Part shown: positions 1-58,340 of the stretch, piece by piece
How the letters are laid out: every line of letters begins with the position of its first letter
Numbering within the stretch: position 1 is the stretch's first letter
Source of the DNA: Bacteroidales bacterium
Lineage (GTDB): Bacteria; Bacteroidota; Bacteroidia; Bacteroidales; UBA932
Assembly: GCA_017443465.1 (NCBI GenBank)
Contig: JAFRXO010000072.1
Span: 1 to 58,340, forward strand
Direction of reading: 5' to 3'
Length of the DNA: 58,340 nt
The notes under the pieces: generated by a model
What the model saw: only the letters and a program-made list of their open reading frames with translations
What the model was told of the DNA's origin: nothing
Databases searched by the model: none
Translations under genes and position numbers: made by a program

Positions 1-88
1 ACCGCTGCGCGGCGGGCCCCTCCCACTCAACGAAGCCGAGGGCGGCTACGGGTTTTCTGGCGACCTGCCTGCCACCCGGCGAGACCCG
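1..88. other. Non-coding edge, no gene recognised
   Basis: GC-rich stretch beyond the end of rpsC. In most bacteria rplP follows rpsC within a few bases, so I looked for an L16 start on the minus strand and did not find one. One plus-strand frame is open here but has no recognisable protein similarity and continues only as an antisense frame of rpsC. I could not match the stretch to RNase P RNA, tmRNA or SRP RNA. What lies to its left is outside the window. Confidence 0.4.
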
Positions 89-126
89 CATAAAACAAGA
101 GGAAGGCGACTTTACAGCCGCCTTCC
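89..126 (-). terminator. Intrinsic terminator after rpsC
   Basis: An 8-bp perfect stem (GGAAGGCG at 101-108 with CGCCTTCC at 119-126) encloses a 10-base loop and is followed, on the minus strand, by a T-rich run (complement of 91-100). It lies just past the rpsC stop codon. It suggests that the ribosomal transcript ends here instead of continuing into rplP. Confidence 0.65.
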
Positions 127-146
127 CCAGTTCTGCCGCAGGGATT

Positions 147-920
147 TTACTCTGCGCTCTTGCGGTTACCACGACCACCGCGTCCGCCACGGCCACCACG
201 GTCACCACGGTCACCACGGAAGCTGTTACGCTGTCCGCCGCGTCCGCCGGCCTGGGAGCTGGCTGCGTTGATACCGGCAAGAGGAGAAAGATCCTGCTTA
301 CCATAACGTTCGCCGTTGCAGATCCACACCTTGATACCGAGAGAACCGGTCTTGGTGTTGGCCACTGCGAGTGCGTAGTCGATGTCAGCGCGGAATGTGT
401 GGAGAGGAGTACGTCCTTCCTTGAACATTTCGCTGCGTGCCATTTCAGCACCGCCGACACGGCCTGCGATGAGCACCTTGATACCTTCGGCACCAACCCT
501 CATGGTGGTGGCGATGGCCATCTTGATAGCCCTTCTGTAGCTTACGCGGCCCTCGATCTGACGGGCGATGGACTCGGCGACGATGTGAGCATCCACCTCA
601 GGTTTCTTAACCTCGTAGATGTTGATCTGTACGTCCTTGTCCGTAACCTTCTTGAGCTCTTCCTTGAGTTTGTCGACTTCCTGTCCACCTCTTCCGATGA
701 TGACACCGGGACGGGCGGCCTGGATAGTGACGGTGATGAGCTTAAGTGTCCTCTCGATGATGATCCTCGAGAGTTCAGCCTTTGCAAGACGGCTGGAGAG
801 ATACTTGCGGATCTTGTAATCCTCGGCTATCTTCTCAGGATAACTTCCACCGACCCAGTTGGAGTCCCAGCCACGGGTGATGCCGATTCTGTTGCTGATA
901 GGATTGGTTTTCTGTCCCAT
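147..920 (-). CDS. rpsC: 30S ribosomal protein S3
   Basis: S3 sits on the head of the small subunit near the mRNA entry channel. The protein (257 aa) starts with the hallmark [13 protein letters not shown] and carries the KH-type nucleic-acid motif [14 protein letters not shown] near residue 75, then the S3 C-terminal domain with [11 protein letters not shown]. The last ~35 residues form a low-complexity tail of repeated RGG/RGD units, absent from the compact E. coli-type protein and rich in Arg and Gly. It is the last gene of the seven-gene ribosomal run, 2 bp after rplV, and is followed by a terminator where rplP would be expected. Confidence 0.97.
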
Positions 921-922
921 AA

Positions 923-1366
923 TTATGCCTCCTCTGTTGCTGGTTCTACTGCCTTGGACTCGACGGGAGCCTTGACATCAAGAATGATGGTAACGTGATT
1001 GGAACGTTTGCGGATCCTTCCGGCCCTGCCCTGAGGCATAGGCCTGAGCCTCTTGATCATCCTGCCGCCATCAACCATGACGGTCTTGATGAAAACGTTG
1101 CCCTTGTCAAGCTCACCGCTCTTGTCCTGGTTCTTGGCTTCCCAGTTAGCGATGGCACTGCGGAGCAGTTTCTCCATCGGAACAGCAGCTGCTTTCTTGG
1201 TATAGTGGAGAATATCCAGAGCGTGGTTAACCTCAACTCCTCTCACGTTGTCGGCGACGAGGCGCATCTTGCGGGGAGAAGTGGGGATTTCTCTAAGTTT
1301 GGCGATAGCCACAGACTTCTTGGCTTCTTTCAACCTTTCGGCCATTAATCTTTTACGCTTTCCCAT
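923..1366 (-). CDS. rplV: 50S ribosomal protein L22
   Basis: L22 binds 23S rRNA and lines the peptide exit tunnel. The protein (147 aa) shows the family core: [15 protein letters not shown] near residue 30, then [16 protein letters not shown], and the tunnel loop region [20 protein letters not shown] near residues 108-127. A Glu/Ala-rich C-terminal extension makes it longer than the usual ~110 aa, and the N-terminus also has a short basic extension. It lies 11 bp after rpsS and 2 bp before rpsC, consistent with one transcript. Confidence 0.96.
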
Positions 1367-1377
1367 AATGCAAATCT

Positions 1378-1653
1378 TTAACCTTTCTTATTGTTGCCTG
1401 AATGGCCTCTGAAAGTCCTGGTCGGAGCGAACTCGCCGAGCTTATGGCCTACCATGTTTTCAGTGACATAAACCGGAATGAACTTGTTTCCGTTGTGCAC
1501 AGCTATGGTGTGGCCCACGAAATCAGGGGAGATCATGCTGGCGCGAGACCAAGTCTTGACCACCTCTTTCTTCTTGCTGCCATCATTCATCGCGAGGACT
1601 CTTTTCTCCAACGCTTCCTGAATGTATGGACCTTTTTTTAATGAACGACTCAT
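1378..1653 (-). CDS. rpsS: 30S ribosomal protein S19
   Basis: S19 forms part of the small-subunit head with S13. The protein is 91 aa, the normal size. It has the typical start [11 protein letters not shown], then [42 protein letters not shown], the family signature, and a basic C-terminus ending in NNKKG. It lies between rplB (22 bp upstream) and rplV (11 bp downstream), in the standard S10-operon order. Confidence 0.97.
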
Positions 1654-1675
1654 AATCTATGTAGTTTAATTCCGG

Positions 1676-2503
1676 TTATTTCTTCTTTCTTCTCTCAACG
1701 ATGAACCTGTTGGAAACAGCCTTCGGGTTACGGGTCTTGTATCCCTTGGCCGGCAGACCCTTGCGAGAGCGCGGGTGACCTCCGGAGGCACGTCCTTCAC
1801 CACCACCCATCGGGTGATCGACAGGGTTCATGACGACACCACGGTTGTGCGGGCGGCGTCCGAGCCACCTTGAACGACCGGCCTTACCGGAAGACTCAAG
1901 GTTGTGTTCTCCGTTGGAAACGGTACCTACAGTTGCGCGGCATGTGGTGAGCACCATCCTGGTTTCTCCCGAGGGGAGGCGGAGGATAGCAAAGCGTCCC
2001 TCACGTGCGGCGAGCTGGGCGAAAGTACCGGCAGAGCGGGCCATTGCGGCGCCCTGGCCGGGGCGGAGCTCGATGTTGTGTACGAGAGTTCCGACCGGAA
2101 TTTCAGCAAGAGGAAGACAGTTGCCGACTTCAGGAGCGATACCGCTTCCGGAAGCGATGACCTGTCCGACCTTGATGCCGTTGGGAGCGATGATGTACCT
2201 CTTGACACCATCTTCGTATTCAACGAGGGCGATGCGGGCGCTGCGGTTCGGATCGTATTCGATCGTCTTTACGGTTGCAGTGCACTCGTCCTTGTCGCGG
2301 AGGAAATCGATAAGCCTGTACATCCTCTTGTGACGGCCGCCGATGTAACGGACGGTCATCTGGCCGGTATTGTTACGGCCACCGGTCCTCTTGAGAGGCC
2401 TGAGGAGTGATTTCTGCGGCTTGTCTGTGGTAATGTCGTCAAATGCGCTTATGACTTTACCCCTCTGTCCGGGGGTCGTCGGCTTGAATTTTCTAACTGC
2501 CAT
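1676..2503 (-). CDS. rplB: 50S ribosomal protein L2
   Basis: L2 is a core 23S rRNA-binding protein needed for peptidyl-transferase activity and subunit joining. The protein (275 aa, normal length) has the N-terminal OB-fold part ([23 protein letters not shown]), the SH3-like middle ([27 protein letters not shown]) and the conserved C-terminal loop [18 protein letters not shown] near residue 225, with the histidine important for peptide-bond formation. It ends in a lysine-rich tail. Order and spacing fit the S10 operon. Confidence 0.97.
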
Positions 2504-2517
2504 AATCCTTTCCCTCC

Positions 2518-2808
2518 TTAAATGTTGCTGTAGAAGTCAATCTTGTCGTCACCGGCAAGAGTTACATATGCCTTCTTGTAATCATTCATGCGGCCTTTGA
2601 GGAGACCGGTCTTGGAGTAGCGCTGTTTGCGCTTTCCATGATAGAAAGCAGTGTTGACATCAGCTACGCTGACGTTGTACATCTTCTCCACTGCATCCTT
2701 GATCTGGATCTTGTTGGCGTTCTTGTCAACAATGAAGCCGTAACGGTTGAGCTTCTCGCCCATGGCCGTCATTTTCTCGGTAATGATTGGCTTTATAATG
2801 ATACCCAT
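2518..2808 (-). CDS. rplW: 50S ribosomal protein L23
   Basis: L23 binds domain III of 23S rRNA at the tunnel exit and is the docking site for trigger factor and SRP. The protein is 96 aa with the expected start [13 protein letters not shown] and the motif [31 protein letters not shown] around residues 23-55, which matches the L23 fold. It lies 14 bp before rplB and 9 bp after rplD. Confidence 0.96.
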
Positions 2809-2817
2809 GGCTTTTCT

Positions 2818-3444
2818 TTATTTATTCCTTTCAGCGAGGATATCCTGTACGCCGTCAACGAGGACCAGTGACCTGGAGTTCATGATGACGTAAGTGTTGA
2901 TCTGGTCAACAGTGATAACCTTAACCTCGGGAAGGTTGCGTGAAGAAAGATAGATATTGTCAGAGTTCTCGGGGAGGACGAAAAGTACTTTCCTGTCCCC
3001 GGCTTTGATGTTGGAGAGGATTCCCTCGAATTCCTTGGTCTTCGGGGCTTCCATCTTGAAGGGCTCAACAATGACGATAGCGTTGTCAGCGGCTTTCAGA
3101 GAAAGAGCGGACACCCTTGCGAGCTGCTTAACCTTCTTGTTGAGTTTGAAATGATAGTCACGGGGTTCCGGTCCATGGATACGGCCACCACCGACATAGA
3201 TACCAGCCTTGATGCTGCCGTGGCGTGCACCGCCACCGCCCTTCTGGCGGCCCATCTTCTTGGTGGAGTAGTCAACCTCTGAGCGATCCTTGGACTTGGA
3301 TGTGCCCTGACGGCGATTTGCAAGATACTGCTTGACGTCGAGCCAGACTACGTGCTCATTCGGAGTTGCTCCGAATACCTCCTCGTCAAGAACAACGTTC
3401 TTTCCGGAAGGAGTTCCGTCGATTTTCAATACAGGAAGTTCCAT
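2818..3444 (-). CDS. rplD: 50S ribosomal protein L4
   Basis: L4 binds 23S rRNA domain I and its extended loop reaches the exit tunnel. The protein (208 aa) begins MELPVLKIDGT and carries the long basic loop with KMGRQKGGGGARHGSIKAG around residues 62-82, then the HGPEPRDYHFKLNKKVKQLARVSALSLKA segment typical of L4. The Rossmann-like globular part follows. In gamma-proteobacteria L4 also autoregulates the S10 operon. No equivalent leader structure was looked for in detail here. It is 3 bp downstream of rplC. Confidence 0.96.
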   Translation of the reverse strand: MELPVLKIDGTPSGKNVVLDEEVFGATPNEHVVWLDVKQYLANRRQGTSKSKDRSEVDYSTKKMGRQKGGGGARHGSIKAGIYVGGGRIHGPEPRDYHFKLNKKVKQLARVSALSLKAADNAIVIVEPFKMEAPKTKEFEGILSNIKAGDRKVLFVLPENSDNIYLSSRNLPEVKVITVDQINTYVIMNSRSLVLVDGVQDILAERNK

Positions 3445-3447
3445 AGC

Positions 3448-4074
3448 CTATGCCTCCAAAATCAGATAAGAACCACGAGCTCCGGGTACAGAGCCTTTCA
3501 ATACGATAAGATTGTTCTCAGGGATGACCTTCATGACCTGAAGGTTGAACACCTTCACTCTTTCATTGCCCATATGGCCAGCCATACGCATTCCGGGAAG
3601 AACGCGGGAAGGCCATGAAGAGGCACCCATAGAACCAGGGTGACGGAGCCTGTTGTGCTGGCCGTGGGTCTGGCCACCTACTCCGGCGAATCCGTGGCGT
3701 TTTACAACGCCCTGGAAACCCTTTCCTTTTGAAGTACCGGTGACATCGACATACGTAACATCCTCTGTGAAAACATCAGAGAGAGTGACGGTGTCACCTA
3801 ATTTAAGTTCCCCATCAAAGTCGGCCGGGAATTCGACCAGCTTCTTTTTGGGTGTGGTTCCTGCCTTTTCGAAGTGCCCCTGGAGAGGCGCGCTGGTGTG
3901 TTTGGTTTTTTTCTCGTCATAGGCAAGCTGGACGGCGGCATAACCATCTTTTTCTACCGTCTTCACTTGCGTGACAACACAGGGACCAGCCTCAACGACA
4001 GTGCATGGAATGTTTTTTCCATCAGCACTGAATACGGAAGTCATTCCGACTTTCTTACCAATTAATCCAGGCAT
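3448..4074 (-). CDS. rplC: 50S ribosomal protein L3
   Basis: L3 is an early-assembly 23S rRNA-binding protein. The protein (208 aa) starts [15 protein letters not shown] and contains the loop region [36 protein letters not shown] near residues 115-150, the L3 signature that reaches toward the peptidyl-transferase centre. It is the first gene of this ribosomal run. The gene that normally precedes it, rpsJ, is at 44.8-45.1 kb, about 40 kb away, and rplC has its own promoter-like element upstream. Confidence 0.97.
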
Positions 4075-4156
4075 TGGTTTGTTAATTAATTATTTATAAG
4101 AACTTCATTAAGGGTGCGCATAACACTGCGTACACCTCCGCGCAAATTGCGGACTG

Positions 4157-4164
4157 CAAAGATA
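4157..4164 (-). promoter_or_regulatory. Promoter -7 element for the rplC-rpsC run
   Basis: Read on the minus strand the element is TATCTTTG, an exact match to the Bacteroidetes -7 consensus TAnnTTTG, 83 bp upstream of the rplC start. The -33 region is T-rich but has no clean TTTG. Its presence implies that the S10 genes start from their own promoter instead of reading through from rpsJ. Confidence 0.6.
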
Positions 4165-4236
4165 GAAATAATTTTGATAAAAATAGTTATACCACCGTTT
4201 TTTTCTTATCTTGGGCGTATAAATAAAACTCGGCAT

Positions 4237-5040
4237 ATGAAAAAATATCTGATTCTGCTCGCTCTCGTTCTCTCGGTAAGCGCGTTCGGAGGCGATAAAA
4301 ATGTCAGGAAAGCGAACTATGCATCCCAAAAGCGGTTCAAGGCCCTCCTTCTGTGGGAGCCCCATGCAGAACGGGACCATGTTGATTTCGACAAGCAGGC
4401 GATGGAATTCTTCCGCAGGCTGAACTGGGGACAGGGATTCCAGCTGGACTCCACCACGACCCTGGACGGGATCCCCCTGGACAGCCTGAAGCAATATAGT
4501 ATAATAGTAGCCCTCAATGCTGCACCTTCCAGCCCCCAGTCGAGGGCCAACTTCGAAAGGTATATGGAAGAAGGGGGCGGATGGATGGGGTTCCACGCTT
4601 CCGCCTACAATGACAGGAGGACCAACTGGCCCTGGTACGTGCAATTCCTCGGCGGCGGAGTGTTCAAATGCAACAACTGGCCTCCGCAGCCGGCCCTTGC
4701 AGTGGTGGACGTCACCAAGCACCCTGTGACCAAGGCGCTTCCAAAGGAGTTCGTGCTCCCCGCAAGCGAATTCTACCAGTGGACTCCGGAACCCCGTGCC
4801 AACAAAGACATACAGGTACTTCTCTCGCTCTCACCCAAGAATTACCCGATAGGTATAAAGGACATCGTGTACGGAGGAGACTGGCCGATAGTGTGGACCA
4901 ACAAGAAGTACAGGATGATCTACCTCAACATGGGCCACGGGAACCAGGAATTCAAAGACGCGGACCAGGACTTGCTCTTTGTCTCGGCATTCCGCTGGAT
5001 AGTTTCCCGCGATCCCTCCGGAAATCCGTTCGACAAATAA
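4237..5040 (+). CDS. Exported ThuA-like domain protein
   Basis: The 267-aa product has a signal peptide (MKKYLILLALVLSVSAFGG) and then a class I glutamine-amidotransferase-like ThuA fold: ALLLWEPHAERDHVDF near residue 33, the GGGWMGFHASAYNDRR nucleophile-elbow region near residue 110 with no catalytic Cys, and the late YLNMGHGNQEF motif. ThuA-type proteins occur with Gfo/Idh oxidoreductases and DUF1080 proteins in sugar loci, but their reaction is poorly defined. The start at 4237 gives a signal peptide and a CATATG start context; an upstream in-frame start at 4114 is possible but unlikely. A partial -7 element (TATCTTGG, 4207-4214) precedes it. It is divergent from rplC and convergent with the next gene, with a 14-bp gap. 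Confidence 0.82.
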   Translation: MKKYLILLALVLSVSAFGGDKNVRKANYASQKRFKALLLWEPHAERDHVDFDKQAMEFFRRLNWGQGFQLDSTTTLDGIPLDSLKQYSIIVALNAAPSSPQSRANFERYMEEGGGWMGFHASAYNDRRTNWPWYVQFLGGGVFKCNNWPPQPALAVVDVTKHPVTKALPKEFVLPASEFYQWTPEPRANKDIQVLLSLSPKNYPIGIKDIVYGGDWPIVWTNKKYRMIYLNMGHGNQEFKDADQDLLFVSAFRWIVSRDPSGNPFDK

Positions 5041-5054
5041 TCCGGTTCCTCTCT

Positions 5055-6128
5055 TTACTTCACGGCTTTAAGCGGAATCTTCGCAAGATAGATGGCCGCA
5101 TCGTTCCTCTTTTCTCCATATGACCGGTAATAGCAGCACCACAGTTCCTTTCCGGCCACGATCATACCGGGGTACGAACTGTCGAGCACCGGTTCGTGAA
5201 GGTCGGCCACCTTCTCGAACGGGCCCTCCAGCGGACCTGCCCATATGGCCGTGAAGCAGCCTCCCTGAACATATTCCCGCCCAGAGAGCACCAGACGGTC
5301 CTTGCCAAGTACCAGCAGTTCCGGACCACCGATCTTGAAGCCTATGTCCGTGTATTTCCAATCCGTGTAGGGTGCGGGAGCGAAAGCCAGAAGACCGTGT
5401 GAAGCGACCCCGTTCCGGTTTCCGTCCTGACGGATCAAGATGACCATCCGGCCGTCCGGCAGGAACCTGACAGTAGCCTCATTGGCATAATCGTCCTCAT
5501 CAAGGTCCAACCCGGACACATAATCATAATGCACCCCGTCCTTTGTCTTCCAGAGGGTAAGCACGGTCTTCGACGGCCCCGTACCGATGTAGCAGACAGT
5601 GTAGCCCGTCCCCTTGTACCATGTCACACGCCAGGGCCACACCTTTCCGTCCAACCCGCTGCCTTCGGAGAACTCGAAAGGCTGAAGCGGGGAGAAATTC
5701 CTGCCGTCCTTACTGAAACACACCTGGGGCTCCATGCCCACCAGCTTCCTGTCTACGTATATGGATCCGCCCATGATGAGCATGAGAGAGCCGTCCGGGG
5801 CGACCGAGAGCTTGGGATCCCTCAGGTCAAAGCCCTCCTTTCCGATCAAAGCCACGGATTTCCAGTCATTTCCGTCTTTCGACGCCAGGATGCGGATCTT
5901 CCCGCGGGCCTCACCGTCCCTGTCGAATATATGTGATTCCGCCTCACGGAAAGTGACATAGTACTCGCCTTTGAACTTCACTATAGAAGTAAATGCGCTG
6001 TGGTTGTCATTGAACCAGATCTGCTCATTGCTTATTGGAGTGACAGGGACCTTTTCACTGCCCCCGCAGGATGAAAGGCATATGACCGCGATCGCGGCCG
6101 AGGCAAAGTAAAACAGGAACTTATTCAT
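5055..6128 (-). CDS. Sialidase-like beta-propeller lipoprotein
   Basis: The 357-aa product has a lipoprotein signal (VICLSSC, lipid-acceptor Cys at about residue 21), so it is probably anchored in the envelope. The body looks like a six-bladed neuraminidase-type propeller. I see Asp-box-like repeats SKDGNDWKSV (near 84), FSKDGRNFSPL (near 140) and TKDGVHYDYV (near 195), and an early FREAESH that may supply a catalytic Arg. The full sialidase Arg triad, Tyr and Glu cannot be assigned by eye, so the substrate is unknown and it may be a related exo-glycosidase. A terminator separates it from the upstream ompA-like gene, so it probably has its own promoter, which I could not place. Confidence 0.7.
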   Translation of the reverse strand: MNKFLFYFASAAIAVICLSSCGGSEKVPVTPISNEQIWFNDNHSAFTSIVKFKGEYYVTFREAESHIFDRDGEARGKIRILASKDGNDWKSVALIGKEGFDLRDPKLSVAPDGSLMLIMGGSIYVDRKLVGMEPQVCFSKDGRNFSPLQPFEFSEGSGLDGKVWPWRVTWYKGTGYTVCYIGTGPSKTVLTLWKTKDGVHYDYVSGLDLDEDDYANEATVRFLPDGRMVILIRQDGNRNGVASHGLLAFAPAPYTDWKYTDIGFKIGGPELLVLGKDRLVLSGREYVQGGCFTAIWAGPLEGPFEKVADLHEPVLDSSYPGMIVAGKELWCCYYRSYGEKRNDAAIYLAKIPLKAVK

Positions 6129-6140
6129 ATGTATTAAAAT

Positions 6141-6174
6141 AAAAACGGAGGCCGGCCATCAACTGCCGACCTCC
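6141..6174 (-). terminator. Intrinsic terminator of the OmpA-like gene
   Basis: A 10-bp stem (147-156 with 165-174 of the 6 kb block, one G-U pair) and an 8-base loop are followed on the minus strand by GTTTTTATTTT. It sits 20 bp past the OmpA-like stop codon and ends 13 bp before the sialidase-like start. Confidence 0.8.
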
Positions 6175-6193
6175 TAAATCAGGTTCAGGTTTA

Positions 6194-6886
6194 TCAGTTT
6201 GCGCCTGCCTCTGCGTTGGCCTCTTTGACCATGTTCTCGTTCGCAGAGATATAAACCTCGACGCGGCGGTTCTGGGCCTTGCCGGCAGCGGTGTCGTTGG
6301 AAGCGACGGGCTCGTTGTAAGACCTTCCCTCAGCAGTCATACGGCTTGAGGCGATTCCGCAGCTCTTGAGATAAGACTCGACTGCGGCAGCCCTCTGGGC
6401 GGAGATGCGCTCATTGACTTCAGCGGTACCGGTATTGTCGGTGTGACCGAAGATGGTGATGTCAGTGTCGGTCATGTCGCTCATCTTCTGGGCGAATTCC
6501 TTGAGCTCGGATTTAGCAGATGAGCTCAGGGTCGTTCCGTTGGTCGGGAAAAGGATTCCGCTGGCGAAGGTGACCTTGATGGCCTTGAGGCCGTTGTTGT
6601 CGGTGACGGTTTCGATCTTGGCATTCTCAAGGGCTGCGAGTTCCTCAGCCTTCTTGTCCATCTTCTTGCCGATTACTGCACCTGTTCCGGCACCTACTGC
6701 TGTACCGATGGCAGCACCGATTGCGGCACCCTTGGCATCCTTACCGATGATAGCACCGAGGATAGCACCTGCGGCTGCACCGGCGCCGGCGCCGATACCA
6801 GTGCCCTTGGCTGTCTGTGAAGCGGTTCCACAGCCGGTCGGGATAAGGGCGATACCGATCATGAGTACAAATAAGAGTTTCTTCAT
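6194..6886 (-). CDS. OmpA-family lipoprotein with glycine zipper
   Basis: The 230-aa product has a lipoprotein signal (ALIPTGC, Cys near residue 19), a glycine-zipper segment of repeated GAxxG units (about 29-75) that can form tight membrane helices, and a C-terminal OmpA-like peptidoglycan-binding domain (about 105-220). The domain shows the motif TDITIFGHTDNTGTAEVNERISAQRAAAVESYL with the conserved Asp/Arg positions, and NRRVEVYI at the end. It likely tethers the outer membrane to peptidoglycan. It stands alone between a promoter element and a terminator. Confidence 0.9.
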   Translation of the reverse strand: MKKLLFVLMIGIALIPTGCGTASQTAKGTGIGAGAGAAAGAILGAIIGKDAKGAAIGAAIGTAVGAGTGAVIGKKMDKKAEELAALENAKIETVTDNNGLKAIKVTFASGILFPTNGTTLSSSAKSELKEFAQKMSDMTDTDITIFGHTDNTGTAEVNERISAQRAAAVESYLKSCGIASSRMTAEGRSYNEPVASNDTAAGKAQNRRVEVYISANENMVKEANAEAGAN

Positions 6887-6928
6887 AATTGTATTTGCAT
6901 TAAATTGAACATATCTTAATTACAACTC

Positions 6929-6936
6929 CAAAGATA
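6929..6936 (-). promoter_or_regulatory. Promoter -7 element for the OmpA-like gene
   Basis: Minus-strand TATCTTTG matches the Bacteroidetes -7 consensus, 43 bp upstream of the OmpA-like start. No clear -33 TTTG is visible. Confidence 0.5.
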
Positions 6937-6956
6937 GTAATTATTTCTGTATTATG

Positions 6957-7517
6957 TCATCCCAGCTGCGCGGCTATGAACCAGCGCTTCAGGTCCGGGC
7001 TCCCGGCCGAGTACTGCCCGACATCAATGGTATCAAGCAGATACAGGTCCTCTCCCTTGAAGAGGGTATCCTTCGCCCCCGCCTCGATCTCATTGATCTT
7101 GTCAATGGTCTCCTTGGGCACTATCAGATGGCAGGGAATAACGAAAGTCACAGGATTCAGGGCGACCGCATGGGCGACAGACCGGACTCCGGGATTTGCG
7201 CATATGGACGCGAAATCGGAATAGCTGTACAGCCCCAGAGGAGGATGGTAATCTCCTTCAGGCCCGTGTACAAGGTCGAACAGCTGTTTCCAGACAGCCT
7301 TCTGGAACTTTGTCCCGAAAAGACGCAGGTCCTCCCAGCGGAGAGTCGTGGCCATCATCAGGAGCTCTTCTGTCTTGATGCGCCCGCTGTGGATCTCCGA
7401 CGGAGCCGAAGATGCAGGCATACCCGCCACTTCGCGGGCAATGTCGGCAAACGCCTTGAAATCCCGCGTAATCGCGGCGATCTTACCATCTACATATGTT
7501 ACAATCCATTCGTCCAT
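6957..7517 (-). CDS. MGMT-like protein with PCHL in place of PCHR
   Basis: The 186-aa product resembles O6-alkylguanine-DNA alkyltransferase: KFQKAVWKQLFDL (FQ..VW motif), a helix-turn-helix region with VRSVAHAVALNPV, and VIPCHLIVPKE with the alkyl-acceptor Cys. In the family the motif is nearly always PCHR-[VI]; here the Arg is Leu. I chose the start at 7517 (MDEWIVTYVDG) because a paralog at 53.8 kb begins the same way (MEQNLQWIVTRVDG). It follows the S9 peptidase gene by 17 bp and is the last gene of the operon that starts at 16463. Repair activity is not assured; it may be a regulatory or divergent form. Confidence 0.75.
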   Translation of the reverse strand: MDEWIVTYVDGKIAAITRDFKAFADIAREVAGMPASSAPSEIHSGRIKTEELLMMATTLRWEDLRLFGTKFQKAVWKQLFDLVHGPEGDYHPPLGLYSYSDFASICANPGVRSVAHAVALNPVTFVIPCHLIVPKETIDKINEIEAGAKDTLFKGEDLYLLDTIDVGQYSAGSPDLKRWFIAAQLG

Positions 7518-7534
7518 GGCCCTAAGGATTACTT

Positions 7535-10033
7535 TCAATCATTGTTCAGTTCTGCGATGTCCACAGGCCTCGGGGTCCTGTCACCCATCAGCCACTGGGT
7601 GTAGAAATCGGCCATCTCCCAGAAGAAATACTCGTTAAGGTCGGCGTAACCGTGCCTCTGCCCAGGGATCAGAGAGAAAGAGAAGCGCTTGTTGGCCCTC
7701 ATGAGGGCATTGACCACCCGGATAGTGTTGGAAGGATGTACATTGTTGTCAATGTCTCCCGTAACCAGCAGCAGGTGTCCCTTCAGGTTCTTGGCAAGAT
7801 CCTGGTTCTTCTCGATATGGTACACGAATGTAGTGTCCCCGTCCACTATCTTCTCCTGGATGCCGTGGTGCTGTTCGCTCCACCAGCGGTTGTAGATGGA
7901 GTTGTCGTGATTGCCCGAACACGAGACGGCCACCTTGAAGAAATCGGGATAGGTAAGGATGGCTGCGGTGGACATGAAACCTCCTCCGGAATGGCCGTGT
8001 ATGCCGACACGGGACTCATCCATCCAGGGATACCTGGCGCAAAGTTGCTGGAGCGCGTATTTCTGGTCCTCGAGACCGTAATCGCGCAGATTGCCGTAGC
8101 CGAAATTGTGGTACCACTTGGAACGGTCGGGATGCCCTCCCCTGTTGCCTACCGTTATGACTATGAAGCCAAGCTGGGCCAGCCTGTCGACGCGGGTGAA
8201 GTTCCTGCTCCACGAGATATTGTTGGCCTCGACCTGGGGCCCGGGATAGACATAGTCGCAGACCGGATAGACCTTGGTGGAATCGAAATCGAAAGGCTTG
8301 TAGATCGCTCCGTAAAGATCGGTGATCCCGTCGGCGGCCTTTACGCTGAACCTCTCGGGGAATTTGTAGCCTGCGGCCAAAAGCTGTGAGAAATCCGATT
8401 CCTCCAGGTCCATGACCTTCCGCCCGGCCCCGGAATAGAGAGCCGAAGCCGGTTTGTAGTCCACCCGGGAATAATTGGCTACGAACCACTTGCCGCTGTA
8501 GCTGCTCCTGGCGTCCACATCCATGTCAGGCATATCCAGCTGTTTCGGGGCCCCTCCTGAGAGCCCGACGCGGAATGTATGGGCCTGATAAGGATTCTCT
8601 CCCTTGTTGAAACCGCATATGCTTACAATAAGTCCTCCGCCGGCCTCGTCCACTCCCCTGACATCCTCAACGTGCCATGCACCTTCGGTGAGGTTGCGGA
8701 TAAGCTTGCCTTCAGAATCGTAGAGGTAGAGATTCGCCCAGCCGTTACGCTCCGACCAATGCACTATCTGGCTTCCGTTCTTCAGCAGGACCGGATTGCG
8801 GTACTCGACATATGTGTTCGAACGCTCCGAGATCACAGTCTTTGTAGAGTCAGAGGAAATATCCACCCGGCACATGTCATACCTCTTGAGGTCACGGCTG
8901 ATACGGCCAAGATAGAAGCAGCCGTCATCCCCCAGCCATTTTCCGTTACGGAAGTCCTTGTAAGCATCCTCGGCAGTAGGACGTGCCGGATATATGTCCA
9001 TCTCCTGCTCCTTGAAAGCGGTGGTCTTTATATGCTTGTACTGTCCCGAAGGCATTTCAAAGACATAGAGGTAACCTGTTGCGCCTTTCTCTCCGGGCAT
9101 CTGGTACTTGTAGGTCTCCAGTGTGGGACGGGGATTGCTCAGGGCGTTGATCACCCAGAAGTCCTTGATTGCGGACATGTCCCATTTGATGGTGGCGAAA
9201 TGCCTGGAATCCGGAGCCCAGCGCAAACTGGAGGGATAAACCCTCTTGGTCGAATCCGTAGTGGTGTTCCCGTGATAATTCTCGACTCCCCAGCTGAAGT
9301 CATGGGTTCCGTCCCGGGTCAGGCGGGTCTCCACTATGGTGGAGTCCTTGGGATTCTTCGCTGCCTTGCGGAGGGAAGTGGAATCCATGTACCACAGATC
9401 ATTGTTCTTCATGTAGATACCGACTTTCCCGTCCGGCGAGACAACGGCCCAATCGGGATATTTCCTGGGCTGTTCGGGAATCTGGGTAAGCTCCTTGCTC
9501 CCTATGTCATAGCGGAAGTGGAAGACTTTCTTGCGCATCTTGGGCTCCTTCCCTTTGCCGTCCTTCGAGGTCTCGGCATCGGGGTCGGGCTCATCCGCAG
9601 TGCTCCTGATGTCGAAGGTGAAGTATTTGTCCTCCTTGAGTTTCAGGTTAGAGAAGGGAATATGCTGGGCATCGAAAGGATCGCGGACGATTTCCGTCAG
9701 CTGCATGGCAAGTTTCTCAAGGTCGAATACCTCTTCCTTCTTTCCGGTAGAAGGATCGACCATATAATAAACCGTCCCCGCCGATGTTTTCCAATCGTAC
9801 CAGAACTTGTCAGAATCCTTGAACCACCTGGGGGTCACTGCGGTGGAGTAGACCATCTGCCCCACTTTCTTGGCGGAGAACCTGGCAGCCTGGGCGTAGT
9901 CTGCCTTCGTAACCTTCTCGGGGCGGGCCCGGAAGGCCACGGGCGGCTGCGCACCGGCCGGAACGAAGGCGAGAGCCAGCACCGCTGATATGATTATCTT
10001 TTTATTCAGCATATAGCGAAACAATTGTTTCAT
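7535..10033 (-). CDS. S9 family dipeptidyl peptidase (DPP IV type), exported
   Basis: An exported serine peptidase with a DPP IV N-terminal propeller (from about residue 80 to 520) and a C-terminal alpha/beta-hydrolase domain. The nucleophile elbow is GIHGHSGGGF (Ser near 682), with the acid in TGDIDNNVHP (near 760) and the His in PGQRHGYAD (near 794). The probable start at 10033 (MKQLFRYMLNKK) has AGGA a few bases upstream; an internal start at 10012 would also give a signal peptide (KKIIISAVLALAFVPAGAQ). Either start overlaps the 3' end of xylA. The peptidase likely trims peptides in the periplasm. A close paralog, with the same downstream partner type, lies at 55.2-57.6 kb. Confidence 0.9.
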   Translation of the reverse strand: MKQLFRYMLNKKIIISAVLALAFVPAGAQPPVAFRARPEKVTKADYAQAARFSAKKVGQMVYSTAVTPRWFKDSDKFWYDWKTSAGTVYYMVDPSTGKKEEVFDLEKLAMQLTEIVRDPFDAQHIPFSNLKLKEDKYFTFDIRSTADEPDPDAETSKDGKGKEPKMRKKVFHFRYDIGSKELTQIPEQPRKYPDWAVVSPDGKVGIYMKNNDLWYMDSTSLRKAAKNPKDSTIVETRLTRDGTHDFSWGVENYHGNTTTDSTKRVYPSSLRWAPDSRHFATIKWDMSAIKDFWVINALSNPRPTLETYKYQMPGEKGATGYLYVFEMPSGQYKHIKTTAFKEQEMDIYPARPTAEDAYKDFRNGKWLGDDGCFYLGRISRDLKRYDMCRVDISSDSTKTVISERSNTYVEYRNPVLLKNGSQIVHWSERNGWANLYLYDSEGKLIRNLTEGAWHVEDVRGVDEAGGGLIVSICGFNKGENPYQAHTFRVGLSGGAPKQLDMPDMDVDARSSYSGKWFVANYSRVDYKPASALYSGAGRKVMDLEESDFSQLLAAGYKFPERFSVKAADGITDLYGAIYKPFDFDSTKVYPVCDYVYPGPQVEANNISWSRNFTRVDRLAQLGFIVITVGNRGGHPDRSKWYHNFGYGNLRDYGLEDQKYALQQLCARYPWMDESRVGIHGHSGGGFMSTAAILTYPDFFKVAVSCSGNHDNSIYNRWWSEQHHGIQEKIVDGDTTFVYHIEKNQDLAKNLKGHLLLVTGDIDNNVHPSNTIRVVNALMRANKRFSFSLIPGQRHGYADLNEYFFWEMADFYTQWLMGDRTPRPVDIAELNND

Positions 10034-11321
10034 AGAGTTCCTGTTTTCCCGAAATCTGTTTCGGCTCCCCATTCTTCCTGGCATATGCCACTACATCCTC
10101 GAGGCTCATCCTGCCTTCTTCGAAGGCCTTGCCCTCTCCGGCGTCGAAGCTGGAATAGCGCTCCTTGAGCATCTTCGGAAGCGGGGATTCGCTTACGATC
10201 CTGGCGGCGTTCAAAAGGGCGCGGGCAAGCGCATCCATTCCGCTGATGTGAGCGATGAATATGTCTTCCGGGTCGGTTGAATTGCGTCTGAGTTTTGCGT
10301 CGAAGTTGCAGCCGCCGTTTCCGAGGCCGCCGTTACGTATAATCTGGAGAAAAGCCTGGGTCAGCTCGAAATTGTCCAGAGGGAACTGGTCGGTGTCCCA
10401 GCCGTTCTGTGCATCTCCGCGGTTCGCATCGATGCTTCCGAGCATATGATTGTCCACCGCCACTGCGAGTTCCTCTTCGAATGTGTGTCCGGCGAGGGTG
10501 GCGTGATTTACCTCGATGTTGACCTTGAAGTCCTTGTCGAGGCCGTGTGTGCGGAGGAAGCCTATGACTGTCTCGGTGTCGAAATCATATTGATGCTTAG
10601 TCGGTTCCATCGGCTTTGGCTCAATCAGGAAGGTCCCTTTGAAGCCCTTGGCGCGGGCATAGTCGCGGGCCATTCCGAGCATTGTGGCCAGGTGTTCTTT
10701 CTCCCTTTTCATGTCGGTGTTGAGGACGCTCATGTAACCTTCGCGGCCACCCCAGAACACGTAGTTGGTGCCGCCAAGCTTTATAGTAGCGTCAATGGCA
10801 TTCTTTATCTGGACGCAGGCCCTGGCAACCACGTCGAAATCGGGATTCGTAGCGGCCCCGTTCATATAGCGCTTGTGACCGAACACATTGGCAGTTCCCC
10901 AGAGGTTCTTGATGGGAGTCCCCGCCATTTTCTCCTTTATGTAATCGGTAATCGCAGAGAGGTTCTTCTCATATGCCTGGATGTCGTCACAGTCCTCGAC
11001 GAGGTCGATGTCATGGAAGCAGAAATACTCGATTCCGAGCTTCTCCATTATCTCAAAACCGGCATCCACCTTGTCCTTGGCCCTCTGGAGCGGATCCGCT
11101 GCCTTGTCCCATTCATATGAACGGGTCTGCCCGCCGAACTGGTCTCCGCTGGCCTGTCCCAGTGTGTGCCACCAGGCCATTGCGAATTTGAGCCAGTCCT
11201 TCATAGGCTTGCCGAGGACGATGCGCTCGGGCTCATAATAGTGGAATGCAAGAGGATTATGACTGTCTTTTCCCTCGAAGGGAATCTTTCCTATAAATGG
11301 AAAATACTCTTTTGTTGCCAT
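10002..11321 (-). CDS. xylA: Xylose isomerase
   Basis: Cytoplasmic xylose isomerase converts D-xylose to D-xylulose with two divalent metals. The product (439 aa, normal class II length) has the N-terminal YFPFIGKIPFEG, the catalytic region FCFHDIDLVED near residue 100 (His and Asp), the metal-binding FLIEPKPMEPTKHQYDFD near 233, and VNIEVNHATLAGHTFEEEL, GSIDANRGD in the usual order. It lies 3 bp after xylB, and the downstream peptidase gene overlaps its end. No transporter or regulator for xylose is visible nearby. Confidence 0.97.
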   Translation of the reverse strand: MATKEYFPFIGKIPFEGKDSHNPLAFHYYEPERIVLGKPMKDWLKFAMAWWHTLGQASGDQFGGQTRSYEWDKAADPLQRAKDKVDAGFEIMEKLGIEYFCFHDIDLVEDCDDIQAYEKNLSAITDYIKEKMAGTPIKNLWGTANVFGHKRYMNGAATNPDFDVVARACVQIKNAIDATIKLGGTNYVFWGGREGYMSVLNTDMKREKEHLATMLGMARDYARAKGFKGTFLIEPKPMEPTKHQYDFDTETVIGFLRTHGLDKDFKVNIEVNHATLAGHTFEEELAVAVDNHMLGSIDANRGDAQNGWDTDQFPLDNFELTQAFLQIIRNGGLGNGGCNFDAKLRRNSTDPEDIFIAHISGMDALARALLNAARIVSESPLPKMLKERYSSFDAGEGKAFEEGRMSLEDVVAYARKNGEPKQISGKQELYETIVSLYAE

Positions 11322-11324
11322 GAT

Positions 11325-12797
11325 TTATATTAATGATTTATTCAATTCATCTTTCCAGCGCTGATAGGCCTCTGCATATCCCTTGTCTTCCCCGGGCTCC
11401 GTAGTGGATATCTTTTCCAGGGAAGCGAAGGCTTCGGCCGCATCTGCATATGTCCCCGAACCGATGCCTGCACCGCGGGCTGCGCCGAGGCTGCCGTCAG
11501 TGTCGTACAAGTCTATGACTGCCCCCGTAACGCCTGCAAAGGTCTCCCTGAAGACAGGGCTGAGGAACATATTGGCATGGCCGGCGTGTATATGGCTGAC
11601 GTCAATACCCATTCCGCCCATTATCTCCATTCCGTACTTGAACGCGAACACGACCCCTTCCTGGGCGGCACGTACAAGGTGCTTCCAGCTGTGACGGTTG
11701 AAATCCATCCCGCTCACCCTGAAAGAGGGGGTGCGGTTCCCGAGCATCCTTTCCTCTCCGTTGCCGAACGGAAGGATGCACACTCCATCGCATCCGACGG
11801 GAATCTCTTCTGCGACAGCATTCATCTGGTCATATGTCATTCCTTCCGGAGCGATGTTGCGGCGGACCCAGGAATTGAGGATGCCGCAGCTGTTGATGCA
11901 GAGAAGCACTCCCAGGCGCGGATCCTTTCCGCGGTGGTTCACATGGGCGAAGGAATTGACCCTCGAAGCCGGATCGGACACCACCTTGGAGTTGACCCCA
12001 TAGACAACTCCAGAAGTGCCGGCTGTCGCGGCTATCTCTCCAGGCTCAAGCACTGCGAGGCTGAGAGCGTTGTTGGGTTGATCTCCGGCACGGTAGCATA
12101 TGGGTGTCCCGGCCGTAAGGCCGAGCTGTGACGCAGCCTCGGCGCCGATCCTGCCCTGATCTCCGAAAGTAGGCACGATCCGAGGGATCAGGCTGCCGTC
12201 GAAACCGAACCAGCGCAGCAGGAAATCCGCTACCCTGTCCTCCTTGAAATCCCAGAACATCCCCTCCGACAGGCCGCTCACCGTGGTGGTGGCCTCCCCG
12301 CACATACGCGCGGCGATGTAGTCTCCCGGAAGCATTATCTTCCAGATCTTTCCATATGTTTCAGGTTCGTTCTCCTTCACCCATGCCAGTTTCGACGCGG
12401 TGAAGTTTCCCGGAGAGTTCAGAAGATGCTCCAGGCAGAACCCTTCTCCGATTCCGCGGGATGCCTTCTCCCCATATGGAACGGCGCGGCTGTCGCACCA
12501 TATGATCGACGGGCGCAGCGGCCTCAGGTCCCTGTCTACGCACACCAATCCGTGCATCTGGTAGCTCAGTCCTATGGCTGAAACACATCCGGGGTCTCGC
12601 CCATCCATGACATCCCGGGTGGCCAGGACTAGGTTTTCCCACCACATTTCAGGGTCCTGTTCGGCCCATCCGGGCCGGGGCGAGGATATGAGGGCCTCAC
12701 TCCTTGGCCTTGCCGAGGAAGCGACACACTTCCCGGTGCCGGCATCCAGGAGGGACACCTTGACGGAGGAAGTTCCTATATCGTATCCGAGAAGCAT
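11325..12797 (-). CDS. xylB: Xylulokinase
   Basis: A FGGY-family carbohydrate kinase (490 aa) that phosphorylates D-xylulose to xylulose 5-phosphate. Motifs: the N-terminal ATP-binding strand MLLGYDIGTSSVKVSLLD, SYQMHGLVCVD with the Gln-Met-His substrate loop near residue 76, IIWCDSRA, and GTSGVVYG near 255. The adjacency to xylA fixes the substrate as xylulose and not another pentulose. The start is in a CATATG context. It begins 6 bp after the stop of the upstream GH29 gene, so the two are co-transcribed. Confidence 0.95.
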   Translation of the reverse strand: MLLGYDIGTSSVKVSLLDAGTGKCVASSARPRSEALISSPRPGWAEQDPEMWWENLVLATRDVMDGRDPGCVSAIGLSYQMHGLVCVDRDLRPLRPSIIWCDSRAVPYGEKASRGIGEGFCLEHLLNSPGNFTASKLAWVKENEPETYGKIWKIMLPGDYIAARMCGEATTTVSGLSEGMFWDFKEDRVADFLLRWFGFDGSLIPRIVPTFGDQGRIGAEAASQLGLTAGTPICYRAGDQPNNALSLAVLEPGEIAATAGTSGVVYGVNSKVVSDPASRVNSFAHVNHRGKDPRLGVLLCINSCGILNSWVRRNIAPEGMTYDQMNAVAEEIPVGCDGVCILPFGNGEERMLGNRTPSFRVSGMDFNRHSWKHLVRAAQEGVVFAFKYGMEIMGGMGIDVSHIHAGHANMFLSPVFRETFAGVTGAVIDLYDTDGSLGAARGAGIGSGTYADAAEAFASLEKISTTEPGEDKGYAEAYQRWKDELNKSLI

Positions 12798-12803
12798 ATG
12801 AAC

Positions 12804-14096
12804 TTATTTTACCTCAACGTTTTCCAATTTGATTACCACAGGATTGGGCCACTTGTTGTTGGTGTACATCCTCTGTCCGTTGACGGCACTAACCTCCAGG
12901 CCGCCCTTCCCCTGGCGGAAGGAGTGGGAAGCATCGAAGCCGAGTTTGTACTCCACGAGTTCCCCTCCGTGCCCAAGGACGCTGACCTTGGTCTTGTCGG
13001 TAGCCTTCAATGACTTGAAAACAAAATCCCTGCGCATCCCATATGGCCAGTTCTCCCCTCCCTGGACGAAGGCGTAAACTGTCTTCCCGTCCTTGGACGC
13101 GGTGAACCATATGTCGTCTTCCTTGCACCGCTTCAGCGGCCTAATCCCGTGTATGGATTCGGTATTGGCCAGGTTCCACAAGGCGACTTCCCTGAGCAGG
13201 GCCTCCTGCTCTATCTGGAGCTCTCCGTTGGGTTTCGGCCCGACATTCAGAAGGAGGTTCCCTCCCTTGGCCCTTGTCTCGATAAGCATGTTGATGATCT
13301 GGGTGCCGCTCTTGTGAGGATCGTTTGTAGGCTTGTACTGCCAGTCCGTACCCATTGTGAAGCAGGACTCCCAAGGTCCTTTCACTGACTCCTCGGGGAT
13401 CTTCTGCTCCGGGGTCTCCATCTGTCCGCGGGTCACTACCACGTCGCTCTGGAGTTCCCATGCATATTCCTTGAGACCATCGGCCGGGCCGTCGAAGAAC
13501 AGGATGTCAATCTTTCCGTAATTGGTGAGTATCTCTTTCAGCTGCGCCTTGTCATATTCCATGAGGCCGGGGTTCTCCGCCGGGAAACATGTGGGATGGA
13601 GACGGCGGGTGACCGGCTGTCCGTGCTTATGGAAATAATAGAAATCCTCCGGAGAGAAATAGATTCCGATCGCTATACCCTGCCTGCGGAAGGCTTCTAT
13701 GATCTCGCGCATGAGGTCCTTCCCGCAGGGAGTGTTCATTACGTTGAAAGGAGTTGTCTTCGTGTCCCACATGCAGAAACCGGAGTGGTGCTTGGAGGTG
13801 AAAACTACGTACTCCATTCCGGCAAGTTTGGCCAGGACGGCCCAGTCATCAGGACAGAAATCCTTGGGATTGAATGTCTTGGGAAGTTCGTTGATGAACC
13901 TGCCCAGGTAATCTTCGGAGGCTCCGGCCATGGAATGGCTGATTACCGCCCCGACCTGGGAATCCATACTCCAATGGATGAACATCCCGAAGCCCATATC
14001 CATGAACCACTGTTCCCTGGAGGGCTTGTTGCCGGCGGAAAGCGTACCTGCCGCTACGGCCAGGCAAAGCAACAGCGAAAGGATCCTTTTCATCAT
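12804..14096 (-). CDS. GH29 alpha-L-fucosidase, exported
   Basis: The product (430 aa) has a signal peptide (MMKRILSLLLCLAVAAGTLSAG) and a GH29 catalytic barrel: WFMDMGFGMFIHWSMDS near residue 30, YVVFTSKHHSGFCMWDT near 100, and IDILFFDGPAD near 205, where the Asp is the likely nucleophile; GNLLLNVGPKPNG follows near 300. It should release terminal L-fucose (or a related 6-deoxy or xylo substrate) outside the cytoplasm. The start at 14096 overlaps the previous stop as ATGA. Its place between a sugar isomerase-like gene and xylB is unusual. A second, longer GH29 lies at 25.5-27.2 kb. Confidence 0.9.
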   Translation of the reverse strand: MMKRILSLLLCLAVAAGTLSAGNKPSREQWFMDMGFGMFIHWSMDSQVGAVISHSMAGASEDYLGRFINELPKTFNPKDFCPDDWAVLAKLAGMEYVVFTSKHHSGFCMWDTKTTPFNVMNTPCGKDLMREIIEAFRRQGIAIGIYFSPEDFYYFHKHGQPVTRRLHPTCFPAENPGLMEYDKAQLKEILTNYGKIDILFFDGPADGLKEYAWELQSDVVVTRGQMETPEQKIPEESVKGPWESCFTMGTDWQYKPTNDPHKSGTQIINMLIETRAKGGNLLLNVGPKPNGELQIEQEALLREVALWNLANTESIHGIRPLKRCKEDDIWFTASKDGKTVYAFVQGGENWPYGMRRDFVFKSLKATDKTKVSVLGHGGELVEYKLGFDASHSFRQGKGGLEVSAVNGQRMYTNNKWPNPVVIKLENVEVK

Positions 14097-14944
14097 TTCA
14101 TCGATTCGAACTCCGAGTTGAAATACTCGATGCACTTCTTAATGTCAGGAACTGAATTGTCCCAGTTGTACTCATATTCAATCGCGAAATAGCCTTTGAA
14201 TCCCTGGTCCTTCAGAATACGGAGCATAGAGGGGACATCAAGCACCCCTGTCCCCCATATGACATCGTGCGGACCGCCCTCAGCACTCTCCGGGGCTATG
14301 TCCTTGAAATGGAGGGATATGATCCTGCCGTCCAGCTTACGCAGGCAGTCAAGGTGGTCCAGCCCGCATCTTTTCCAATGACCGACATCGGCACAGGAAC
14401 CGAGTCTGGAAGAGCGGGAGGAAACGGCCGAGAGAAGGCTGTCAGGTGTCCAGTAGGTAGAAGGTTTCGGATGGTTGTGGACGGAAACAGCGATACCGTA
14501 TCTGTCGGAGAGTTTTTCCACGAGATCCCAGTCCGCCATCGGAGGCTCCGCGGAAATGTATTCGAGTCCCATTGCCTTGGCGAACTCGAACTCTTTCTCC
14601 CATTCGCTTGGATCAGACGGGACGAAAACTCCGGAACCTACGATCTTTACCCCTTTTGAAGAAGCCAGGTCGAGGATTTCCTTGCGGGTCTGTTCATCCA
14701 TCCCATATCCGAATACCTGGTCTCCCCATTTGCCTCCGAGGCGATGTCCGGGGAAAGCCTCGATGTACTTTACTCCGAGTTCTGCGGTCTTGTCCAATGC
14801 CTCCCCAAAAGAGACTTTATGGAATGTATAGGACTGCATCGCCAGCTTCCAGCCATACTTTTCAGCTTTGGTCTGCTTGGGCGAACAAGCCACGGCAGCC
14901 ACTGAAAGGACAGCGACTGCCACTAAGAGAGCTTTTTTAATCAT
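14093..14944 (-). CDS. Sugar phosphate isomerase/epimerase-like lipoprotein (AP2 TIM barrel)
   Basis: The 283-aa product has a lipoprotein signal (VLSVAAVAC, Cys near residue 19) followed by a xylose-isomerase-like TIM barrel: WKLAMQSYTFHKVSFGEALDKTAELGVKYIEAF, ISVHNHP-like VSVHNHPKPSTYW near 160, SCADVGHWKRCG near 195, and GYFAIEYEYNWDNS at the end. The metal-ligand Glu/Asp/His positions are plausible. Being exported, it probably acts on a glycoside-derived sugar and not a sugar phosphate. It overlaps the Gfo/Idh gene by 8 bp and the GH29 gene by 4 bp. The substrate is unknown. Confidence 0.82.
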   Translation of the reverse strand: MIKKALLVAVAVLSVAAVACSPKQTKAEKYGWKLAMQSYTFHKVSFGEALDKTAELGVKYIEAFPGHRLGGKWGDQVFGYGMDEQTRKEILDLASSKGVKIVGSGVFVPSDPSEWEKEFEFAKAMGLEYISAEPPMADWDLVEKLSDRYGIAVSVHNHPKPSTYWTPDSLLSAVSSRSSRLGSCADVGHWKRCGLDHLDCLRKLDGRIISLHFKDIAPESAEGGPHDVIWGTGVLDVPSMLRILKDQGFKGYFAIEYEYNWDNSVPDIKKCIEYFNSEFESMK

Positions 14945-16463
14945 TTGGCATGTCGGGTAATGAATATCCATTGTGATAGGTGTGACGGACCCATTCTTCC
15001 GCCATCTCCTTGGCGTTGAATTCGGCATAGCGGCGGTCGAAACGCGGGTCGCCGTCGATAACCTTGAAGTCGTCGTAGTTGACAATCCGGATCTTGTCGG
15101 TTGCGGAGATATTGGTGAAGCGCATGGCTTCTCCGTCCCACTTCAGTTCACGATGAAGTCCGGTAGGACCGGACAGGCGTACAGCCAGGACTCCCATGTC
15201 TACCATCTCCGTGAAAGGACCGGAAATCTGGAAGTTGGAAGACGTCTCGACACGGTTCTCCGGAGATTCCTTGCATGCTCGGATCCAGTCCTGCTCATGG
15301 GCATTGGTACTCCATATGTCTCCGTTTCCTCCTGGGACTCTCCTGATGACAGGCTTGGGCTCCTTGAAAAATTCCATAGAAGACTTGGGCAGCAGGACAG
15401 GCTTCAGGCCGTAGCAGCCGGCCATGATCTTTCCCTTGGTTCCGACGAAGATAAGGCCTCCGTTCTCGTCTCCCATCATCTCCCCGTCGGGAAGTTCCTC
15501 CGGGCGGTCGGGAAGGAGTCCGCCGTCGTACCAGTGGACCTTCAGTTCAGGCATCTTGACATTGCCTTTCGGGGCGCGGGCCGGGAAGGTGTAGGTGATG
15601 GTCTCGGCGTGAGGCGGGGAATAGAGGTTGCTCAGAGTAGAACTTGCCATGACGCTGGTAGGATATTTCACTCCCAGAGCCATCACTATCGGGTCCATTA
15701 TATGGCATGCCATGTCTCCGAGGGCTCCGGTACCGAAATCATAGAATCCTCTCCAGTTCCACGGAGTGTAAGCCGGATCATATGGCCTCATTTCCGCCGG
15801 ACCGATGAACAGGTCCCAGTCCAGGGTCTTCGGGACCTTTACTCCTCCGGCTGGCTGCATGAGTCCCTGGGGCCAGATGGGACGGTCGGTCCATGCATGG
15901 ACCTCATAGACATCACCTATGACACCGGACCATATCCATTCTGAAAGCTGGCGACAGTCATCGAAAGAGTTCCCCTGGTTGCCCATCTGGGTGGCCACTT
16001 TGTATTTCTTCGCGAGTTTTGTCAGCAGGCGTGCCTCATATACCGAATGGGTAAGCGGCTTCTGGACATATACATGCTTCCCCAAAGTCATGGCATTGGC
16101 GGCGATGACTGCATGTGTGTGATCCGGAGTGGCAACCACGACGGCATCAATGTCTTTCCCCATCTGGTCCAGCATCACCCTCCAGTCCTTGAATCGTTTG
16201 GCCGAAGGGTAATCGTTGAATGTCTTCATGGCGTAGCTCCAGTCCACGTCGCACAGGGCCACAATGTTCTCTGTGGACATATTCTTGAGATTCCTGCGCC
16301 CGACACCTCCGATCCCGACTCCTGCGATGTTCAGTTTGTCACTGGGAGCCACATGCCCGAGGGTCTTGCCGAGGACATGGCTTGGGACGATGGTAAAAGC
16401 TGCGGTTCCTGCTACTGCAGTGAGGCTTGTCTTGATAAAATCTCTTCTGGAATATCCTTTCAT
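14937..16463 (-). CDS. Tat-exported Gfo/Idh/MocA oxidoreductase
   Basis: The 508-aa product has a twin-arginine signal (SRRDFIKTSL at 5-14), as in GFOR-like enzymes exported with bound cofactor. The Rossmann motif is GVGIGGVGRRN near residue 48. The usual EKP motif is QKP (YVQKPLTHSVYEARLL, near 135), and GALGDMACHIMDP near 250 supplies a likely active-site His. These enzymes oxidise or reduce sugar hydroxyls, including C3 of glycosides. It is the first gene of the seven-gene operon running down to 6957 and has a strong promoter-like sequence 23 bp upstream. Confidence 0.9.
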   Translation of the reverse strand: MKGYSRRDFIKTSLTAVAGTAAFTIVPSHVLGKTLGHVAPSDKLNIAGVGIGGVGRRNLKNMSTENIVALCDVDWSYAMKTFNDYPSAKRFKDWRVMLDQMGKDIDAVVVATPDHTHAVIAANAMTLGKHVYVQKPLTHSVYEARLLTKLAKKYKVATQMGNQGNSFDDCRQLSEWIWSGVIGDVYEVHAWTDRPIWPQGLMQPAGGVKVPKTLDWDLFIGPAEMRPYDPAYTPWNWRGFYDFGTGALGDMACHIMDPIVMALGVKYPTSVMASSTLSNLYSPPHAETITYTFPARAPKGNVKMPELKVHWYDGGLLPDRPEELPDGEMMGDENGGLIFVGTKGKIMAGCYGLKPVLLPKSSMEFFKEPKPVIRRVPGGNGDIWSTNAHEQDWIRACKESPENRVETSSNFQISGPFTEMVDMGVLAVRLSGPTGLHRELKWDGEAMRFTNISATDKIRIVNYDDFKVIDGDPRFDRRYAEFNAKEMAEEWVRHTYHNGYSLPDMPND

Positions 16464-16485
16464 ATCGCGTTATAATTATGCTTTT

Positions 16486-16519
16486 CAAATATAACAAATA
16501 AAGACTATTTTTACACAAA
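16486..16519 (-). promoter_or_regulatory. Promoter of the 16.5-7.0 kb operon
   Basis: On the minus strand TTTG (516-519 of the 16 kb block) and TATATTTG (486-493) are separated by 22 bp, matching the Bacteroidetes -33/-7 pattern. It sits in the 65-bp gap between divergent genes. The plus strand has only a weak candidate for the acyltransferase (TATTTTTA). Confidence 0.7.
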
Positions 16520-16528
16520 CGAATACAT

Positions 16529-17632
16529 ATGAAACGCATATCCTTCCTTGATTACCTTCGGATTACGGCCTGCTTCATGGTGATGCTGGTCCATGCCAGC
16601 GAGAACTTCTATGCTGCCGATGCTTCCGGCCTTGCCGGTAACGTGAGCATGCTGGCAAACGAGACCAACCGTTTCTGGGTTGCTTTCTGGGACGGAGGCG
16701 TAAGCCGGGCATGCGTTCCCCTGTTCATGATGATTTCCGCTTTCCTGCTTGTCCCCGTAAAAAAAGGGATGACAATGGGGCAGTTCTATAAAAAGCGTCT
16801 TCTCCGGATACTTCCGCCGATGGTATTCTTCATGCTTGTCTACACCTTCCTTCCCCTTCTGTGGGGCGGGATGACCCTGGAACAGTCGATTCAGGATTTC
16901 AAGATGCTTCCGTTCAACTTCCCGAGCATGGCCGGCCACCTGTGGTTCATGTATCCCCTCATAGGCCTCTATCTGATCATGCCGGTCATATCCCCTTGGC
17001 TGGAAAAGGCTTCGGCGAAGGAGGAGCGCCTGTTCCTTTATCTTTTCGCGTTCTCTACCCTCATCCCCTGGCTCAGGCGTTTCGTATCCGCAGAGCTCTG
17101 GGGTGAATGCTTTTGGAACAATTTCTCCCTCCTGTGGTATTGCTCCGGATTCATCGGCTATCTGGTGCTGGCGCATTACATCCGCTTCCACCTGGACTGG
17201 GGCAACAGGAAAAGGATGATAACCGGAGGCATATGCTTCCTTGCCGGCGCAGCATTCACCGCTTGGTCCTTCTGGTGGAAAGGAGTTCCCGGAGTCACCA
17301 TTGAGACTCCTATGCTGGAGTGGTCCTGGGAGTTCTGCACTCCCAACGTGCTCCTCGCAACCTTCGGACTGTTCGTGATGTTCACATGCATCCCCGAGCG
17401 GAAGGCCCGTCCGTCGGTAGAAGGAACCGCCCGCCTGACATATGGGATGTACCTGATGCACCTGCTGTTCCTCGCTCCCTTAGCGAAGCTTTTCATCGGC
17501 GGAGATGTCGCCGATCCTCTCGTTCCGACAGGCCTTGCCATACCCCTGATCGCAATCTGCACATTCATATGCAGCGCGGTCACTGCAAAGGTCATCTCAC
17601 TGATCCCCGGGAGCAGATATTTCATCGGATAA
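16529..17632 (+). CDS. Membrane acyltransferase (acyltransferase 3 family)
   Basis: A 367-aa integral membrane protein. It opens with FLDYLRITACFMVMLVHASENFY, the family motif in which the His near residue 25 is catalytic, followed by about ten hydrophobic segments and SRACVPLFMMISAFLL near 70. Members transfer acyl groups, often acetyl, to exported polysaccharide, lipid or peptidoglycan sugars. The acceptor here is unknown. The start is in a CATATG context and is divergent from the Gfo/Idh gene. No neighbour points to a particular envelope polymer. Confidence 0.85.
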   Translation: MKRISFLDYLRITACFMVMLVHASENFYAADASGLAGNVSMLANETNRFWVAFWDGGVSRACVPLFMMISAFLLVPVKKGMTMGQFYKKRLLRILPPMVFFMLVYTFLPLLWGGMTLEQSIQDFKMLPFNFPSMAGHLWFMYPLIGLYLIMPVISPWLEKASAKEERLFLYLFAFSTLIPWLRRFVSAELWGECFWNNFSLLWYCSGFIGYLVLAHYIRFHLDWGNRKRMITGGICFLAGAAFTAWSFWWKGVPGVTIETPMLEWSWEFCTPNVLLATFGLFVMFTCIPERKARPSVEGTARLTYGMYLMHLLFLAPLAKLFIGGDVADPLVPTGLAIPLIAICTFICSAVTAKVISLIPGSRYFIG

Positions 17633-17696
17633 TTCCCATATACCTTTAATTAATAAGGGCCTGGCCAAAAAAAACTTCAAATTTTTTCAAAAAAAG

Positions 17697-17727
17697 TTTG
17701 GAGATTAAAAATATAGTCTTACCTTTG
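17697..17727 (+). promoter_or_regulatory. Promoter of the GntR/ABC/GIN operon
   Basis: TTTG (697-700 of the 17 kb block) and TACCTTTG (720-727) are separated by exactly 19 bp, one of the best matches to the Bacteroidetes consensus in the window. The transcription start would fall inside the inverted repeat that begins at the next base. Confidence 0.75.
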
Positions 17728-17753
17728 TAGTGTCATATTGAACTAATACACTA
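17728..17753. promoter_or_regulatory. Probable GntR (YtrA-type) operator
   Basis: An interrupted palindrome with perfect 6-bp arms, TAGTGT - 14 bases - ACACTA, plus three further inner pairs. It abuts the -7 element, so a bound repressor would block transcription initiation. The GntR gene at 19413 in the same operon is the natural candidate, giving autoregulation. Confidence 0.6.
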
Positions 17754-17804
17754 TAAAGGCATGATAAAAATCGATAACTGGCATTCAGTTACGGCCCGAA
17801 AGAG

Positions 17805-18590
17805 GTGCTGAAAAACATCAGCATGAATCTTGAGCCAGGCAAGATCTACGGTCTCCTGGGCGAAAACGGAGTGGGCAAAACCACCCTTCTGACTCTCCTC
17901 TCCGGACTCAAGAAAACCGGATCAGGCACCATCGATATCGATGGACAGGATCCCTACAAGAGGCAGCCTTCCCTCCTGGAGAAGATCTATTACCTTCCCG
18001 ACGAGGTCGCCCCGTCCCCGGAGCGGGCCACCCGCTGGGCAAAGAGCAAAGGTGTCTTCTGGCCGGGCTTCTCGATGGACAAGTTCCTCGAGATAATGGC
18101 CGAGTTCGAGACCGATCCCTCTCAGAAGATGACAACCATGTCGTCAGGACAGTTGAAGAAGACCTACATCTCCTTCGCCCTAGCCTGCAACCCGGAGTAT
18201 ATCTTCATGGATGAGCCCACGAACGGACTCGACATCCCGTCAAAGGCCCAGTTCCGCCAGACCATACTCAGGCACACTTCCATGGACGCTGTCCTGGTCA
18301 TCTCCACCCACCAGGTAAGGGACCTCGAGAACATCATCGATCCTATAATCATCCTGGATAGACGTGAGGTCCTCCTCAACGCTTCCCTGGAAGAAATCTC
18401 CAGGAAGCTCTACTTCGACTACGGGAATGTACTCCTTCCGGAGAGCCTTTATTCAGAGCAGCTTCCAGGCGGCTTCATCCAGGTGGTCCAGAACACTACC
18501 GGTCAGGAGAGCAAGGTCAACATCGAAGCCCTCTTCAATGCAGTACACAAGAACAAAGAACTCGTAAAAACTCTCTTCAGCCATGAGTAA
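17805..18590 (+). CDS. ABC transporter ATP-binding protein, N-terminus frameshifted
   Basis: The readable frame (261 aa) has Walker A GLLGENGVGKTTLL near residue 17, a signature MSSGQLKK near 112, Walker B YIFMDEPTNGLD near 133 and the H-loop STHQVRD near 166. A start at 17761 (MIKIDN) with a good leader is out of frame, but the other frame reads LAFSYGPKEVLKN directly upstream of 17805. The expected N-terminus, MIKIDN joined to LAFSYGPKEV, would be restored by adding one C near 17778. So either the gene has a 1-base deletion (or sequence error), or translation starts late at 17805, which would lose the first strand of the fold. It overlaps the permease gene by 8 bp. Confidence 0.85.
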   Translation: MLKNISMNLEPGKIYGLLGENGVGKTTLLTLLSGLKKTGSGTIDIDGQDPYKRQPSLLEKIYYLPDEVAPSPERATRWAKSKGVFWPGFSMDKFLEIMAEFETDPSQKMTTMSSGQLKKTYISFALACNPEYIFMDEPTNGLDIPSKAQFRQTILRHTSMDAVLVISTHQVRDLENIIDPIIILDRREVLLNASLEEISRKLYFDYGNVLLPESLYSEQLPGGFIQVVQNTTGQESKVNIEALFNAVHKNKELVKTLFSHE

Positions 18591-19407
18591 CGTATTCAAC
18601 CTGAAAAGATTCGGGAATTATTTCGCATATGACTGCCGTCGCGCGTGGAACCTGTTCGGACTCACCCTCATCCTCGCAGCGCTCGCTCCCGTCATTATCT
18701 TCATCATACAGCAGCTTTTCTCGCTCATACTCGACGGACATATGTCCGAAACCAACGTCGGCGTACACTTAGGCTTCCTGGCAGTAGGTGCCGCGGTAAT
18801 CGTGATGATCGCACCTTCGACCATATATGGCAGCCTGACCGAGAAGAAGAGCGGTTCATCATGGCTCATGATCCCCGCTTCCTCATTCGAGAAGTGGCTC
18901 TCTATGTCCCTGGTACTCACTATAGTCATCATAGCAGCTTTCTGCCTCGTCTTCTTCGCCGGAGACGGTCTCATGTCGCTCCTGTTCCCGGGCACATATG
19001 GATCTTGGACAGCCTCGGAAATTTCTTCCATCTACTCGAAATACCTGAATGCCCTCAACACCAACGAGATGCCGATTACGATCAACTTCCCGGCCCTGTT
19101 ATTCACAGGGATGGCGGAATGGGTGCTGGTTTTCGCCATCGGAGCCCTCTATTTCAAGAGAGCCAAAATCGCCAAGACCATCCTGGTACTCATAGGCCTG
19201 AGCCTCATCCTCGGAATAATCATTTCCTTCATCATGGTCCACGGAGGAGCCGACTTCATCAGGAACCTGGTTGAAAAATTGGAGATCGAGTTAGATCCGG
19301 GCAAACTCATTACCTCTTTCAATGTTGTGTTGAACATCCGCACCTTAATCGTCCTCGGCGGACTGCTGGCCTGGCTGTTCTTCCGCATCAAGACCCTCAA
19401 ACACTAG
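18583..19407 (+). CDS. ABC transporter membrane subunit
   Basis: A 274-aa protein with six likely membrane segments (for example LFGLTLILAALAPVIIFII near residue 23, GFLAVGAAVIVMIA near 65, VLTIVIIAAFCLVFFAG near 108, ILVLIGLSLILGIIISFIM near 200, TLIVLGGLLAWLFF at the end). It is probably the permease partner of the ATPase upstream. The ATPase-permease-GntR-GIN order is common in Bacteroidetes. The cargo is unknown; related Bacillus YtrA systems respond to cell-wall stress. Confidence 0.82.
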   Translation: MSNVFNLKRFGNYFAYDCRRAWNLFGLTLILAALAPVIIFIIQQLFSLILDGHMSETNVGVHLGFLAVGAAVIVMIAPSTIYGSLTEKKSGSSWLMIPASSFEKWLSMSLVLTIVIIAAFCLVFFAGDGLMSLLFPGTYGSWTASEISSIYSKYLNALNTNEMPITINFPALLFTGMAEWVLVFAIGALYFKRAKIAKTILVLIGLSLILGIIISFIMVHGGADFIRNLVEKLEIELDPGKLITSFNVVLNIRTLIVLGGLLAWLFFRIKTLKH

Positions 19408-19412
19408 AAGCC

Positions 19413-19751
19413 ATGGAATTCGACGACAATAAACCCATATACATACAGATCGCCGACAACATTGCCGGAAGGATCCTCTCCGGGGAACTGAAACCCGGAG
19501 AAAGGATCCCGTCTGTAAGGGAATGGGGCGGAAACATAGGGGTCAACCCCAACACCGTAGCCCGTTCATATGAATTGCTTTCCAACAAGGGAATCATATT
19601 CAACCAGCGCGGAATAGGATACTTCATCGCGGCTGACGCCCTGGATATCATCTCCTCCGCAGAGCGCACCAAATTCATCCAGGAAGAGATACCCGCCTTC
19701 GTGGAACGGGCCAGACTCCTTGGGATAGACTTAAAACAGCATATACAATAA
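19413..19751 (+). CDS. GntR-family regulator, YtrA subfamily
   Basis: At 112 aa this is a short GntR protein of the YtrA type, with a winged helix (PIYIQIADNIAGRILSGELKPGERIPSVREWGGNIGVNPNTVARSYELLSNKGII, residues ~8-62) and only a small C-terminal dimerisation helix pair. It lacks a large ligand-binding domain. It lies 5 bp after the permease gene. The inverted repeat over the operon promoter (17728-17753) is its likely target. Confidence 0.9.
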   Translation: MEFDDNKPIYIQIADNIAGRILSGELKPGERIPSVREWGGNIGVNPNTVARSYELLSNKGIIFNQRGIGYFIAADALDIISSAERTKFIQEEIPAFVERARLLGIDLKQHIQ

Positions 19752-19771
19752 ACGACAAACACGATAATACC

Positions 19772-20554
19772 ATGAAAAACATCATAAGATACTCAACCCT
19801 GCTGACCATTTCGGTTTCATTCCTTTTCATTTCATGCAGCTTCATAGGGGTTAACAAGAACTACGAAAAAGATATTTACGGAAGCGCGATCATAGACGGC
19901 CTCAATATCACCCTCAATGACAGCGGAGAGACCTCGACCAAGACATATGATGTGACCGGTTTCAAGTCCATCAAGACAAACATCCCCTGCAAGATAAACT
20001 ACGTCATGGGACCGGAATCCCTGAGCATCTCGGCGACCGAGACAGTGTTCAGCCACCTGGATGTCAAAGTAGTGGACAGCGTCCTTGTAATAGAAACCCG
20101 CGGAGTCAAGATCCGCAACCAGCGTTCCAACAGGATCGAGGTCTCAGCCCCGGTACTCGCAGGCTTCGAAGTAAACGGAGCGGTAGATTTCCACTCGGAC
20201 AGGATTGTGGCCGATGATTTCTCCTGCAATATCAACGGAGCAGGAGATGTCTATATCAACTCCCTTGAAGCAAAGGATGTTTCCGTGGAAGTCAACGGAG
20301 CCGGAGACCTTAATATAGAACACTTCAGGTGCGAAGAAGCGAACGTAGAAATCAACGGGGCCGGAGACCTCGCCGTAGAAGACCTGGACTGCAACAACAT
20401 CAGGATCGAGGTCAACGGAGCCGGAGACGTATCCCTTTCCGGGAAAGCCCGTACGGCTCGTGTCGACATCACAGGTGCAGGTGACGTCAAAGCCTCGTCT
20501 CTCGAGTGCGATGACTTCGTAAAGACGGTCAACGGTAAGATCCGTTCTAAGTAA
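19772..20554 (+). CDS. Head GIN-domain (DUF2807) lipoprotein
   Basis: The 260-aa product has a lipoprotein signal (SFLFISC, Cys near residue 21) and a DUF2807 right-handed parallel beta-helix. Five consecutive turns carry the same NGAGD or TGAGD unit (for example EVNGAGDLNIE, EINGAGDLAVE, EVNGAGDVSLS, DITGAGDVKAS), spaced about 20 residues apart. These proteins are often encoded with YtrA-type ABC systems and face the envelope; their function is not settled. It is the last gene of the operon and converges on the GH106-like gene with a 29-bp gap. Confidence 0.85.
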   Translation: MKNIIRYSTLLTISVSFLFISCSFIGVNKNYEKDIYGSAIIDGLNITLNDSGETSTKTYDVTGFKSIKTNIPCKINYVMGPESLSISATETVFSHLDVKVVDSVLVIETRGVKIRNQRSNRIEVSAPVLAGFEVNGAVDFHSDRIVADDFSCNINGAGDVYINSLEAKDVSVEVNGAGDLNIEHFRCEEANVEINGAGDLAVEDLDCNNIRIEVNGAGDVSLSGKARTARVDITGAGDVKASSLECDDFVKTVNGKIRSK

Positions 20555-20583
20555 TAAGCCTGGAAACCATACCCGACGGATAA

Positions 20584-23500
20584 TTACCTGTAGACCAATT
20601 TGACAGGCCCGATCAGACCCGATCGGGCCTGTCCTCTGTAAGGAGTGGGAATTGTCTGGTAATGATTGGCCAGGGAACTGTAGACCAGCACCTCGATGTG
20701 GTTAAGGCCTTCGCTGACATATGGGGTGATATCCATTTCATACGGACCGGCCAGGAGCACTCCGGCATCCTTTCCGTTGACTGAGACCTCACATGTAGCA
20801 TCCACTTCACCCAGATCCAGCGATACTGACCGGCCGCCGTCTATCCGGATGTCCTTGCTGTACCGGATGCCTCCGGAGAAGAACTTCAGGGCACCCGCCT
20901 TGGACCAGTCCCCGCTGCGGAGTTTTCCGCCATCGCACACCATCTGGACCGGTTCCGCGAAAAATGCCGGGCCCGGATGCCCCAGGGACGGCTTACCTAT
21001 TACTTCAACGGGAACGGTTCCGGAAAGATTCCCCGGCAGCCTGACTTCGTATGTGTCCCCATTCCTGGTAATGCTGCCGGACGGAATGGTCTTCCCGCCA
21101 GCCTTTACCCTTTCTATCTCACCGCAGACCCTCATCAGCATTGACCTGGTCCCGGGAGCAGTCTCGAACCGGTACTGCCACCTCCCGGTCCCTTTGCAGT
21201 CAAAGGGCACGAAACCGGTATCCCACCAGCTCGACGCTACTATGGAATCATTCAGGCCGTGTGCCTTGGGGCCCTCCGACCCTTTCGGGTAAAGCATCAC
21301 CATGGACCTGTCCCTGAATTCCCAGGTACTGGAAACCAGTTTCTTAAGGTCATATTCCGTCTTTTTCGTGTCCTTGTAGGCCAGCAGCAGGGAATGCCAC
21401 CCCTGCGACAGGTTGACCTCCTGTGAAGCGACAACTGCGTTGTCAATAAAGATCCTGTAGGGCTCGACGCCCTTCCTGACGATTTCATATGCACCATCCC
21501 GGGGGACATACATGTCCGCGGCGAACAGCTGGTGCCCGCCCTGGTCCAAGATCAGGAACTTCTCATCCACCTTGGCTTTAAGGCCGTGGTAACCCTGGCT
21601 CCCCGGGCTGTCAAAGACACCGTATTGCCACGAGAACGGGTACAGGTCCCATCCCGAAGTGTCCGGCAGGCGGGACAGCCAGGCGTCCAGGTCCACACCG
21701 GCAGGCAGGTTACGGGTTCGCATATAAGGTGCGTAACCATATATTCCTGATCCCTTTATGGAAGTCCCAAGCGCCTTGTAGGAGAATTCGCGTGCCTCGG
21801 CTCCGATCAGTCCGTCCGTGGCCGGGAGCCTGAAATCCCCCCATTTGTTGTTCATCGTCGGGATGATCTCGATGTCCCATTCTCCCTTGACCGGCTTCGT
21901 TGACACCGAGGTCCTCCTGGTGGCCGTCTCTCCGGAAGCCATAAGAGGTTCGCCGGGAGAGAAGACAATCACCTCTGATGTCCCGGTCGCCCCTTCAAAC
22001 CTCACGGTCGAGCATTTCCCGTCAGTCCTTATTATCTCGACAGGGGTCCTAGTGCCGTGCAGGGCATCCCATCTTTCAGCCTTTCCGGCAGAGCGGAATG
22101 TCATTTCATCCCCGCTCTTGACATCCATCACCATGTACAGGTCCCTTTCGCCGATCCGGCGGTGAAGCACCTTTCCTTCCCCGGAAGCGGGAGTGAAATC
22201 CGGGGTCAGGAGTCCCCTGATGTCCGCAGCGATCGATGAATAATCTTTCCTGTCATATGACTTGGACGCCTGGACGGAAGCCATACTCTCGCCGACCGTA
22301 AGGACGATTCCGCCATGGCTGATGAATTCCCGGACCTTCGCGAGGGTCTCACCGTGCATCGCACGGGTGTCCGCAAGCAACAGGACCTTGTAGCTCTCCG
22401 ACGAGACATCAAGCCTCCCGGCGGACACGTCGGCACCTTGGATAGACTTGTAGTCTATGAAATCATAATCCAGCCCGTGCTCGCTGAGGAAAAAGGAGAC
22501 ATCGAAAGTCAGGTCGGGTTTGGCCTGCGGATAAGCCTGCATTGTCTCGGTCGGGTAAAGGACTGCGATGTCGCAGACATGGTCTCCCTGGCTGAGGACG
22601 TAGCACATCCTCTCGGCATATTTCAGCCAATGCTTCATGTGCGGCCAGTAAGGCATGCGGAAATGGAAGCTGGGCGGAGCCCATTCCCACCATCCGCCAT
22701 GGGTCGAATAGTACAGTCCGTGGAGGCACAGGAGGTTTCCTCCCGCGATGAGATGATGGTCGAGCTGCCGTGTAAGCACTCCTCCGTTAGCATCCCACCC
22801 CATGCTGTGGAAGGCCTCGAGCCAGGTCCTGGGACGGTTGTACATATGCGCTATGCTGCTGGAAACCTTGGTCTGGCGGAAGCTGCTGCCCCTGGCGGGA
22901 GCATCGTTTCCCGGTGCGGTGTACCAGCTGATGGCCCGGAAATAGTCCATGTACTGGAGTGGCCTGAGTCCCCGGCCCATATTATCGCAGCCATATATGA
23001 GGCCCCTGCTGCTGTTCCAGTTGAAAATAGGCTTGAAGTACCTCTCTTCAACAAGTTCGGTGACCACTTCAGCATAGTCCAGCCGCACCTTGGCAGCCTC
23101 CTCGCTCACCTCTCCGTCCTTGGAAGCAAACAGGGCCGGCAGCCATGGAATTATGTCATATCCTTTCCTCTCCCTGAATATCTCCTCCATCCCCTCGCAC
23201 CAGGAAAGGATTGTCGGATAATACATCAGCTCATCCGTGAAGAAATAATTCATCCCCTTCAGCCCCTCTTCGTCCATACTGTCTTCAAACGGCTGGAAGT
23301 ATTTCTCAATCACCTTCTTGCCGTATTCGGGATGAAGCTCCGGAGAACCGGTGACATAAATTATGTCGAGGCTGTCACCTACTTCGGCAGACCAAAGCGG
23401 AGTCACCTTGAGTTCGGCCGAAAGGGCGACTTTCTCCCTCTTGAGCTTTCCGGGATAAGTCTTGAATTCCGGACTGTTCCGTATTTCATCAATGAATCCC

Positions 23501-23970
23501 CCGTTTCCGGGCCACGCTACGACATAGTCATCCATCCCCAGGCCTATGCCCTTTTCGGCACACAGCTTCGAGAAGTCATTCCAGATCTCCCTCCACTGGG
23601 GCGAAAACACCTTGGGTTCACCTTCGCTCGGCACCCCGCAAGGGCCGTGTCCGGCTGCATTCTCAAGGGTATCCACCCTGAAGGATGTGTGGTTGTAGCT
23701 GATGTTGAGTCCGTCGGTAGAGGCGTCCGCAAGGAGTTCAAGCTCCTCACGCAGCCTTTCCAGCTTCAAAGTGTCCCCAGGCCACCAGAAAAAGGGGACA
23801 TTGCCGTAGCCTTTCGGAGGATTAACGAACTTTTCTTCGAGGCGGGATGCGCTTTCTTTGTCCGGCCAGCCCTTGAATGCCTGGCGCGGGACCTGGGCCG
23901 ACAGGGATGCCGACCAGGACAGGATACAGATTGCGGCGAGCAGACGCCACGCAGAAAAGATTCCTCTCAT
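20584..23970 (-). CDS. Large exported glycosidase, GH106-like (alpha-L-rhamnosidase type)
   Basis: The 1128-aa product has a signal peptide (LLAAICILSWSASLSAQ) and the look of a GH106-type enzyme: NVPFFWWPGDTLKLERLREELELLADASTDGLNISYNH at the start of the barrel, GLGMDDYVVAWPGNGG near 130, MNYFFTDELMYY near 237 with a probable catalytic Glu, and a late beta-sandwich region (DIRIDGGRSVSLDLGEVDATCEVSVNGKDAG) that resembles a galactose-binding fold. Known GH106 members remove alpha-L-rhamnose. The start follows the previous stop by 1 bp, so it is the last gene of the 30.1-20.6 kb operon. Family assignment is by eye, and other GH106-related clans are possible. Confidence 0.72.
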   Translation of the reverse strand: MRGIFSAWRLLAAICILSWSASLSAQVPRQAFKGWPDKESASRLEEKFVNPPKGYGNVPFFWWPGDTLKLERLREELELLADASTDGLNISYNHTSFRVDTLENAAGHGPCGVPSEGEPKVFSPQWREIWNDFSKLCAEKGIGLGMDDYVVAWPGNGGFIDEIRNSPEFKTYPGKLKREKVALSAELKVTPLWSAEVGDSLDIIYVTGSPELHPEYGKKVIEKYFQPFEDSMDEEGLKGMNYFFTDELMYYPTILSWCEGMEEIFRERKGYDIIPWLPALFASKDGEVSEEAAKVRLDYAEVVTELVEERYFKPIFNWNSSRGLIYGCDNMGRGLRPLQYMDYFRAISWYTAPGNDAPARGSSFRQTKVSSSIAHMYNRPRTWLEAFHSMGWDANGGVLTRQLDHHLIAGGNLLCLHGLYYSTHGGWWEWAPPSFHFRMPYWPHMKHWLKYAERMCYVLSQGDHVCDIAVLYPTETMQAYPQAKPDLTFDVSFFLSEHGLDYDFIDYKSIQGADVSAGRLDVSSESYKVLLLADTRAMHGETLAKVREFISHGGIVLTVGESMASVQASKSYDRKDYSSIAADIRGLLTPDFTPASGEGKVLHRRIGERDLYMVMDVKSGDEMTFRSAGKAERWDALHGTRTPVEIIRTDGKCSTVRFEGATGTSEVIVFSPGEPLMASGETATRRTSVSTKPVKGEWDIEIIPTMNNKWGDFRLPATDGLIGAEAREFSYKALGTSIKGSGIYGYAPYMRTRNLPAGVDLDAWLSRLPDTSGWDLYPFSWQYGVFDSPGSQGYHGLKAKVDEKFLILDQGGHQLFAADMYVPRDGAYEIVRKGVEPYRIFIDNAVVASQEVNLSQGWHSLLLAYKDTKKTEYDLKKLVSSTWEFRDRSMVMLYPKGSEGPKAHGLNDSIVASSWWDTGFVPFDCKGTGRWQYRFETAPGTRSMLMRVCGEIERVKAGGKTIPSGSITRNGDTYEVRLPGNLSGTVPVEVIGKPSLGHPGPAFFAEPVQMVCDGGKLRSGDWSKAGALKFFSGGIRYSKDIRIDGGRSVSLDLGEVDATCEVSVNGKDAGVLLAGPYEMDITPYVSEGLNHIEVLVYSSLANHYQTIPTPYRGQARSGLIGPVKLVYR
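20602..20633. repeat. Perfect 13-bp hairpin at the 3' end of the GH106-like gene
   Basis: A perfect 13-bp inverted repeat (602-614 with 621-633 of the 20 kb block) with a 6-base loop. It lies inside the last coding codons of the GH106-like gene and 48 bp past the stop of the convergent GIN gene. Neither strand has a T-run after it, so it is not a classical intrinsic terminator. Confidence 0.7.
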
Positions 23971-23971
23971 G

Positions 23972-25513
23972 TTATTTTTCCAATATCCAGATGTTCCTGA
24001 AACTTATCGGCTGGCTGGGGTCTCCATGGCTCTGGAGCCCGATCGGCCCGCGGGCCGCCCACTGCTCCTTCGGGAACCCTATATATTCAGTGGTTCCGAA
24101 GATCTCGACATCGTCCTGCACCTTCACCCCGTTGAACACTACGGTGACCCGCGGACGGCTCACCAGCTTGCCTTCGGCATCAACCACGGGCGCCTGGAAG
24201 TCAATGTCATATGTGTTCCACTGCCCGGGAGCGTTCGTCGGATTGGCGCTCGGGATGGACTGCTTGTAGATGCTGGCCGCCATTCCGTCAACATATGTCG
24301 GATTCTGGTAGCTGTCAAGGACCTGCACCTCGTAGAGGCCGTTGAGGAAGACACCGCTGTTGCCGCGGGCCTGGCTGCTGCCCTGGATCCCGACGGGGAC
24401 CTTCCACTCAAGATGGATATGATAACTGCCGAATTCGTCCTTCGTGCGGATGCTTCCGGCTTTCTTGTTAACCGTCATCGAACCGTCCCTGTTCACGGTC
24501 CAGCCAGCCGGCGAGCCGCTGTCGTTGTCGGTCTGCCATTTGGAAAGGTCCTTCCCGTTGAAGAGAGCAACGGCCTTCTCAGGGACTCCGGCCTCAGGAA
24601 CGAATGACGAAGCATCCACAACGGGAACTTCAGGAGCGTAATATTCTGTAATCTTCGGACCGATCTTCGTCGGCTCCAGCATCTTGGAAATATTTGCATA
24701 TGCAGTCTTTACATCCTCAAGCATCTGCTTGGAACCGAACTGCTCAGCAGTGAACCATCCGTCATAGCCCACGGAAACGAGTTTCCTGACGACGGCCTCG
24801 ACGGGAATGCATCCGGTGCCGGCGGGAACGCATTTCATGTCCTTGGCCCCGGCGCGGTCCTTGAGGTGCACATGTTTCACCTTGTCTGCGAAATGGAGGG
24901 ATGCACGGTAGGCATCCTCACCTGCGAAGAGGAAGTTTCCGGTGTCAAAGGCCATTCCCAGATTATCCGTCATCCCGAAAAGGGTGTTCAGCTTTGCGGT
25001 GTTGTAGCAAAGGGAACGGGGATTGTCATAATCCTCCAGAATGACCTCGTAACCCTTTGCCGCCATGCGGTCGGCGAATCCGACTATCCTGCTGCGGGCG
25101 TCAGCCCTGTCTGCCTCATCAACCGCCTCTTCGGGTATCAGTCCCGGGACCAGAAGGACCTGTTTGACACGGTACTTCTTCATGAAGGCCTCTGTCTTCT
25201 TTTCAAGTTCGGCCTGTCCTCCCCTGGAGTAGTCGATGTCGGTAATGGCGCATGAATACATGAAGCCGAGGCTGTCCAGGGTCTTCAGCTGGGATGGTTT
25301 CTGGAGTACGCGGACATCTACTCCGTTAAATCCGATTTCCTTGACCTTCTGTGCAGCCTGTGCGAATGTGATTCCCTCCTGGCGGGCGATGGCCGAGATG
25401 TGGTCGCTGAAGATGGAGATCTTCGGGCCGTCCACCTGGAAGTCCTGCCTTACCCCTGAAGAGCAGGAGATTGCTGCCAAAACGGACAGCACGATAACGA
25501 TGTTCTTTTTCAT
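23972..25513 (-). CDS. Fusion lipoprotein: TIM-barrel isomerase plus DUF1080 (3-keto-glycoside hydrolase-like)
   Basis: A 513-aa lipoprotein (LAAISC, Cys near residue 17) with two domains. Residues ~30-280 are an AP2/xylose-isomerase-like TIM barrel (ISIFSDHISAIARQEGITFAQAAQKVKEIGFNGVDVRV, MAFDTGNFLFAG, VKHVHLKDR, DGWFTAEQFGS). Residues ~312-513 are a DUF1080/laminin-G-like sandwich (VALFNGKDLSKWQT, GNSGVFLNGLYEVQVLDSY, GQWNTYDIDFQAP, GPIGLQSHG, FRNIWILEK). DUF1080 proteins have been linked to cleavage of 3-keto-glycosides. The fusion suggests that the isomerase or lyase step and the cleavage step act on one substrate at the cell surface. It lies between the GH29 and GH106-like genes in one operon. 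Confidence 0.85.
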   Translation of the reverse strand: MKKNIVIVLSVLAAISCSSGVRQDFQVDGPKISIFSDHISAIARQEGITFAQAAQKVKEIGFNGVDVRVLQKPSQLKTLDSLGFMYSCAITDIDYSRGGQAELEKKTEAFMKKYRVKQVLLVPGLIPEEAVDEADRADARSRIVGFADRMAAKGYEVILEDYDNPRSLCYNTAKLNTLFGMTDNLGMAFDTGNFLFAGEDAYRASLHFADKVKHVHLKDRAGAKDMKCVPAGTGCIPVEAVVRKLVSVGYDGWFTAEQFGSKQMLEDVKTAYANISKMLEPTKIGPKITEYYAPEVPVVDASSFVPEAGVPEKAVALFNGKDLSKWQTDNDSGSPAGWTVNRDGSMTVNKKAGSIRTKDEFGSYHIHLEWKVPVGIQGSSQARGNSGVFLNGLYEVQVLDSYQNPTYVDGMAASIYKQSIPSANPTNAPGQWNTYDIDFQAPVVDAEGKLVSRPRVTVVFNGVKVQDDVEIFGTTEYIGFPKEQWAARGPIGLQSHGDPSQPISFRNIWILEK

Positions 25514-25535
25514 ATGTCGATGGAAGAATTATAAT

Positions 25536-27155
25536 CTATTTGTTGATTCGCAGGACGGGAGCTATTGCATTGCACGGCTCCGGGAGCATCACGACAAGCC
25601 CCTCCGCCGTCTGGCGGACACGGATATTCCCATAACCCAGCAGCTTGACGCTGGAGATGGAGCGGCGGAAGCTGGGGTTGCCCTTGGCCAATGACTTGAT
25701 GACCAGGCGTCCGTCTTTGGGCCAATCCATTGCAGTGACGTAGAGATAGTTCTTCGTCTGGTTGAAACGGATGTCCTCAGAAGTCATATGGCTGTATTCT
25801 CCGTCGTTGAAACCTTGCCTGTTAACCGAAATGACCTTCTCCGCCACGGGACCTTCACCGAACATTACCCAGGGGCGGGTGCCGTAAATACTCTCCCCGT
25901 TGACTGTCATCCAGGCTTCGAGGTCATCAAGGATGGCTGCTTCTTTCTCGTCATAGGTCCCGTCTGCCCGAAGGGGTACGTTGAGGAGCAGGTTACCGTT
26001 CTTGGAAACGATATCTACAAGCTGACGGACAACGGTAGCGGCGCTCTTGTATCCGTTATTCTCATATATGGAAGTGTTATAGTGCCAACCGCCGATGCAG
26101 TTGCATGTCTGCCATGGTTCAGGGACGATGAAGTTAGGTGCCCCGCGCTCCACATCCCAGGTGATGGCCTTGCGCTGCTCCTCGTCGAGAACCTTGCAGG
26201 TCATGACTCCGTCGGGATTGCTGTTATAGAAGTGGGCGGCAATCTTCAATCCGCAATCGCTCAATTCGTGGAAAGGCATCTTGGTGGAATCAAAATATAT
26301 GATGTCCGGATGGTATTTGTTGATAGCGTCAAGGGTCCTGTCATAGAAGTTCGTAACAAACTCGGCAGAAGGCTGTGAGGCACCGTTCCCCCATTCCCAC
26401 TGCTTGTATATTCCACTGTTCCACCAAGACATCTCGCTCAGCGGATGGTTCTGGCGGTACAGCATCTGAGGGTCAAGGCCTTCCCACCATTTACCCTTGC
26501 CGTCTTCCGCGGTCAGGCGGCCGTCATAACTCACCCCGGCCTTGGGACCGTTCTGGTCATAGCGCTGGGCAGGCTCATACCAAATCCAGGCATGGTCGGC
26601 ATGGAAGGAAACGCCTAATGGCAAGCCATACTTCCTGGCCGCACGTGCCCAACCATCTAGGATGTCCCGCTCGGGTCCCACCCGCACCGAGTTCCACGGC
26701 TGGTATTTAGAATCCCAAAGGTCGAAGTTGTCGTGATGGTTGCCCAGCACGAAGATATACTTGGCTCCTGCCCGTTTATAGCGTTCGACAAGTTTGTCCG
26801 GATCCCAGTTCTCTGCTTTGAAAAGCGGCAGGATATCCTTGAACCCCACCTCGGAAGGATGTCCGTAGTGTTCGACATGGTACTTGTATTCACGGGTTCC
26901 TTCCATATACATCGAACGGGCCATCCAGTCTCCGGTGCCTTCAACGCACTGCGGTCCCCAATGGGCCCATATGCCGAATTTCGCATCACGGAACCACTCA
27001 GGCGTCTGATGGTTACTGAGAGACTCCCAGGTGGGCTGATACTGCCCGCCCTTCATCGGCTCATGTTCTTCCGACACCGGCACGGGGTAGGGCTGTGCAG
27101 CCACACACAAAGACCACAGGCAGGCCAAGGATAAAAGAATGAGTTGCTTTTTCAT
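25536..27155 (-). CDS. GH29 alpha-L-fucosidase, exported
   Basis: The product (539 aa) has a signal peptide (MKKQLILLSLACLWSLCVAAQ) and a GH29 barrel: WFRDAKFGIWAHWGPQ near residue 50, YIFVLGNHHDNFDLWDS near 125, and HPDIIYFDSTKMPF near 270, where the Asp after YF is the likely nucleophile; GNLLLNVPLRADG follows near 390. The C-terminal domain ends in VLRINK. The start at 27155 is chosen for the signal peptide; the longer open frame upstream has no such signal. It is 31 bp after the zinc dehydrogenase and 22 bp before the fusion gene, within an operon that also encodes fucose-type oxidation enzymes. Confidence 0.9.
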   Translation of the reverse strand: MKKQLILLSLACLWSLCVAAQPYPVPVSEEHEPMKGGQYQPTWESLSNHQTPEWFRDAKFGIWAHWGPQCVEGTGDWMARSMYMEGTREYKYHVEHYGHPSEVGFKDILPLFKAENWDPDKLVERYKRAGAKYIFVLGNHHDNFDLWDSKYQPWNSVRVGPERDILDGWARAARKYGLPLGVSFHADHAWIWYEPAQRYDQNGPKAGVSYDGRLTAEDGKGKWWEGLDPQMLYRQNHPLSEMSWWNSGIYKQWEWGNGASQPSAEFVTNFYDRTLDAINKYHPDIIYFDSTKMPFHELSDCGLKIAAHFYNSNPDGVMTCKVLDEEQRKAITWDVERGAPNFIVPEPWQTCNCIGGWHYNTSIYENNGYKSAATVVRQLVDIVSKNGNLLLNVPLRADGTYDEKEAAILDDLEAWMTVNGESIYGTRPWVMFGEGPVAEKVISVNRQGFNDGEYSHMTSEDIRFNQTKNYLYVTAMDWPKDGRLVIKSLAKGNPSFRRSISSVKLLGYGNIRVRQTAEGLVVMLPEPCNAIAPVLRINK

Positions 27156-27186
27156 AATAAACGATATCGATTCAATTAAGATATTA

Positions 27187-28203
27187 TCAGAATTCCACAA
27201 GGATACGGAATACCTTGCCGGGGTTATCCGCCCATCCGGCCATCGCTTCCTGGGCTTCATCCGGTGTGACGACACGGCTGACAAAATCATCGACAGGATA
27301 TGTACCACGCCGTAGGAAACGTATGACGGAGCGGAAATCTTCAGGCAAAGCGTTGCGCGAGCCTCTGATATCAATTTCCTTCTGGACGAACTGCTTTGTC
27401 TGGAAAGAAATATCGGACTTGGCATAGCCGATGCATATGACGCGCCCTGTAAAAGCAACCTCGCTAACGGCCATCTGATATGTGACGGTACTGCCCACAG
27501 CCTCTATGACCACATCTGGGCCGAGCCCGGAGGTGAGTTCCAGGAGCCGCGCGTGAACATCCTCGGAACGGCTGTTTATCACATATGCAGCACCAGCCCT
27601 GAGAGCAAGGACGAGTTTATCATCATCGATATCTGCCGCAATGACGGTAGCACCGCGCAAGGCGGCCCGCGCAATGGCGCCCATGCCGACCATGCCGCAC
27701 CCTATTACCATCACCACATCACTGTCCGTAACGGAGGCACGGCTGACAGCATGGAAGCCCACGCTCATCGGCTCTATAAGGGCACATGTACGGGGATCAA
27801 GTCCCTCGGCCGGAATCACCTTCTGCCAAGGAACGGCAATCCTGGCACTCATGGCTCCGTCGCGCTGCACTCCAAGCGTCTCATTATGCTGGCAGGCATT
27901 GAAACGTCCTCTGCGACAGGCGGCGCACTGCCCACAATTGGTGTAGGGATTAACAGTCACGACATCTCCCGGCTTCAACGTCCCGGGGACGCAATCACCC
28001 ACCCGCTCAACCAAGGCACCTATCTCATGTCCGGGGATGACAGGCATATGTACCATCGGGTTGCGTCCCAGCCATGTGTTGAGGTCTGAACCGCAGAAAC
28101 CTACATATTGTAAACGAAGAAGTACTTCGCCTTCTTTCAATTCCGGCTCGGGCAGATCAACTACCACCATGTGGCGTTCAGCAAGGATTTTAACGGCTTT
28201 CAT
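27187..28203 (-). CDS. Zinc-dependent dehydrogenase (MDR), possibly L-galactonate/L-fuconate type
   Basis: A 338-aa cytoplasmic medium-chain dehydrogenase. Catalytic zinc ligands are the Cys in GFCGSD (near 38) and the His-Glu in PGHEIG (near 59). The structural-zinc cysteines are in CGQCAACRRGRFNAC (near 92-106), and the NAD(P) motif is VIGCGMVGMGAIARAA (near 167). In this context (aldose dehydrogenase and lactonase directly upstream) it could oxidise an L-aldonate such as L-galactonate to a keto-acid. That is inference from order, and general sorbitol/threonine-type MDRs look alike. Its start overlaps the lactonase stop by 4 bp (ATGA). Confidence 0.85.
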   Translation of the reverse strand: MKAVKILAERHMVVVDLPEPELKEGEVLLRLQYVGFCGSDLNTWLGRNPMVHMPVIPGHEIGALVERVGDCVPGTLKPGDVVTVNPYTNCGQCAACRRGRFNACQHNETLGVQRDGAMSARIAVPWQKVIPAEGLDPRTCALIEPMSVGFHAVSRASVTDSDVVMVIGCGMVGMGAIARAALRGATVIAADIDDDKLVLALRAGAAYVINSRSEDVHARLLELTSGLGPDVVIEAVGSTVTYQMAVSEVAFTGRVICIGYAKSDISFQTKQFVQKEIDIRGSRNALPEDFRSVIRFLRRGTYPVDDFVSRVVTPDEAQEAMAGWADNPGKVFRILVEF

Positions 28204-29138
28204 TCGGACATATTCTTTATGTAAGGTAACTCCGGCAAGTCATGGAAGCCATAGAAACGGCATGCGTTTTCCCCAAGGAACATCCGCTTCTCAACATCGG
28301 TCAGCTCCGGTGACTTGCTGATGAAGTCGTAACTCATCCGGTAGGTTATGGCAGTGATGGTCCGGGGATAGTCGCTGCCCCACATCAACTTGTCCCAACC
28401 CACCAGCGAAGCAGCTTCGCGAATGGCGCGGACGGCGCTTGGGAAAGGATAGAATTCGTTATTGTACAGCCATGTAATGCCTCCCGATTCTAACATGACG
28501 TTCTGATTACCGGCCAGCATCACCTGTTTCCTCCAGGCAGGGTTCTCCCATGGAGGTGAAACGGGAGGTTCCGCCATTCCAAGGTGACCTATGGCTATAC
28601 GCAGTCCGGGGAATTCCCGGATAACCGCGCCCAGTTCTTCTACCTGCTTCATTCCGTCGGCAAGGGTAATGGAGAGGAAAGCGCCTCTCTGCTCCATCTG
28701 ACTGAACACCTTCATCATCGAAGGACTTGACAGACTGCGCCCCAGCAGGCGGTGACCAGGGATGGCAAGGCCATGGAAACCTTCGTCTAGAAGACTTTCC
28801 GCCTGTTTCTGGAAACCATCATGAAGCCAGTCCGGCATTCCATATACAAAGAAGCGTCCTGGCCATGTACGTCCGACAAAGGCAAGGTAATCATTCTGGA
28901 GTCCGTCTATAAATTCCTGAACAACCACGGCGGCGGCCACCTGAGCATAGTCCATATTGGAAAGGAACACCTCGGCAGAGTTCCGTCCGTCAATCATGAA
29001 AGGAGGGAGCATCTGCACTTCCTCACCAAGGAACAGAGACCGCCCGTTATCCAACGTCCGGATGGGCATTCCGTTCCAAGTCGTATCCTGTTTCAGCCAC
29101 AAATGGCTGTGAGAGTCTATGATCAGCTGTTTTTCCAT
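28200..29138 (-). CDS. Amidohydrolase of the L-fucono-lactonase (COG3618) type
   Basis: The 312-aa product starts with the amidohydrolase metal motif IDSHSHLW (residues ~7-14) and continues with VFVVY-like FVYGMPDWLHDGF, GFHGLAIPGHRLLG near 140, LRIAIGHLGMAEPPVSPPW near 205 (conserved His), and LMWGSDYPRTITAITY near 275 with the C-terminal Asp. This arrangement fits COG3618 sugar lactonases that open L-fucono- or L-galactono-1,5-lactone, although other dicarboxylate lactonases share it. It overlaps the aldo/keto reductase gene by 16 bp and the dehydrogenase gene by 4 bp, so the three are tightly coupled. Confidence 0.85.
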   Translation of the reverse strand: MEKQLIIDSHSHLWLKQDTTWNGMPIRTLDNGRSLFLGEEVQMLPPFMIDGRNSAEVFLSNMDYAQVAAAVVVQEFIDGLQNDYLAFVGRTWPGRFFVYGMPDWLHDGFQKQAESLLDEGFHGLAIPGHRLLGRSLSSPSMMKVFSQMEQRGAFLSITLADGMKQVEELGAVIREFPGLRIAIGHLGMAEPPVSPPWENPAWRKQVMLAGNQNVMLESGGITWLYNNEFYPFPSAVRAIREAASLVGWDKLMWGSDYPRTITAITYRMSYDFISKSPELTDVEKRMFLGENACRFYGFHDLPELPYIKNMSE

Positions 29139-30076
29139 CGTACTCCCATTTGATCGCCGATAATCCGTTGGACGTCGCTCACCAGCTGCATGTCAATGGG
29201 TTCGTCGGCAAAGCGGATATTGCGCAGCACATTATCGGGGTTGGCACTGCTGAAGAGTGTGGTTGCAATACGGGGATTCATCGTCCGGACAGAAAACTGT
29301 ACAGCAAGTTTTTCAATCGGATATCCCTGCTCCCGACAGTAAGCTGCAGCGCGGGAACAGGCCTCTTTCAAAGCCACTGGCGCAGGATGCCAGTCCGGAG
29401 TGCCGCGTGTAGAGAGCAATCCCATCGATAACGGAGAAGCATTTATGACTCCGACATCGTTCTTCTCAAAGAAATCGAGATAGTCCGTCAACAATATGTC
29501 GTTCAAGCTGTAGTGGCAGAAATTGAGGATAGACTCTACCGTTCCTGTGTCTGTGTGTTCCACCACCCAGCGGAGATTTTCGGGCTGCAGATCGGTGATA
29601 CCGACGTGCCCGACCACACCTTTCCGGCGCAGTTTGACAAGTGCCGGTAAAGTCTCATCGACTATCCGCTGCAAGCCTCCGTCCATGTCTGCCTGGAACT
29701 CGATATCGTGCACGCTGACCAGGTCAATGAAATCTACCCCGAGCCGCGACATGCTCTCATAGACACTATCGGTGACCCGGTGTGCACTATAATCCCACGT
29801 ATTCACACCGTCATGCCCGTAACGGCCCACTTTTGTGGAAAGGAAATACTTGTCGCGAGGAATTTCGCGCAGCGCTTTGCCCAGCACCGTTTCCGCTTTC
29901 AGGTGTCCGTAATATGGAGAAACATCAATAAAATTAATACCCCCATCTACAGCTGTATGCACGGCACGGATCCCCTCGTCTTCACGTACACTGTGAAACA
30001 CTCCGCCCAGCGAAGATGCCCCGAAGCTGAGGTTCGACACCTTCAGGCCCGTTTTCCCTATTTCATTATAAATCAC
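29123..30076 (-). CDS. Aldo/keto reductase of the L-galactose/L-fucose dehydrogenase type
   Basis: A 317-aa AKR with the catalytic tetrad visible: Asp in INFIDVSPYYG (near 50) with Tyr in the same motif, Lys in FLSTKVG (near 82), His in VSVHDIEF (near 121). The signatures SPYYGHLKAETVLGKAL and HDIEFQADMDGGLQRIVDETLPALVKLRRKGVVGHVGITDLQPENL closely resemble plant L-galactose dehydrogenase and bacterial L-fucose dehydrogenase, which oxidise C1 to the lactone. The start is a GTG at 30076; the in-frame upstream region has a stop and no ATG. It heads the operon, and no promoter could be assigned with confidence. Confidence 0.88.
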   Translation of the reverse strand: MIYNEIGKTGLKVSNLSFGASSLGGVFHSVREDEGIRAVHTAVDGGINFIDVSPYYGHLKAETVLGKALREIPRDKYFLSTKVGRYGHDGVNTWDYSAHRVTDSVYESMSRLGVDFIDLVSVHDIEFQADMDGGLQRIVDETLPALVKLRRKGVVGHVGITDLQPENLRWVVEHTDTGTVESILNFCHYSLNDILLTDYLDFFEKNDVGVINASPLSMGLLSTRGTPDWHPAPVALKEACSRAAAYCREQGYPIEKLAVQFSVRTMNPRIATTLFSSANPDNVLRNIRFADEPIDMQLVSDVQRIIGDQMGVRWKNS

Positions 30077-30118
30077 AGTGGATACAGATTATTCCGGTTG
30101 GCAATTCCAGGTAAATAT

Positions 30119-30151
30119 AAAAAAAGAATGCTTGATTCATAAGCATTCTTT
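30119..30151 (-). terminator. Intrinsic terminator after tRNA-Val
   Basis: An 11-bp perfect stem (123-133 with 141-151 of the 30 kb block) with a 7-base loop is followed by a T-run on the minus strand. It lies 6 bp beyond the tRNA 3' end and isolates the tRNA from the aldo/keto reductase operon downstream. Confidence 0.85.
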
Positions 30152-30157
30152 CATTCT

Positions 30158-30235
30158 TGGTGAGGATTAGCAGACTTGAACTGCTGACCTCTTGCCTGTC
30201 AAGCAAGCGCTCTAAACCAACTGAGCTAAACCCTC
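30158..30235 (-). tRNA. tRNA-Val (anticodon GAC)
   Basis: The minus strand folds as a full cloverleaf. The 7-bp acceptor stem is GAGGGTT with AATCCTC (one G-U pair), the D arm is GCTCAGTTGGTTTAGAGC, and the anticodon arm is CTTGC-TTGACAG-GCAAG with anticodon GAC. The T arm contains GTTCAAGTC. The 3' CCA is encoded. It lies 64 bp downstream of the phosphoesterase gene on the same strand. Confidence 0.93.
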
Positions 30236-30299
30236 GTTTTTTTCTAAGGTGCAAAGATACTCAAATTATTCATGTCTGCAAAATAATTGAATCGAGATC

Positions 30300-31436
30300 T
30301 CACCTCAAGATGAACCTTTCGCTGACCCCGATCGAGTCTCCCGCGTAGAAATCCACGGTTACTTTCTTCCCCGAGACATTCATTAGATAGGTTCCCGCGG
30401 CGGGAGAGACGGAATAGGTCTTCAGGCCCGGACGATACTCATTGAAAAGCGCCGTCTCGTCCTTAGGGGCGGATCCGTTGTCGAGGGCGGTGATCTTCTT
30501 GCGAAGTTCCCCGTACTGGGCCGCCCCTTCAGCCGAGATCTCATACTTCCCCAGGGAATCGTTGGCCCAGACGCTGTTGAAGGTCATCTGGGTGATACGT
30601 CCGCCATCTCCGTACCAGTCGGCGAATTCGGTACGATGGACGTGACCGCAGAGGACGATCGCACTGCGGCGGGCGAATTCCTCCCTGAAATGGAGCCTGG
30701 CCTTCGTATGAGCTTCGGACTCACCGCCGTGATAGAACCATCTGCAGCTTCCGCTGTCAAACGGGAAGACCGGCCCGTGGACAATGATGAAGAGATTCCG
30801 GGCCCCGCGGGTGTCGTCGATAAGCTTCTGGACGGCGTCATCGTCGGGCTTGTTGAAGTCCACTACCACATATGCATCGTCTCCTATGTTGAAGCTGAAA
30901 TTCACCGAGCCCACGGGCTTGCCCAGTTCGGCTGTCATCCTTTCGGGCATATATTTGTGGTAGGCCGCTTCCGCGCCTGTTCCCCTGATGTCGTGATTAC
31001 CCACTACCGTCACTATCGGAAGTCCGTTGAAACGGGTCTTGAGGTAGTCCATCGTGTCCGAAAGCATCTTGACATGCACATCCGGATTTCCGCAGTCCCC
31101 CTGGATGAGGTCTCCCATCTGAAGCACCATCTTGGTGGAGTCGTCCATAAGGTAGCGGCCCCTTTCAATCATACGGCGGCAACGGTCTTTCCACATGTCT
31201 CCGTTACGCTTGAACTCGGCCCTCTGGACCCTGTTGAGCCATTCGACTTTCTCGTTGTAGTCAGAGTGGTAAACCGTGTCCGGCTCGGTGTCGTAGTGAG
31301 TGTCTCCGATTACGATCAGGGAGTAGTCCCCGGCTTTCTTTTTCGCAGGTTTCGCATCTGCCTTCAAGAAGCCAGACGGAAGAGCCAGTCCGGCTGCCGC
31401 CGCTGCGGACAATCCCAGAAAATTCCTTCTATCCAT
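30300..31436 (-). CDS. Exported calcineurin-like metallophosphoesterase
   Basis: The 378-aa product begins with a Tat-like signal (MDRRNFLGLSAAAAAGLALPSG). The five metallophosphoesterase motifs are in order: IVIGDTHYD (near 42), LQMGDLIQGD (near 107), VVGNHDIRG (near 145), IVHGPVF (near 222) and LCGHVHRTEF (near 268). The fold binds two metals and cleaves phosphoesters; the substrate is not predictable. It is 11 bp after the CE15-like gene and is likely co-transcribed. The start is in a CATATG context. Confidence 0.9.
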   Translation of the reverse strand: MDRRNFLGLSAAAAAGLALPSGFLKADAKPAKKKAGDYSLIVIGDTHYDTEPDTVYHSDYNEKVEWLNRVQRAEFKRNGDMWKDRCRRMIERGRYLMDDSTKMVLQMGDLIQGDCGNPDVHVKMLSDTMDYLKTRFNGLPIVTVVGNHDIRGTGAEAAYHKYMPERMTAELGKPVGSVNFSFNIGDDAYVVVDFNKPDDDAVQKLIDDTRGARNLFIIVHGPVFPFDSGSCRWFYHGGESEAHTKARLHFREEFARRSAIVLCGHVHRTEFADWYGDGGRITQMTFNSVWANDSLGKYEISAEGAAQYGELRKKITALDNGSAPKDETALFNEYRPGLKTYSVSPAAGTYLMNVSGKKVTVDFYAGDSIGVSERFILR

Positions 31437-31447
31437 ATGTTTCCTGA

Positions 31448-32770
31448 TTATTTATCGAGATAAGGACGGGCGAAATCGAGCATCCACTCCCAATCAATGG
31501 CCGCGATTCCGTGCTCCAGGTCCCTGTGGTAATAGGCCAGGTACGGACCTATGGCAGCACGGCTGTAATCCTCCGGGAATTCCACATCCGGAAGCCCGGG
31601 CCTGCCCAGGAACTTCCAGACAGGGCTCGCAGCCTTGAGCGCAAGGAATTCTCCCTTCGTGTCGAACCACGGCTTGTCGAATCCCTGGACCATCAGTGGC
31701 CTTGGTGCGACACAGGCCAGAAGCATATGCTGGTCGAAAGGCATGGCGGCCTCATTGTCCTCGTATTTGTCATATGCCCGGCAGTACCAGTGGGTGAAGG
31801 AGTGGATCTCCGTCTGGACGTTCTCGCCGAAATGCCTCTTTGTAAGCGGGGCTCCGCCGCCTCCGGTCTGGTTCGGAACCACTACCGCGAACCTGTCGTC
31901 ATATGCACCTGCCACAAGCGCGGCCTTCCCGAGCCTTGAATAACCCGTCAGCAGCACTTTCCCGGCATCCAGGACCGGATCCCTTTCAAGCATATCCATG
32001 CCCCTCATCAGGCCCCATGCCCAGGCCATGAGGCTGGTGGTGTTGTCTTTCCTGGAAGGATCACGTTTCCCCCAAAGGTCGAAGATCCCGGTATATGCGT
32101 ATTTGTCCTGAGGCTCCTTACCGCCTTCGGGATCCGGGGACATCTCCTCGTAACAGGCTGTAACCAAGGCATATCCCCTGGCAAGGATCATGTCGGCGGG
32201 AAGGATGGAGGCATTACTCGGATCAGTAAGCATCCCCCTGGGGCTGTCCGATGCCGGTGTCTTGCAGCGGAGTTTGATGTCCGGAATCAGGATCTCTTCG
32301 TCCGGAAGGACAGTGTGGTTCCCCTTGTAATTCAGCAGAAGTACAACGGGGAACGGTCCCTTCAGTTTCTCGGGAGTAAGGATGAGCCAGGTGATGCAGG
32401 GGCCTGTCTTGTCATCGCTGAACCACATCCTGACCTGCCTGCGGCGGGCGTGTCCGGCCATGGTAAGGCCTTCTTCCAATGTTTCCAGGACCATCTTCGA
32501 GGGGGCCGGAGGCAGCTGTCCGTACATCTCCCTCTGGAAAATGTCCAGGATTTCCGCCCTGCGGGCCGGCCAGTCTTTTTTCTTGACTTTCCTGCCGTCC
32601 TGGAAGACCAGAGGGTCTTCAAGGACATATGCCGGGACCTTGTCTTCGTCGTAATTCGCCGGGTATTTCTGGGCCATCATGGCAGGAGCCGTCATTGCCA
32701 GCATAAGGATGGCAGCGGCTGTTTTCCCAACTATCCTGCAAAGGAGGGAGCTTCGGTTATCAATCATCAT
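31448..32770 (-). CDS. CE15-like glucuronoyl esterase, exported
   Basis: The 440-aa product has a signal peptide (AAAILMLAMTAPAMMAQ) and an alpha/beta-hydrolase domain. The nucleophile motif is LLTGYSRLGKAALVAGAYDDRFA near residue 275, matching the GxSRxGK pattern of CE15 with Tyr in the variable position. NQTGGGGAPLTKRHFGEN and HWYCRAYDKYEDNEAAMPFDQHMLLACVAPRPLMV follow, also typical. CE15 enzymes cut the ester between glucuronoxylan and lignin alcohols. Some bacterial members have other substrates. A minus-strand -7 element lies at 32790-32797. Confidence 0.85.
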   Translation of the reverse strand: MMIDNRSSLLCRIVGKTAAAILMLAMTAPAMMAQKYPANYDEDKVPAYVLEDPLVFQDGRKVKKKDWPARRAEILDIFQREMYGQLPPAPSKMVLETLEEGLTMAGHARRRQVRMWFSDDKTGPCITWLILTPEKLKGPFPVVLLLNYKGNHTVLPDEEILIPDIKLRCKTPASDSPRGMLTDPSNASILPADMILARGYALVTACYEEMSPDPEGGKEPQDKYAYTGIFDLWGKRDPSRKDNTTSLMAWAWGLMRGMDMLERDPVLDAGKVLLTGYSRLGKAALVAGAYDDRFAVVVPNQTGGGGAPLTKRHFGENVQTEIHSFTHWYCRAYDKYEDNEAAMPFDQHMLLACVAPRPLMVQGFDKPWFDTKGEFLALKAASPVWKFLGRPGLPDVEFPEDYSRAAIGPYLAYYHRDLEHGIAAIDWEWMLDFARPYLDK

Positions 32771-32789
32771 TGTGGTTTTTGGTCTGATA

Positions 32790-32797
32790 CAAATGTA
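32790..32797 (-). promoter_or_regulatory. Promoter -7 element for the CE15-like gene
   Basis: Minus-strand TACATTTG matches TAnnTTTG 20 bp upstream of the start at 32770. It lies 10 bp from the opposing plus-strand element, so the two divergent promoters overlap. No clear -33 element. Confidence 0.5.
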
Positions 32798-32807
32798 AGT
32801 ATTTTTT

Positions 32808-32815
32808 TATCTTTG
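32808..32815 (+). promoter_or_regulatory. Promoter -7 element for the MFS transporter gene
   Basis: TATCTTTG matches the Bacteroidetes -7 consensus exactly, 21 bp upstream of the start at 32837. A TTTG at 32778-32781 is too far upstream (26 bp) to be a standard -33 element. Confidence 0.55.
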
Positions 32816-32836
32816 TGGATAAGTAAAAACAACCAT

Positions 32837-34231
32837 ATGGACCAGCAGCAGAAGAAATATGTCTATTGGGAATGGCGGACGATCATCGCCCTGATGATAG
32901 CATATGCCCTGTATTATTTCGTGAGGAAGAATTTCAGCGTCGCGGTGCCTGCGATGGAGGCCGAGCTCGGCATATCGAAGGCCAAACTGGGCGCTTTCAT
33001 GACCGCGAACGGAATCATATACGGAGTGTCGCGCTTCATAAACGGGATCCTGACAGACCGGTTCAGCAAAAAGAAACTCATGGCCGCCGGGCTCGCCCTT
33101 TCCGCAATTGTCAACCTGATCATATGCTTCAGTCCTTCCATCGGAAAACTCTTCAATATGCTGGACGGCGAGGGAAAGGCGACACTCGGGCTCGTTTACC
33201 TGATCGGGTCCCTCTGGGTGCTTAACGGCTACCTTCAGGGAATGGGGGTCCCTCCCTGCCTGAGCATCCTGGCCCATTGGGTCAAGCCTTCCGAACTGGC
33301 TACCAAACAGTCCATTTGGAACACCTCCCACTCTTTCGGTGCCGGACTCGTGGTTTTCCTCTGCGGATTCCTTCTCCAGAAATTCGGCTACAGCGCCTGG
33401 TATCTCTGCTTTGCAGTCCCGGCCATCATTTCTCTCCTGGGCCTCCCGGTCATCCTGTTCGGCCTGAAGGACTCCCCCGCTGCGGTAGGCCTGCCTCCTG
33501 TCGAGAAGATGGAAAAGAAGAAAGATGTTACCGGAACAGACTCTGTCACGGAAAAGCTTGACCTGAAGGGAGCGGACTTCAAGAAGTACCTCAACAAGAT
33601 GGTCTTCGCCAATCCGTACATATGGATAATCTCCATCTTCAACTTCTGCGTGTACGTCATCCGGTTCACCATCCTGGACTGGGGTGCGACCTTCCTGACT
33701 CAGTACAAGGGAATGGAAATATCTGCTGCAGCGGGAATTGTGGGTTCTTCGGAACTCTTTGGCGGAGTACTCGGAATGATAGTGGCGGGCTGGATATCCG
33801 ACAAGGTGTTCAAGAGCAAGGCCCACCGGACCTGCCTTGTCTTCGACCTGCTGGCTACCTTTACCTTCTTCCTGTTCTGGAAGTCCGGCAACCTGACCAT
33901 GTCGGTCATCCTGATCCTTGTTTCCAGCTTCTTTATCTACGGCCCGCAGGCCCTTACCGGAGCCTGCATCTCCCAGCAGGCCACCAAGAATGCCGCCGGT
34001 ACTGCTAACGGCATCGCCGGCATCTTCGGTTACGCCAGCACAGCGATTTCCGGAATACTCTTCGGATTCCTTGCCGACTCTGTCTGGGGATGGGATTCCG
34101 TCTTCCTGGTGTCAATCGCCTTCGGCATCATCGGCGCCATCCTTATCGCCACCATGTGGAACGCCCCCGCAACCGGCTATGCCCGTTCAGAAAGGGTCAT
34201 CGCCGAACTCACAGCCCAGAGCCAGGACTGA
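32837..34231 (+). CDS. MFS organophosphate transporter (GlpT/UhpT-like)
   Basis: A 464-aa inner-membrane protein with about 12 membrane segments. The start resembles the organophosphate:phosphate antiporter family: WRTIIALMIAYALYYFVRKNFSVAVPAM near residue 14, KAKLGAFMTANGIIYGVSRFINGILTDRF with the MFS loop, NGYLQGMGVPPCLSILAHWVKPSELATKQSIWNTSHSFGAG near 135, and GPQALTGACISQQATKNAAGTANGIAGIFGY near 375. Family members import glycerol 3-phosphate or hexose phosphates in exchange for phosphate. The phosphodiesterase gene 5 bp downstream suggests glycerol 3-phosphate. The start at 32837 is in a CATATG context. Confidence 0.88.
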   Translation: MDQQQKKYVYWEWRTIIALMIAYALYYFVRKNFSVAVPAMEAELGISKAKLGAFMTANGIIYGVSRFINGILTDRFSKKKLMAAGLALSAIVNLIICFSPSIGKLFNMLDGEGKATLGLVYLIGSLWVLNGYLQGMGVPPCLSILAHWVKPSELATKQSIWNTSHSFGAGLVVFLCGFLLQKFGYSAWYLCFAVPAIISLLGLPVILFGLKDSPAAVGLPPVEKMEKKKDVTGTDSVTEKLDLKGADFKKYLNKMVFANPYIWIISIFNFCVYVIRFTILDWGATFLTQYKGMEISAAAGIVGSSELFGGVLGMIVAGWISDKVFKSKAHRTCLVFDLLATFTFFLFWKSGNLTMSVILILVSSFFIYGPQALTGACISQQATKNAAGTANGIAGIFGYASTAISGILFGFLADSVWGWDSVFLVSIAFGIIGAILIATMWNAPATGYARSERVIAELTAQSQD

Positions 34232-34236
34232 CAGTT

Positions 34237-35367
34237 ATGAAAAGGATCTCCGGCATCTTCCTTTCAATAACCCTTCTCTTGCTTGTGATTTCGGCCTGCG
34301 CGTCCGATGAAACCGTCCCGCGCAAATGGATTTCACACAGAGGAGTCGACCTGAATCACACTATAGCAGGAGAAAACTCGCTTGAAGCTGTCGCATATGC
34401 CAGGATGGTCGGGTTCGATTGCATTGAAACCGACGTGCGGACAACCTCTGACGGAATCCTGGTGTGTATGCATGACGAGACTATCAACAGGACATGCCTG
34501 AATAAAGACGGGAGTGAAATACAGGAGAAGACCAGGGTCTGCGACCTGACTTTTGACGAGCTTAGGTCAGGATACAAGCTGAAAGCGGACCGCGAGGATA
34601 TGCGCACTCAGGTCCCCACCCTGGAGGAATATCTAGCCTGCTGCAAGGAAAACGGACTATTGGTTTTCATCGAACCGAAACTGAAGGATCAGACCGGGGA
34701 GAACTACCTCAGGATTATGGAGATAGCCGACAGGATATTCGGACGGGACGGATACATAATCACTTCGAACAATTTCGCTAATGATGTGATCCGGAACACC
34801 CTCGGCATATCTGACGTCAAGGTGATGACCATACTCTACCAGACTACTTACGAGGCTATCCAGGCGCTGGGAAACTCGGTCATGGCGATCAGTTCGACAA
34901 GATTCAGCAAAGAGGATTTCGCAAAGAACATGGAAAAAGCCGTCGCCGACGGATTCGAGACGGAATCCAACACGGACAACTTTCCCCGCATGGATATGAT
35001 CAACAAAGCCCACGTAGATTATATAAGCACCGACCTGCTGCTCCCCGACTATAAAGGACTCGGGAACCTGGCATATGACCTCCGCTCCCCTTCAAAATGG
35101 AACAAACTGGGCAAACATGGCCAGGTCGGTTTCGGTGCCCTGTTCCTTGAGATGACATATGCAGGAGAGGCGGAAATAACCCTGGGCAAACAGACTTTTA
35201 CGATCAATGACAGTAACGGGATTGACGCGGGTAACGGCTTCAGGACGATTTCTTTCCAGATTCTGTTATACCAGGAGGACCCCGTCGCAGAAATCAAAGC
35301 AATGTCTTCCGGATTCAATGTTAAAGACAGCCGCCTCAGGCTGGTCGAATTTCCACAATCGCTTTAA
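34237..35367 (+). CDS. Glycerophosphodiester phosphodiesterase, exported lipoprotein
   Basis: The 376-aa product has a lipoprotein signal (LLLVISAC, Cys near residue 18) and a GDPD barrel: WISHRGVDLN (near 30, catalytic His), AGENSLEAV, DCIETDVRTTSDGILVCMHDETINRTC (near 62-88; metal-binding Glu/Asp and catalytic His), LLVFIEPKLK. A C-terminal extension of ~110 residues after VDYISTDLLL is not part of the standard barrel. It would free glycerol 3-phosphate from lipid head groups for the MFS transporter upstream. Bases 34933-35033 closely resemble the remnant at 42573-42673. Confidence 0.9.
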   Translation: MKRISGIFLSITLLLLVISACASDETVPRKWISHRGVDLNHTIAGENSLEAVAYARMVGFDCIETDVRTTSDGILVCMHDETINRTCLNKDGSEIQEKTRVCDLTFDELRSGYKLKADREDMRTQVPTLEEYLACCKENGLLVFIEPKLKDQTGENYLRIMEIADRIFGRDGYIITSNNFANDVIRNTLGISDVKVMTILYQTTYEAIQALGNSVMAISSTRFSKEDFAKNMEKAVADGFETESNTDNFPRMDMINKAHVDYISTDLLLPDYKGLGNLAYDLRSPSKWNKLGKHGQVGFGALFLEMTYAGEAEITLGKQTFTINDSNGIDAGNGFRTISFQILLYQEDPVAEIKAMSSGFNVKDSRLRLVEFPQSL

Positions 35368-35380
35368 TAATTTCATTTTT

Positions 35381-38300
35381 ATGAAGAAACTATTAATAAG
35401 CCTGGCTTGCACGTTATCGATGATGGTTGTTTCATCTTCATTGTGCCCGGCACAAATAATCAACCTTGCAAGCGATCGCCCAGTACGGGTCTCCAGCACT
35501 GACCATGCTGCGACCCAAGCTGAGTTTGCCGTTGACGGGGAATCAATCACAGGATGGAGATCACGTTATTATGTCGATTATTCCAAACAGGCAGAACCTG
35601 AAATCACACTCCCTCAATGGCTGTGCGTAGATCTTCAGGGCAAATGTACAATCTCAAAAATCAGGTTGTTCTGTGAAGCTGATGCAAACACGCCGAAGTA
35701 CGTTCACGACAGACGCTTCACCGTCGGCTACGAGATTTATTCCAGCTATCCGACATCCTTCTCAATACAGGTTTCTGACAACGGTATAGCTTGGAGAACT
35801 GTCAGAAAAGTGGAAGATTACAAGGGAGGCTGGTGTGAATATGACTTGCCCTCTGTTTCTTGCAGACAGGTAAGGATATTCATCAATGGATCATCTACCA
35901 ACCTGCCAGTAGCAATCAATGAAATCCAGGTGCTCGGCACATGTGAAGGGCAGCGGCCTGAGACAACGGGATGGAAGACACGTCGCAAACCAAAAACTTC
36001 CGCATCCAGCAGCGCACTGACAGCGAGATCTGGTTCTGTCCTGCCTATCATGTCAGGATGGGAGATGGTTTGTGAAGCATTTAACGACACGTCTGACGGC
36101 GCAGTGATCTCGTCACCATCTTACGACTCACATTCCTGGTATGACGCTACCGTTCCTGGTTCCGTCGTTGCCACACTTGTAGAACAGGAGGTGTTCCCGG
36201 ACCCTGTTTCCGGATTGAATAACCTGCATATTCCAGATGCTCTCTGCCGTTACAACTGGTGGATGAGAAGAACATTCCGCCTTCCGGCTGAATTCCAGGT
36301 AAAGGGAAAGCGAGTGCTTCTGGAGGCAGACAAAATCAACCATCATGCAGATTTCTGGGTTAATGGCCATAAGGTAGGAAATATTGACTACTGCTTTGTC
36401 CAGGGTTCTTTTGATGTGACTGATTACATCAATGTGGATGGGGAAAACGTAGTAGCCGTAAGGCTCTCACCGATGGAGCTCGTCGGCGTGCCGGGAGACA
36501 AGAGTGAAGAAGGTACCGGATGGGTCAATTCCAGAATCATAACCAAGGCTTCTCCTACATATATCTGCTCATCAGGATGGGACTGGATGCCTGCGACCCG
36601 AGACAGGGCGACCGGAATATTGGAGGAAGTCAGGCTCCGTACAGTCGGAGAAGTGAGGATCTCACATCCGCAGATCGTGACTGACCTGCATCTGCCAGAC
36701 ACATCCAAAGCATATGTTTCGATCAACATTCCTTTAAAGAACACTTCTGCTGCCAGACAAAATGTAACCGTTTCTGCAGCTTTTAGCCGTGTCTCCGTAT
36801 CCGAAAACGTTACTCTCGACCCAGGAGACTCAACAGTCATCTCATTCGGTCCGGATAAATACAGGCAATTAGTTGTCAAGAATCCAAAACTCTGGTGGCC
36901 GAATGGTTATGGCAGTCCTAACCTTTATGATCTCAAGATTACAGCTAGCTCCGGAAAAGAGGAAAGCGATCGCTATGAATGCAAGTTCGGCATCAGAAAG
37001 GTGACGTACAATATCCCGCTATTCAGGCCTAGACGCGGCGCTGATTACATCGAGAAGACAAATGCACGCTACGTACGCATCTATATGGACAGCACCACCA
37101 CAGACCGCTTCGGCATGATGGACTTCTCTGTATATAATAGTCAGGATTTTGATACCGACCTTGCAGCATGGCAGCCTGCTGAGGCTTCTTCAGCACGCGC
37201 CGGCAGCCCGACAACTCATCTCACAGATGTCAGAGGTGTATCGAAGTGGTATTCCGAGGGTGACAAGGATGAATGGGCTATGGTTGACCTGGGTGAGGAA
37301 AAAACATTCGACTATGTCGTCGCAGGATGGGATGCGTTCGGCCTTGCCGCCAAATATAAGATTCAGGTTTCGAACGACAAGCAGACATGGAAAACAGTGC
37401 GAGAGTGTATTCAGAAGACACCCGAGCAGCTTGTCATCTACGTCAACGGAGTCAGAGTTTTTTGCAAAGGGGGAAACTGGGGATTTGAAGAACTGGCGAT
37501 GCGCATGCCTCGCGAAAGAATGGAGACCGCAATTCGTTTCCATGCTGATTCCAAAATGAACATGATCCGGACCTGGATGGGCAACTTCTTTGACGATGCG
37601 TTCTTTGAGCTCTGCGACCAGTACGGAATCATGGTTTTCTCAGACCTCTGGGGAGGAATGCCTGCAGATATGTACAGGTACTGCGAAATCGCGCGTGACA
37701 ATATCATAAGGTTCCGGAATCATCCTTCTATAGCCCTATGGTGTGCAAGCAATGAAACCTACCCTGCCATTTACATTGATGACTCCATCATGAAGGCTGT
37801 CAAGGAATACGACCCGCAAAGACTATATGTCTCCCATTCTGCAGATGATGTAGTTGTCGGCGGAGACGGTGTCTATTTCTGGGTAGATCCTGTACATTAT
37901 TATGAGATGGCACATGGCTTCAGGACCGAGATAGGACTTCCTACCTTTCCTGTCTATGAAACTGCGCTCAACACATTTGGACAGGATGTTTCCTGGCCGA
38001 TGGGGGATGCCTGGTATTACCATGACTATTGCAACATGAAATCTCTTTCCGGCTATATCCATCAGATAAATACACCCCTGGGAGAAGCCAAGTCTCTCAA
38101 GGACTACTGCGAAAAGGCTCAGTTTGTCAACTACGAAAACATGAGGGCAATTTTTGAATCAAGTAACCACAACATGTGGGAAGACTGCTCCGCTCAGCTT
38201 CTTTGGATGACACATCCAGCATGGTATTCGACACTATGGCAGACATATGATTATGACTTTGATGTCAACGGATCCTGGGCAGGTGCCAAGAAGGGCTGCG

Positions 38301-38917
38301 AAAGTATTCACATCCAGGCCTCTCTTCCGGACTGGCAGGTCGACGCTGTCAACACGACTTCAAGGGATATCAAGAATGTGTCTCTTACAGCGGCCATATA
38401 TGACATCACAGGCAAGGAGTATTGGCGTCACTCTGTCTCCGGTGTCAGCGTTCCTGCGTCAGGCGTTGTCAAATCTTTCAATGTAGAATTTGCAGATAAT
38501 CTTCCAGCCTTGACATTTGTCAAGCTTACAATGAAAGACAAGAAGGGAAACATCCTCTCGGATAACTTCTACTGGCACACAGAACGGTCTGAAGATCTGT
38601 CCGTTCTTAACGACCACAAAGATGTAACCCTTGACGCCAATGTCACATCAGAAGAAAAAAACGACTCAAGGTACTATCATCTGAATATCTGCAACACTTC
38701 CGGAATCGTTGCCGCCATGCTGAGAGTCTCCCTGAAAGACGCAGAAACCGGAGACAGGATTCTTCCTGTTTACTACTCTGATAACTTCATATGGTTGCTG
38801 CCTGGAGAAAAACGCGAAATCATCCTGGATTGCAAGGTCAAGGAAGTCAAGGGAAAGGTACCACAAATCGTCCTGTCAGGATATAATACAAAGGATAAGG
38901 TTATTCCCGCTAATTAA
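35381..38917 (+). CDS. GH2 glycosidase with two discoidin-like domains
   Basis: A 1178-aa exported enzyme (signal MKKLLISLACTLSMMVVSSSLC). Residues ~26-188 form an F5/8 type C (discoidin) domain. GH2 sugar-binding and Ig-like domains follow at ~225-545. The GH2 barrel starts with VIYVNGVRVFCKGGNWG near 685. Between the Ig domain and the barrel a second discoidin-like module (~550-680, with WYSEGDKDEWAMVDLGEEKTFDYVV) is inserted. Catalytic acid/base is Glu792 in WCASNETYP, and the nucleophile is Glu850 in FRTEIGLP. The layout is closest to exo-beta-glucosaminidase/mannosidase GH2s. The start is 13 bp after the GDPD gene; codon use is more AT-rich than the neighbours on either side. Confidence 0.88.
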   Translation: MKKLLISLACTLSMMVVSSSLCPAQIINLASDRPVRVSSTDHAATQAEFAVDGESITGWRSRYYVDYSKQAEPEITLPQWLCVDLQGKCTISKIRLFCEADANTPKYVHDRRFTVGYEIYSSYPTSFSIQVSDNGIAWRTVRKVEDYKGGWCEYDLPSVSCRQVRIFINGSSTNLPVAINEIQVLGTCEGQRPETTGWKTRRKPKTSASSSALTARSGSVLPIMSGWEMVCEAFNDTSDGAVISSPSYDSHSWYDATVPGSVVATLVEQEVFPDPVSGLNNLHIPDALCRYNWWMRRTFRLPAEFQVKGKRVLLEADKINHHADFWVNGHKVGNIDYCFVQGSFDVTDYINVDGENVVAVRLSPMELVGVPGDKSEEGTGWVNSRIITKASPTYICSSGWDWMPATRDRATGILEEVRLRTVGEVRISHPQIVTDLHLPDTSKAYVSINIPLKNTSAARQNVTVSAAFSRVSVSENVTLDPGDSTVISFGPDKYRQLVVKNPKLWWPNGYGSPNLYDLKITASSGKEESDRYECKFGIRKVTYNIPLFRPRRGADYIEKTNARYVRIYMDSTTTDRFGMMDFSVYNSQDFDTDLAAWQPAEASSARAGSPTTHLTDVRGVSKWYSEGDKDEWAMVDLGEEKTFDYVVAGWDAFGLAAKYKIQVSNDKQTWKTVRECIQKTPEQLVIYVNGVRVFCKGGNWGFEELAMRMPRERMETAIRFHADSKMNMIRTWMGNFFDDAFFELCDQYGIMVFSDLWGGMPADMYRYCEIARDNIIRFRNHPSIALWCASNETYPAIYIDDSIMKAVKEYDPQRLYVSHSADDVVVGGDGVYFWVDPVHYYEMAHGFRTEIGLPTFPVYETALNTFGQDVSWPMGDAWYYHDYCNMKSLSGYIHQINTPLGEAKSLKDYCEKAQFVNYENMRAIFESSNHNMWEDCSAQLLWMTHPAWYSTLWQTYDYDFDVNGSWAGAKKGCESIHIQASLPDWQVDAVNTTSRDIKNVSLTAAIYDITGKEYWRHSVSGVSVPASGVVKSFNVEFADNLPALTFVKLTMKDKKGNILSDNFYWHTERSEDLSVLNDHKDVTLDANVTSEEKNDSRYYHLNICNTSGIVAAMLRVSLKDAETGDRILPVYYSDNFIWLLPGEKREIILDCKVKEVKGKVPQIVLSGYNTKDKVIPAN

Positions 38918-38933
38918 TAATCATAAATAGAGT

Positions 38934-41465
38934 ATGCCGTCACTCCAATCAAGGATTGGGACTAGTTGCCTGTATCTATTTACTGCAGCCTTAGTATTGT
39001 CTGCCTGTTCTGCAAAAGTAACCGAACGTGCAGGTGAATACCTGTTGTCCAATGCTAAACAATTAAAATACTTCGCGGAACACTACGGAGATGATCTTCC
39101 TCTCCAAGGCACATATGTCCTTGCCAAAGATATAGATATGTCCAAAGCAGGAGAGTATGTCCCCTCAAGAAATAACTTCATAGGCCATTTTGATGGCAAA
39201 GGACATGTCATCAGCCATCTGACCATTCGACTCCCCGATGAAGAGGGCATCGGTTTTTTCCGGTCAATCGGAGATGGCTCGCACCAGGCAGTTGTCAAGA
39301 ATCTGGCTTTGACTGATATACACGTACTCGGAAAAAACACAGTCGGTTCTCTGGCGGGGATGCTATACGGGACAGTTAAAAACTGCTTCCTGGACGGAGA
39401 AATCCATGCAATGCTCCACTGCGCAGGAGGCATTGTCGGCCGTATGCCGGAAATTATCAATCAGAATGTCATTCCGACGATGACAGACTGCTATAGCGAT
39501 GTTGCCGTGATATGCGACGGTGAGGCAGATAGCCAAGGAGGGCTTGCCGGGCGTACAATGGCTCCGGGAAGCAACATATCCAACTGCATATGCACCGGCG
39601 AAGTAATAGGTCACAGCAAAACCGGCGGTTTGGTTGGATACATGTGGACAAACACATCCTTGAAATCTTGCCTGTCGCTTAACAAGATCATCAAGGCATC
39701 GCCCGGAACAAAGCAGACCGGAGAATTTGTCGGCCAGATGGACATTGGAGCCGAGAATGAAAACAATATCGGATGGGATATGCCATTCCGCTCGAAAAAA
39801 ACCTTTGAACAGAGGGGATGGCAGTTTTCACAGGCATGGGAATGGGTAGGATCCAATGGAAACGGATATCCGCGCCTTCGCTTATTCCCCGGGCTGGAAA
39901 AGAAATCCTATGAGAATTGGAACAATATGCCATATATGGATGTAGCCGGATATCCCGAAAACGACAGAATCACTGTCACAATAAAAAACCGGAAGCCTGG
40001 CAATCAGTATTGTGTCACTCTTTTAGACAGGAATCTTCCAGCAAAATGCGACTGGCATGATAAAGACTCTTTTTGCTTTGCAGGGCTTAGCTCAGGCAAA
40101 GTATATAGATTTGCTGTACGATGCCGTGACGCGAATGGAAATGTTAGCGGATGGTATCGCATGACCTTCAACACAAGCTATACCTATGTGGCAGACAAGA
40201 CCCCGGTTGACATTGCCTGCGTGGTCTCAGAGGATCCTGCCTCTTGCTTTAATTTCTCCTGGACGACCTTGGACACAACTGTAACCAGCCCCGCCGTATG
40301 GATAGCAAAAGCGACAGATTCATCTGCACTGATGGAGCATCCGGTATCCGCTGTTACTCATGTCATGCAGGTGAGAAACACAGTCAACAAGAAATTGTTT
40401 GACGGGATATGTGCATTCCATTCCGCAAGTGTGGCCGGTCTGGAACCTGCGACCGCCTACTGCTATGTGGTCGGAGACAAAGACAGCGGCATGATCAGCC
40501 CTATGCGATATGTCACCACCGCTTCCCTTGACTCAGATGAGTTGTCATTCGCCTATGTCACAGACATTCAGATCGGAAGCGAGAAGGCAGAAAAGCAGAT
40601 AGAGCGGGTGTATGAAAACATTGTTGAAAAATGCGGAGGCATGCCTGATTTCATCTACAATGCCGGAGATATGACAGAGAATGGTTATAACTATTCTCAA
40701 TGGCACAGTTACTTCAAAGCCGGATCAGCAGTCCTGTCACAAGTGTTCATTGTGCCTGCACAGGGTAATCATGACACGGATCAGGACATGTGCAATCATT
40801 TCCAAGTAAAGTCAATGGTAGACGATATCCCTTTTGTTTACTCATTTGACTACGGATGCGTACATTTTGTTGTCCTAAACACACAATATTGGGAGCAACC
40901 TTATCTTACCAGGCAGTTGGCCTGGGCTGAAAAAGACATCAGGCAGAATCGCCGCAGATGGAATGTCCTGATGCTGCACAGAGCTATTTATGCTGCCACG
41001 GATCATGTGGATGACAGAGACATTGACGCCCTGAGACAGAATCTCTCTCCTTTTATTGAGAGAATGTCCATAGACGTAGTCCTTATGGGACACGACCACA
41101 GTTTTTCGAGAGGATTCATAAGAAACGGGCAGAATGCCAGATGCCCGTTTTCATCTGATGGATACCGCCAGATATTCAACAGTCCGTCAGCACCATTGTA
41201 TATAGTCAATGGGACTGCCGGCGTCGCTAAGTGGTACCATAAAATCAAGTACGATCCCACTAAGCTGCATCGTGTAAGTGAAAACTATGATTTCATAGAC
41301 AAGACATCAGCAGACTATACCACCACCAAACACGAACAGAGTTTCTCGACAGTTCACTTCGATTACGAATCGATGTCCATCGACACATGGTCCTTCAAAT
41401 GTACTGCTGACGGAGAATATGAAATCGACCCGTATTTGTTTGACTCTATTACAATTAAGAAATGA
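38934..41465 (+). CDS. Beta-helix plus purple-acid-phosphatase-like phosphoesterase
   Basis: An 843-aa exported protein (lipoprotein-like VLSACSAK near 25). Residues ~35-330 form a GLUG-type repeat region (FIGHFDGKGHVI, GFFRSIGD, VGSLAGMLYG, GGIVGRM, GGLAGRTM, GGLVGYMW, GEFVGQMD), the turn pattern of a beta-helix. FN3-like strands follow (~340-530), then a metallophosphoesterase domain: AYVTDIQIGSE (near 540, Gln where His is usual), YNAGDMTENG, VPAQGNHDTD, LMLHRAIYA and VLMGHDHSFSRG (near 720). This is the layout of a purple acid phosphatase-type enzyme with a large adhesive front end. It overlaps the next gene by 4 bp. Confidence 0.82.
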   Translation: MPSLQSRIGTSCLYLFTAALVLSACSAKVTERAGEYLLSNAKQLKYFAEHYGDDLPLQGTYVLAKDIDMSKAGEYVPSRNNFIGHFDGKGHVISHLTIRLPDEEGIGFFRSIGDGSHQAVVKNLALTDIHVLGKNTVGSLAGMLYGTVKNCFLDGEIHAMLHCAGGIVGRMPEIINQNVIPTMTDCYSDVAVICDGEADSQGGLAGRTMAPGSNISNCICTGEVIGHSKTGGLVGYMWTNTSLKSCLSLNKIIKASPGTKQTGEFVGQMDIGAENENNIGWDMPFRSKKTFEQRGWQFSQAWEWVGSNGNGYPRLRLFPGLEKKSYENWNNMPYMDVAGYPENDRITVTIKNRKPGNQYCVTLLDRNLPAKCDWHDKDSFCFAGLSSGKVYRFAVRCRDANGNVSGWYRMTFNTSYTYVADKTPVDIACVVSEDPASCFNFSWTTLDTTVTSPAVWIAKATDSSALMEHPVSAVTHVMQVRNTVNKKLFDGICAFHSASVAGLEPATAYCYVVGDKDSGMISPMRYVTTASLDSDELSFAYVTDIQIGSEKAEKQIERVYENIVEKCGGMPDFIYNAGDMTENGYNYSQWHSYFKAGSAVLSQVFIVPAQGNHDTDQDMCNHFQVKSMVDDIPFVYSFDYGCVHFVVLNTQYWEQPYLTRQLAWAEKDIRQNRRRWNVLMLHRAIYAATDHVDDRDIDALRQNLSPFIERMSIDVVLMGHDHSFSRGFIRNGQNARCPFSSDGYRQIFNSPSAPLYIVNGTAGVAKWYHKIKYDPTKLHRVSENYDFIDKTSADYTTTKHEQSFSTVHFDYESMSIDTWSFKCTADGEYEIDPYLFDSITIKK

Positions 41466-42562
41466 CTACATTGAGAAGGATGATCTTGGTCATCGCATCA
41501 TCAGTTTCTCTTCTATACCTATGCGCTCTGCACATTCTCCCGGAAAAGCCGGAACAAGTAACCGGCATCTGGTCATCAAGGGCAGAACTGGCACTGCTTC
41601 CCATGAGCGGACCAGCCTGGGAAGCGGTGTACAACGATGCACAGCAAGACACCTCACATCCCGACGTAGGCAACCAGAATGACAACACCAATTGCTTTGT
41701 CCTTGCTGCTGCGATTGTCAGTGAAAGACTGCTAGCAGCCGGAGATGTCGAGCATGCACAGGAATTCCGACAAAAAGTCATATGCGCCATCGAGACAATT
41801 GTCAGGACCGGGCAGCCTGCCGGCTCCCGTTCCCTTGCATGGGGGAGGGAAATCGGAGCATATGCGATGGCTGCAGACCTCATAGGATATCGCACATCAG
41901 AGTTTGAGCAGTACCTGAAAAACGCTGCCGATAATTGGAAGTGCTCAGCACGAAATCAGACCCTTCATGAAATGACGCTGACAAGGCCAAACAATTGGGG
42001 AAGCATGGGCTTTGGAACCATGTGTGCCATCTACGCATACCTTGACGACACAGCAGCCCTGGCTTCACTTAGAAAAACATGGATCTCGACTATCAACGGC
42101 CCGAGTGCTGAATCCTTCAAATATGGAGATGACCTGTCATGGCAGGCTGATCCTCAGAAACCGATGAACATTAATCCAGCCAGAACGGCCAAGGACGGTT
42201 TATCTCTTGATGGACTCCAACCGGAAGAAATGCGCAGGGGAGCCTCCTTCAAGGCCTCCGATATAACCCCAACAGGATACCCATTTGAAGCTCTTCAGGG
42301 GTGGATCATGGCGGCACGTATCCTGGAACGCCGGGGAATGCCCATATGGCAAGAGGGAGACAAAGCCCTTTATCGTGCTGTCTATGCCCTCGAAAAGTAT
42401 CTTACAGAAAAAGAAGGTGAAGCATGGTCATTTTCTGGAGATGACCTGTGGATACTTGAGTTTATTGACCGTGCCTATGGGAGTACTTTCGCAAAAGGCA
42501 AGGACGTATGGGGCCATGGGAAAAATGCCGGATATCCATATGTAGCACAGCTTGCTGATTAA
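41462..42562 (+). CDS. Alginate-lyase-like alpha/alpha-toroid protein, exported
   Basis: The 366-aa product has an N-terminal membrane or signal segment (MILVIASSVSLLYLCALHIL) and helices typical of the alginate_lyase fold: QNDNTNCFVLAAAIVSERLLAAGD, GREIGAYAMAADLIGY, and TRPNNWGSMGFGTMCAIYAYLDD near residue 175, which resembles the family NN[HW]G active-site loop, then GLSLDGLQPEEMRRGASFKASDITPTGYPFEALQ with Arg and Tyr candidates. It likely cleaves an acidic polysaccharide by beta-elimination. Family assignment is tentative. It is the last gene of the three-gene cassette, and its stop lies next to the phosphodiesterase remnant. Confidence 0.6.
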   Translation: MTTLRRMILVIASSVSLLYLCALHILPEKPEQVTGIWSSRAELALLPMSGPAWEAVYNDAQQDTSHPDVGNQNDNTNCFVLAAAIVSERLLAAGDVEHAQEFRQKVICAIETIVRTGQPAGSRSLAWGREIGAYAMAADLIGYRTSEFEQYLKNAADNWKCSARNQTLHEMTLTRPNNWGSMGFGTMCAIYAYLDDTAALASLRKTWISTINGPSAESFKYGDDLSWQADPQKPMNINPARTAKDGLSLDGLQPEEMRRGASFKASDITPTGYPFEALQGWIMAARILERRGMPIWQEGDKALYRAVYALEKYLTEKEGEAWSFSGDDLWILEFIDRAYGSTFAKGKDVWGHGKNAGYPYVAQLAD

Positions 42563-42563
42563 A

Positions 42564-42737
42564 ACGGCTATAAAAGCCGTCGCAAACGGATTCGAGACGG
42601 AGTCCAACACGGACAACTTTCCGCGCATGGACATAATCAACAAGGCCCACGTCGATTACATAAGCAACGCCCTGTCATTCTCTTTTAACAACCGGCGGCA
42701 TTTTGCGTCTTATGAGTGCAGCCGGTTGATTATTTGA
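42564..42737 (+). pseudogene. 3' remnant of a second glycerophosphodiesterase gene
   Basis: The frame reads KAVANGFETESNTDNFPRMD, then INKAHVDYIS, almost identical to residues ~235-266 of the GDPD at 34237, and then diverges into FNNRRHFASYECSRLII before a stop. The DNA similarity covers about 100 bp (42573-42673 against 34933-35033) with scattered, mostly silent differences, so this is a diverged paralog and not a recent copy. No GDPD active site remains and there is no start. The alginate-lyase-like gene ends exactly at its left edge. Confidence 0.75.
42690..42727 (+). terminator. Hairpin after the phosphodiesterase remnant
   Basis: AACCGGC (690-696) pairs with GCCGGTT (721-727), with three further inner pairs. 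The following bases are only moderately T-rich (GATTATTTG). It may end the 32.8-42.6 kb plus-strand transcription 12 bp before the DUF4252 start. Confidence 0.4.
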
Positions 42738-42738
42738 T

Positions 42739-43233
42739 ATGAAAAAGATACTGATTACCCTCCTGATGCTCCTGAGCCTCGGCACCGCCGTCCGGGCCGG
42801 AGACCAAAACTCGCAACTGAGAAGTCTGGTTTCCTCCTACAAGGGAACCGAAGGATTCGAAATCGTCGATATCGGCAGTATAGGCCTGGGCTTGCTGAAG
42901 GCAGCCGCCAAGACCGCCGCCGAAACCCCGGAGGACCGGGCCGCCCTGGAACTGTTCAAAGGCCTCAAGCGACTCACCATCGTGGACTTTTCCGACGCCG
43001 CCCCCGAAGCGCGGGAAAAATTCCTTCGCAAGGCGGACCGGATCCTCAAAGGGGGAGAGATGCTCATGGAAGCCAAGGACAGCGGCGAAACGGTCCGCAT
43101 CTATGGTACTTCCTCGGCCGACGATACCCTGCTTGAAGACATCGCCCTCCTCGCCGAAGACACACTCATCTTCCTCCGCGGGACCATCCGGACCGACCAG
43201 GTCGAAGCCCTGATGAAGCAAGCCGACAAATGA
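42739..43233 (+). CDS. DUF4252 exported protein, first copy
   Basis: The 164-aa product has a signal peptide (MKKILITLLMLLSLGTAVRAG) and the DUF4252 pattern: SSYKGTEGFEIVDIGSIGLGLLKAAAK, LKRLTIVDFSDAAPEAREKFLRKADRILKGGEMLMEAKDSGETVRIYG near 85-125, and a final LIFLRGTIRTDQVEALM. The family has no proven function; it is found with ECF sigma operons in Bacteroidetes. The stop overlaps the sigma gene start by 4 bp. Codon use is strongly G/C-ending. Confidence 0.85.
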   Translation: MKKILITLLMLLSLGTAVRAGDQNSQLRSLVSSYKGTEGFEIVDIGSIGLGLLKAAAKTAAETPEDRAALELFKGLKRLTIVDFSDAAPEAREKFLRKADRILKGGEMLMEAKDSGETVRIYGTSSADDTLLEDIALLAEDTLIFLRGTIRTDQVEALMKQADK

Positions 43234-43709
43234 CCGACGCCCGGTTCCATACCGTCTGGATTCCGTTGCAGGACCGTTTCTACCGGGTGGCCTTCTACTT
43301 GCTGGAAGACCGGGCCGATGCCCTGGACGCCGTACAGGACCTGTACGTGAAGCTCTGGAAAATGCGCGACAACCTGGACCTCGTCCGGAACCCGGGAGCC
43401 TACGGCGCCCTGCTCATGCGGAACCTCTGCATCGACCGGATCCGCCGGCTCTCTCCCAGCGAGGAACTGTCCGACGACCTCCCAGGACGTGAACCGCCCG
43501 ACGAGGAACTCATCCGGAAAGAAAGCCTCGGACAGTTGCTACGGTCCATGGAAACCCTCCCCGAAAGCCAGCGCAAACTGCTGGGCCTCCACGTCCTCCA
43601 AGGAAAGTCCTACGAAGAAATCGCCGCCGAGACCGGCCTCTCCCCCTTAAACGTCCGTGTCCAGGTCAGCCTGGCCCGCAAAAAATTGAAACGCCATGAA
43701 GAACATTGA
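43230..43709 (+). CDS. ECF-type RNA polymerase sigma factor
   Basis: A 159-aa sigma-70 family protein with region 2 (FYRVAFYLLEDRADALDAVQDLYVKLWKMRDNLDLVRNPGAYGALLMRNLCIDRIRR, residues ~17-72) and region 4 (LPESQRKLLGLHVLQGKSYEEIAAETGLSPLNVRVQVSLARKKLKR, ~108-155). No region 3, as in ECF sigmas. It overlaps DUF4252 upstream (4 bp) and the membrane protein downstream (14 bp). The downstream protein is the likely anti-sigma factor; no promoter for its own regulon was recognised. Confidence 0.93.
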   Translation: MTDARFHTVWIPLQDRFYRVAFYLLEDRADALDAVQDLYVKLWKMRDNLDLVRNPGAYGALLMRNLCIDRIRRLSPSEELSDDLPGREPPDEELIRKESLGQLLRSMETLPESQRKLLGLHVLQGKSYEEIAAETGLSPLNVRVQVSLARKKLKRHEEH

Positions 43710-44043
43710 TGAAATCACCCGGCTCACCGCCGACGATCTGGAGCGGATCTCGCTCGACAAAAGCATTCCCGTACCGGAGGAACTCTCCGGGAAGGTGCAG
43801 CAGGCGGTCCGGGGCAGGACGCTCCGCTGGGCCGTTCCGACAAGCGTCGCCGCCGCCATCGCCATCCTTCTCGCCGCGGGCCTGACCAGGAATCCCGAAC
43901 CCAAGGACACCTTCGACGATCCCTATCTCGCTTATGCCGAGGTGGAGAAAGTCTTCTCCAAGATTTCCGGCACCGTCGCCTATGGTGCTGACAAAATATC
44001 CGAATCAGAAGCAACCCTTGATAAATACAGTTATTGGAAATGA
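43696..44043 (+). CDS. Small membrane protein, putative anti-sigma factor
   Basis: A 115-aa protein with one transmembrane segment (LRWAVPTSVAAAIAILLAAGL, residues ~44-64), a ~43-residue cytoplasmic N-terminal part (MKNIDEITRLTADDLERISLDKSIPVPEELSGKV) and a short periplasmic tail. It has no conserved zinc-binding His-Cys motif of ZAS anti-sigmas. Its place directly after an ECF sigma, overlapping by 14 bp, is the only support for an anti-sigma role. It overlaps the next gene as ATGA. Confidence 0.65.
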   Translation: MKNIDEITRLTADDLERISLDKSIPVPEELSGKVQQAVRGRTLRWAVPTSVAAAIAILLAAGLTRNPEPKDTFDDPYLAYAEVEKVFSKISGTVAYGADKISESEATLDKYSYWK

Positions 44044-44525
44044 AAAGAATATATGCCCTCCTGGTGATGCTCGCCGTCAGCATCACCGCCTTCGCCCAGA
44101 ACGGGCGCTCCCTGTACAATAAATATTCCGACTACGACAACGTCGAAGCCGTGTACATCTCCCCAGCGATGTTCCGCCTGATAGGCAAGATTCCCGATAT
44201 GGAACTCCAGGAAGGAAACGTAAACCTGGGCCCGGTCATCAAGTCTCTCACCGGCCTGTACATCCTGTCCACCACCCGCGAGGACATCGCCGCGGACCTG
44301 GCAGCAGACGTGAACCATTTCATCAAGCGGGGCAGCTACGAGCTGCTGATGGAGGCCAAGGACAACGGAGAAGTGATGCGGCTGTACACCGTGGGTGACG
44401 AACAGATTGTCAACAGTCTCGTGATGCTGGCCCGTGACGCCGCCGAAACCAGCTTCATCTGCCTGGACGGCACCATGCCCCGTGACGAGCTCGAGACTCT
44501 CATCGCGGAAGCAGCTGAACGATAA
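44040..44525 (+). CDS. DUF4252 exported protein, second copy
   Basis: The 161-aa product has a signal peptide (MKRIYALLVMLAVSITAFAQ) and the same DUF4252 pattern as the copy at 42739: DYDNVEAVYISPAMFRLIG, TGLYILSTTREDIAADLAADVNHFIKRGSYELLMEAKDNGEVMRLYTVGDEQIVNSLVMLARD, and SFICLDGTMPRDELETLI. Sequence identity between the copies is low outside the shared core. The start at 44040 overlaps the upstream stop (ATGA). A strong bidirectional terminator follows. Confidence 0.85.
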   Translation: MKRIYALLVMLAVSITAFAQNGRSLYNKYSDYDNVEAVYISPAMFRLIGKIPDMELQEGNVNLGPVIKSLTGLYILSTTREDIAADLAADVNHFIKRGSYELLMEAKDNGEVMRLYTVGDEQIVNSLVMLARDAAETSFICLDGTMPRDELETLIAEAAER

Positions 44526-44601
44526 GCTTTTATAATTGAAAGCACGACCCCCATGAAATAGCCTACCCACGGGGGTCGAGCATCAAGGAATGCCGAACAG
44601 C

Positions 44602-44650
44602 AAAAAAGAGATGACCTCAAGTCGACTGGACTTAAGGTCATTCTCTTTTT
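44602..44650. terminator. Bidirectional terminator between DUF4252 and tRNA-Met
   Basis: A long hairpin: AAAAAGAG and the bases after it (603-617 of the 44 kb block) pair with 635-650 apart from one bulged T, and an inner 5-bp stem closes a 5-base loop. A-run on one side and T-run on the other allow it to end transcription of both the plus-strand DUF4252 operon and the minus-strand tRNA. Confidence 0.85.
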
Positions 44651-44653
44651 CCG

Positions 44654-44727
44654 TGGTCCCAGCAGGGCATGATCCTGCGACCCCCTGATTATGAGTCAGA
44701 TGCTCTAACCAACTGAGCTATGGGACC
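44654..44727 (-). tRNA. tRNA with CAU anticodon (Met, or Ile if lysidine-modified)
   Basis: The minus strand folds as a cloverleaf: acceptor stem GGTCCCA with TGGGACC, D arm GCTCAGTTGGTTAGAGC, anticodon arm CTGA-CTCATAA-TCAG with anticodon CAT, T arm with GATCATGCC. The 3' CCA is not encoded (ACG follows). The first pair is G-C, so it is not the initiator type. It lies 85 bp downstream of rpsJ on the same strand, at the edge of the region that separates rpsJ from rplC. Confidence 0.9.
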
Positions 44728-44812
44728 GTACTGGAAGCCAGGCTTCCAGGTGAATTACTCAGGAGACAACCGCACTGGCGACAATCTCCGATGCAAATAT
44801 ACTGAATTTCCG

Positions 44813-45118
44813 TCAGACTTTGATCTCAACCTCAACGCCCGAGGGAAGCTCAAGCTTCATAAGAGCATCGACGGTCTTTGCATTGCTGTCGTCGATGTCA
44901 AGCAGCCTCTTGTAGGAGTCGAGCTCGAACTGCTCGCGAGCCTTCTTGTTGACGAAGGTCGAACGGTTCACGGTGAAGATCTTCTTGTCCGTAGGAAGCG
45001 GAATAGGACCTACTACAGTTGCGCCCGTAGCCTTAACGGTGTCAACAATCCTGGAAGCTGACTTGTCAACCAGCATGTGGTCGAAAGACTTGAGTTTAAT
45101 TCTGATTTTCTGAGACAT
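44813..45118 (-). CDS. rpsJ: 30S ribosomal protein S10
   Basis: S10 is a small-subunit head protein that also binds NusB in antitermination. The protein is 101 aa, the normal length, with [14 protein letters not shown] at the start, [46 protein letters not shown] in the middle and an acidic [11 protein letters not shown] end. It is 36 bp after fusA. It should be followed by rplC, but instead a tRNA and a terminator follow, and rplC is 40 kb away. Confidence 0.97.
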
Positions 45119-45154
45119 ATCAAAAAATTTTTTCTAATTCAAAGTAGTTGTTTT

Positions 45155-47278
45155 TTAATCATCATCCGACACCCTGTAACCGCTCTTCTCAATGACGTCC
45201 TTGGCCATTGCAGGAGGTACTTCCGAATAATGGTCGAACGCCATTGTGTTGGTCGCGCGGCCGGACGAAAGCGTCCTGAGCGTGGTCACATATCCGAACA
45301 TCTCTGCGAGCGGGACGAAGGCCTTGATCACGCGGGCTCCGGTAGGAGTGGAGTCCATTGCGCTGATCTGCCCGCGGCGGCGGTTAAGGTCTCCCACGAT
45401 GTCTCCCATATACTCCTCAGGAGTAACGACTTCGACATCCATGACAGGTTCGAGGAGGACCGGTTTCGCCTTTGAGGCTGCATGACGGAATCCCAGACGG
45501 GCAGCCATCTCGAAAGAAAGCTGGTCGGAATCCACCGGGTGATAGGAGCCGTCCACAAGGCGGACCTTCATGGACTCTACTTCATACCCGGCAAGGACAC
45601 CGTTGGTCATGGCCGCCTCGAAGCCCTTCTGTACCGAAGGAATGTACTCCTTAGGAACATCTCCGCCCTTGACATCGTTGACGAACTGCAGTCCGCCTTC
45701 CGTAAAGTCGGGATCGACAGGACCGATTTCGAATATGATGTCTGCGAACTTTCCACGGCCACCGGTCTGCTTCTTGAACAGCTCGCGGTGCTGGAACGTG
45801 GCGGTAAGCTTCTCCTTGTAATTGACCTGGGGAGCGCCCTGGTTGATCTCAACGCCGAACTCCCTGCGGAGCCTGTCGACGATGATGTCCAGGTGAAGTT
45901 CGCCCATGCCGCTGATGACGGTCTGACCGGTTTCGTTGTCTGCCTTGACAGTAAAGGTCGGATCTTCCTCTGCAAGCTTGCCGAGGGCTACTCCGAGTTT
46001 GTCAAGGTCCAGCTGAGTCTTCGGTTCCACTGCGATGCCGATTACCGGCTCCGGGAACTTCATGGCCTCAAGGGTGATCGGGTGGTTTTCGTCACAGACA
46101 GTATCGCTGGTGCGAAGATCCTTAAAACCTACGGCTGCACATATGTCACCGGCCTCAACGAATTCGATGGGGTTCTGGTGATTGGAGTGCATCTGGTAGA
46201 GGCGTGCGACTCTCTCCTTCTTACCGGTACGGGTGTTAAGCACATATGAACCGGCATTCAGGACTCCGGAATAGGCCCTTATGTAAGCCAGGCGGCCGAC
46301 ATACGGATCCGTAGCGATCTTGAAGACAAGTCCGCAGAACGGCTGGTCTGCATCCGGAAGGAGGTCCACTTCCTTTCCGGAACGGGGATCCAGACCCTTG
46401 ATCACTCCCTTGTCCAGGGGTGAAGGCAGGTAACGGACCACCGCATCCAGGAGGAACTGTACGCCTTTGTCCTTGTAAGAAGAGCCACAGGTAGCAGGAA
46501 CTATCTGAAGAGCTATGGTTCCCTTGCGGAGAGCAGCTATGATCTCCTCGTCCGTAATGGAGTCAGGATCCTCAAAATACTTCTCCATCAAAGCTTCATC
46601 ACATTCGGCGGCATTCTCGACCATCTTGTCCCTCCAATACTCCACTTCTCCCTTCATGTCTTCGGGGATGGGAATCTCGTGGTAATTGACGATCTCGTTG
46701 TTGTCGGAGTCATAGACCAGGGCCTTGCGGTCGAGAAGGTCTACTATTCCCGCGAACTTGTCCTCGGATCCGATCGGGAGTGAAATCGGGACCGGCTTCG
46801 CTCCGAGTTTGTCTTTGATGTCCTGTACGCAGGCGAGGAAATCCGCACCTACGCGGTCCATCTTGTTGACATATGCGATCTTCGGGACTCCGAACTTGTC
46901 CGCCTGACGCCATACTGTCTCACTCTGGGGCTGTACGCGTCCGACGGCATCGAATGTGGCGACCACTCCGTCGAGAACTCTGAGCGAACGCTCGACTTCA
47001 GCGGTGAAGTCAACGTGTCCCGGGGTGTCGATCAGGTTGATCTGCCAGTCTTTTCCGCCATAATGCCAAAATGCCGTAGTCGCAGCGGAGGTGATGGTGA
47101 TTCCCCTCTCCTGCTCCTGGACCATCCAGTCCATCGTCGCACCCCCTTCATGCACCTCTCCGATCTTGTGGATCTTCCCGGTGTAATAGAGGATACGCTC
47201 GGAAGTGGTGGTCTTCCCGGCGTCAATATGAGCTATGATGCCAATGTTCCTGGTGTATTTTAAGTCTCTTCTAGGCAT
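45155..47278 (-). CDS. fusA: Elongation factor G
   Basis: The translocation GTPase, 707 aa, near the usual EF-G length. G motifs: [10 protein letters not shown] (G1, residue ~16), [17 protein letters not shown] (G2), DTPGHVDF (G3, ~85), NKMDRVG (G4, ~139). Domain IV has [20 protein letters not shown] and domain V ends in [22 protein letters not shown]. It lies between rpsG (25 bp) and rpsJ (36 bp) in the standard str order. Three CATATG palindromes occur inside it, in line with the rest of the native-looking sequence. Confidence 0.97.
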
Positions 47279-47303
47279 CTAGGACTACTGTCTTGGCGAT
47301 AGA

Positions 47304-47780
47304 TTAGAAACGATAGTGTGCAAAGGCCTTGTTGGCCTCGGCCATCTTGTGCATGTCTTCCTTCCTCTTGAAGGCACCACCTTCGTTGTTGTAGGCGGCG
47401 ACGATCTCTGCACAAAGTTTTTCTGCCATGGAGCGGCCCGAGCGCTTGCGCGCATATCCGATGAGGTTCTTCATGGAAACGGATACTTTCCTTTCCGGAC
47501 GCAACTCTGTAGGCACCTGGAAGTTGGCACCGCCGATACGGCGGGACTTGACCTCGACCTGCGGGGTCACGTTCTCGAGTGCCTTCCTCCAAATATCGAG
47601 AGGAGCCTTGTCAGAATCTTTCATCTTCTCGCCTACCATGTCAATGGCATCGTAAAAAATAGAATACGCGATACTCTTCTTCCCCTGCAACATAAGGTTG
47701 TTCACGAAACGTGTAACCTGCACGTCGTGAAACTTCGGATCAGGAAGTAGAATCCTCTTCTTAGGCTTCGATTTTCTCAT
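47304..47780 (-). CDS. rpsG: 30S ribosomal protein S7
   Basis: S7 initiates assembly of the small-subunit head and lies at the E site. The protein is 158 aa with the S7 signature near the N-terminus ([35 protein letters not shown]) and [48 protein letters not shown] in the middle. It is 31 bp after rpsL and 25 bp before fusA. Confidence 0.97.
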
Positions 47781-47811
47781 TGTTTTGGGAATTTGAAATT
47801 AATAAAGGTGA

Positions 47812-48195
47812 TTACTTCTTAGATTTCTTCGGCCTCTTGGCGCCATAGAGGGAACGGGACTGGGTCCTGCCTTCCACGCCAGCGGTATCCAAAGCTCCTC
47901 TAAGGATGTGGTAGCGTACACCCGGAAGGTCCTTGACACGACCACCACGGACCAGCACGATGCTGTGCTCCTGGAGGTTGTGGCCTTCGCCCGGGATGTA
48001 AGCGTTGACCTCTTTCGAGTTGGTGAGACGTACACGGGCCACCTTACGCATAGCGGAGTTCGGCTTTTTAGGCGTGGTGGTGTACACACGTACGCAGACA
48101 CCTCTCTTCTGAGGGCACGCATCCAGCGCGCGGGACTTGCTCTTTACGACGAGGGTCTCGCGTCCTTTGCGGACTAACTGTTGAATAGTAGGCAT
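47812..48195 (-). CDS. rpsL: 30S ribosomal protein S12
   Basis: S12 controls decoding accuracy and is the target of streptomycin-resistance mutations. The protein is 127 aa with [13 protein letters not shown] at the start, [32 protein letters not shown] (residues ~27-58, with the Lys of TPKKPNS wild type) and [14 protein letters not shown] (near 86-99, Lys also wild type). So no streptomycin-type change is visible. It is the first gene of the str operon, with a consensus promoter 50 bp upstream. Confidence 0.97.
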
Positions 48196-48246
48196 AAATG
48201 TTTGTAAATAAATAATTTATGTTTTCTTCCCCATTTTAAGGGACCG

Positions 48247-48277
48247 CAAATTTACGAAGAATTATTTAATTAACAAA
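48247..48277 (-). promoter_or_regulatory. Promoter of the rpsL-rpsG-fusA-rpsJ operon
   Basis: On the minus strand TTTG (274-277 of the 48 kb block) and TAAATTTG (247-254) are separated by exactly 19 bp, matching the Bacteroidetes consensus in both boxes. Confidence 0.75.
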
Positions 48278-48342
48278 GTTTTCAACACGTCCAAAGCCCC
48301 CTAAAACGTTTATTTTCATGTATTTTTTGCTATCTTCGCTTC

Positions 48343-49515
48343 ATGAAACGATTGCTATTGTTCGCGGCTTTCGCCACCCTGGCCTGCGGGGCACGGGCTC
48401 CCCGGACGGAAACGATGGAGCAGCTGCGCGAGAGGGTTTTCCAGGTCGCCAGGCACCAGGCCGTCTTCATGGACAGCCTGCTTCCGGAAGGACGGTGCCC
48501 CAAGACTTTCCAGGACGGGGAACCGGTCACTTCGGACATCGGCTGGTGGTGCAGCGGATTCTATCCCGGCGTGCTGTGGACGCTGGCCTCCCCGGGTGAC
48601 ACCCTGGAAAGACTGGCCGTCAGACATACCCTTCCCCTTGCCCGCCTCACGGAACGCAAAACGGATCACGACATCGGCTTCCAGCTGATGTCCAGTTTCG
48701 GATACTGGAACATCGTCCTATATTATACGCCAGACAGGGATCCGGAAACCGTCCGGATGGTCGGAAGCGTCCTGCGGAAAGGCGCGGAGCAACTGGCCGG
48801 ACGTTTCGACCCCGCCGTCGGCTGCATCCGCAGCTGGGACTTCGGCGACTGGAACTTCCCCGTCATCATCGACAACATGATGAACCTGGAACTGCTGATG
48901 GACTATGGCGACCGGTCCGTCGCGGAAACGCACGCGCTCACCACGATGAAGAACCATTTCCGCGAAGACGGGACCTGTTTCCATCTCGTCGATTACGCCG
49001 ATGACGGGAGCGTCCTGGGCCGGCAGACGGTCCAGGGCTTCTCGGACGAATCCGCCTGGGCCCGCGGCCAGGCATGGGCCCTGTACGGCTATGCGATGAT
49101 GGCGCTGAAAGAGAAGAGCGCCGGCAACAGGGAACTGGCAAAGACCTTTTACGATGTAGCCGCGAAACTGGAAAACTGGCTGCTCGGCCACCTCCCCGAG
49201 GACGGTGTCCCGTACTGGGATTTCTCGCAGACGGAATACAAAGACGCATCCGCCGGAGCCGTCATCGCCTGTGGCCTGCTGAAACTCAGGCAGTTCCGGG
49301 GCGCCGAAGATGACGGCCGGGGGCTCATCATGGCAGAAAGGATCCTCCGTACCCTCGCCTCGCCGGAATACCTCGCAGAACCCGGCACAAACGGCGGTTT
49401 CATCCTCAAGCACAGCGTGGGCCATCTTCCCAACCGTTCCGAAGTGGACGTCCCGCTCACCTATGCCGACTACTATTTCCTCGAAGCGTTGACCCTGTAT
49501 CCGTATGCGGATTAG
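48343..49515 (+). CDS. GH88 unsaturated glucuronyl hydrolase-like lipoprotein
   Basis: The 390-aa product has a lipoprotein signal (FATLAC, Cys15) and the GH88 alpha/alpha barrel: TSDIGWWCSGFYPG with Asp65, IIDNMMNLELL with Asp177 (equivalent to a catalytic Asp of the family), and DESAWARGQAWALYGYAMM near 225. GH88 enzymes remove the 4,5-unsaturated uronic acid left by polysaccharide lyases. The overlapping heparinase-type gene downstream fits that role. A weak -7-like element (TATCTTCG, 48331-48338) lies just before the start. G/C-ending codons dominate. Confidence 0.9.
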   Translation: MKRLLLFAAFATLACGARAPRTETMEQLRERVFQVARHQAVFMDSLLPEGRCPKTFQDGEPVTSDIGWWCSGFYPGVLWTLASPGDTLERLAVRHTLPLARLTERKTDHDIGFQLMSSFGYWNIVLYYTPDRDPETVRMVGSVLRKGAEQLAGRFDPAVGCIRSWDFGDWNFPVIIDNMMNLELLMDYGDRSVAETHALTTMKNHFREDGTCFHLVDYADDGSVLGRQTVQGFSDESAWARGQAWALYGYAMMALKEKSAGNRELAKTFYDVAAKLENWLLGHLPEDGVPYWDFSQTEYKDASAGAVIACGLLKLRQFRGAEDDGRGLIMAERILRTLASPEYLAEPGTNGGFILKHSVGHLPNRSEVDVPLTYADYYFLEALTLYPYAD

Positions 49516-51346
49516 ACTTCCATTGCTCCTGGCCCTGCTGCTGACGCAGCCGCTCCGCGCCGTGACGACGCCCGATCCGGTGCCGCACCCCCGGCTCCTG
49601 CTCGGAGCGGGCGAAGAAAGCCGGATCCGGGAAGCCATCGCCGTACAGCCCGTCCTCCGACAGGCAGACAGTCTGATCCTTGCCTATTGTGACAGTCTCC
49701 TCGACGTCCCCGTCCTGGAGCGCGTCCTCATCGGACGCCGGATGCTGGCCACTTCCCGCGAAGCGATCAAGCGGATATTCTGGCTCGGCTATGCCTGGCG
49801 GGTCCATTCCGTCGACGCCTATGCCGACCGCGCCATCCGGGAGATGGAAGCCGTCTGCCGGTTCCGCGACTGGAACCCCTCCCATTTCCTCGACACCGGC
49901 GAAATGGCCATGGCCGTCGGCCTTGGGTATGACTGGCTGTACGGGCGCCTGAGTGAAGCCCAGCGGGAATCCTTCTGCAACGCTCTAATAGAAAAGGCCT
50001 TCACTCCCGCCAAGGACGACCAGCTCGCCTGGTTCTACGAGAGTCCCATCAACTGGAATCCCGTCTGCAACGCCGGCCTGCTCCATGCCGCCCTCGCCAT
50101 CTGGGACGAACGTCCCTTCGATGCCGCCTTCGTCATCAAGCGGTGCCTGGAGACCAATCCACAGGCCCTGGCGGAGTATTCTCCGGAAGGAAGTTACCCG
50201 GAGGGCTACAATTACTGGGGCTACGGGACCTCGTTCCAGATCATGCTGCTGGCAGCCCTGCAGAGCGCTTTCGGGACCGACTGCGGCCTGCTGACGGCCG
50301 ATGACGGCAGCCGGCCCGGTGCGGGACTGCTCGCCTCGGCGACGTTCATGCAGATGATGACCACGCCGACCGGACGCTGCTGGAGTTTCTACGACGCGTA
50401 CCCGCGCGGTGCCATGCAGTACATGCAGGCCTGGATGGCCCGCCAGACCGGCGATCCGGGCCTCCTCTGGCCCGAACTGCGCAAAGGGCTGGACAATCTC
50501 TGCGAAGAACGGCTCTTCCCGATGTTCCTCATCGAAGGCAGCCGGCTCGACCTGTCCGGCATGGCGCCGCCCGAGCGGCATACCTACTGCAGCGGCGGGA
50601 CGACACCTGTCTGGATTTACCGGAGCGGCTGGGACAACCCGGACGACACGTATCTCGGCGTCAAGGGCGGTCTGGCGTCGTCCAGCCACGGACACCAGGA
50701 CATCGGATCCTTCTATTTCGAATCGGACGGAGTCGCATGGGCGGCGGACCTGGGAATGCAGAACTACAATTCCCTGGAATCCAAGGGGGTCGATCTATGG
50801 AACATGAAACAGGCCGGCCAGCGCTGGGAGGTATTCCGCATCGGTCCCTGGTCCCACAACATCCTCACCCTGGACAACCGGGCGCCCAGCATCCACCAGA
50901 AAGTCGCCCTGGGCCGCAGCTGGGAAAAGGGTGTCGAACTGGATGTCCAGATGCCCTATTGGGATGCCCTGCACACCCATCTGCGCCGGGTCTATGTGGA
51001 TGAGTATGAGGATCTTATCATAGAAGACATCCTGCAAGGCGGGGACAGCCTGCATACCTTGCGCTGGGCCCTCTGCAGCGAAGCCGAAGCGGAAATCATC
51101 GATGGCGGCACGGTCCTCCTGACCCGAAACGGCCACGTCCGCCGGCTCCATGCGGAACTGCAAGGATCCGGAACCCCGGAAGCAGCACTGCTGCCCGTGA
51201 CCTGGGAGGAAGGCATGGACCCGGCCGCCACCCACCTGCACGACTACGACGCTCCCAATCCGGGCAAGTCCCTGACGGCCTTCTTCTTCAAACTGAAACC
51301 GCACGAGAAGGTCACCCTCCGCGTGCGGCTCGAAAAAATCCGGTAA
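49505..51346 (+). CDS. Heparinase II/III-like polysaccharide lyase, exported
   Basis: The 613-aa product has a signal peptide (LPLLLALLLTQPLRAV), an N-terminal alpha/alpha toroid (~40-370; for example EMAMAVGLGYDWLYGRLSEAQRESF, EYSPEGSYPEGYNYWGYGTSFQIMLLAAL) and a C-terminal beta-sandwich of the Hepar_II_III type (SSHGHQDIGSFYFESDGVAWAADLGMQNYNSLE near 395). His in SSHGHQD and Tyr in YWGYG are plausible catalytic residues. The substrate class (heparan, alginate, pectin) cannot be read from sequence. It overlaps the GH88 gene by 11 bp, forming a lyase-hydrolase pair. Confidence 0.85.
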   Translation: MRIRLPLLLALLLTQPLRAVTTPDPVPHPRLLLGAGEESRIREAIAVQPVLRQADSLILAYCDSLLDVPVLERVLIGRRMLATSREAIKRIFWLGYAWRVHSVDAYADRAIREMEAVCRFRDWNPSHFLDTGEMAMAVGLGYDWLYGRLSEAQRESFCNALIEKAFTPAKDDQLAWFYESPINWNPVCNAGLLHAALAIWDERPFDAAFVIKRCLETNPQALAEYSPEGSYPEGYNYWGYGTSFQIMLLAALQSAFGTDCGLLTADDGSRPGAGLLASATFMQMMTTPTGRCWSFYDAYPRGAMQYMQAWMARQTGDPGLLWPELRKGLDNLCEERLFPMFLIEGSRLDLSGMAPPERHTYCSGGTTPVWIYRSGWDNPDDTYLGVKGGLASSSHGHQDIGSFYFESDGVAWAADLGMQNYNSLESKGVDLWNMKQAGQRWEVFRIGPWSHNILTLDNRAPSIHQKVALGRSWEKGVELDVQMPYWDALHTHLRRVYVDEYEDLIIEDILQGGDSLHTLRWALCSEAEAEIIDGGTVLLTRNGHVRRLHAELQGSGTPEAALLPVTWEEGMDPAATHLHDYDAPNPGKSLTAFFFKLKPHEKVTLRVRLEKIR

Positions 51347-51352
51347 CTACGG

Positions 51353-53800
51353 TCAGAACGCCGCCCGGGCGCTTTTCAGGCCCTTGGCGGAAGCCTTGAG
51401 CGTGAACGGGCCTTTTCCGGTGCGGCGCACGATGACGCTGCAGAGACCGTTGAACGCCGGATACTCCGTCGAGTGGAAGGCCACGTGGCAAGTCGGGTCA
51501 CCGGCATCGCATGCAACGATCTCCCCTGGACCGGAAATGCTGAATGACAGTTCATTGCAGGCCGTCGGAACCATGTTGCCATCCTTGTCCGCGATCTCCA
51601 CCCGCACATAGCACAGGTCCTCTCCGTCATAGTCCGTCTTCAGGACGATCTGCCGGGCGGCACCGGTCGTGACGACCTTGTCCCTGGCCCATTCCCGTCC
51701 GTCCTTGTAAGCCACGACCTCAACCGTACCAGGTTCGTAGACGACGTCATCCCAGCGGAGCCGGTATTCCAGCGCTCCTTTTTCCTTGCGTCCCTGCGAC
51801 TTACCGTTCACGAACAGTTCGGCGCTGTCGCCGGATGTGTAGACATGGACCGGGGTCACCTGCCCGACGCGGTCCGGCCAGTTCCAGTGCGGCAGGATGT
51901 GCGCGACGGGAAGTTCCGGACGCCAGCGTGCCTGATAGATCCAGAACCGGTCTTTCGGGAAGCCGGCCAGGTCGATGATTCCGAAATAGGAACTGCGCGA
52001 CGGGAGCGGCACTTCGCTGACCTTCTGGCCCCACGAGGCGAACATCGCCTTCGCCGCCTCCTTCTCTTCCTCCGTATGGTAATTGGTCAGGATGGAGGGA
52101 TCCAGGTTGTACGGCGTCGGTTCGCCGAGGTAGTCGAAACCCGTCCACACGAACTCGCCGCAGACATAAGGCGCCTGGTCTTCATAGAACCACTCGTAAT
52201 CCGGCTTGGAAGCCCATCCCGGCGCATACAGGTCATAAGAACTGACCTGGAACGGCGGATCGTCCGGCCATCCCTCGCCCTTCTCGTCGGAAACCGGGAA
52301 ATAATAATAGCCGCGGGTCGAGATGCAGGAGGCCGTCTCGCTCCCGAAAACCGGCTGCTCCGGATTGTCCTTATGGAACTGCTCGTAAGCGTGCGGCTTG
52401 TAATTGTAGCCGTAAACATCGTGGGTGGCGTGGTAAGGCGTCGTGGAAGCCCAGAGGTTGTCGTTGCCGGCAGAAGTCGGCCGCGTGGGATCCTCCCGGT
52501 GGCAGATGTCTGTCAGCATCTGCGGGATCCACCAGCGGGTGCTGTCACCCTGCTCGCCGCATTCGTTGCCGATGCTCCACAGAACCACGGAAGGGTGGTT
52601 CCGGTCGCGGTGAATCATGGCCACGAGGTCCTTCTCCGCCCATTCGTCGAAGAGGGTGGCATAGCCGTTGGGCTTCTTGGGCTGGGTCCAGGTATCCGTC
52701 AGTTCGTCCATGACCAGGAATCCCATCTTGTCGCAGAGGTCCAGCAGTTCGGGGGCCGGCGGGTTGTGGGAGGTGCGGATGGCGTTGCAGCCCATGTCCT
52801 TGAGCATGCGCAGGCGGCGGACCCAGGCGTCGTCGTTCCAGACGGCTCCAAGGGCACCGGCATCATGATGCAGGCAGACACCCTTGAGGAAGGTCTTCTC
52901 TCCGTTGAGATAGAAACCGTCGGACCGGAATTCTGCCGTACGGATGCCGAAAGGCGTTTCATACAGGGCCTCCGTGCCGTCGGGCGCCTTGACGGTCGTC
53001 CGGGCCAGGTAGATCCGCGGACGTTCCGGCGTCCACAGGACAATGTCCTTGACATCAAAGGTCTGCGGAACGGTCAGGCCGTCGGCGATTCTCTCGTAAC
53101 TGCGGGTTTCGGCGAGCACGCGTTCGATCCGCTGCCGGCGGCCGCCCACGGAAACGATCTCCGGGACCTGTTCGATGATCTGGGTCGTCACGAGTCCGAC
53201 ATAGGGTTCCAGCTTGCTTTCCAACGTCACCTGCAGGGCGACCTGGGCCGTATGCTCTCCCGTCACCGTCGTCGTGACATACGTTCCCCAGTGGGTCACG
53301 GCGACCGGCGCTTCCCGGGTCAGCCAGACATTGCGGTAGATGCCGCCGCCGGGATACCAGCGGGAAGAATCTTCCTTGTTGTCGAGGGTCACGGCCAGTT
53401 CGTTGCTCCCTTCGTGGAGATAGGGGGTCAGGTCTGCCCGGAAGGAGGCATAGCCATAAGGCCATTCCATGACGAATTCACCATTGCACCAGACCTTGGC
53501 GCCCGACATGGCGCCGTCGATGTCCAGATAAAAGGACTTTCCAAGTTCATCCGCCGCCACTTCCAGGGTTTTGGAATAGGTAGCGCCGCCCCACCAGGCA
53601 AGTTTGCCGGTCTCGCCGGGATACTCCTGGCGGAAAGGTCCGTCCACGCCCCAGTCGTGGGGCAGGTCCAGCACCCGGCTGACGCCGTCTTTGGAGAAAG
53701 TCCAGCCTTGGTTGAAGTTTTCCCGGTTCGCCGACTGGCCCGGCGCCGAAAGGGCAGCCAGACTGAGCAGGCCGGCACAAAACAGATTTCTGACGTTCAT
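51353..53800 (-). CDS. GH2 beta-galactosidase-like glycosidase, exported
   Basis: The 815-aa product has a signal peptide (FCAGLLSLAALSAPGQ) and the GH2 domain order: sugar-binding (~30-165), Ig-like (~170-290), barrel (~295-595), then further sandwich domains. Motifs: FYLNGEKTFLKGVCLHHDAGALG (297-319), NAIRTSHNPPAPELLDLCDKMGFLVMDE, acid/base Glu413 in SIGNECGEQ, nucleophile Glu488 in VFGSETA. It is most like Bacteroidetes beta-galactosidases of about 800 aa. It is convergent with the lyase gene, 6 bp apart. A SusC/D context is lacking. Confidence 0.9.
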   Translation of the reverse strand: MNVRNLFCAGLLSLAALSAPGQSANRENFNQGWTFSKDGVSRVLDLPHDWGVDGPFRQEYPGETGKLAWWGGATYSKTLEVAADELGKSFYLDIDGAMSGAKVWCNGEFVMEWPYGYASFRADLTPYLHEGSNELAVTLDNKEDSSRWYPGGGIYRNVWLTREAPVAVTHWGTYVTTTVTGEHTAQVALQVTLESKLEPYVGLVTTQIIEQVPEIVSVGGRRQRIERVLAETRSYERIADGLTVPQTFDVKDIVLWTPERPRIYLARTTVKAPDGTEALYETPFGIRTAEFRSDGFYLNGEKTFLKGVCLHHDAGALGAVWNDDAWVRRLRMLKDMGCNAIRTSHNPPAPELLDLCDKMGFLVMDELTDTWTQPKKPNGYATLFDEWAEKDLVAMIHRDRNHPSVVLWSIGNECGEQGDSTRWWIPQMLTDICHREDPTRPTSAGNDNLWASTTPYHATHDVYGYNYKPHAYEQFHKDNPEQPVFGSETASCISTRGYYYFPVSDEKGEGWPDDPPFQVSSYDLYAPGWASKPDYEWFYEDQAPYVCGEFVWTGFDYLGEPTPYNLDPSILTNYHTEEEKEAAKAMFASWGQKVSEVPLPSRSSYFGIIDLAGFPKDRFWIYQARWRPELPVAHILPHWNWPDRVGQVTPVHVYTSGDSAELFVNGKSQGRKEKGALEYRLRWDDVVYEPGTVEVVAYKDGREWARDKVVTTGAARQIVLKTDYDGEDLCYVRVEIADKDGNMVPTACNELSFSISGPGEIVACDAGDPTCHVAFHSTEYPAFNGLCSVIVRRTGKGPFTLKASAKGLKSARAAF

Positions 53801-53804
53801 GGTT

Positions 53805-54356
53805 CTAGCGATTCATGTGGATTTGGATGAGCCGGCGCTTGAGCGCAGCTCCCAGGGCGTATTCGCCGTAATCGACCGTCTGGTCGACCATATAAAGGGT
53901 CTCCCACTTGAAGAGCCCGTTCTCTTCCTCCAGTCCGTGGAGGCGCTCCAGGGATTCCTTGGGGATGATCAGGTGGCAGGGAATGATCACGGCGACGGGA
54001 TTGAGGCCCACGGCATGGGCGACGGCCCGCACGCCCGGACCTTTGCCGATGCTTTCAGCCAACTGGGTGTAACTCAGCAGCCGTACCGGATCGGAGCCGT
54101 GTGTTATGTCGAACAACGCTTTCCAGACATTCTTCTGGAAAGGTGTCCCGAACAGCGCCAGGTCATCCCACGTGACCGAATCGGACAAGGCGAAAACCTC
54201 CTCCGTCGAAACTTTCCTGCAATCGACCGCTCCCACCCGTGCGGGCGGGAGGGCTGCAATGCCGGCCAGGACCCTTGCCGCTCCTTGATAGTCGGTGGAT
54301 ACGGATGCGATCTTGCCGTCAACGCGGGTGACGATCCATTGCAGGTTCTGTTCCAT
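53805..54356 (-). CDS. MGMT-like protein with PCHL, second copy
   Basis: The 183-aa paralog of the protein at 6957: WIVTRVDGKIASVSTDYQGAARVL near the start, TPFQKNVWKALFDI, SYTQLAESIGKGPGVRAVAHAVGLNPVAVIIPCHLIIPKE and a similar C-terminus. The active-site Cys and the following His are present, and Leu replaces the usual Arg, as in the other copy. The start at 54356 lies 2 bp beyond the stop of the DUF3298 gene. Conservation of the same substitution in two copies argues against random decay. Confidence 0.78.
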   Translation of the reverse strand: MEQNLQWIVTRVDGKIASVSTDYQGAARVLAGIAALPPARVGAVDCRKVSTEEVFALSDSVTWDDLALFGTPFQKNVWKALFDITHGSDPVRLLSYTQLAESIGKGPGVRAVAHAVGLNPVAVIIPCHLIIPKESLERLHGLEEENGLFKWETLYMVDQTVDYGEYALGAALKRRLIQIHMNR

Positions 54357-54358
54357 TT

Positions 54359-55147
54359 CTAGTCGAGGATTTCCGTCGGGCTGTCGTACACCAGGGTACC
54401 GAGTTCCTCCCACGGAAGGGTCACCTCGATGCTTCCCAGGTAATACGGTCCAATCTCATAAGGTCCGTAGATATAAGTCACGCCTTCTTCGGATACCTTG
54501 AAATTGCCGTTCGGCTCGATATCCTTGACAAACAGGGCGTTATAAGAATCCTCATCCGGCATGGACTCGCGCAGGTGCGCCGTCAGCAGGCCGGCGAGTT
54601 CCTCCTGGTAACCCGGGACGAAGAAGTCGCTTTCTCCGACCAGGGAGCCGTCCTTGAGATTGAAATTCATCACATAGTCGCCGGCCAGCCCATGCGCACC
54701 GCCCGTGAAGCTGTAGGCATAGACATCGTAGGAGATGATATCCTTGTGCTGGCCGGAGAAATAGCCCGAGACCTGGTCTTCCCAACTCAGCAGTGTCCCT
54801 TCCAGTTCCTCTTCGCGGACCTTGCCGTACAGGGGCAGGTTGGTCTCGCGGTAGTCCGCGACGGTCACGTCGATGTACCGCTGCACCGCCGCGGCGATGT
54901 CCGGCCTGGAGCCGTCTTCCATCAGGGCCTGTCCGATGATGATCCGGGTCATGGCGTCGATGACCTCAGGATCGGCGCCGGAGACCGGGTATTCCAGGCG
55001 TACCTGGACGGAGATGGAATCGGCAGCCCCTTCGGTCAGGGCGTACGAGGCGCTCTGCTCATATACCTTCGTCTGCAACTTGTTGTCTTTGTGGCATGCG
55101 GCCACCAGCAGGAGCAGGACCGGCATGACAAGAATGATTTTTTTCAT
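54359..55147 (-). CDS. DUF3298-type lipoprotein
   Basis: The 262-aa product has a lipoprotein signal (LLLLVAAC, Cys near 18) and the RsiV-like DUF3298 pattern, including DVYAYSFTGGAHGLAGDYVMNFNLKDGSLVGESDFFVPGYQEELAGLLTAHL near 140-190 with the Gly-Gly-Ala-His-Gly turn. The family includes anti-sigma sensor domains, but no sigma gene is next to it. It lies inside the S9 peptidase/MGMT-like group: the peptidase stop is 4 bp upstream, and the MGMT-like start is 2 bp downstream. The start at 55147 (MKKIILV) is in a CATATG context. This gene is absent from the 7.0-10.0 kb copy of the pair. Confidence 0.8.
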   Translation of the reverse strand: MKKIILVMPVLLLLVAACHKDNKLQTKVYEQSASYALTEGAADSISVQVRLEYPVSGADPEVIDAMTRIIIGQALMEDGSRPDIAAAVQRYIDVTVADYRETNLPLYGKVREEELEGTLLSWEDQVSGYFSGQHKDIISYDVYAYSFTGGAHGLAGDYVMNFNLKDGSLVGESDFFVPGYQEELAGLLTAHLRESMPDEDSYNALFVKDIEPNGNFKVSEEGVTYIYGPYEIGPYYLGSIEVTLPWEELGTLVYDSPTEILD

Positions 55148-55151
55148 ATGG

Positions 55152-57560
55152 TCAATCATTATTCAATTCCTTGATATCTACTTCCGCACGTTTCCTTCCG
55201 CCGAGGAACCACTCGCTGTACCAGTCGGCCATCTTCCAGAAGAACCACTCGTTCATGTCGCCGAAACCATGGCGCTGGCCGGGGAGCAGGACATATTCGA
55301 AACGCTTGTTGGCGCGGATCAGCGCATCCGCGACACGGATGGAGTTGGCCGGGTTGACATTGTTGTCCATGTCACCGTGGACCAGCATCAGGTGCCCTTT
55401 GAGGCGGGAGGCCAGTTCCTGATTCGTCTTGATGCTGTAGACGAACGAAGTGTCTGCCTGGTTGACCTTTTCGAGGACGCCGTGGTGCTGTTCGCTCCAC
55501 CAGCGGTTGTAGATGCTGTTGTCATGGTTGCCGGCGCAGGAGACGGCGACCTTGAAGAAGTCCGGATACGTCAGGATGGCCGCGGTGGACATGAAGCCGC
55601 CGCCGGAATGGCCGTGGATGCCGACCCGCTCCAGGTCGATGAACGGATAGCGCGCCCCCAGTTGCTGGATGGCATACTTCTGGTCCTCCAGGCCGTAGTC
55701 GCGCAGGTTGCCGTAGCCGTAGTTGTGATACCACTTCGAGCGGTTCGGATGGCCGCCGCGGTTACCCACCGTGACCACGATGAACCCGATCTGGGCCAGC
55801 CGGTCCACGCGGGTGAAACCCTTGCTCCAGGAGATGTTGTTCGCCTCGACCTGCGGGCCCGGATAGACATAGTCCAGGATCGGATAGATCTTCGTCGAAT
55901 CGAAGTCAAACGGCTTGTACATGGCGCCGTACAGGTCGGTGATACCGTCCGCCGCCTTAACCTTGAAGCGCTCCGGGAACTTGTAGCCCGCGTCCAGCAG
56001 CAGGCGCAGGTCGGCCTCTTCGAGGTCGAGGACCTTGCGGCCGGTCACGGCATTGAACAGGGCGACGGCCGGGGCGCAGTCGACACGGGAATAGTTCGCC
56101 ACGAAGTAGCGGGCGTCGTAACTGGCTTCGGCAAGGACGTCCATGTCCTTCATGTCCAGTTGCTGGATCGCACCGCCGGACAGGGAGACCTTGTAGTTGT
56201 GCATCTGGTACGGATTCTCATCCTTGTCCACGCCGCACGCGCTGAACAGGACATAGCCCGCCGCCTCGTTGATGCCGAGGATGTCCTCCACGTGGAAGGC
56301 CCCTTCGGTCAGGTTGCGCACCAGGGATCCGTCCGAATTGTAGAGATACAGGTTGGCCCAGCCGTTGCGCTCGGACCACCAGACGAACTGGCTGCCGCCC
56401 TTGAGGAACTTCGGCTCACGCGTCTCGACATAGGTATTGAGCCGTTCGCGGAGAATCATGCGGGTGCTGTCGGCATCCACGCCGACGTAGCAGAGGTCGT
56501 GGCGCTTGAGGTCGCGGCTCAGGCGCATCAGGTAGAATCCCTTCTCGTCGCCCAGCCACTTGCGCGACGGGAATTCGGCATAGGCGTCCTCGGCCGTGGC
56601 CCTGGCCGACAGGAATTCCATGTCCTGGTCCTTGAAAGCATGGGTCTTGACAGCACGGAAATTGCCCGAAGGCATTCCGACGACGTACAAGGTGCCGGTC
56701 GGCCCGGGCTCGCCGGGCATCTGGTACTTGTAAGTCTCGAGGGTCGGACGCGGCTTCGACGTCGAATTGATCACCCAGTAGTCCTTGATCTTGGACATGT
56801 CCCACCGGATGATCGCGAAACGCTTGGAGTCGGGAGACCAGACGATCGGGACGGCGCGGCGGGCGGTCGAATCCGCCTCCGTGTCACCGTTGTAACTGTT
56901 GCCGTTCCAACTGAAGTCCTTCGTGCCGTCGGTCGTCAGGCGGTGCTCCACCAAGGTGCTGTCCTTGGGGTCCTTGGCGGCCTTGCGGAGGGAGGTGGAG
57001 TCCATCCAGAAAAGGTCATGGTTCTTGACAAAGACGCCCATGGTCCCGTCCGGAGACACGACCGCCCAGCGGGGATAGCGATCCTTCTCCGCCTTCTCCA
57101 GTTCGGTCAGTTTCTTCGATGCGATGTCATAGCGGAAATGGAAGGTTTTCTTGACGGTCTTGGTCGTATCGTCTTCGTCCTTGACGTCTTGGGAACTCTT
57201 GACATCGAAGGTGAAATATTTGTCGTCCTTCAGTTTCAGGTTGGTCAGGGGCAGGTGCTTGGCCTCGAACGGATCGCGGGTGATTTCGGAGATCTGCATG
57301 GCCAGGCGGTCCATGTCGAACAACTCCGTCTTGGTCCCTGCGGCCGGATCCACGATCCAGTAACGGGTACCGTCGGAAGTGCTCCATGTGTACCAGAAGC
57401 GGTCCGAGTCACGGAACCAGGACGGACGCATCTGGGTGGAAAAGACAATCTGCCCCACTTTCTTGGCGGAAAAGCGCTCCGCCAGTTCATAATTCGGTTT
57501 TTGGGCAACCGTGGGGAAAGCGGCTGCCAGACAGGCCGAAACCAGGAAAAACTTCTTCAT
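55152..57560 (-). CDS. S9 family dipeptidyl peptidase (DPP IV type), second copy
   Basis: An 802-aa exported serine peptidase (signal MKKFFLVSACLAAAFPTVAQ), highly similar to the one at 7535 over its whole length. Propeller then hydrolase domain; Ser652 in GIHGHSGGGF, the acid in HGDMDNNVNP near 730, His764 in PGQRHGFGD. Both copies share the blocks WFVANYSRVD-like YFVANYSRVD, YPGPQVEANNISWS and SKWYHNYGYGNLRDYGLEDQK. The codon choice differs: this copy is strongly G/C-ending and the other is not. The promoter lies 23 bp upstream. Antisense to it a 900-codon frame is open, which reflects codon bias. Confidence 0.92.
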   Translation of the reverse strand: MKKFFLVSACLAAAFPTVAQKPNYELAERFSAKKVGQIVFSTQMRPSWFRDSDRFWYTWSTSDGTRYWIVDPAAGTKTELFDMDRLAMQISEITRDPFEAKHLPLTNLKLKDDKYFTFDVKSSQDVKDEDDTTKTVKKTFHFRYDIASKKLTELEKAEKDRYPRWAVVSPDGTMGVFVKNHDLFWMDSTSLRKAAKDPKDSTLVEHRLTTDGTKDFSWNGNSYNGDTEADSTARRAVPIVWSPDSKRFAIIRWDMSKIKDYWVINSTSKPRPTLETYKYQMPGEPGPTGTLYVVGMPSGNFRAVKTHAFKDQDMEFLSARATAEDAYAEFPSRKWLGDEKGFYLMRLSRDLKRHDLCYVGVDADSTRMILRERLNTYVETREPKFLKGGSQFVWWSERNGWANLYLYNSDGSLVRNLTEGAFHVEDILGINEAAGYVLFSACGVDKDENPYQMHNYKVSLSGGAIQQLDMKDMDVLAEASYDARYFVANYSRVDCAPAVALFNAVTGRKVLDLEEADLRLLLDAGYKFPERFKVKAADGITDLYGAMYKPFDFDSTKIYPILDYVYPGPQVEANNISWSKGFTRVDRLAQIGFIVVTVGNRGGHPNRSKWYHNYGYGNLRDYGLEDQKYAIQQLGARYPFIDLERVGIHGHSGGGFMSTAAILTYPDFFKVAVSCAGNHDNSIYNRWWSEQHHGVLEKVNQADTSFVYSIKTNQELASRLKGHLMLVHGDMDNNVNPANSIRVADALIRANKRFEYVLLPGQRHGFGDMNEWFFWKMADWYSEWFLGGRKRAEVDIKELNND

Positions 57561-57582
57561 TTCAGGTCGGTATAATTCTTTT

Positions 57583-57615
57583 GCAAGATACAAATAATTT
57601 AGCAGAATCTTCAAA
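57583..57615 (-). promoter_or_regulatory. Promoter of the second S9 peptidase group
   Basis: On the minus strand TTTG (612-615 of the 57 kb block) and TATCTTGC (583-590, one mismatch to TAnnTTTG) are separated by 21 bp. Confidence 0.5.
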
Positions 57616-57662
57616 TGTTAGACCTCATGACCATGTTTTTTCGCAGATTCGGGGCTTTTGCG

Positions 57663-57670
57663 TATCTTTG
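57663..57670 (+). promoter_or_regulatory. Promoter -7 element for the GH3 gene
   Basis: TATCTTTG matches the consensus exactly, 38 bp before the GH3 start. A T-rich -33 region (TTTT) lies 21 bp further upstream. Confidence 0.55.
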
Positions 57671-57708
57671 AATGTTTTCCGTTGGAAATCATTCATAAAC
57701 ACAATAGC

Positions 57709-58340
57709 ATGAAGAAAGCAATCCTCTATCTTGGCGTCGCCGCCCTGGCTCTTGCCGGCTGCAAGCAGGGCGACCCGCAGCTTGGAAAGGCCTCCATCGA
57801 CAAGGTGGTCGCCGCCATGACCCTTGAAGAAAAGGCACAGTTCGTCATCGGCACCGGCATGGCCGGCACCGACGGCCAGAGCGCCGTCATCGGTTCCACG
57901 AAGGCCATCGTTCCCGGCGCCGCCGGCACCACCCGCGCCCTCCCGCGCCTGGGCATCCCCGCCATCGTCCTGGCGGACGGCCCTGCCGGCCTGCGCATCG
58001 ACCCGACCCGTGAAGGCGACGACGCGACCTATTATTGCACCCATTTCCCGATCGGTACCCTTCTCGCCTCTACCTGGAACCAGGAACTTGTCGAGAACGT
58101 CGGCCAGTGCATCGGTGAAGAAGTCCACGAATATGGCGCCGACGTGCTCCTCGCCCCGGCCCTCAACATCCACCGCAACCCGCTGAACGGCCGTAACTTC
58201 GAGTATTATTCCGAAGACCCTGTCGTCTCCGGCAAGACGGCCGCCGCCTATGTCCGCGGTGTCCAGAAGAACGATGTCGGTACCTCCATCAAGCACTTCG
58301 CCTACAACAACCAGGAGACCAACCGCACCGGCAACAACGC
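57709..58340 (+). CDS. GH3 beta-glucosidase-like lipoprotein, cut by window end
   Basis: The reading frame from the ATG at 57709 stays open to the last base, so at least 210 residues are present. It has a lipoprotein signal (ALALAGC, Cys near 18) and the GH3 N-terminal barrel: [44 protein letters not shown] with the substrate-binding Asp near 92, [56 protein letters not shown] near 160, and [14 protein letters not shown] at the end. The catalytic nucleophile Asp lies beyond the window. This gene has no full-length ORF within the window. Confidence 0.93.

What the first reader, a model, noticed from the sequence alone, without database searches (positions are those of the whole stretch)
4075..44812. 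The str-S10 ribosomal superoperon is split by 40 kb between rpsJ and rplC
Seen: rpsL-rpsG-fusA-rpsJ (48.2-44.8 kb) and rplC-rplD-rplW-rplB-rpsS-rplV-rpsC (4.1-0.1 kb) are on the same strand in the right relative order, but carbohydrate, transport and sigma-factor genes lie between rpsJ and rplC. Known: rpsJ and rplC are adjacent in most bacteria, including most Bacteroidetes. A tRNA and a bidirectional terminator seal the rpsJ side, and a TATCTTTG promoter element serves rplC, so both halves look adapted to the split. fusA carries the same CATATG-rich style as the 4-42 kb region, which argues against a simple chimera. A misassembly remains the main alternative.
Basis: partly seen in the sequence, partly recalled or inferred. 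Interest (0 to 1): 0.75.

Follow-up and report, generated by a model that had tools for sequence, protein, structure and literature searches.

The report
Ribosomal superoperon broken into pieces
In a large group of animal-gut bacteria, the long and usually unbroken row of genes for ribosome parts has come apart into separate pieces that each seem to have their own switch, and the same weak point has given way again in some related bacteria.

Summary
In detail: rpsL-rpsG-fusA-rpsJ and rplC...rpsC sit on one strand, 40.7 kb apart. The break is not an assembly accident. The two genes are apart in 46 of 46 genus genomes (own included) and 41 of 48 sampled genomes from other genera of the family, three of these on a single contig; they are adjacent in the other 7 and in 44 of 45 genomes of other families of the order. 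A tree puts the split family members in one clade (support 0.995). That clade also lacks the rpsC-rplP junction, leaving three units. rplC has a Bacteroidota-type -7 box in 48 of 50 split loci and 0 of 20 intact ones, mostly followed by a hairpin at the predicted mRNA start. A tRNA-Met follows rpsJ in 42 of 51 split loci. The rpsJ|rplC seam opened elsewhere too (7 of 131 other phylum genomes; named Sphingobacteriaceae). Caution: composition and a second rpsL-rpsG suggest that this contig may be chimeric right of about 42.7 kb, so the 40-kb spacing is uncertain although the split is not. New variant of a known kind.

The parts
147..4074 (-). rplC-rplD-rplW-rplB-rpsS-rplV-rpsC, the middle ribosomal block, now a separate unit
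   Evidence: Pfam matches; contig starts just beyond rpsC
4157..4164 (-). -7 box TATCTTTG of the presumed rplC promoter
   Evidence: a TAnnTTTG box within 170 nt in 48 of 50 split loci and 0 of 20 intact loci
4137..4153 (-). hairpin TCCGC...GCGGA at the predicted 5' end of the rplC mRNA
   Evidence: 65 of 74 distinct split leaders against 23.1% of shuffles
4075..44610 (.). unrelated genes between the two halves: polysaccharide-degrading enzymes, an ABC transporter ATPase, an ECF sigma factor, DUF4252 genes
   Evidence: gap 40,741 nt
44611..44641 (-). terminator-like stem with T run after the tRNA, A run on the other side
   Evidence: 1 found, mean 1.1 in shuffles
44653..44727 (-). tRNA-Met (CAT) directly after rpsJ
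   Evidence: found after rpsJ in 42 of 51 split loci
44794..44801 (-). TATATTTG box between rpsJ and the tRNA, a possible promoter of the tRNA
   Evidence: a box in this interval in 18 of 42 loci
44813..45118 (-). rpsJ (S10), last protein gene of the str unit
   Evidence: Pfam
45155..48195 (-). fusA, rpsG, rpsL
   Evidence: Pfam
48228..48254 (-). rpsL promoter box TAAATTTG (48247-48254) and 5' hairpin TCCCT...GGGGA (48228-48243)
   Evidence: 5' hairpin in 15 of 18 distinct split rpsL leaders

Best explanation
In one ancestor of most sampled genera of this Bacteroidales family (UBA932, judging by its named member Candidatus Minthomonas equi), the ribosomal superoperon came apart at two seams, rpsJ|rplC and rpsC|rplP. 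It became three transcription units: rpsL-rpsG-fusA-rpsJ (usually with tRNA-Met behind it), rplC...rpsC, and rplP...rplQ. Shown here: the gene orders, the single origin on a tree, the promoter-like box at rplC, the 5' hairpin, and the tRNA. Inferred: rplC and rplP are transcribed from these boxes. A shared class of promoters (TAnnTTTGCRRYCC), also found at tRNA, rRNA and other ribosomal-protein units, now keeps the pieces in step where one long transcript once did. Once each piece had its own promoter, selection to keep them side by side was relaxed, so their spacing and orientation drift between species. The 40 kb here is one such outcome, or an assembly join. The 5' hairpin most likely protects or tunes the mRNA by its shape, because its sequence varies while its pairing is kept.
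For: Adjacent in 0 of 46 genus genomes with both genes (own included), in 7 of 48 genomes from 22 other genera of the family (the 7 make up 6 genera, the 41 split ones 16), and in 44 of 45 genomes of other families of the order. Three one-contig genomes are split (G122, G129, G196). Split members form one clade of 46 leaves, support 0.995, and the 7 intact family loci fall outside it. rplP does not follow rpsC in 20 of 20 split family loci or in 25 of 25 loci of named relatives with 1.4-6.9 kb held downstream, but follows it in 7 of 7 intact family loci and 12 of 12 testable loci of other families. The box is in 48 of 50 split rplC loci and 0 of 20 intact ones. The hairpin is in 65 of 74 distinct leaders, with varied pairs. 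The motif TAnnTTTGCRRYCC occurs 35 times in this genome against 3 for the reversed control, and 23 against 1 in G129; many of the 58 places lie before ribosomal-protein, tRNA or rRNA genes.
Against: No transcription data: promoters and mRNA 5' ends are predicted. Two genus loci lack an exact box (L014, L022). Nine of 74 leaders lack a simple 5' hairpin, several of them (L004-L007 type) folding differently. tRNA-Met is missing after rpsJ in 8 loci, and one more is cut off by a contig end; G132, the first branch of the split clade, is among the 8, so the tRNA may have come later. The two breaks cannot be ordered in time: no family genome with only one of them was seen. 65 of the 87 split pairs lie on different contigs, so only their separation from the neighbour, not their distance, is known. 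Two of the 46 tree leaves counted as split (L098, L101) hold almost no sequence upstream of rplC and are so labelled by the rpsC|rplP break alone.
Confidence: 0.85

Rival explanations
1. This contig is a chimera: the left part (0 to about 42.7 kb) and the right part (with rpsJ, or only from about 48.2 kb) come from two related species, so the 40-kb in-order spacing is an assembly product while the split of each species is real.
For: 71 CATATG left of 42.55 kb against 4 right of it; 1 in 48.2-58.3 kb where 16.9 are expected (P 8e-7). GC is mostly 60-65% right of 48.5 kb. The tetranucleotide profile of 48.3-58.3 kb correlates 0.62-0.75 with five of six stretches of other genus members, 0.28-0.56 with the left segments. 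A second rpsL with the start of rpsG sits at the end of contig C47 in CATATG-rich DNA, 85% identical to the window's over 757 nt.
Against: A 103-bp repeat, 34935-35037 and 42572-42674, 89% identical, carries left-type sequence past the CATATG step. fusA has 3 CATATG, more than any other str operon held (at most 2). Only one fusA and one rpsJ are in the bin. 42.6-48.2 kb also correlates 0.63 with one left segment, the sixth other-species stretch (G288) only 0.21-0.29 with the right part, and differences in GC may drive part of the correlations.
Confidence: 0.45
2. Misassembly alone makes the split; the real genomes have the joined superoperon.
For: The window is a metagenome contig and estimated contamination is 2.94%.
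Against: 46 of 46 genus genomes and 41 of 48 other family genomes are split, three of them single contigs; shared box at rplC and tRNA at rpsJ.
Confidence: 0.02
3. A 40-kb island was inserted between rpsJ and rplC in this species only.
For: A smaller low-GC stretch at about 35.0-42.6 kb is flanked by a 103-bp repeat.
Against: The split is clade-wide. Of the window's gap genes only one had a match among the 8-kb neighbourhoods compared, so the gap is filled differently in relatives.
Confidence: 0.03
4. The split was ancestral in the family and some genera rejoined the pieces.
For: None found.
Against: The intact genera branch first and 44 of 45 genomes of other families are intact; rejoining in exact order at two seams is unlikely.
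Confidence: 0.02

Closest known systems
Separation of str and S10 operons in Gammaproteobacteria (event P38; Brandis 2021, PMC8046335, section 17 and passages read)
   Same: The str and S10 parts of the same gene cluster become unlinked after an event in one ancestor, and in many descendants they are then more than 10 kb apart; the author also suggests relaxed selection.
   Different: [quoted passage not shown] Here rpsJ stays with str and the break lies behind it, a second break lies inside the S10 operon, and a box with a 5' hairpin is seen before rplC.
Cyanobacterial and plastid order with rpsL-rpsG-fusA-tuf-rpsJ apart from rplC onward (recalled, not tested here)
   Same: The same seam, rpsJ|rplC, if recalled correctly.
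   Different: Distant phylum; no second break at rpsC|rplP recalled.
Sphingobacteriaceae (Mucilaginibacter, Pedobacter, Sphingobacterium), found here
   Same: rpsJ and rplC apart by 2.2-9.0 kb in 14 loci where both are held; -7 box before rplC in 31 of 31 loci with this leader type; 5' hairpin in 25 of 28 distinct leaders.
   Different: rpsC and rplP stay joined where both are held; no tRNA within 1.5 kb after rpsJ in 14 named and 3 family-f49 loci scanned; a further conserved RNA element lies in the leader.

Membership tests
Bacterial str-S10-spc-alpha ribosomal superoperon | rpsL, rpsG, fusA, rpsJ in this order | tested here: met
   Pfam
Bacterial str-S10-spc-alpha ribosomal superoperon | rpsJ directly followed by rplC | tested here: not met
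   gap 40,741 nt; adjacent in 0 of 46 genus genomes
Bacterial str-S10-spc-alpha ribosomal superoperon | rpsC directly followed by rplP | tested here: not met
   the window ends after rpsC, but rplP is on contig C34 behind an unrelated gene; relatives
Known str|S10 operon separation as in Gammaproteobacteria | unlinking traced to one ancestor and followed by variable spacing | tested here: met
   tree; spacings
Known str|S10 operon separation as in Gammaproteobacteria | break located before rpsJ (position by recall) | tested here: not met
   break is after rpsJ
Autoregulatory ribosomal leader RNA (r-leader) | conserved structured 5' leader | tested here: met
   5' hairpin in 65 of 74 distinct split leaders against 23.1% of shuffles
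Autoregulatory ribosomal leader RNA (r-leader) | match to a described r-leader family | tested here: not met
   no Rfam match in window 3900-4400 up to E=5, and only tRNAs in 9 loci at gathering score
Autoregulatory ribosomal leader RNA (r-leader) | binding of a ribosomal protein that represses the operon | not testable with these tools
   needs an experiment; variable stem and loop sequence speak against a sequence-specific site

The most novel reading that the evidence does not exclude
The rpsJ|rplC seam is a repeatedly used unzipping point of the ribosomal superoperon across Bacteroidota. Each time, rplC gains its own promoter box, and in two distant clades also a hairpin at the very 5' end of the mRNA. 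Coordination by co-transcription is thus replaced, convergently, by coordination through a common promoter and 5'-end class.
Probability: 0.4. Interest if true: 0.65.

Novelty: new variant of a known kind. Interest (0 to 1): 0.5.

Why it matters
The superoperon is among the best conserved gene orders in bacteria, and why it stays together is still a question. Here is a well-sampled clade in which it came apart at two places, with intact near relatives and several parallel cases. What must change when co-transcription is lost can therefore be read from sequence and tested. It also warns that adjacency of ribosomal genes should not be assumed when binning or quality-checking genomes of these gut bacteria.

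Tried and rejected
Misassembly as the cause of the split: rejected from relatives and one-contig genomes. A promoter that came before the split: not seen. The 7 intact family loci have a longer rpsJ-rplC spacer (102-131 nt in 6 of 7; 1 of 44 gaps in other families of the order reaches 100) but no TAnnTTTG box; elsewhere in the phylum adjacent gaps above 100 nt are common, up to 696, so a long spacer alone means little. Small-gap species (G058, G065, G008; 5.5-7.7 kb) as the ancestral state: rejected, they are nested deep inside the genus, and several genes in their gap are frequent rplC neighbours of named relatives. Inversion around the replication origin as the reason for head-to-head arrangements: no clear change of GC skew across the gap in G196 or G129. 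A conserved operon downstream of rpsJ-tRNA: no gene found only there was shared by more than two of the loci compared. Nearest relatives to decide on a chimera: all about 75-80% identical, no decision. The DUF4252 module of 42.7-44.5 kb has relatives at 73-79% identity whose alignments to the window stop before rpsJ; in the five of the eight nearest for which rpsJ was also placed, rpsJ is on another contig. Pfam for the gene remnant at 42.6 kb: nothing. Rfam for rplC leaders: nothing. Ten paper searches, on operon order, leaders and this genus, listed no paper that I could recognise as describing this split in Bacteroidota; I saw listings, plus passages of PMC7247131, PMC8957277, PMC8046335 (with section 17) and PMC1924603. 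The library holds open-licence PMC papers only.
Full report
What was checked. The window is the complete contig C39 of a 2.65-Mb metagenome assembly (81 contigs, 96.4% complete, 2.9% contamination). Pfam confirms rplC...rpsC at 147-4074 and rpsL-rpsG-fusA-rpsJ at 44813-48195, all on the minus strand, with 40,741 nt between rpsJ and rplC. Each of rplC and rpsJ occurs once in the assembly. Named near relatives are Bacteroidales MAGs, many from ruminant and horse samples, among them Candidatus Minthomonas equi, whose genus PMC8957277 (passages read) places in family UBA932. That the window's genus is Cryptobacteroides is recalled, not tested.

Is the split real? Yes. Among 120 genomes, the own one included (counts), 46 of the genus hold both genes: 0 are adjacent, 9 have both on one contig but apart or turned, and 37 have them on different contigs. 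I then took 52 genomes picked for spread over genera and for contiguity. Of the 48 family genomes with both genes, 41 (16 genera) are split, 13 on one contig and 28 on two, and 7 (6 genera) are adjacent with gaps of 53-131 nt. The other four dropped out: G073 and G080 belong to other families, G131 lacks rpsJ and G144 lacks rplC. Of 45 genomes from other families of the order, 44 are adjacent with gaps of 13-101 nt. Three one-contig genomes are split head to head: G122 (399 kb apart), G129 (58 kb) and G196 (31 kb). Misassembly cannot explain this.

When did it happen? A tree of seven ribosomal proteins (1,232 columns) puts all 46 leaves labelled split, the window included, in one clade with support 0.995, while the seven intact family loci branch before it. 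Two leaves, L098 and L101, have almost no sequence upstream of rplC and carry the label because rplP does not follow rpsC. So the split most likely arose once in this family. Spacing and orientation then varied: in order at 5.5, 6.8, 7.7, 40.7 and 121 kb, head to head at 30-400 kb, tail to tail at 36 kb, or in reversed order.

A second break. A search for the promoter motif led to a rplP gene with its own box in this genome and in G129. On contig C34 the block rplP...rplQ is complete (genes named by recall from their translations) and follows an unrelated gene. rplP does not follow rpsC within the sequence held (1.4-6.9 kb) in 20 of 20 split family loci and 25 of 25 loci of named relatives (L061-L103); 2 of the 27 such loci that hold rpsC had under 0.4 kb and were dropped, and 16 do not hold rpsC. 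In intact loci it follows in 7 of 7 family cases and 12 of 12 testable cases from other families, one having no room. So the clade has three units where relatives have one.

What sits at the broken ends. Upstream of rplC, 48 of 50 split loci (window, L003-L031, L161-L180) have a TAnnTTTG box within 170 nt; L014 and L022 do not. None of the 7 intact family and 13 intact order loci has one. That TAnnTTTG is the Bacteroidota -7 box is recalled. Three bases further a hairpin begins, about where transcription should start. From 93 loci, 74 distinct leaders could be taken; 65 fold so, against 23.1% of dinucleotide shuffles, mean z -2.34. Pair types change together, for example G-C to C-G and T-A at the fourth position; these pairs were read from the folds themselves, so the shuffles are the fair control. 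The rpsL leaders of the split clade show the same (15 of 18, shuffles 21.8%); those of intact relatives do so less (2 of 5 and 2 of 13). The motif TAnnTTTGCRRYCC occurs 35 times in this genome against 3 for the reversed control, and 23 against 1 in G129. Genes behind it include rplM, rpsF, rpsU, rplS, rplP, rpsT, rpmE and rplU, tRNAs and probable rRNA operons; not every one of the 58 places lies before such a gene (names from the translations and sequence, by recall).

The rpsJ end. A tRNA-Met follows rpsJ in 42 of 51 split loci; one more is cut off inside the tRNA and 8 have other sequence, several with a terminator-like stem to the eye. G132, the first branch of the split clade, has none, so the tRNA may have come after the break. 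In 18 of the 42 a box lies between rpsJ and the tRNA.

Parallel cases. In a phylum sample (completeness 90% or more; 137 genomes besides the own one), 131 hold both genes: 123 are adjacent (gap up to 696 nt), 7 are split (four of family f49, two of f51, one of f56), and G418 is probably a contig break. Named Mucilaginibacter, Pedobacter and Sphingobacterium loci and some MAGs lack rpsJ next to rplC too: 14 loci with both genes have gaps of 2.2-9.0 kb. That f49 is Sphingobacteriaceae is inferred from its like leader. All 31 loci with this leader type have a box. In that set 25 of 28 distinct leaders, one of them (L113) a near relative of the window, have a 5' hairpin; shuffles reach 28% and the mean z is only -0.72, so the energy there is not unusual. 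The rplC loci of f51 (two) and f56 (one) and two of the four of f49 were read and have a box; G483 and G502 of f49 were not read upstream of rplC. G073 of the order has a tRNA-Ala after rpsJ and no rplC in the 8.1 kb held behind rpsJ; its rplC starts at a contig edge, so its promoter could not be read.

How it most likely works. Co-transcription has been replaced by separate promoters of one class. This is inferred: no transcript was measured. The 5' hairpin varies in sequence but keeps its pairing, so a role through shape, such as protection of the mRNA end, is more likely than a protein-specific site. Once each piece had its own promoter, distance was free to drift, as PMC8046335 (section 17 read) suggests for Gammaproteobacteria, where bfd-bfr came to lie between str and S10. 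Table 1 of PMC7247131 (passages read) lists Bacteroidia leaders for L13 and S4, and the only rplC-first leader in the part I saw is archaeal.

Doubt about this contig. CATATG occurs 71 times left of 42.55 kb and 4 times right of it; 48.2-58.3 kb has 1 where 16.9 are expected. The tetranucleotide profile of 48.3-58.3 kb resembles five of six stretches of other genus members more than the left segments; for 42.6-48.2 kb the picture is less clear, and GC may drive part of it. A second rpsL with the start of rpsG lies at the end of contig C47 in CATATG-rich DNA. Against a chimera: a 103-bp repeat continues left-type sequence to about 42.67 kb, fusA carries 3 CATATG, and there is only one fusA and one rpsJ. 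I put a chimera at about 45%. Either way both halves carry the marks of the split clade.

Novelty. Separation of str from S10 is known in other phyla. I found no account of the Bacteroidota cases, the seam behind rpsJ used several times, the second break inside the S10 operon, or the box with 5' hairpin that goes with it, in ten searches of an open-licence library, of which I saw the listings and passages of four papers.

Noticed in passing
window 1-42543; L256 (contig C34); L266 (contig C47): CATATG is about ten times commoner (1.3-1.7 per kb) than in loci of named near relatives (0.14 per kb, at most 0.49), with no wider shared context: a species-specific over-represented palindrome.
   Followed up: partly
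window 42.5-58.3 kb: Break in composition: CATATG almost absent, GC mostly 60-65% right of 48.5 kb, tetranucleotide profile nearer to other species; possible chimera or foreign segment.
   Followed up: partly
L266 / G000 contig C47 end (102.3-103.0 kb): A second rpsL with the start of rpsG, 85% identical to the window's, behind a cdaA, mutS2, yraN, manC cluster (names by recall); related genes lie upstream of rplC in many named relatives.
   Followed up: partly
L106-L140, L104, L115 upstream of rplC: Sphingobacteriaceae-type rplC leaders carry a conserved two-stem RNA element (CTTGAACGAAGC...GCTTCGATGG); in 12 leaders 4 of 11 pairs show changes on both sides. It is also present between rpsJ and rplC in two intact genomes. 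No Rfam match at gathering score in the four such loci scanned.
   Followed up: partly
window 34935-35037 and 42572-42674: A 103-bp direct repeat (89%) flanks a low-GC stretch with GH2, phosphatase and alginate-lyase-like genes, like the edges of an inserted island.
   Followed up: partly
window 7.5-33 kb: Two alpha-L-fucosidase-like genes, a rhamnosidase-like gene, a glucuronyl-esterase-like gene and sugar oxidoreductases suggest a polysaccharide-degradation region.
   Followed up: no
window 42739-44525: Two DUF4252 genes enclose an ECF sigma factor and a small gene, on the strand opposite to rpsJ; 174 of 300 genus genomes have a relative of the second DUF4252 gene.
   Followed up: partly
L271 (G073): In another family of the order, rpsJ is directly followed by a tRNA-Ala, a parallel to the tRNA-Met here.
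   Followed up: partly
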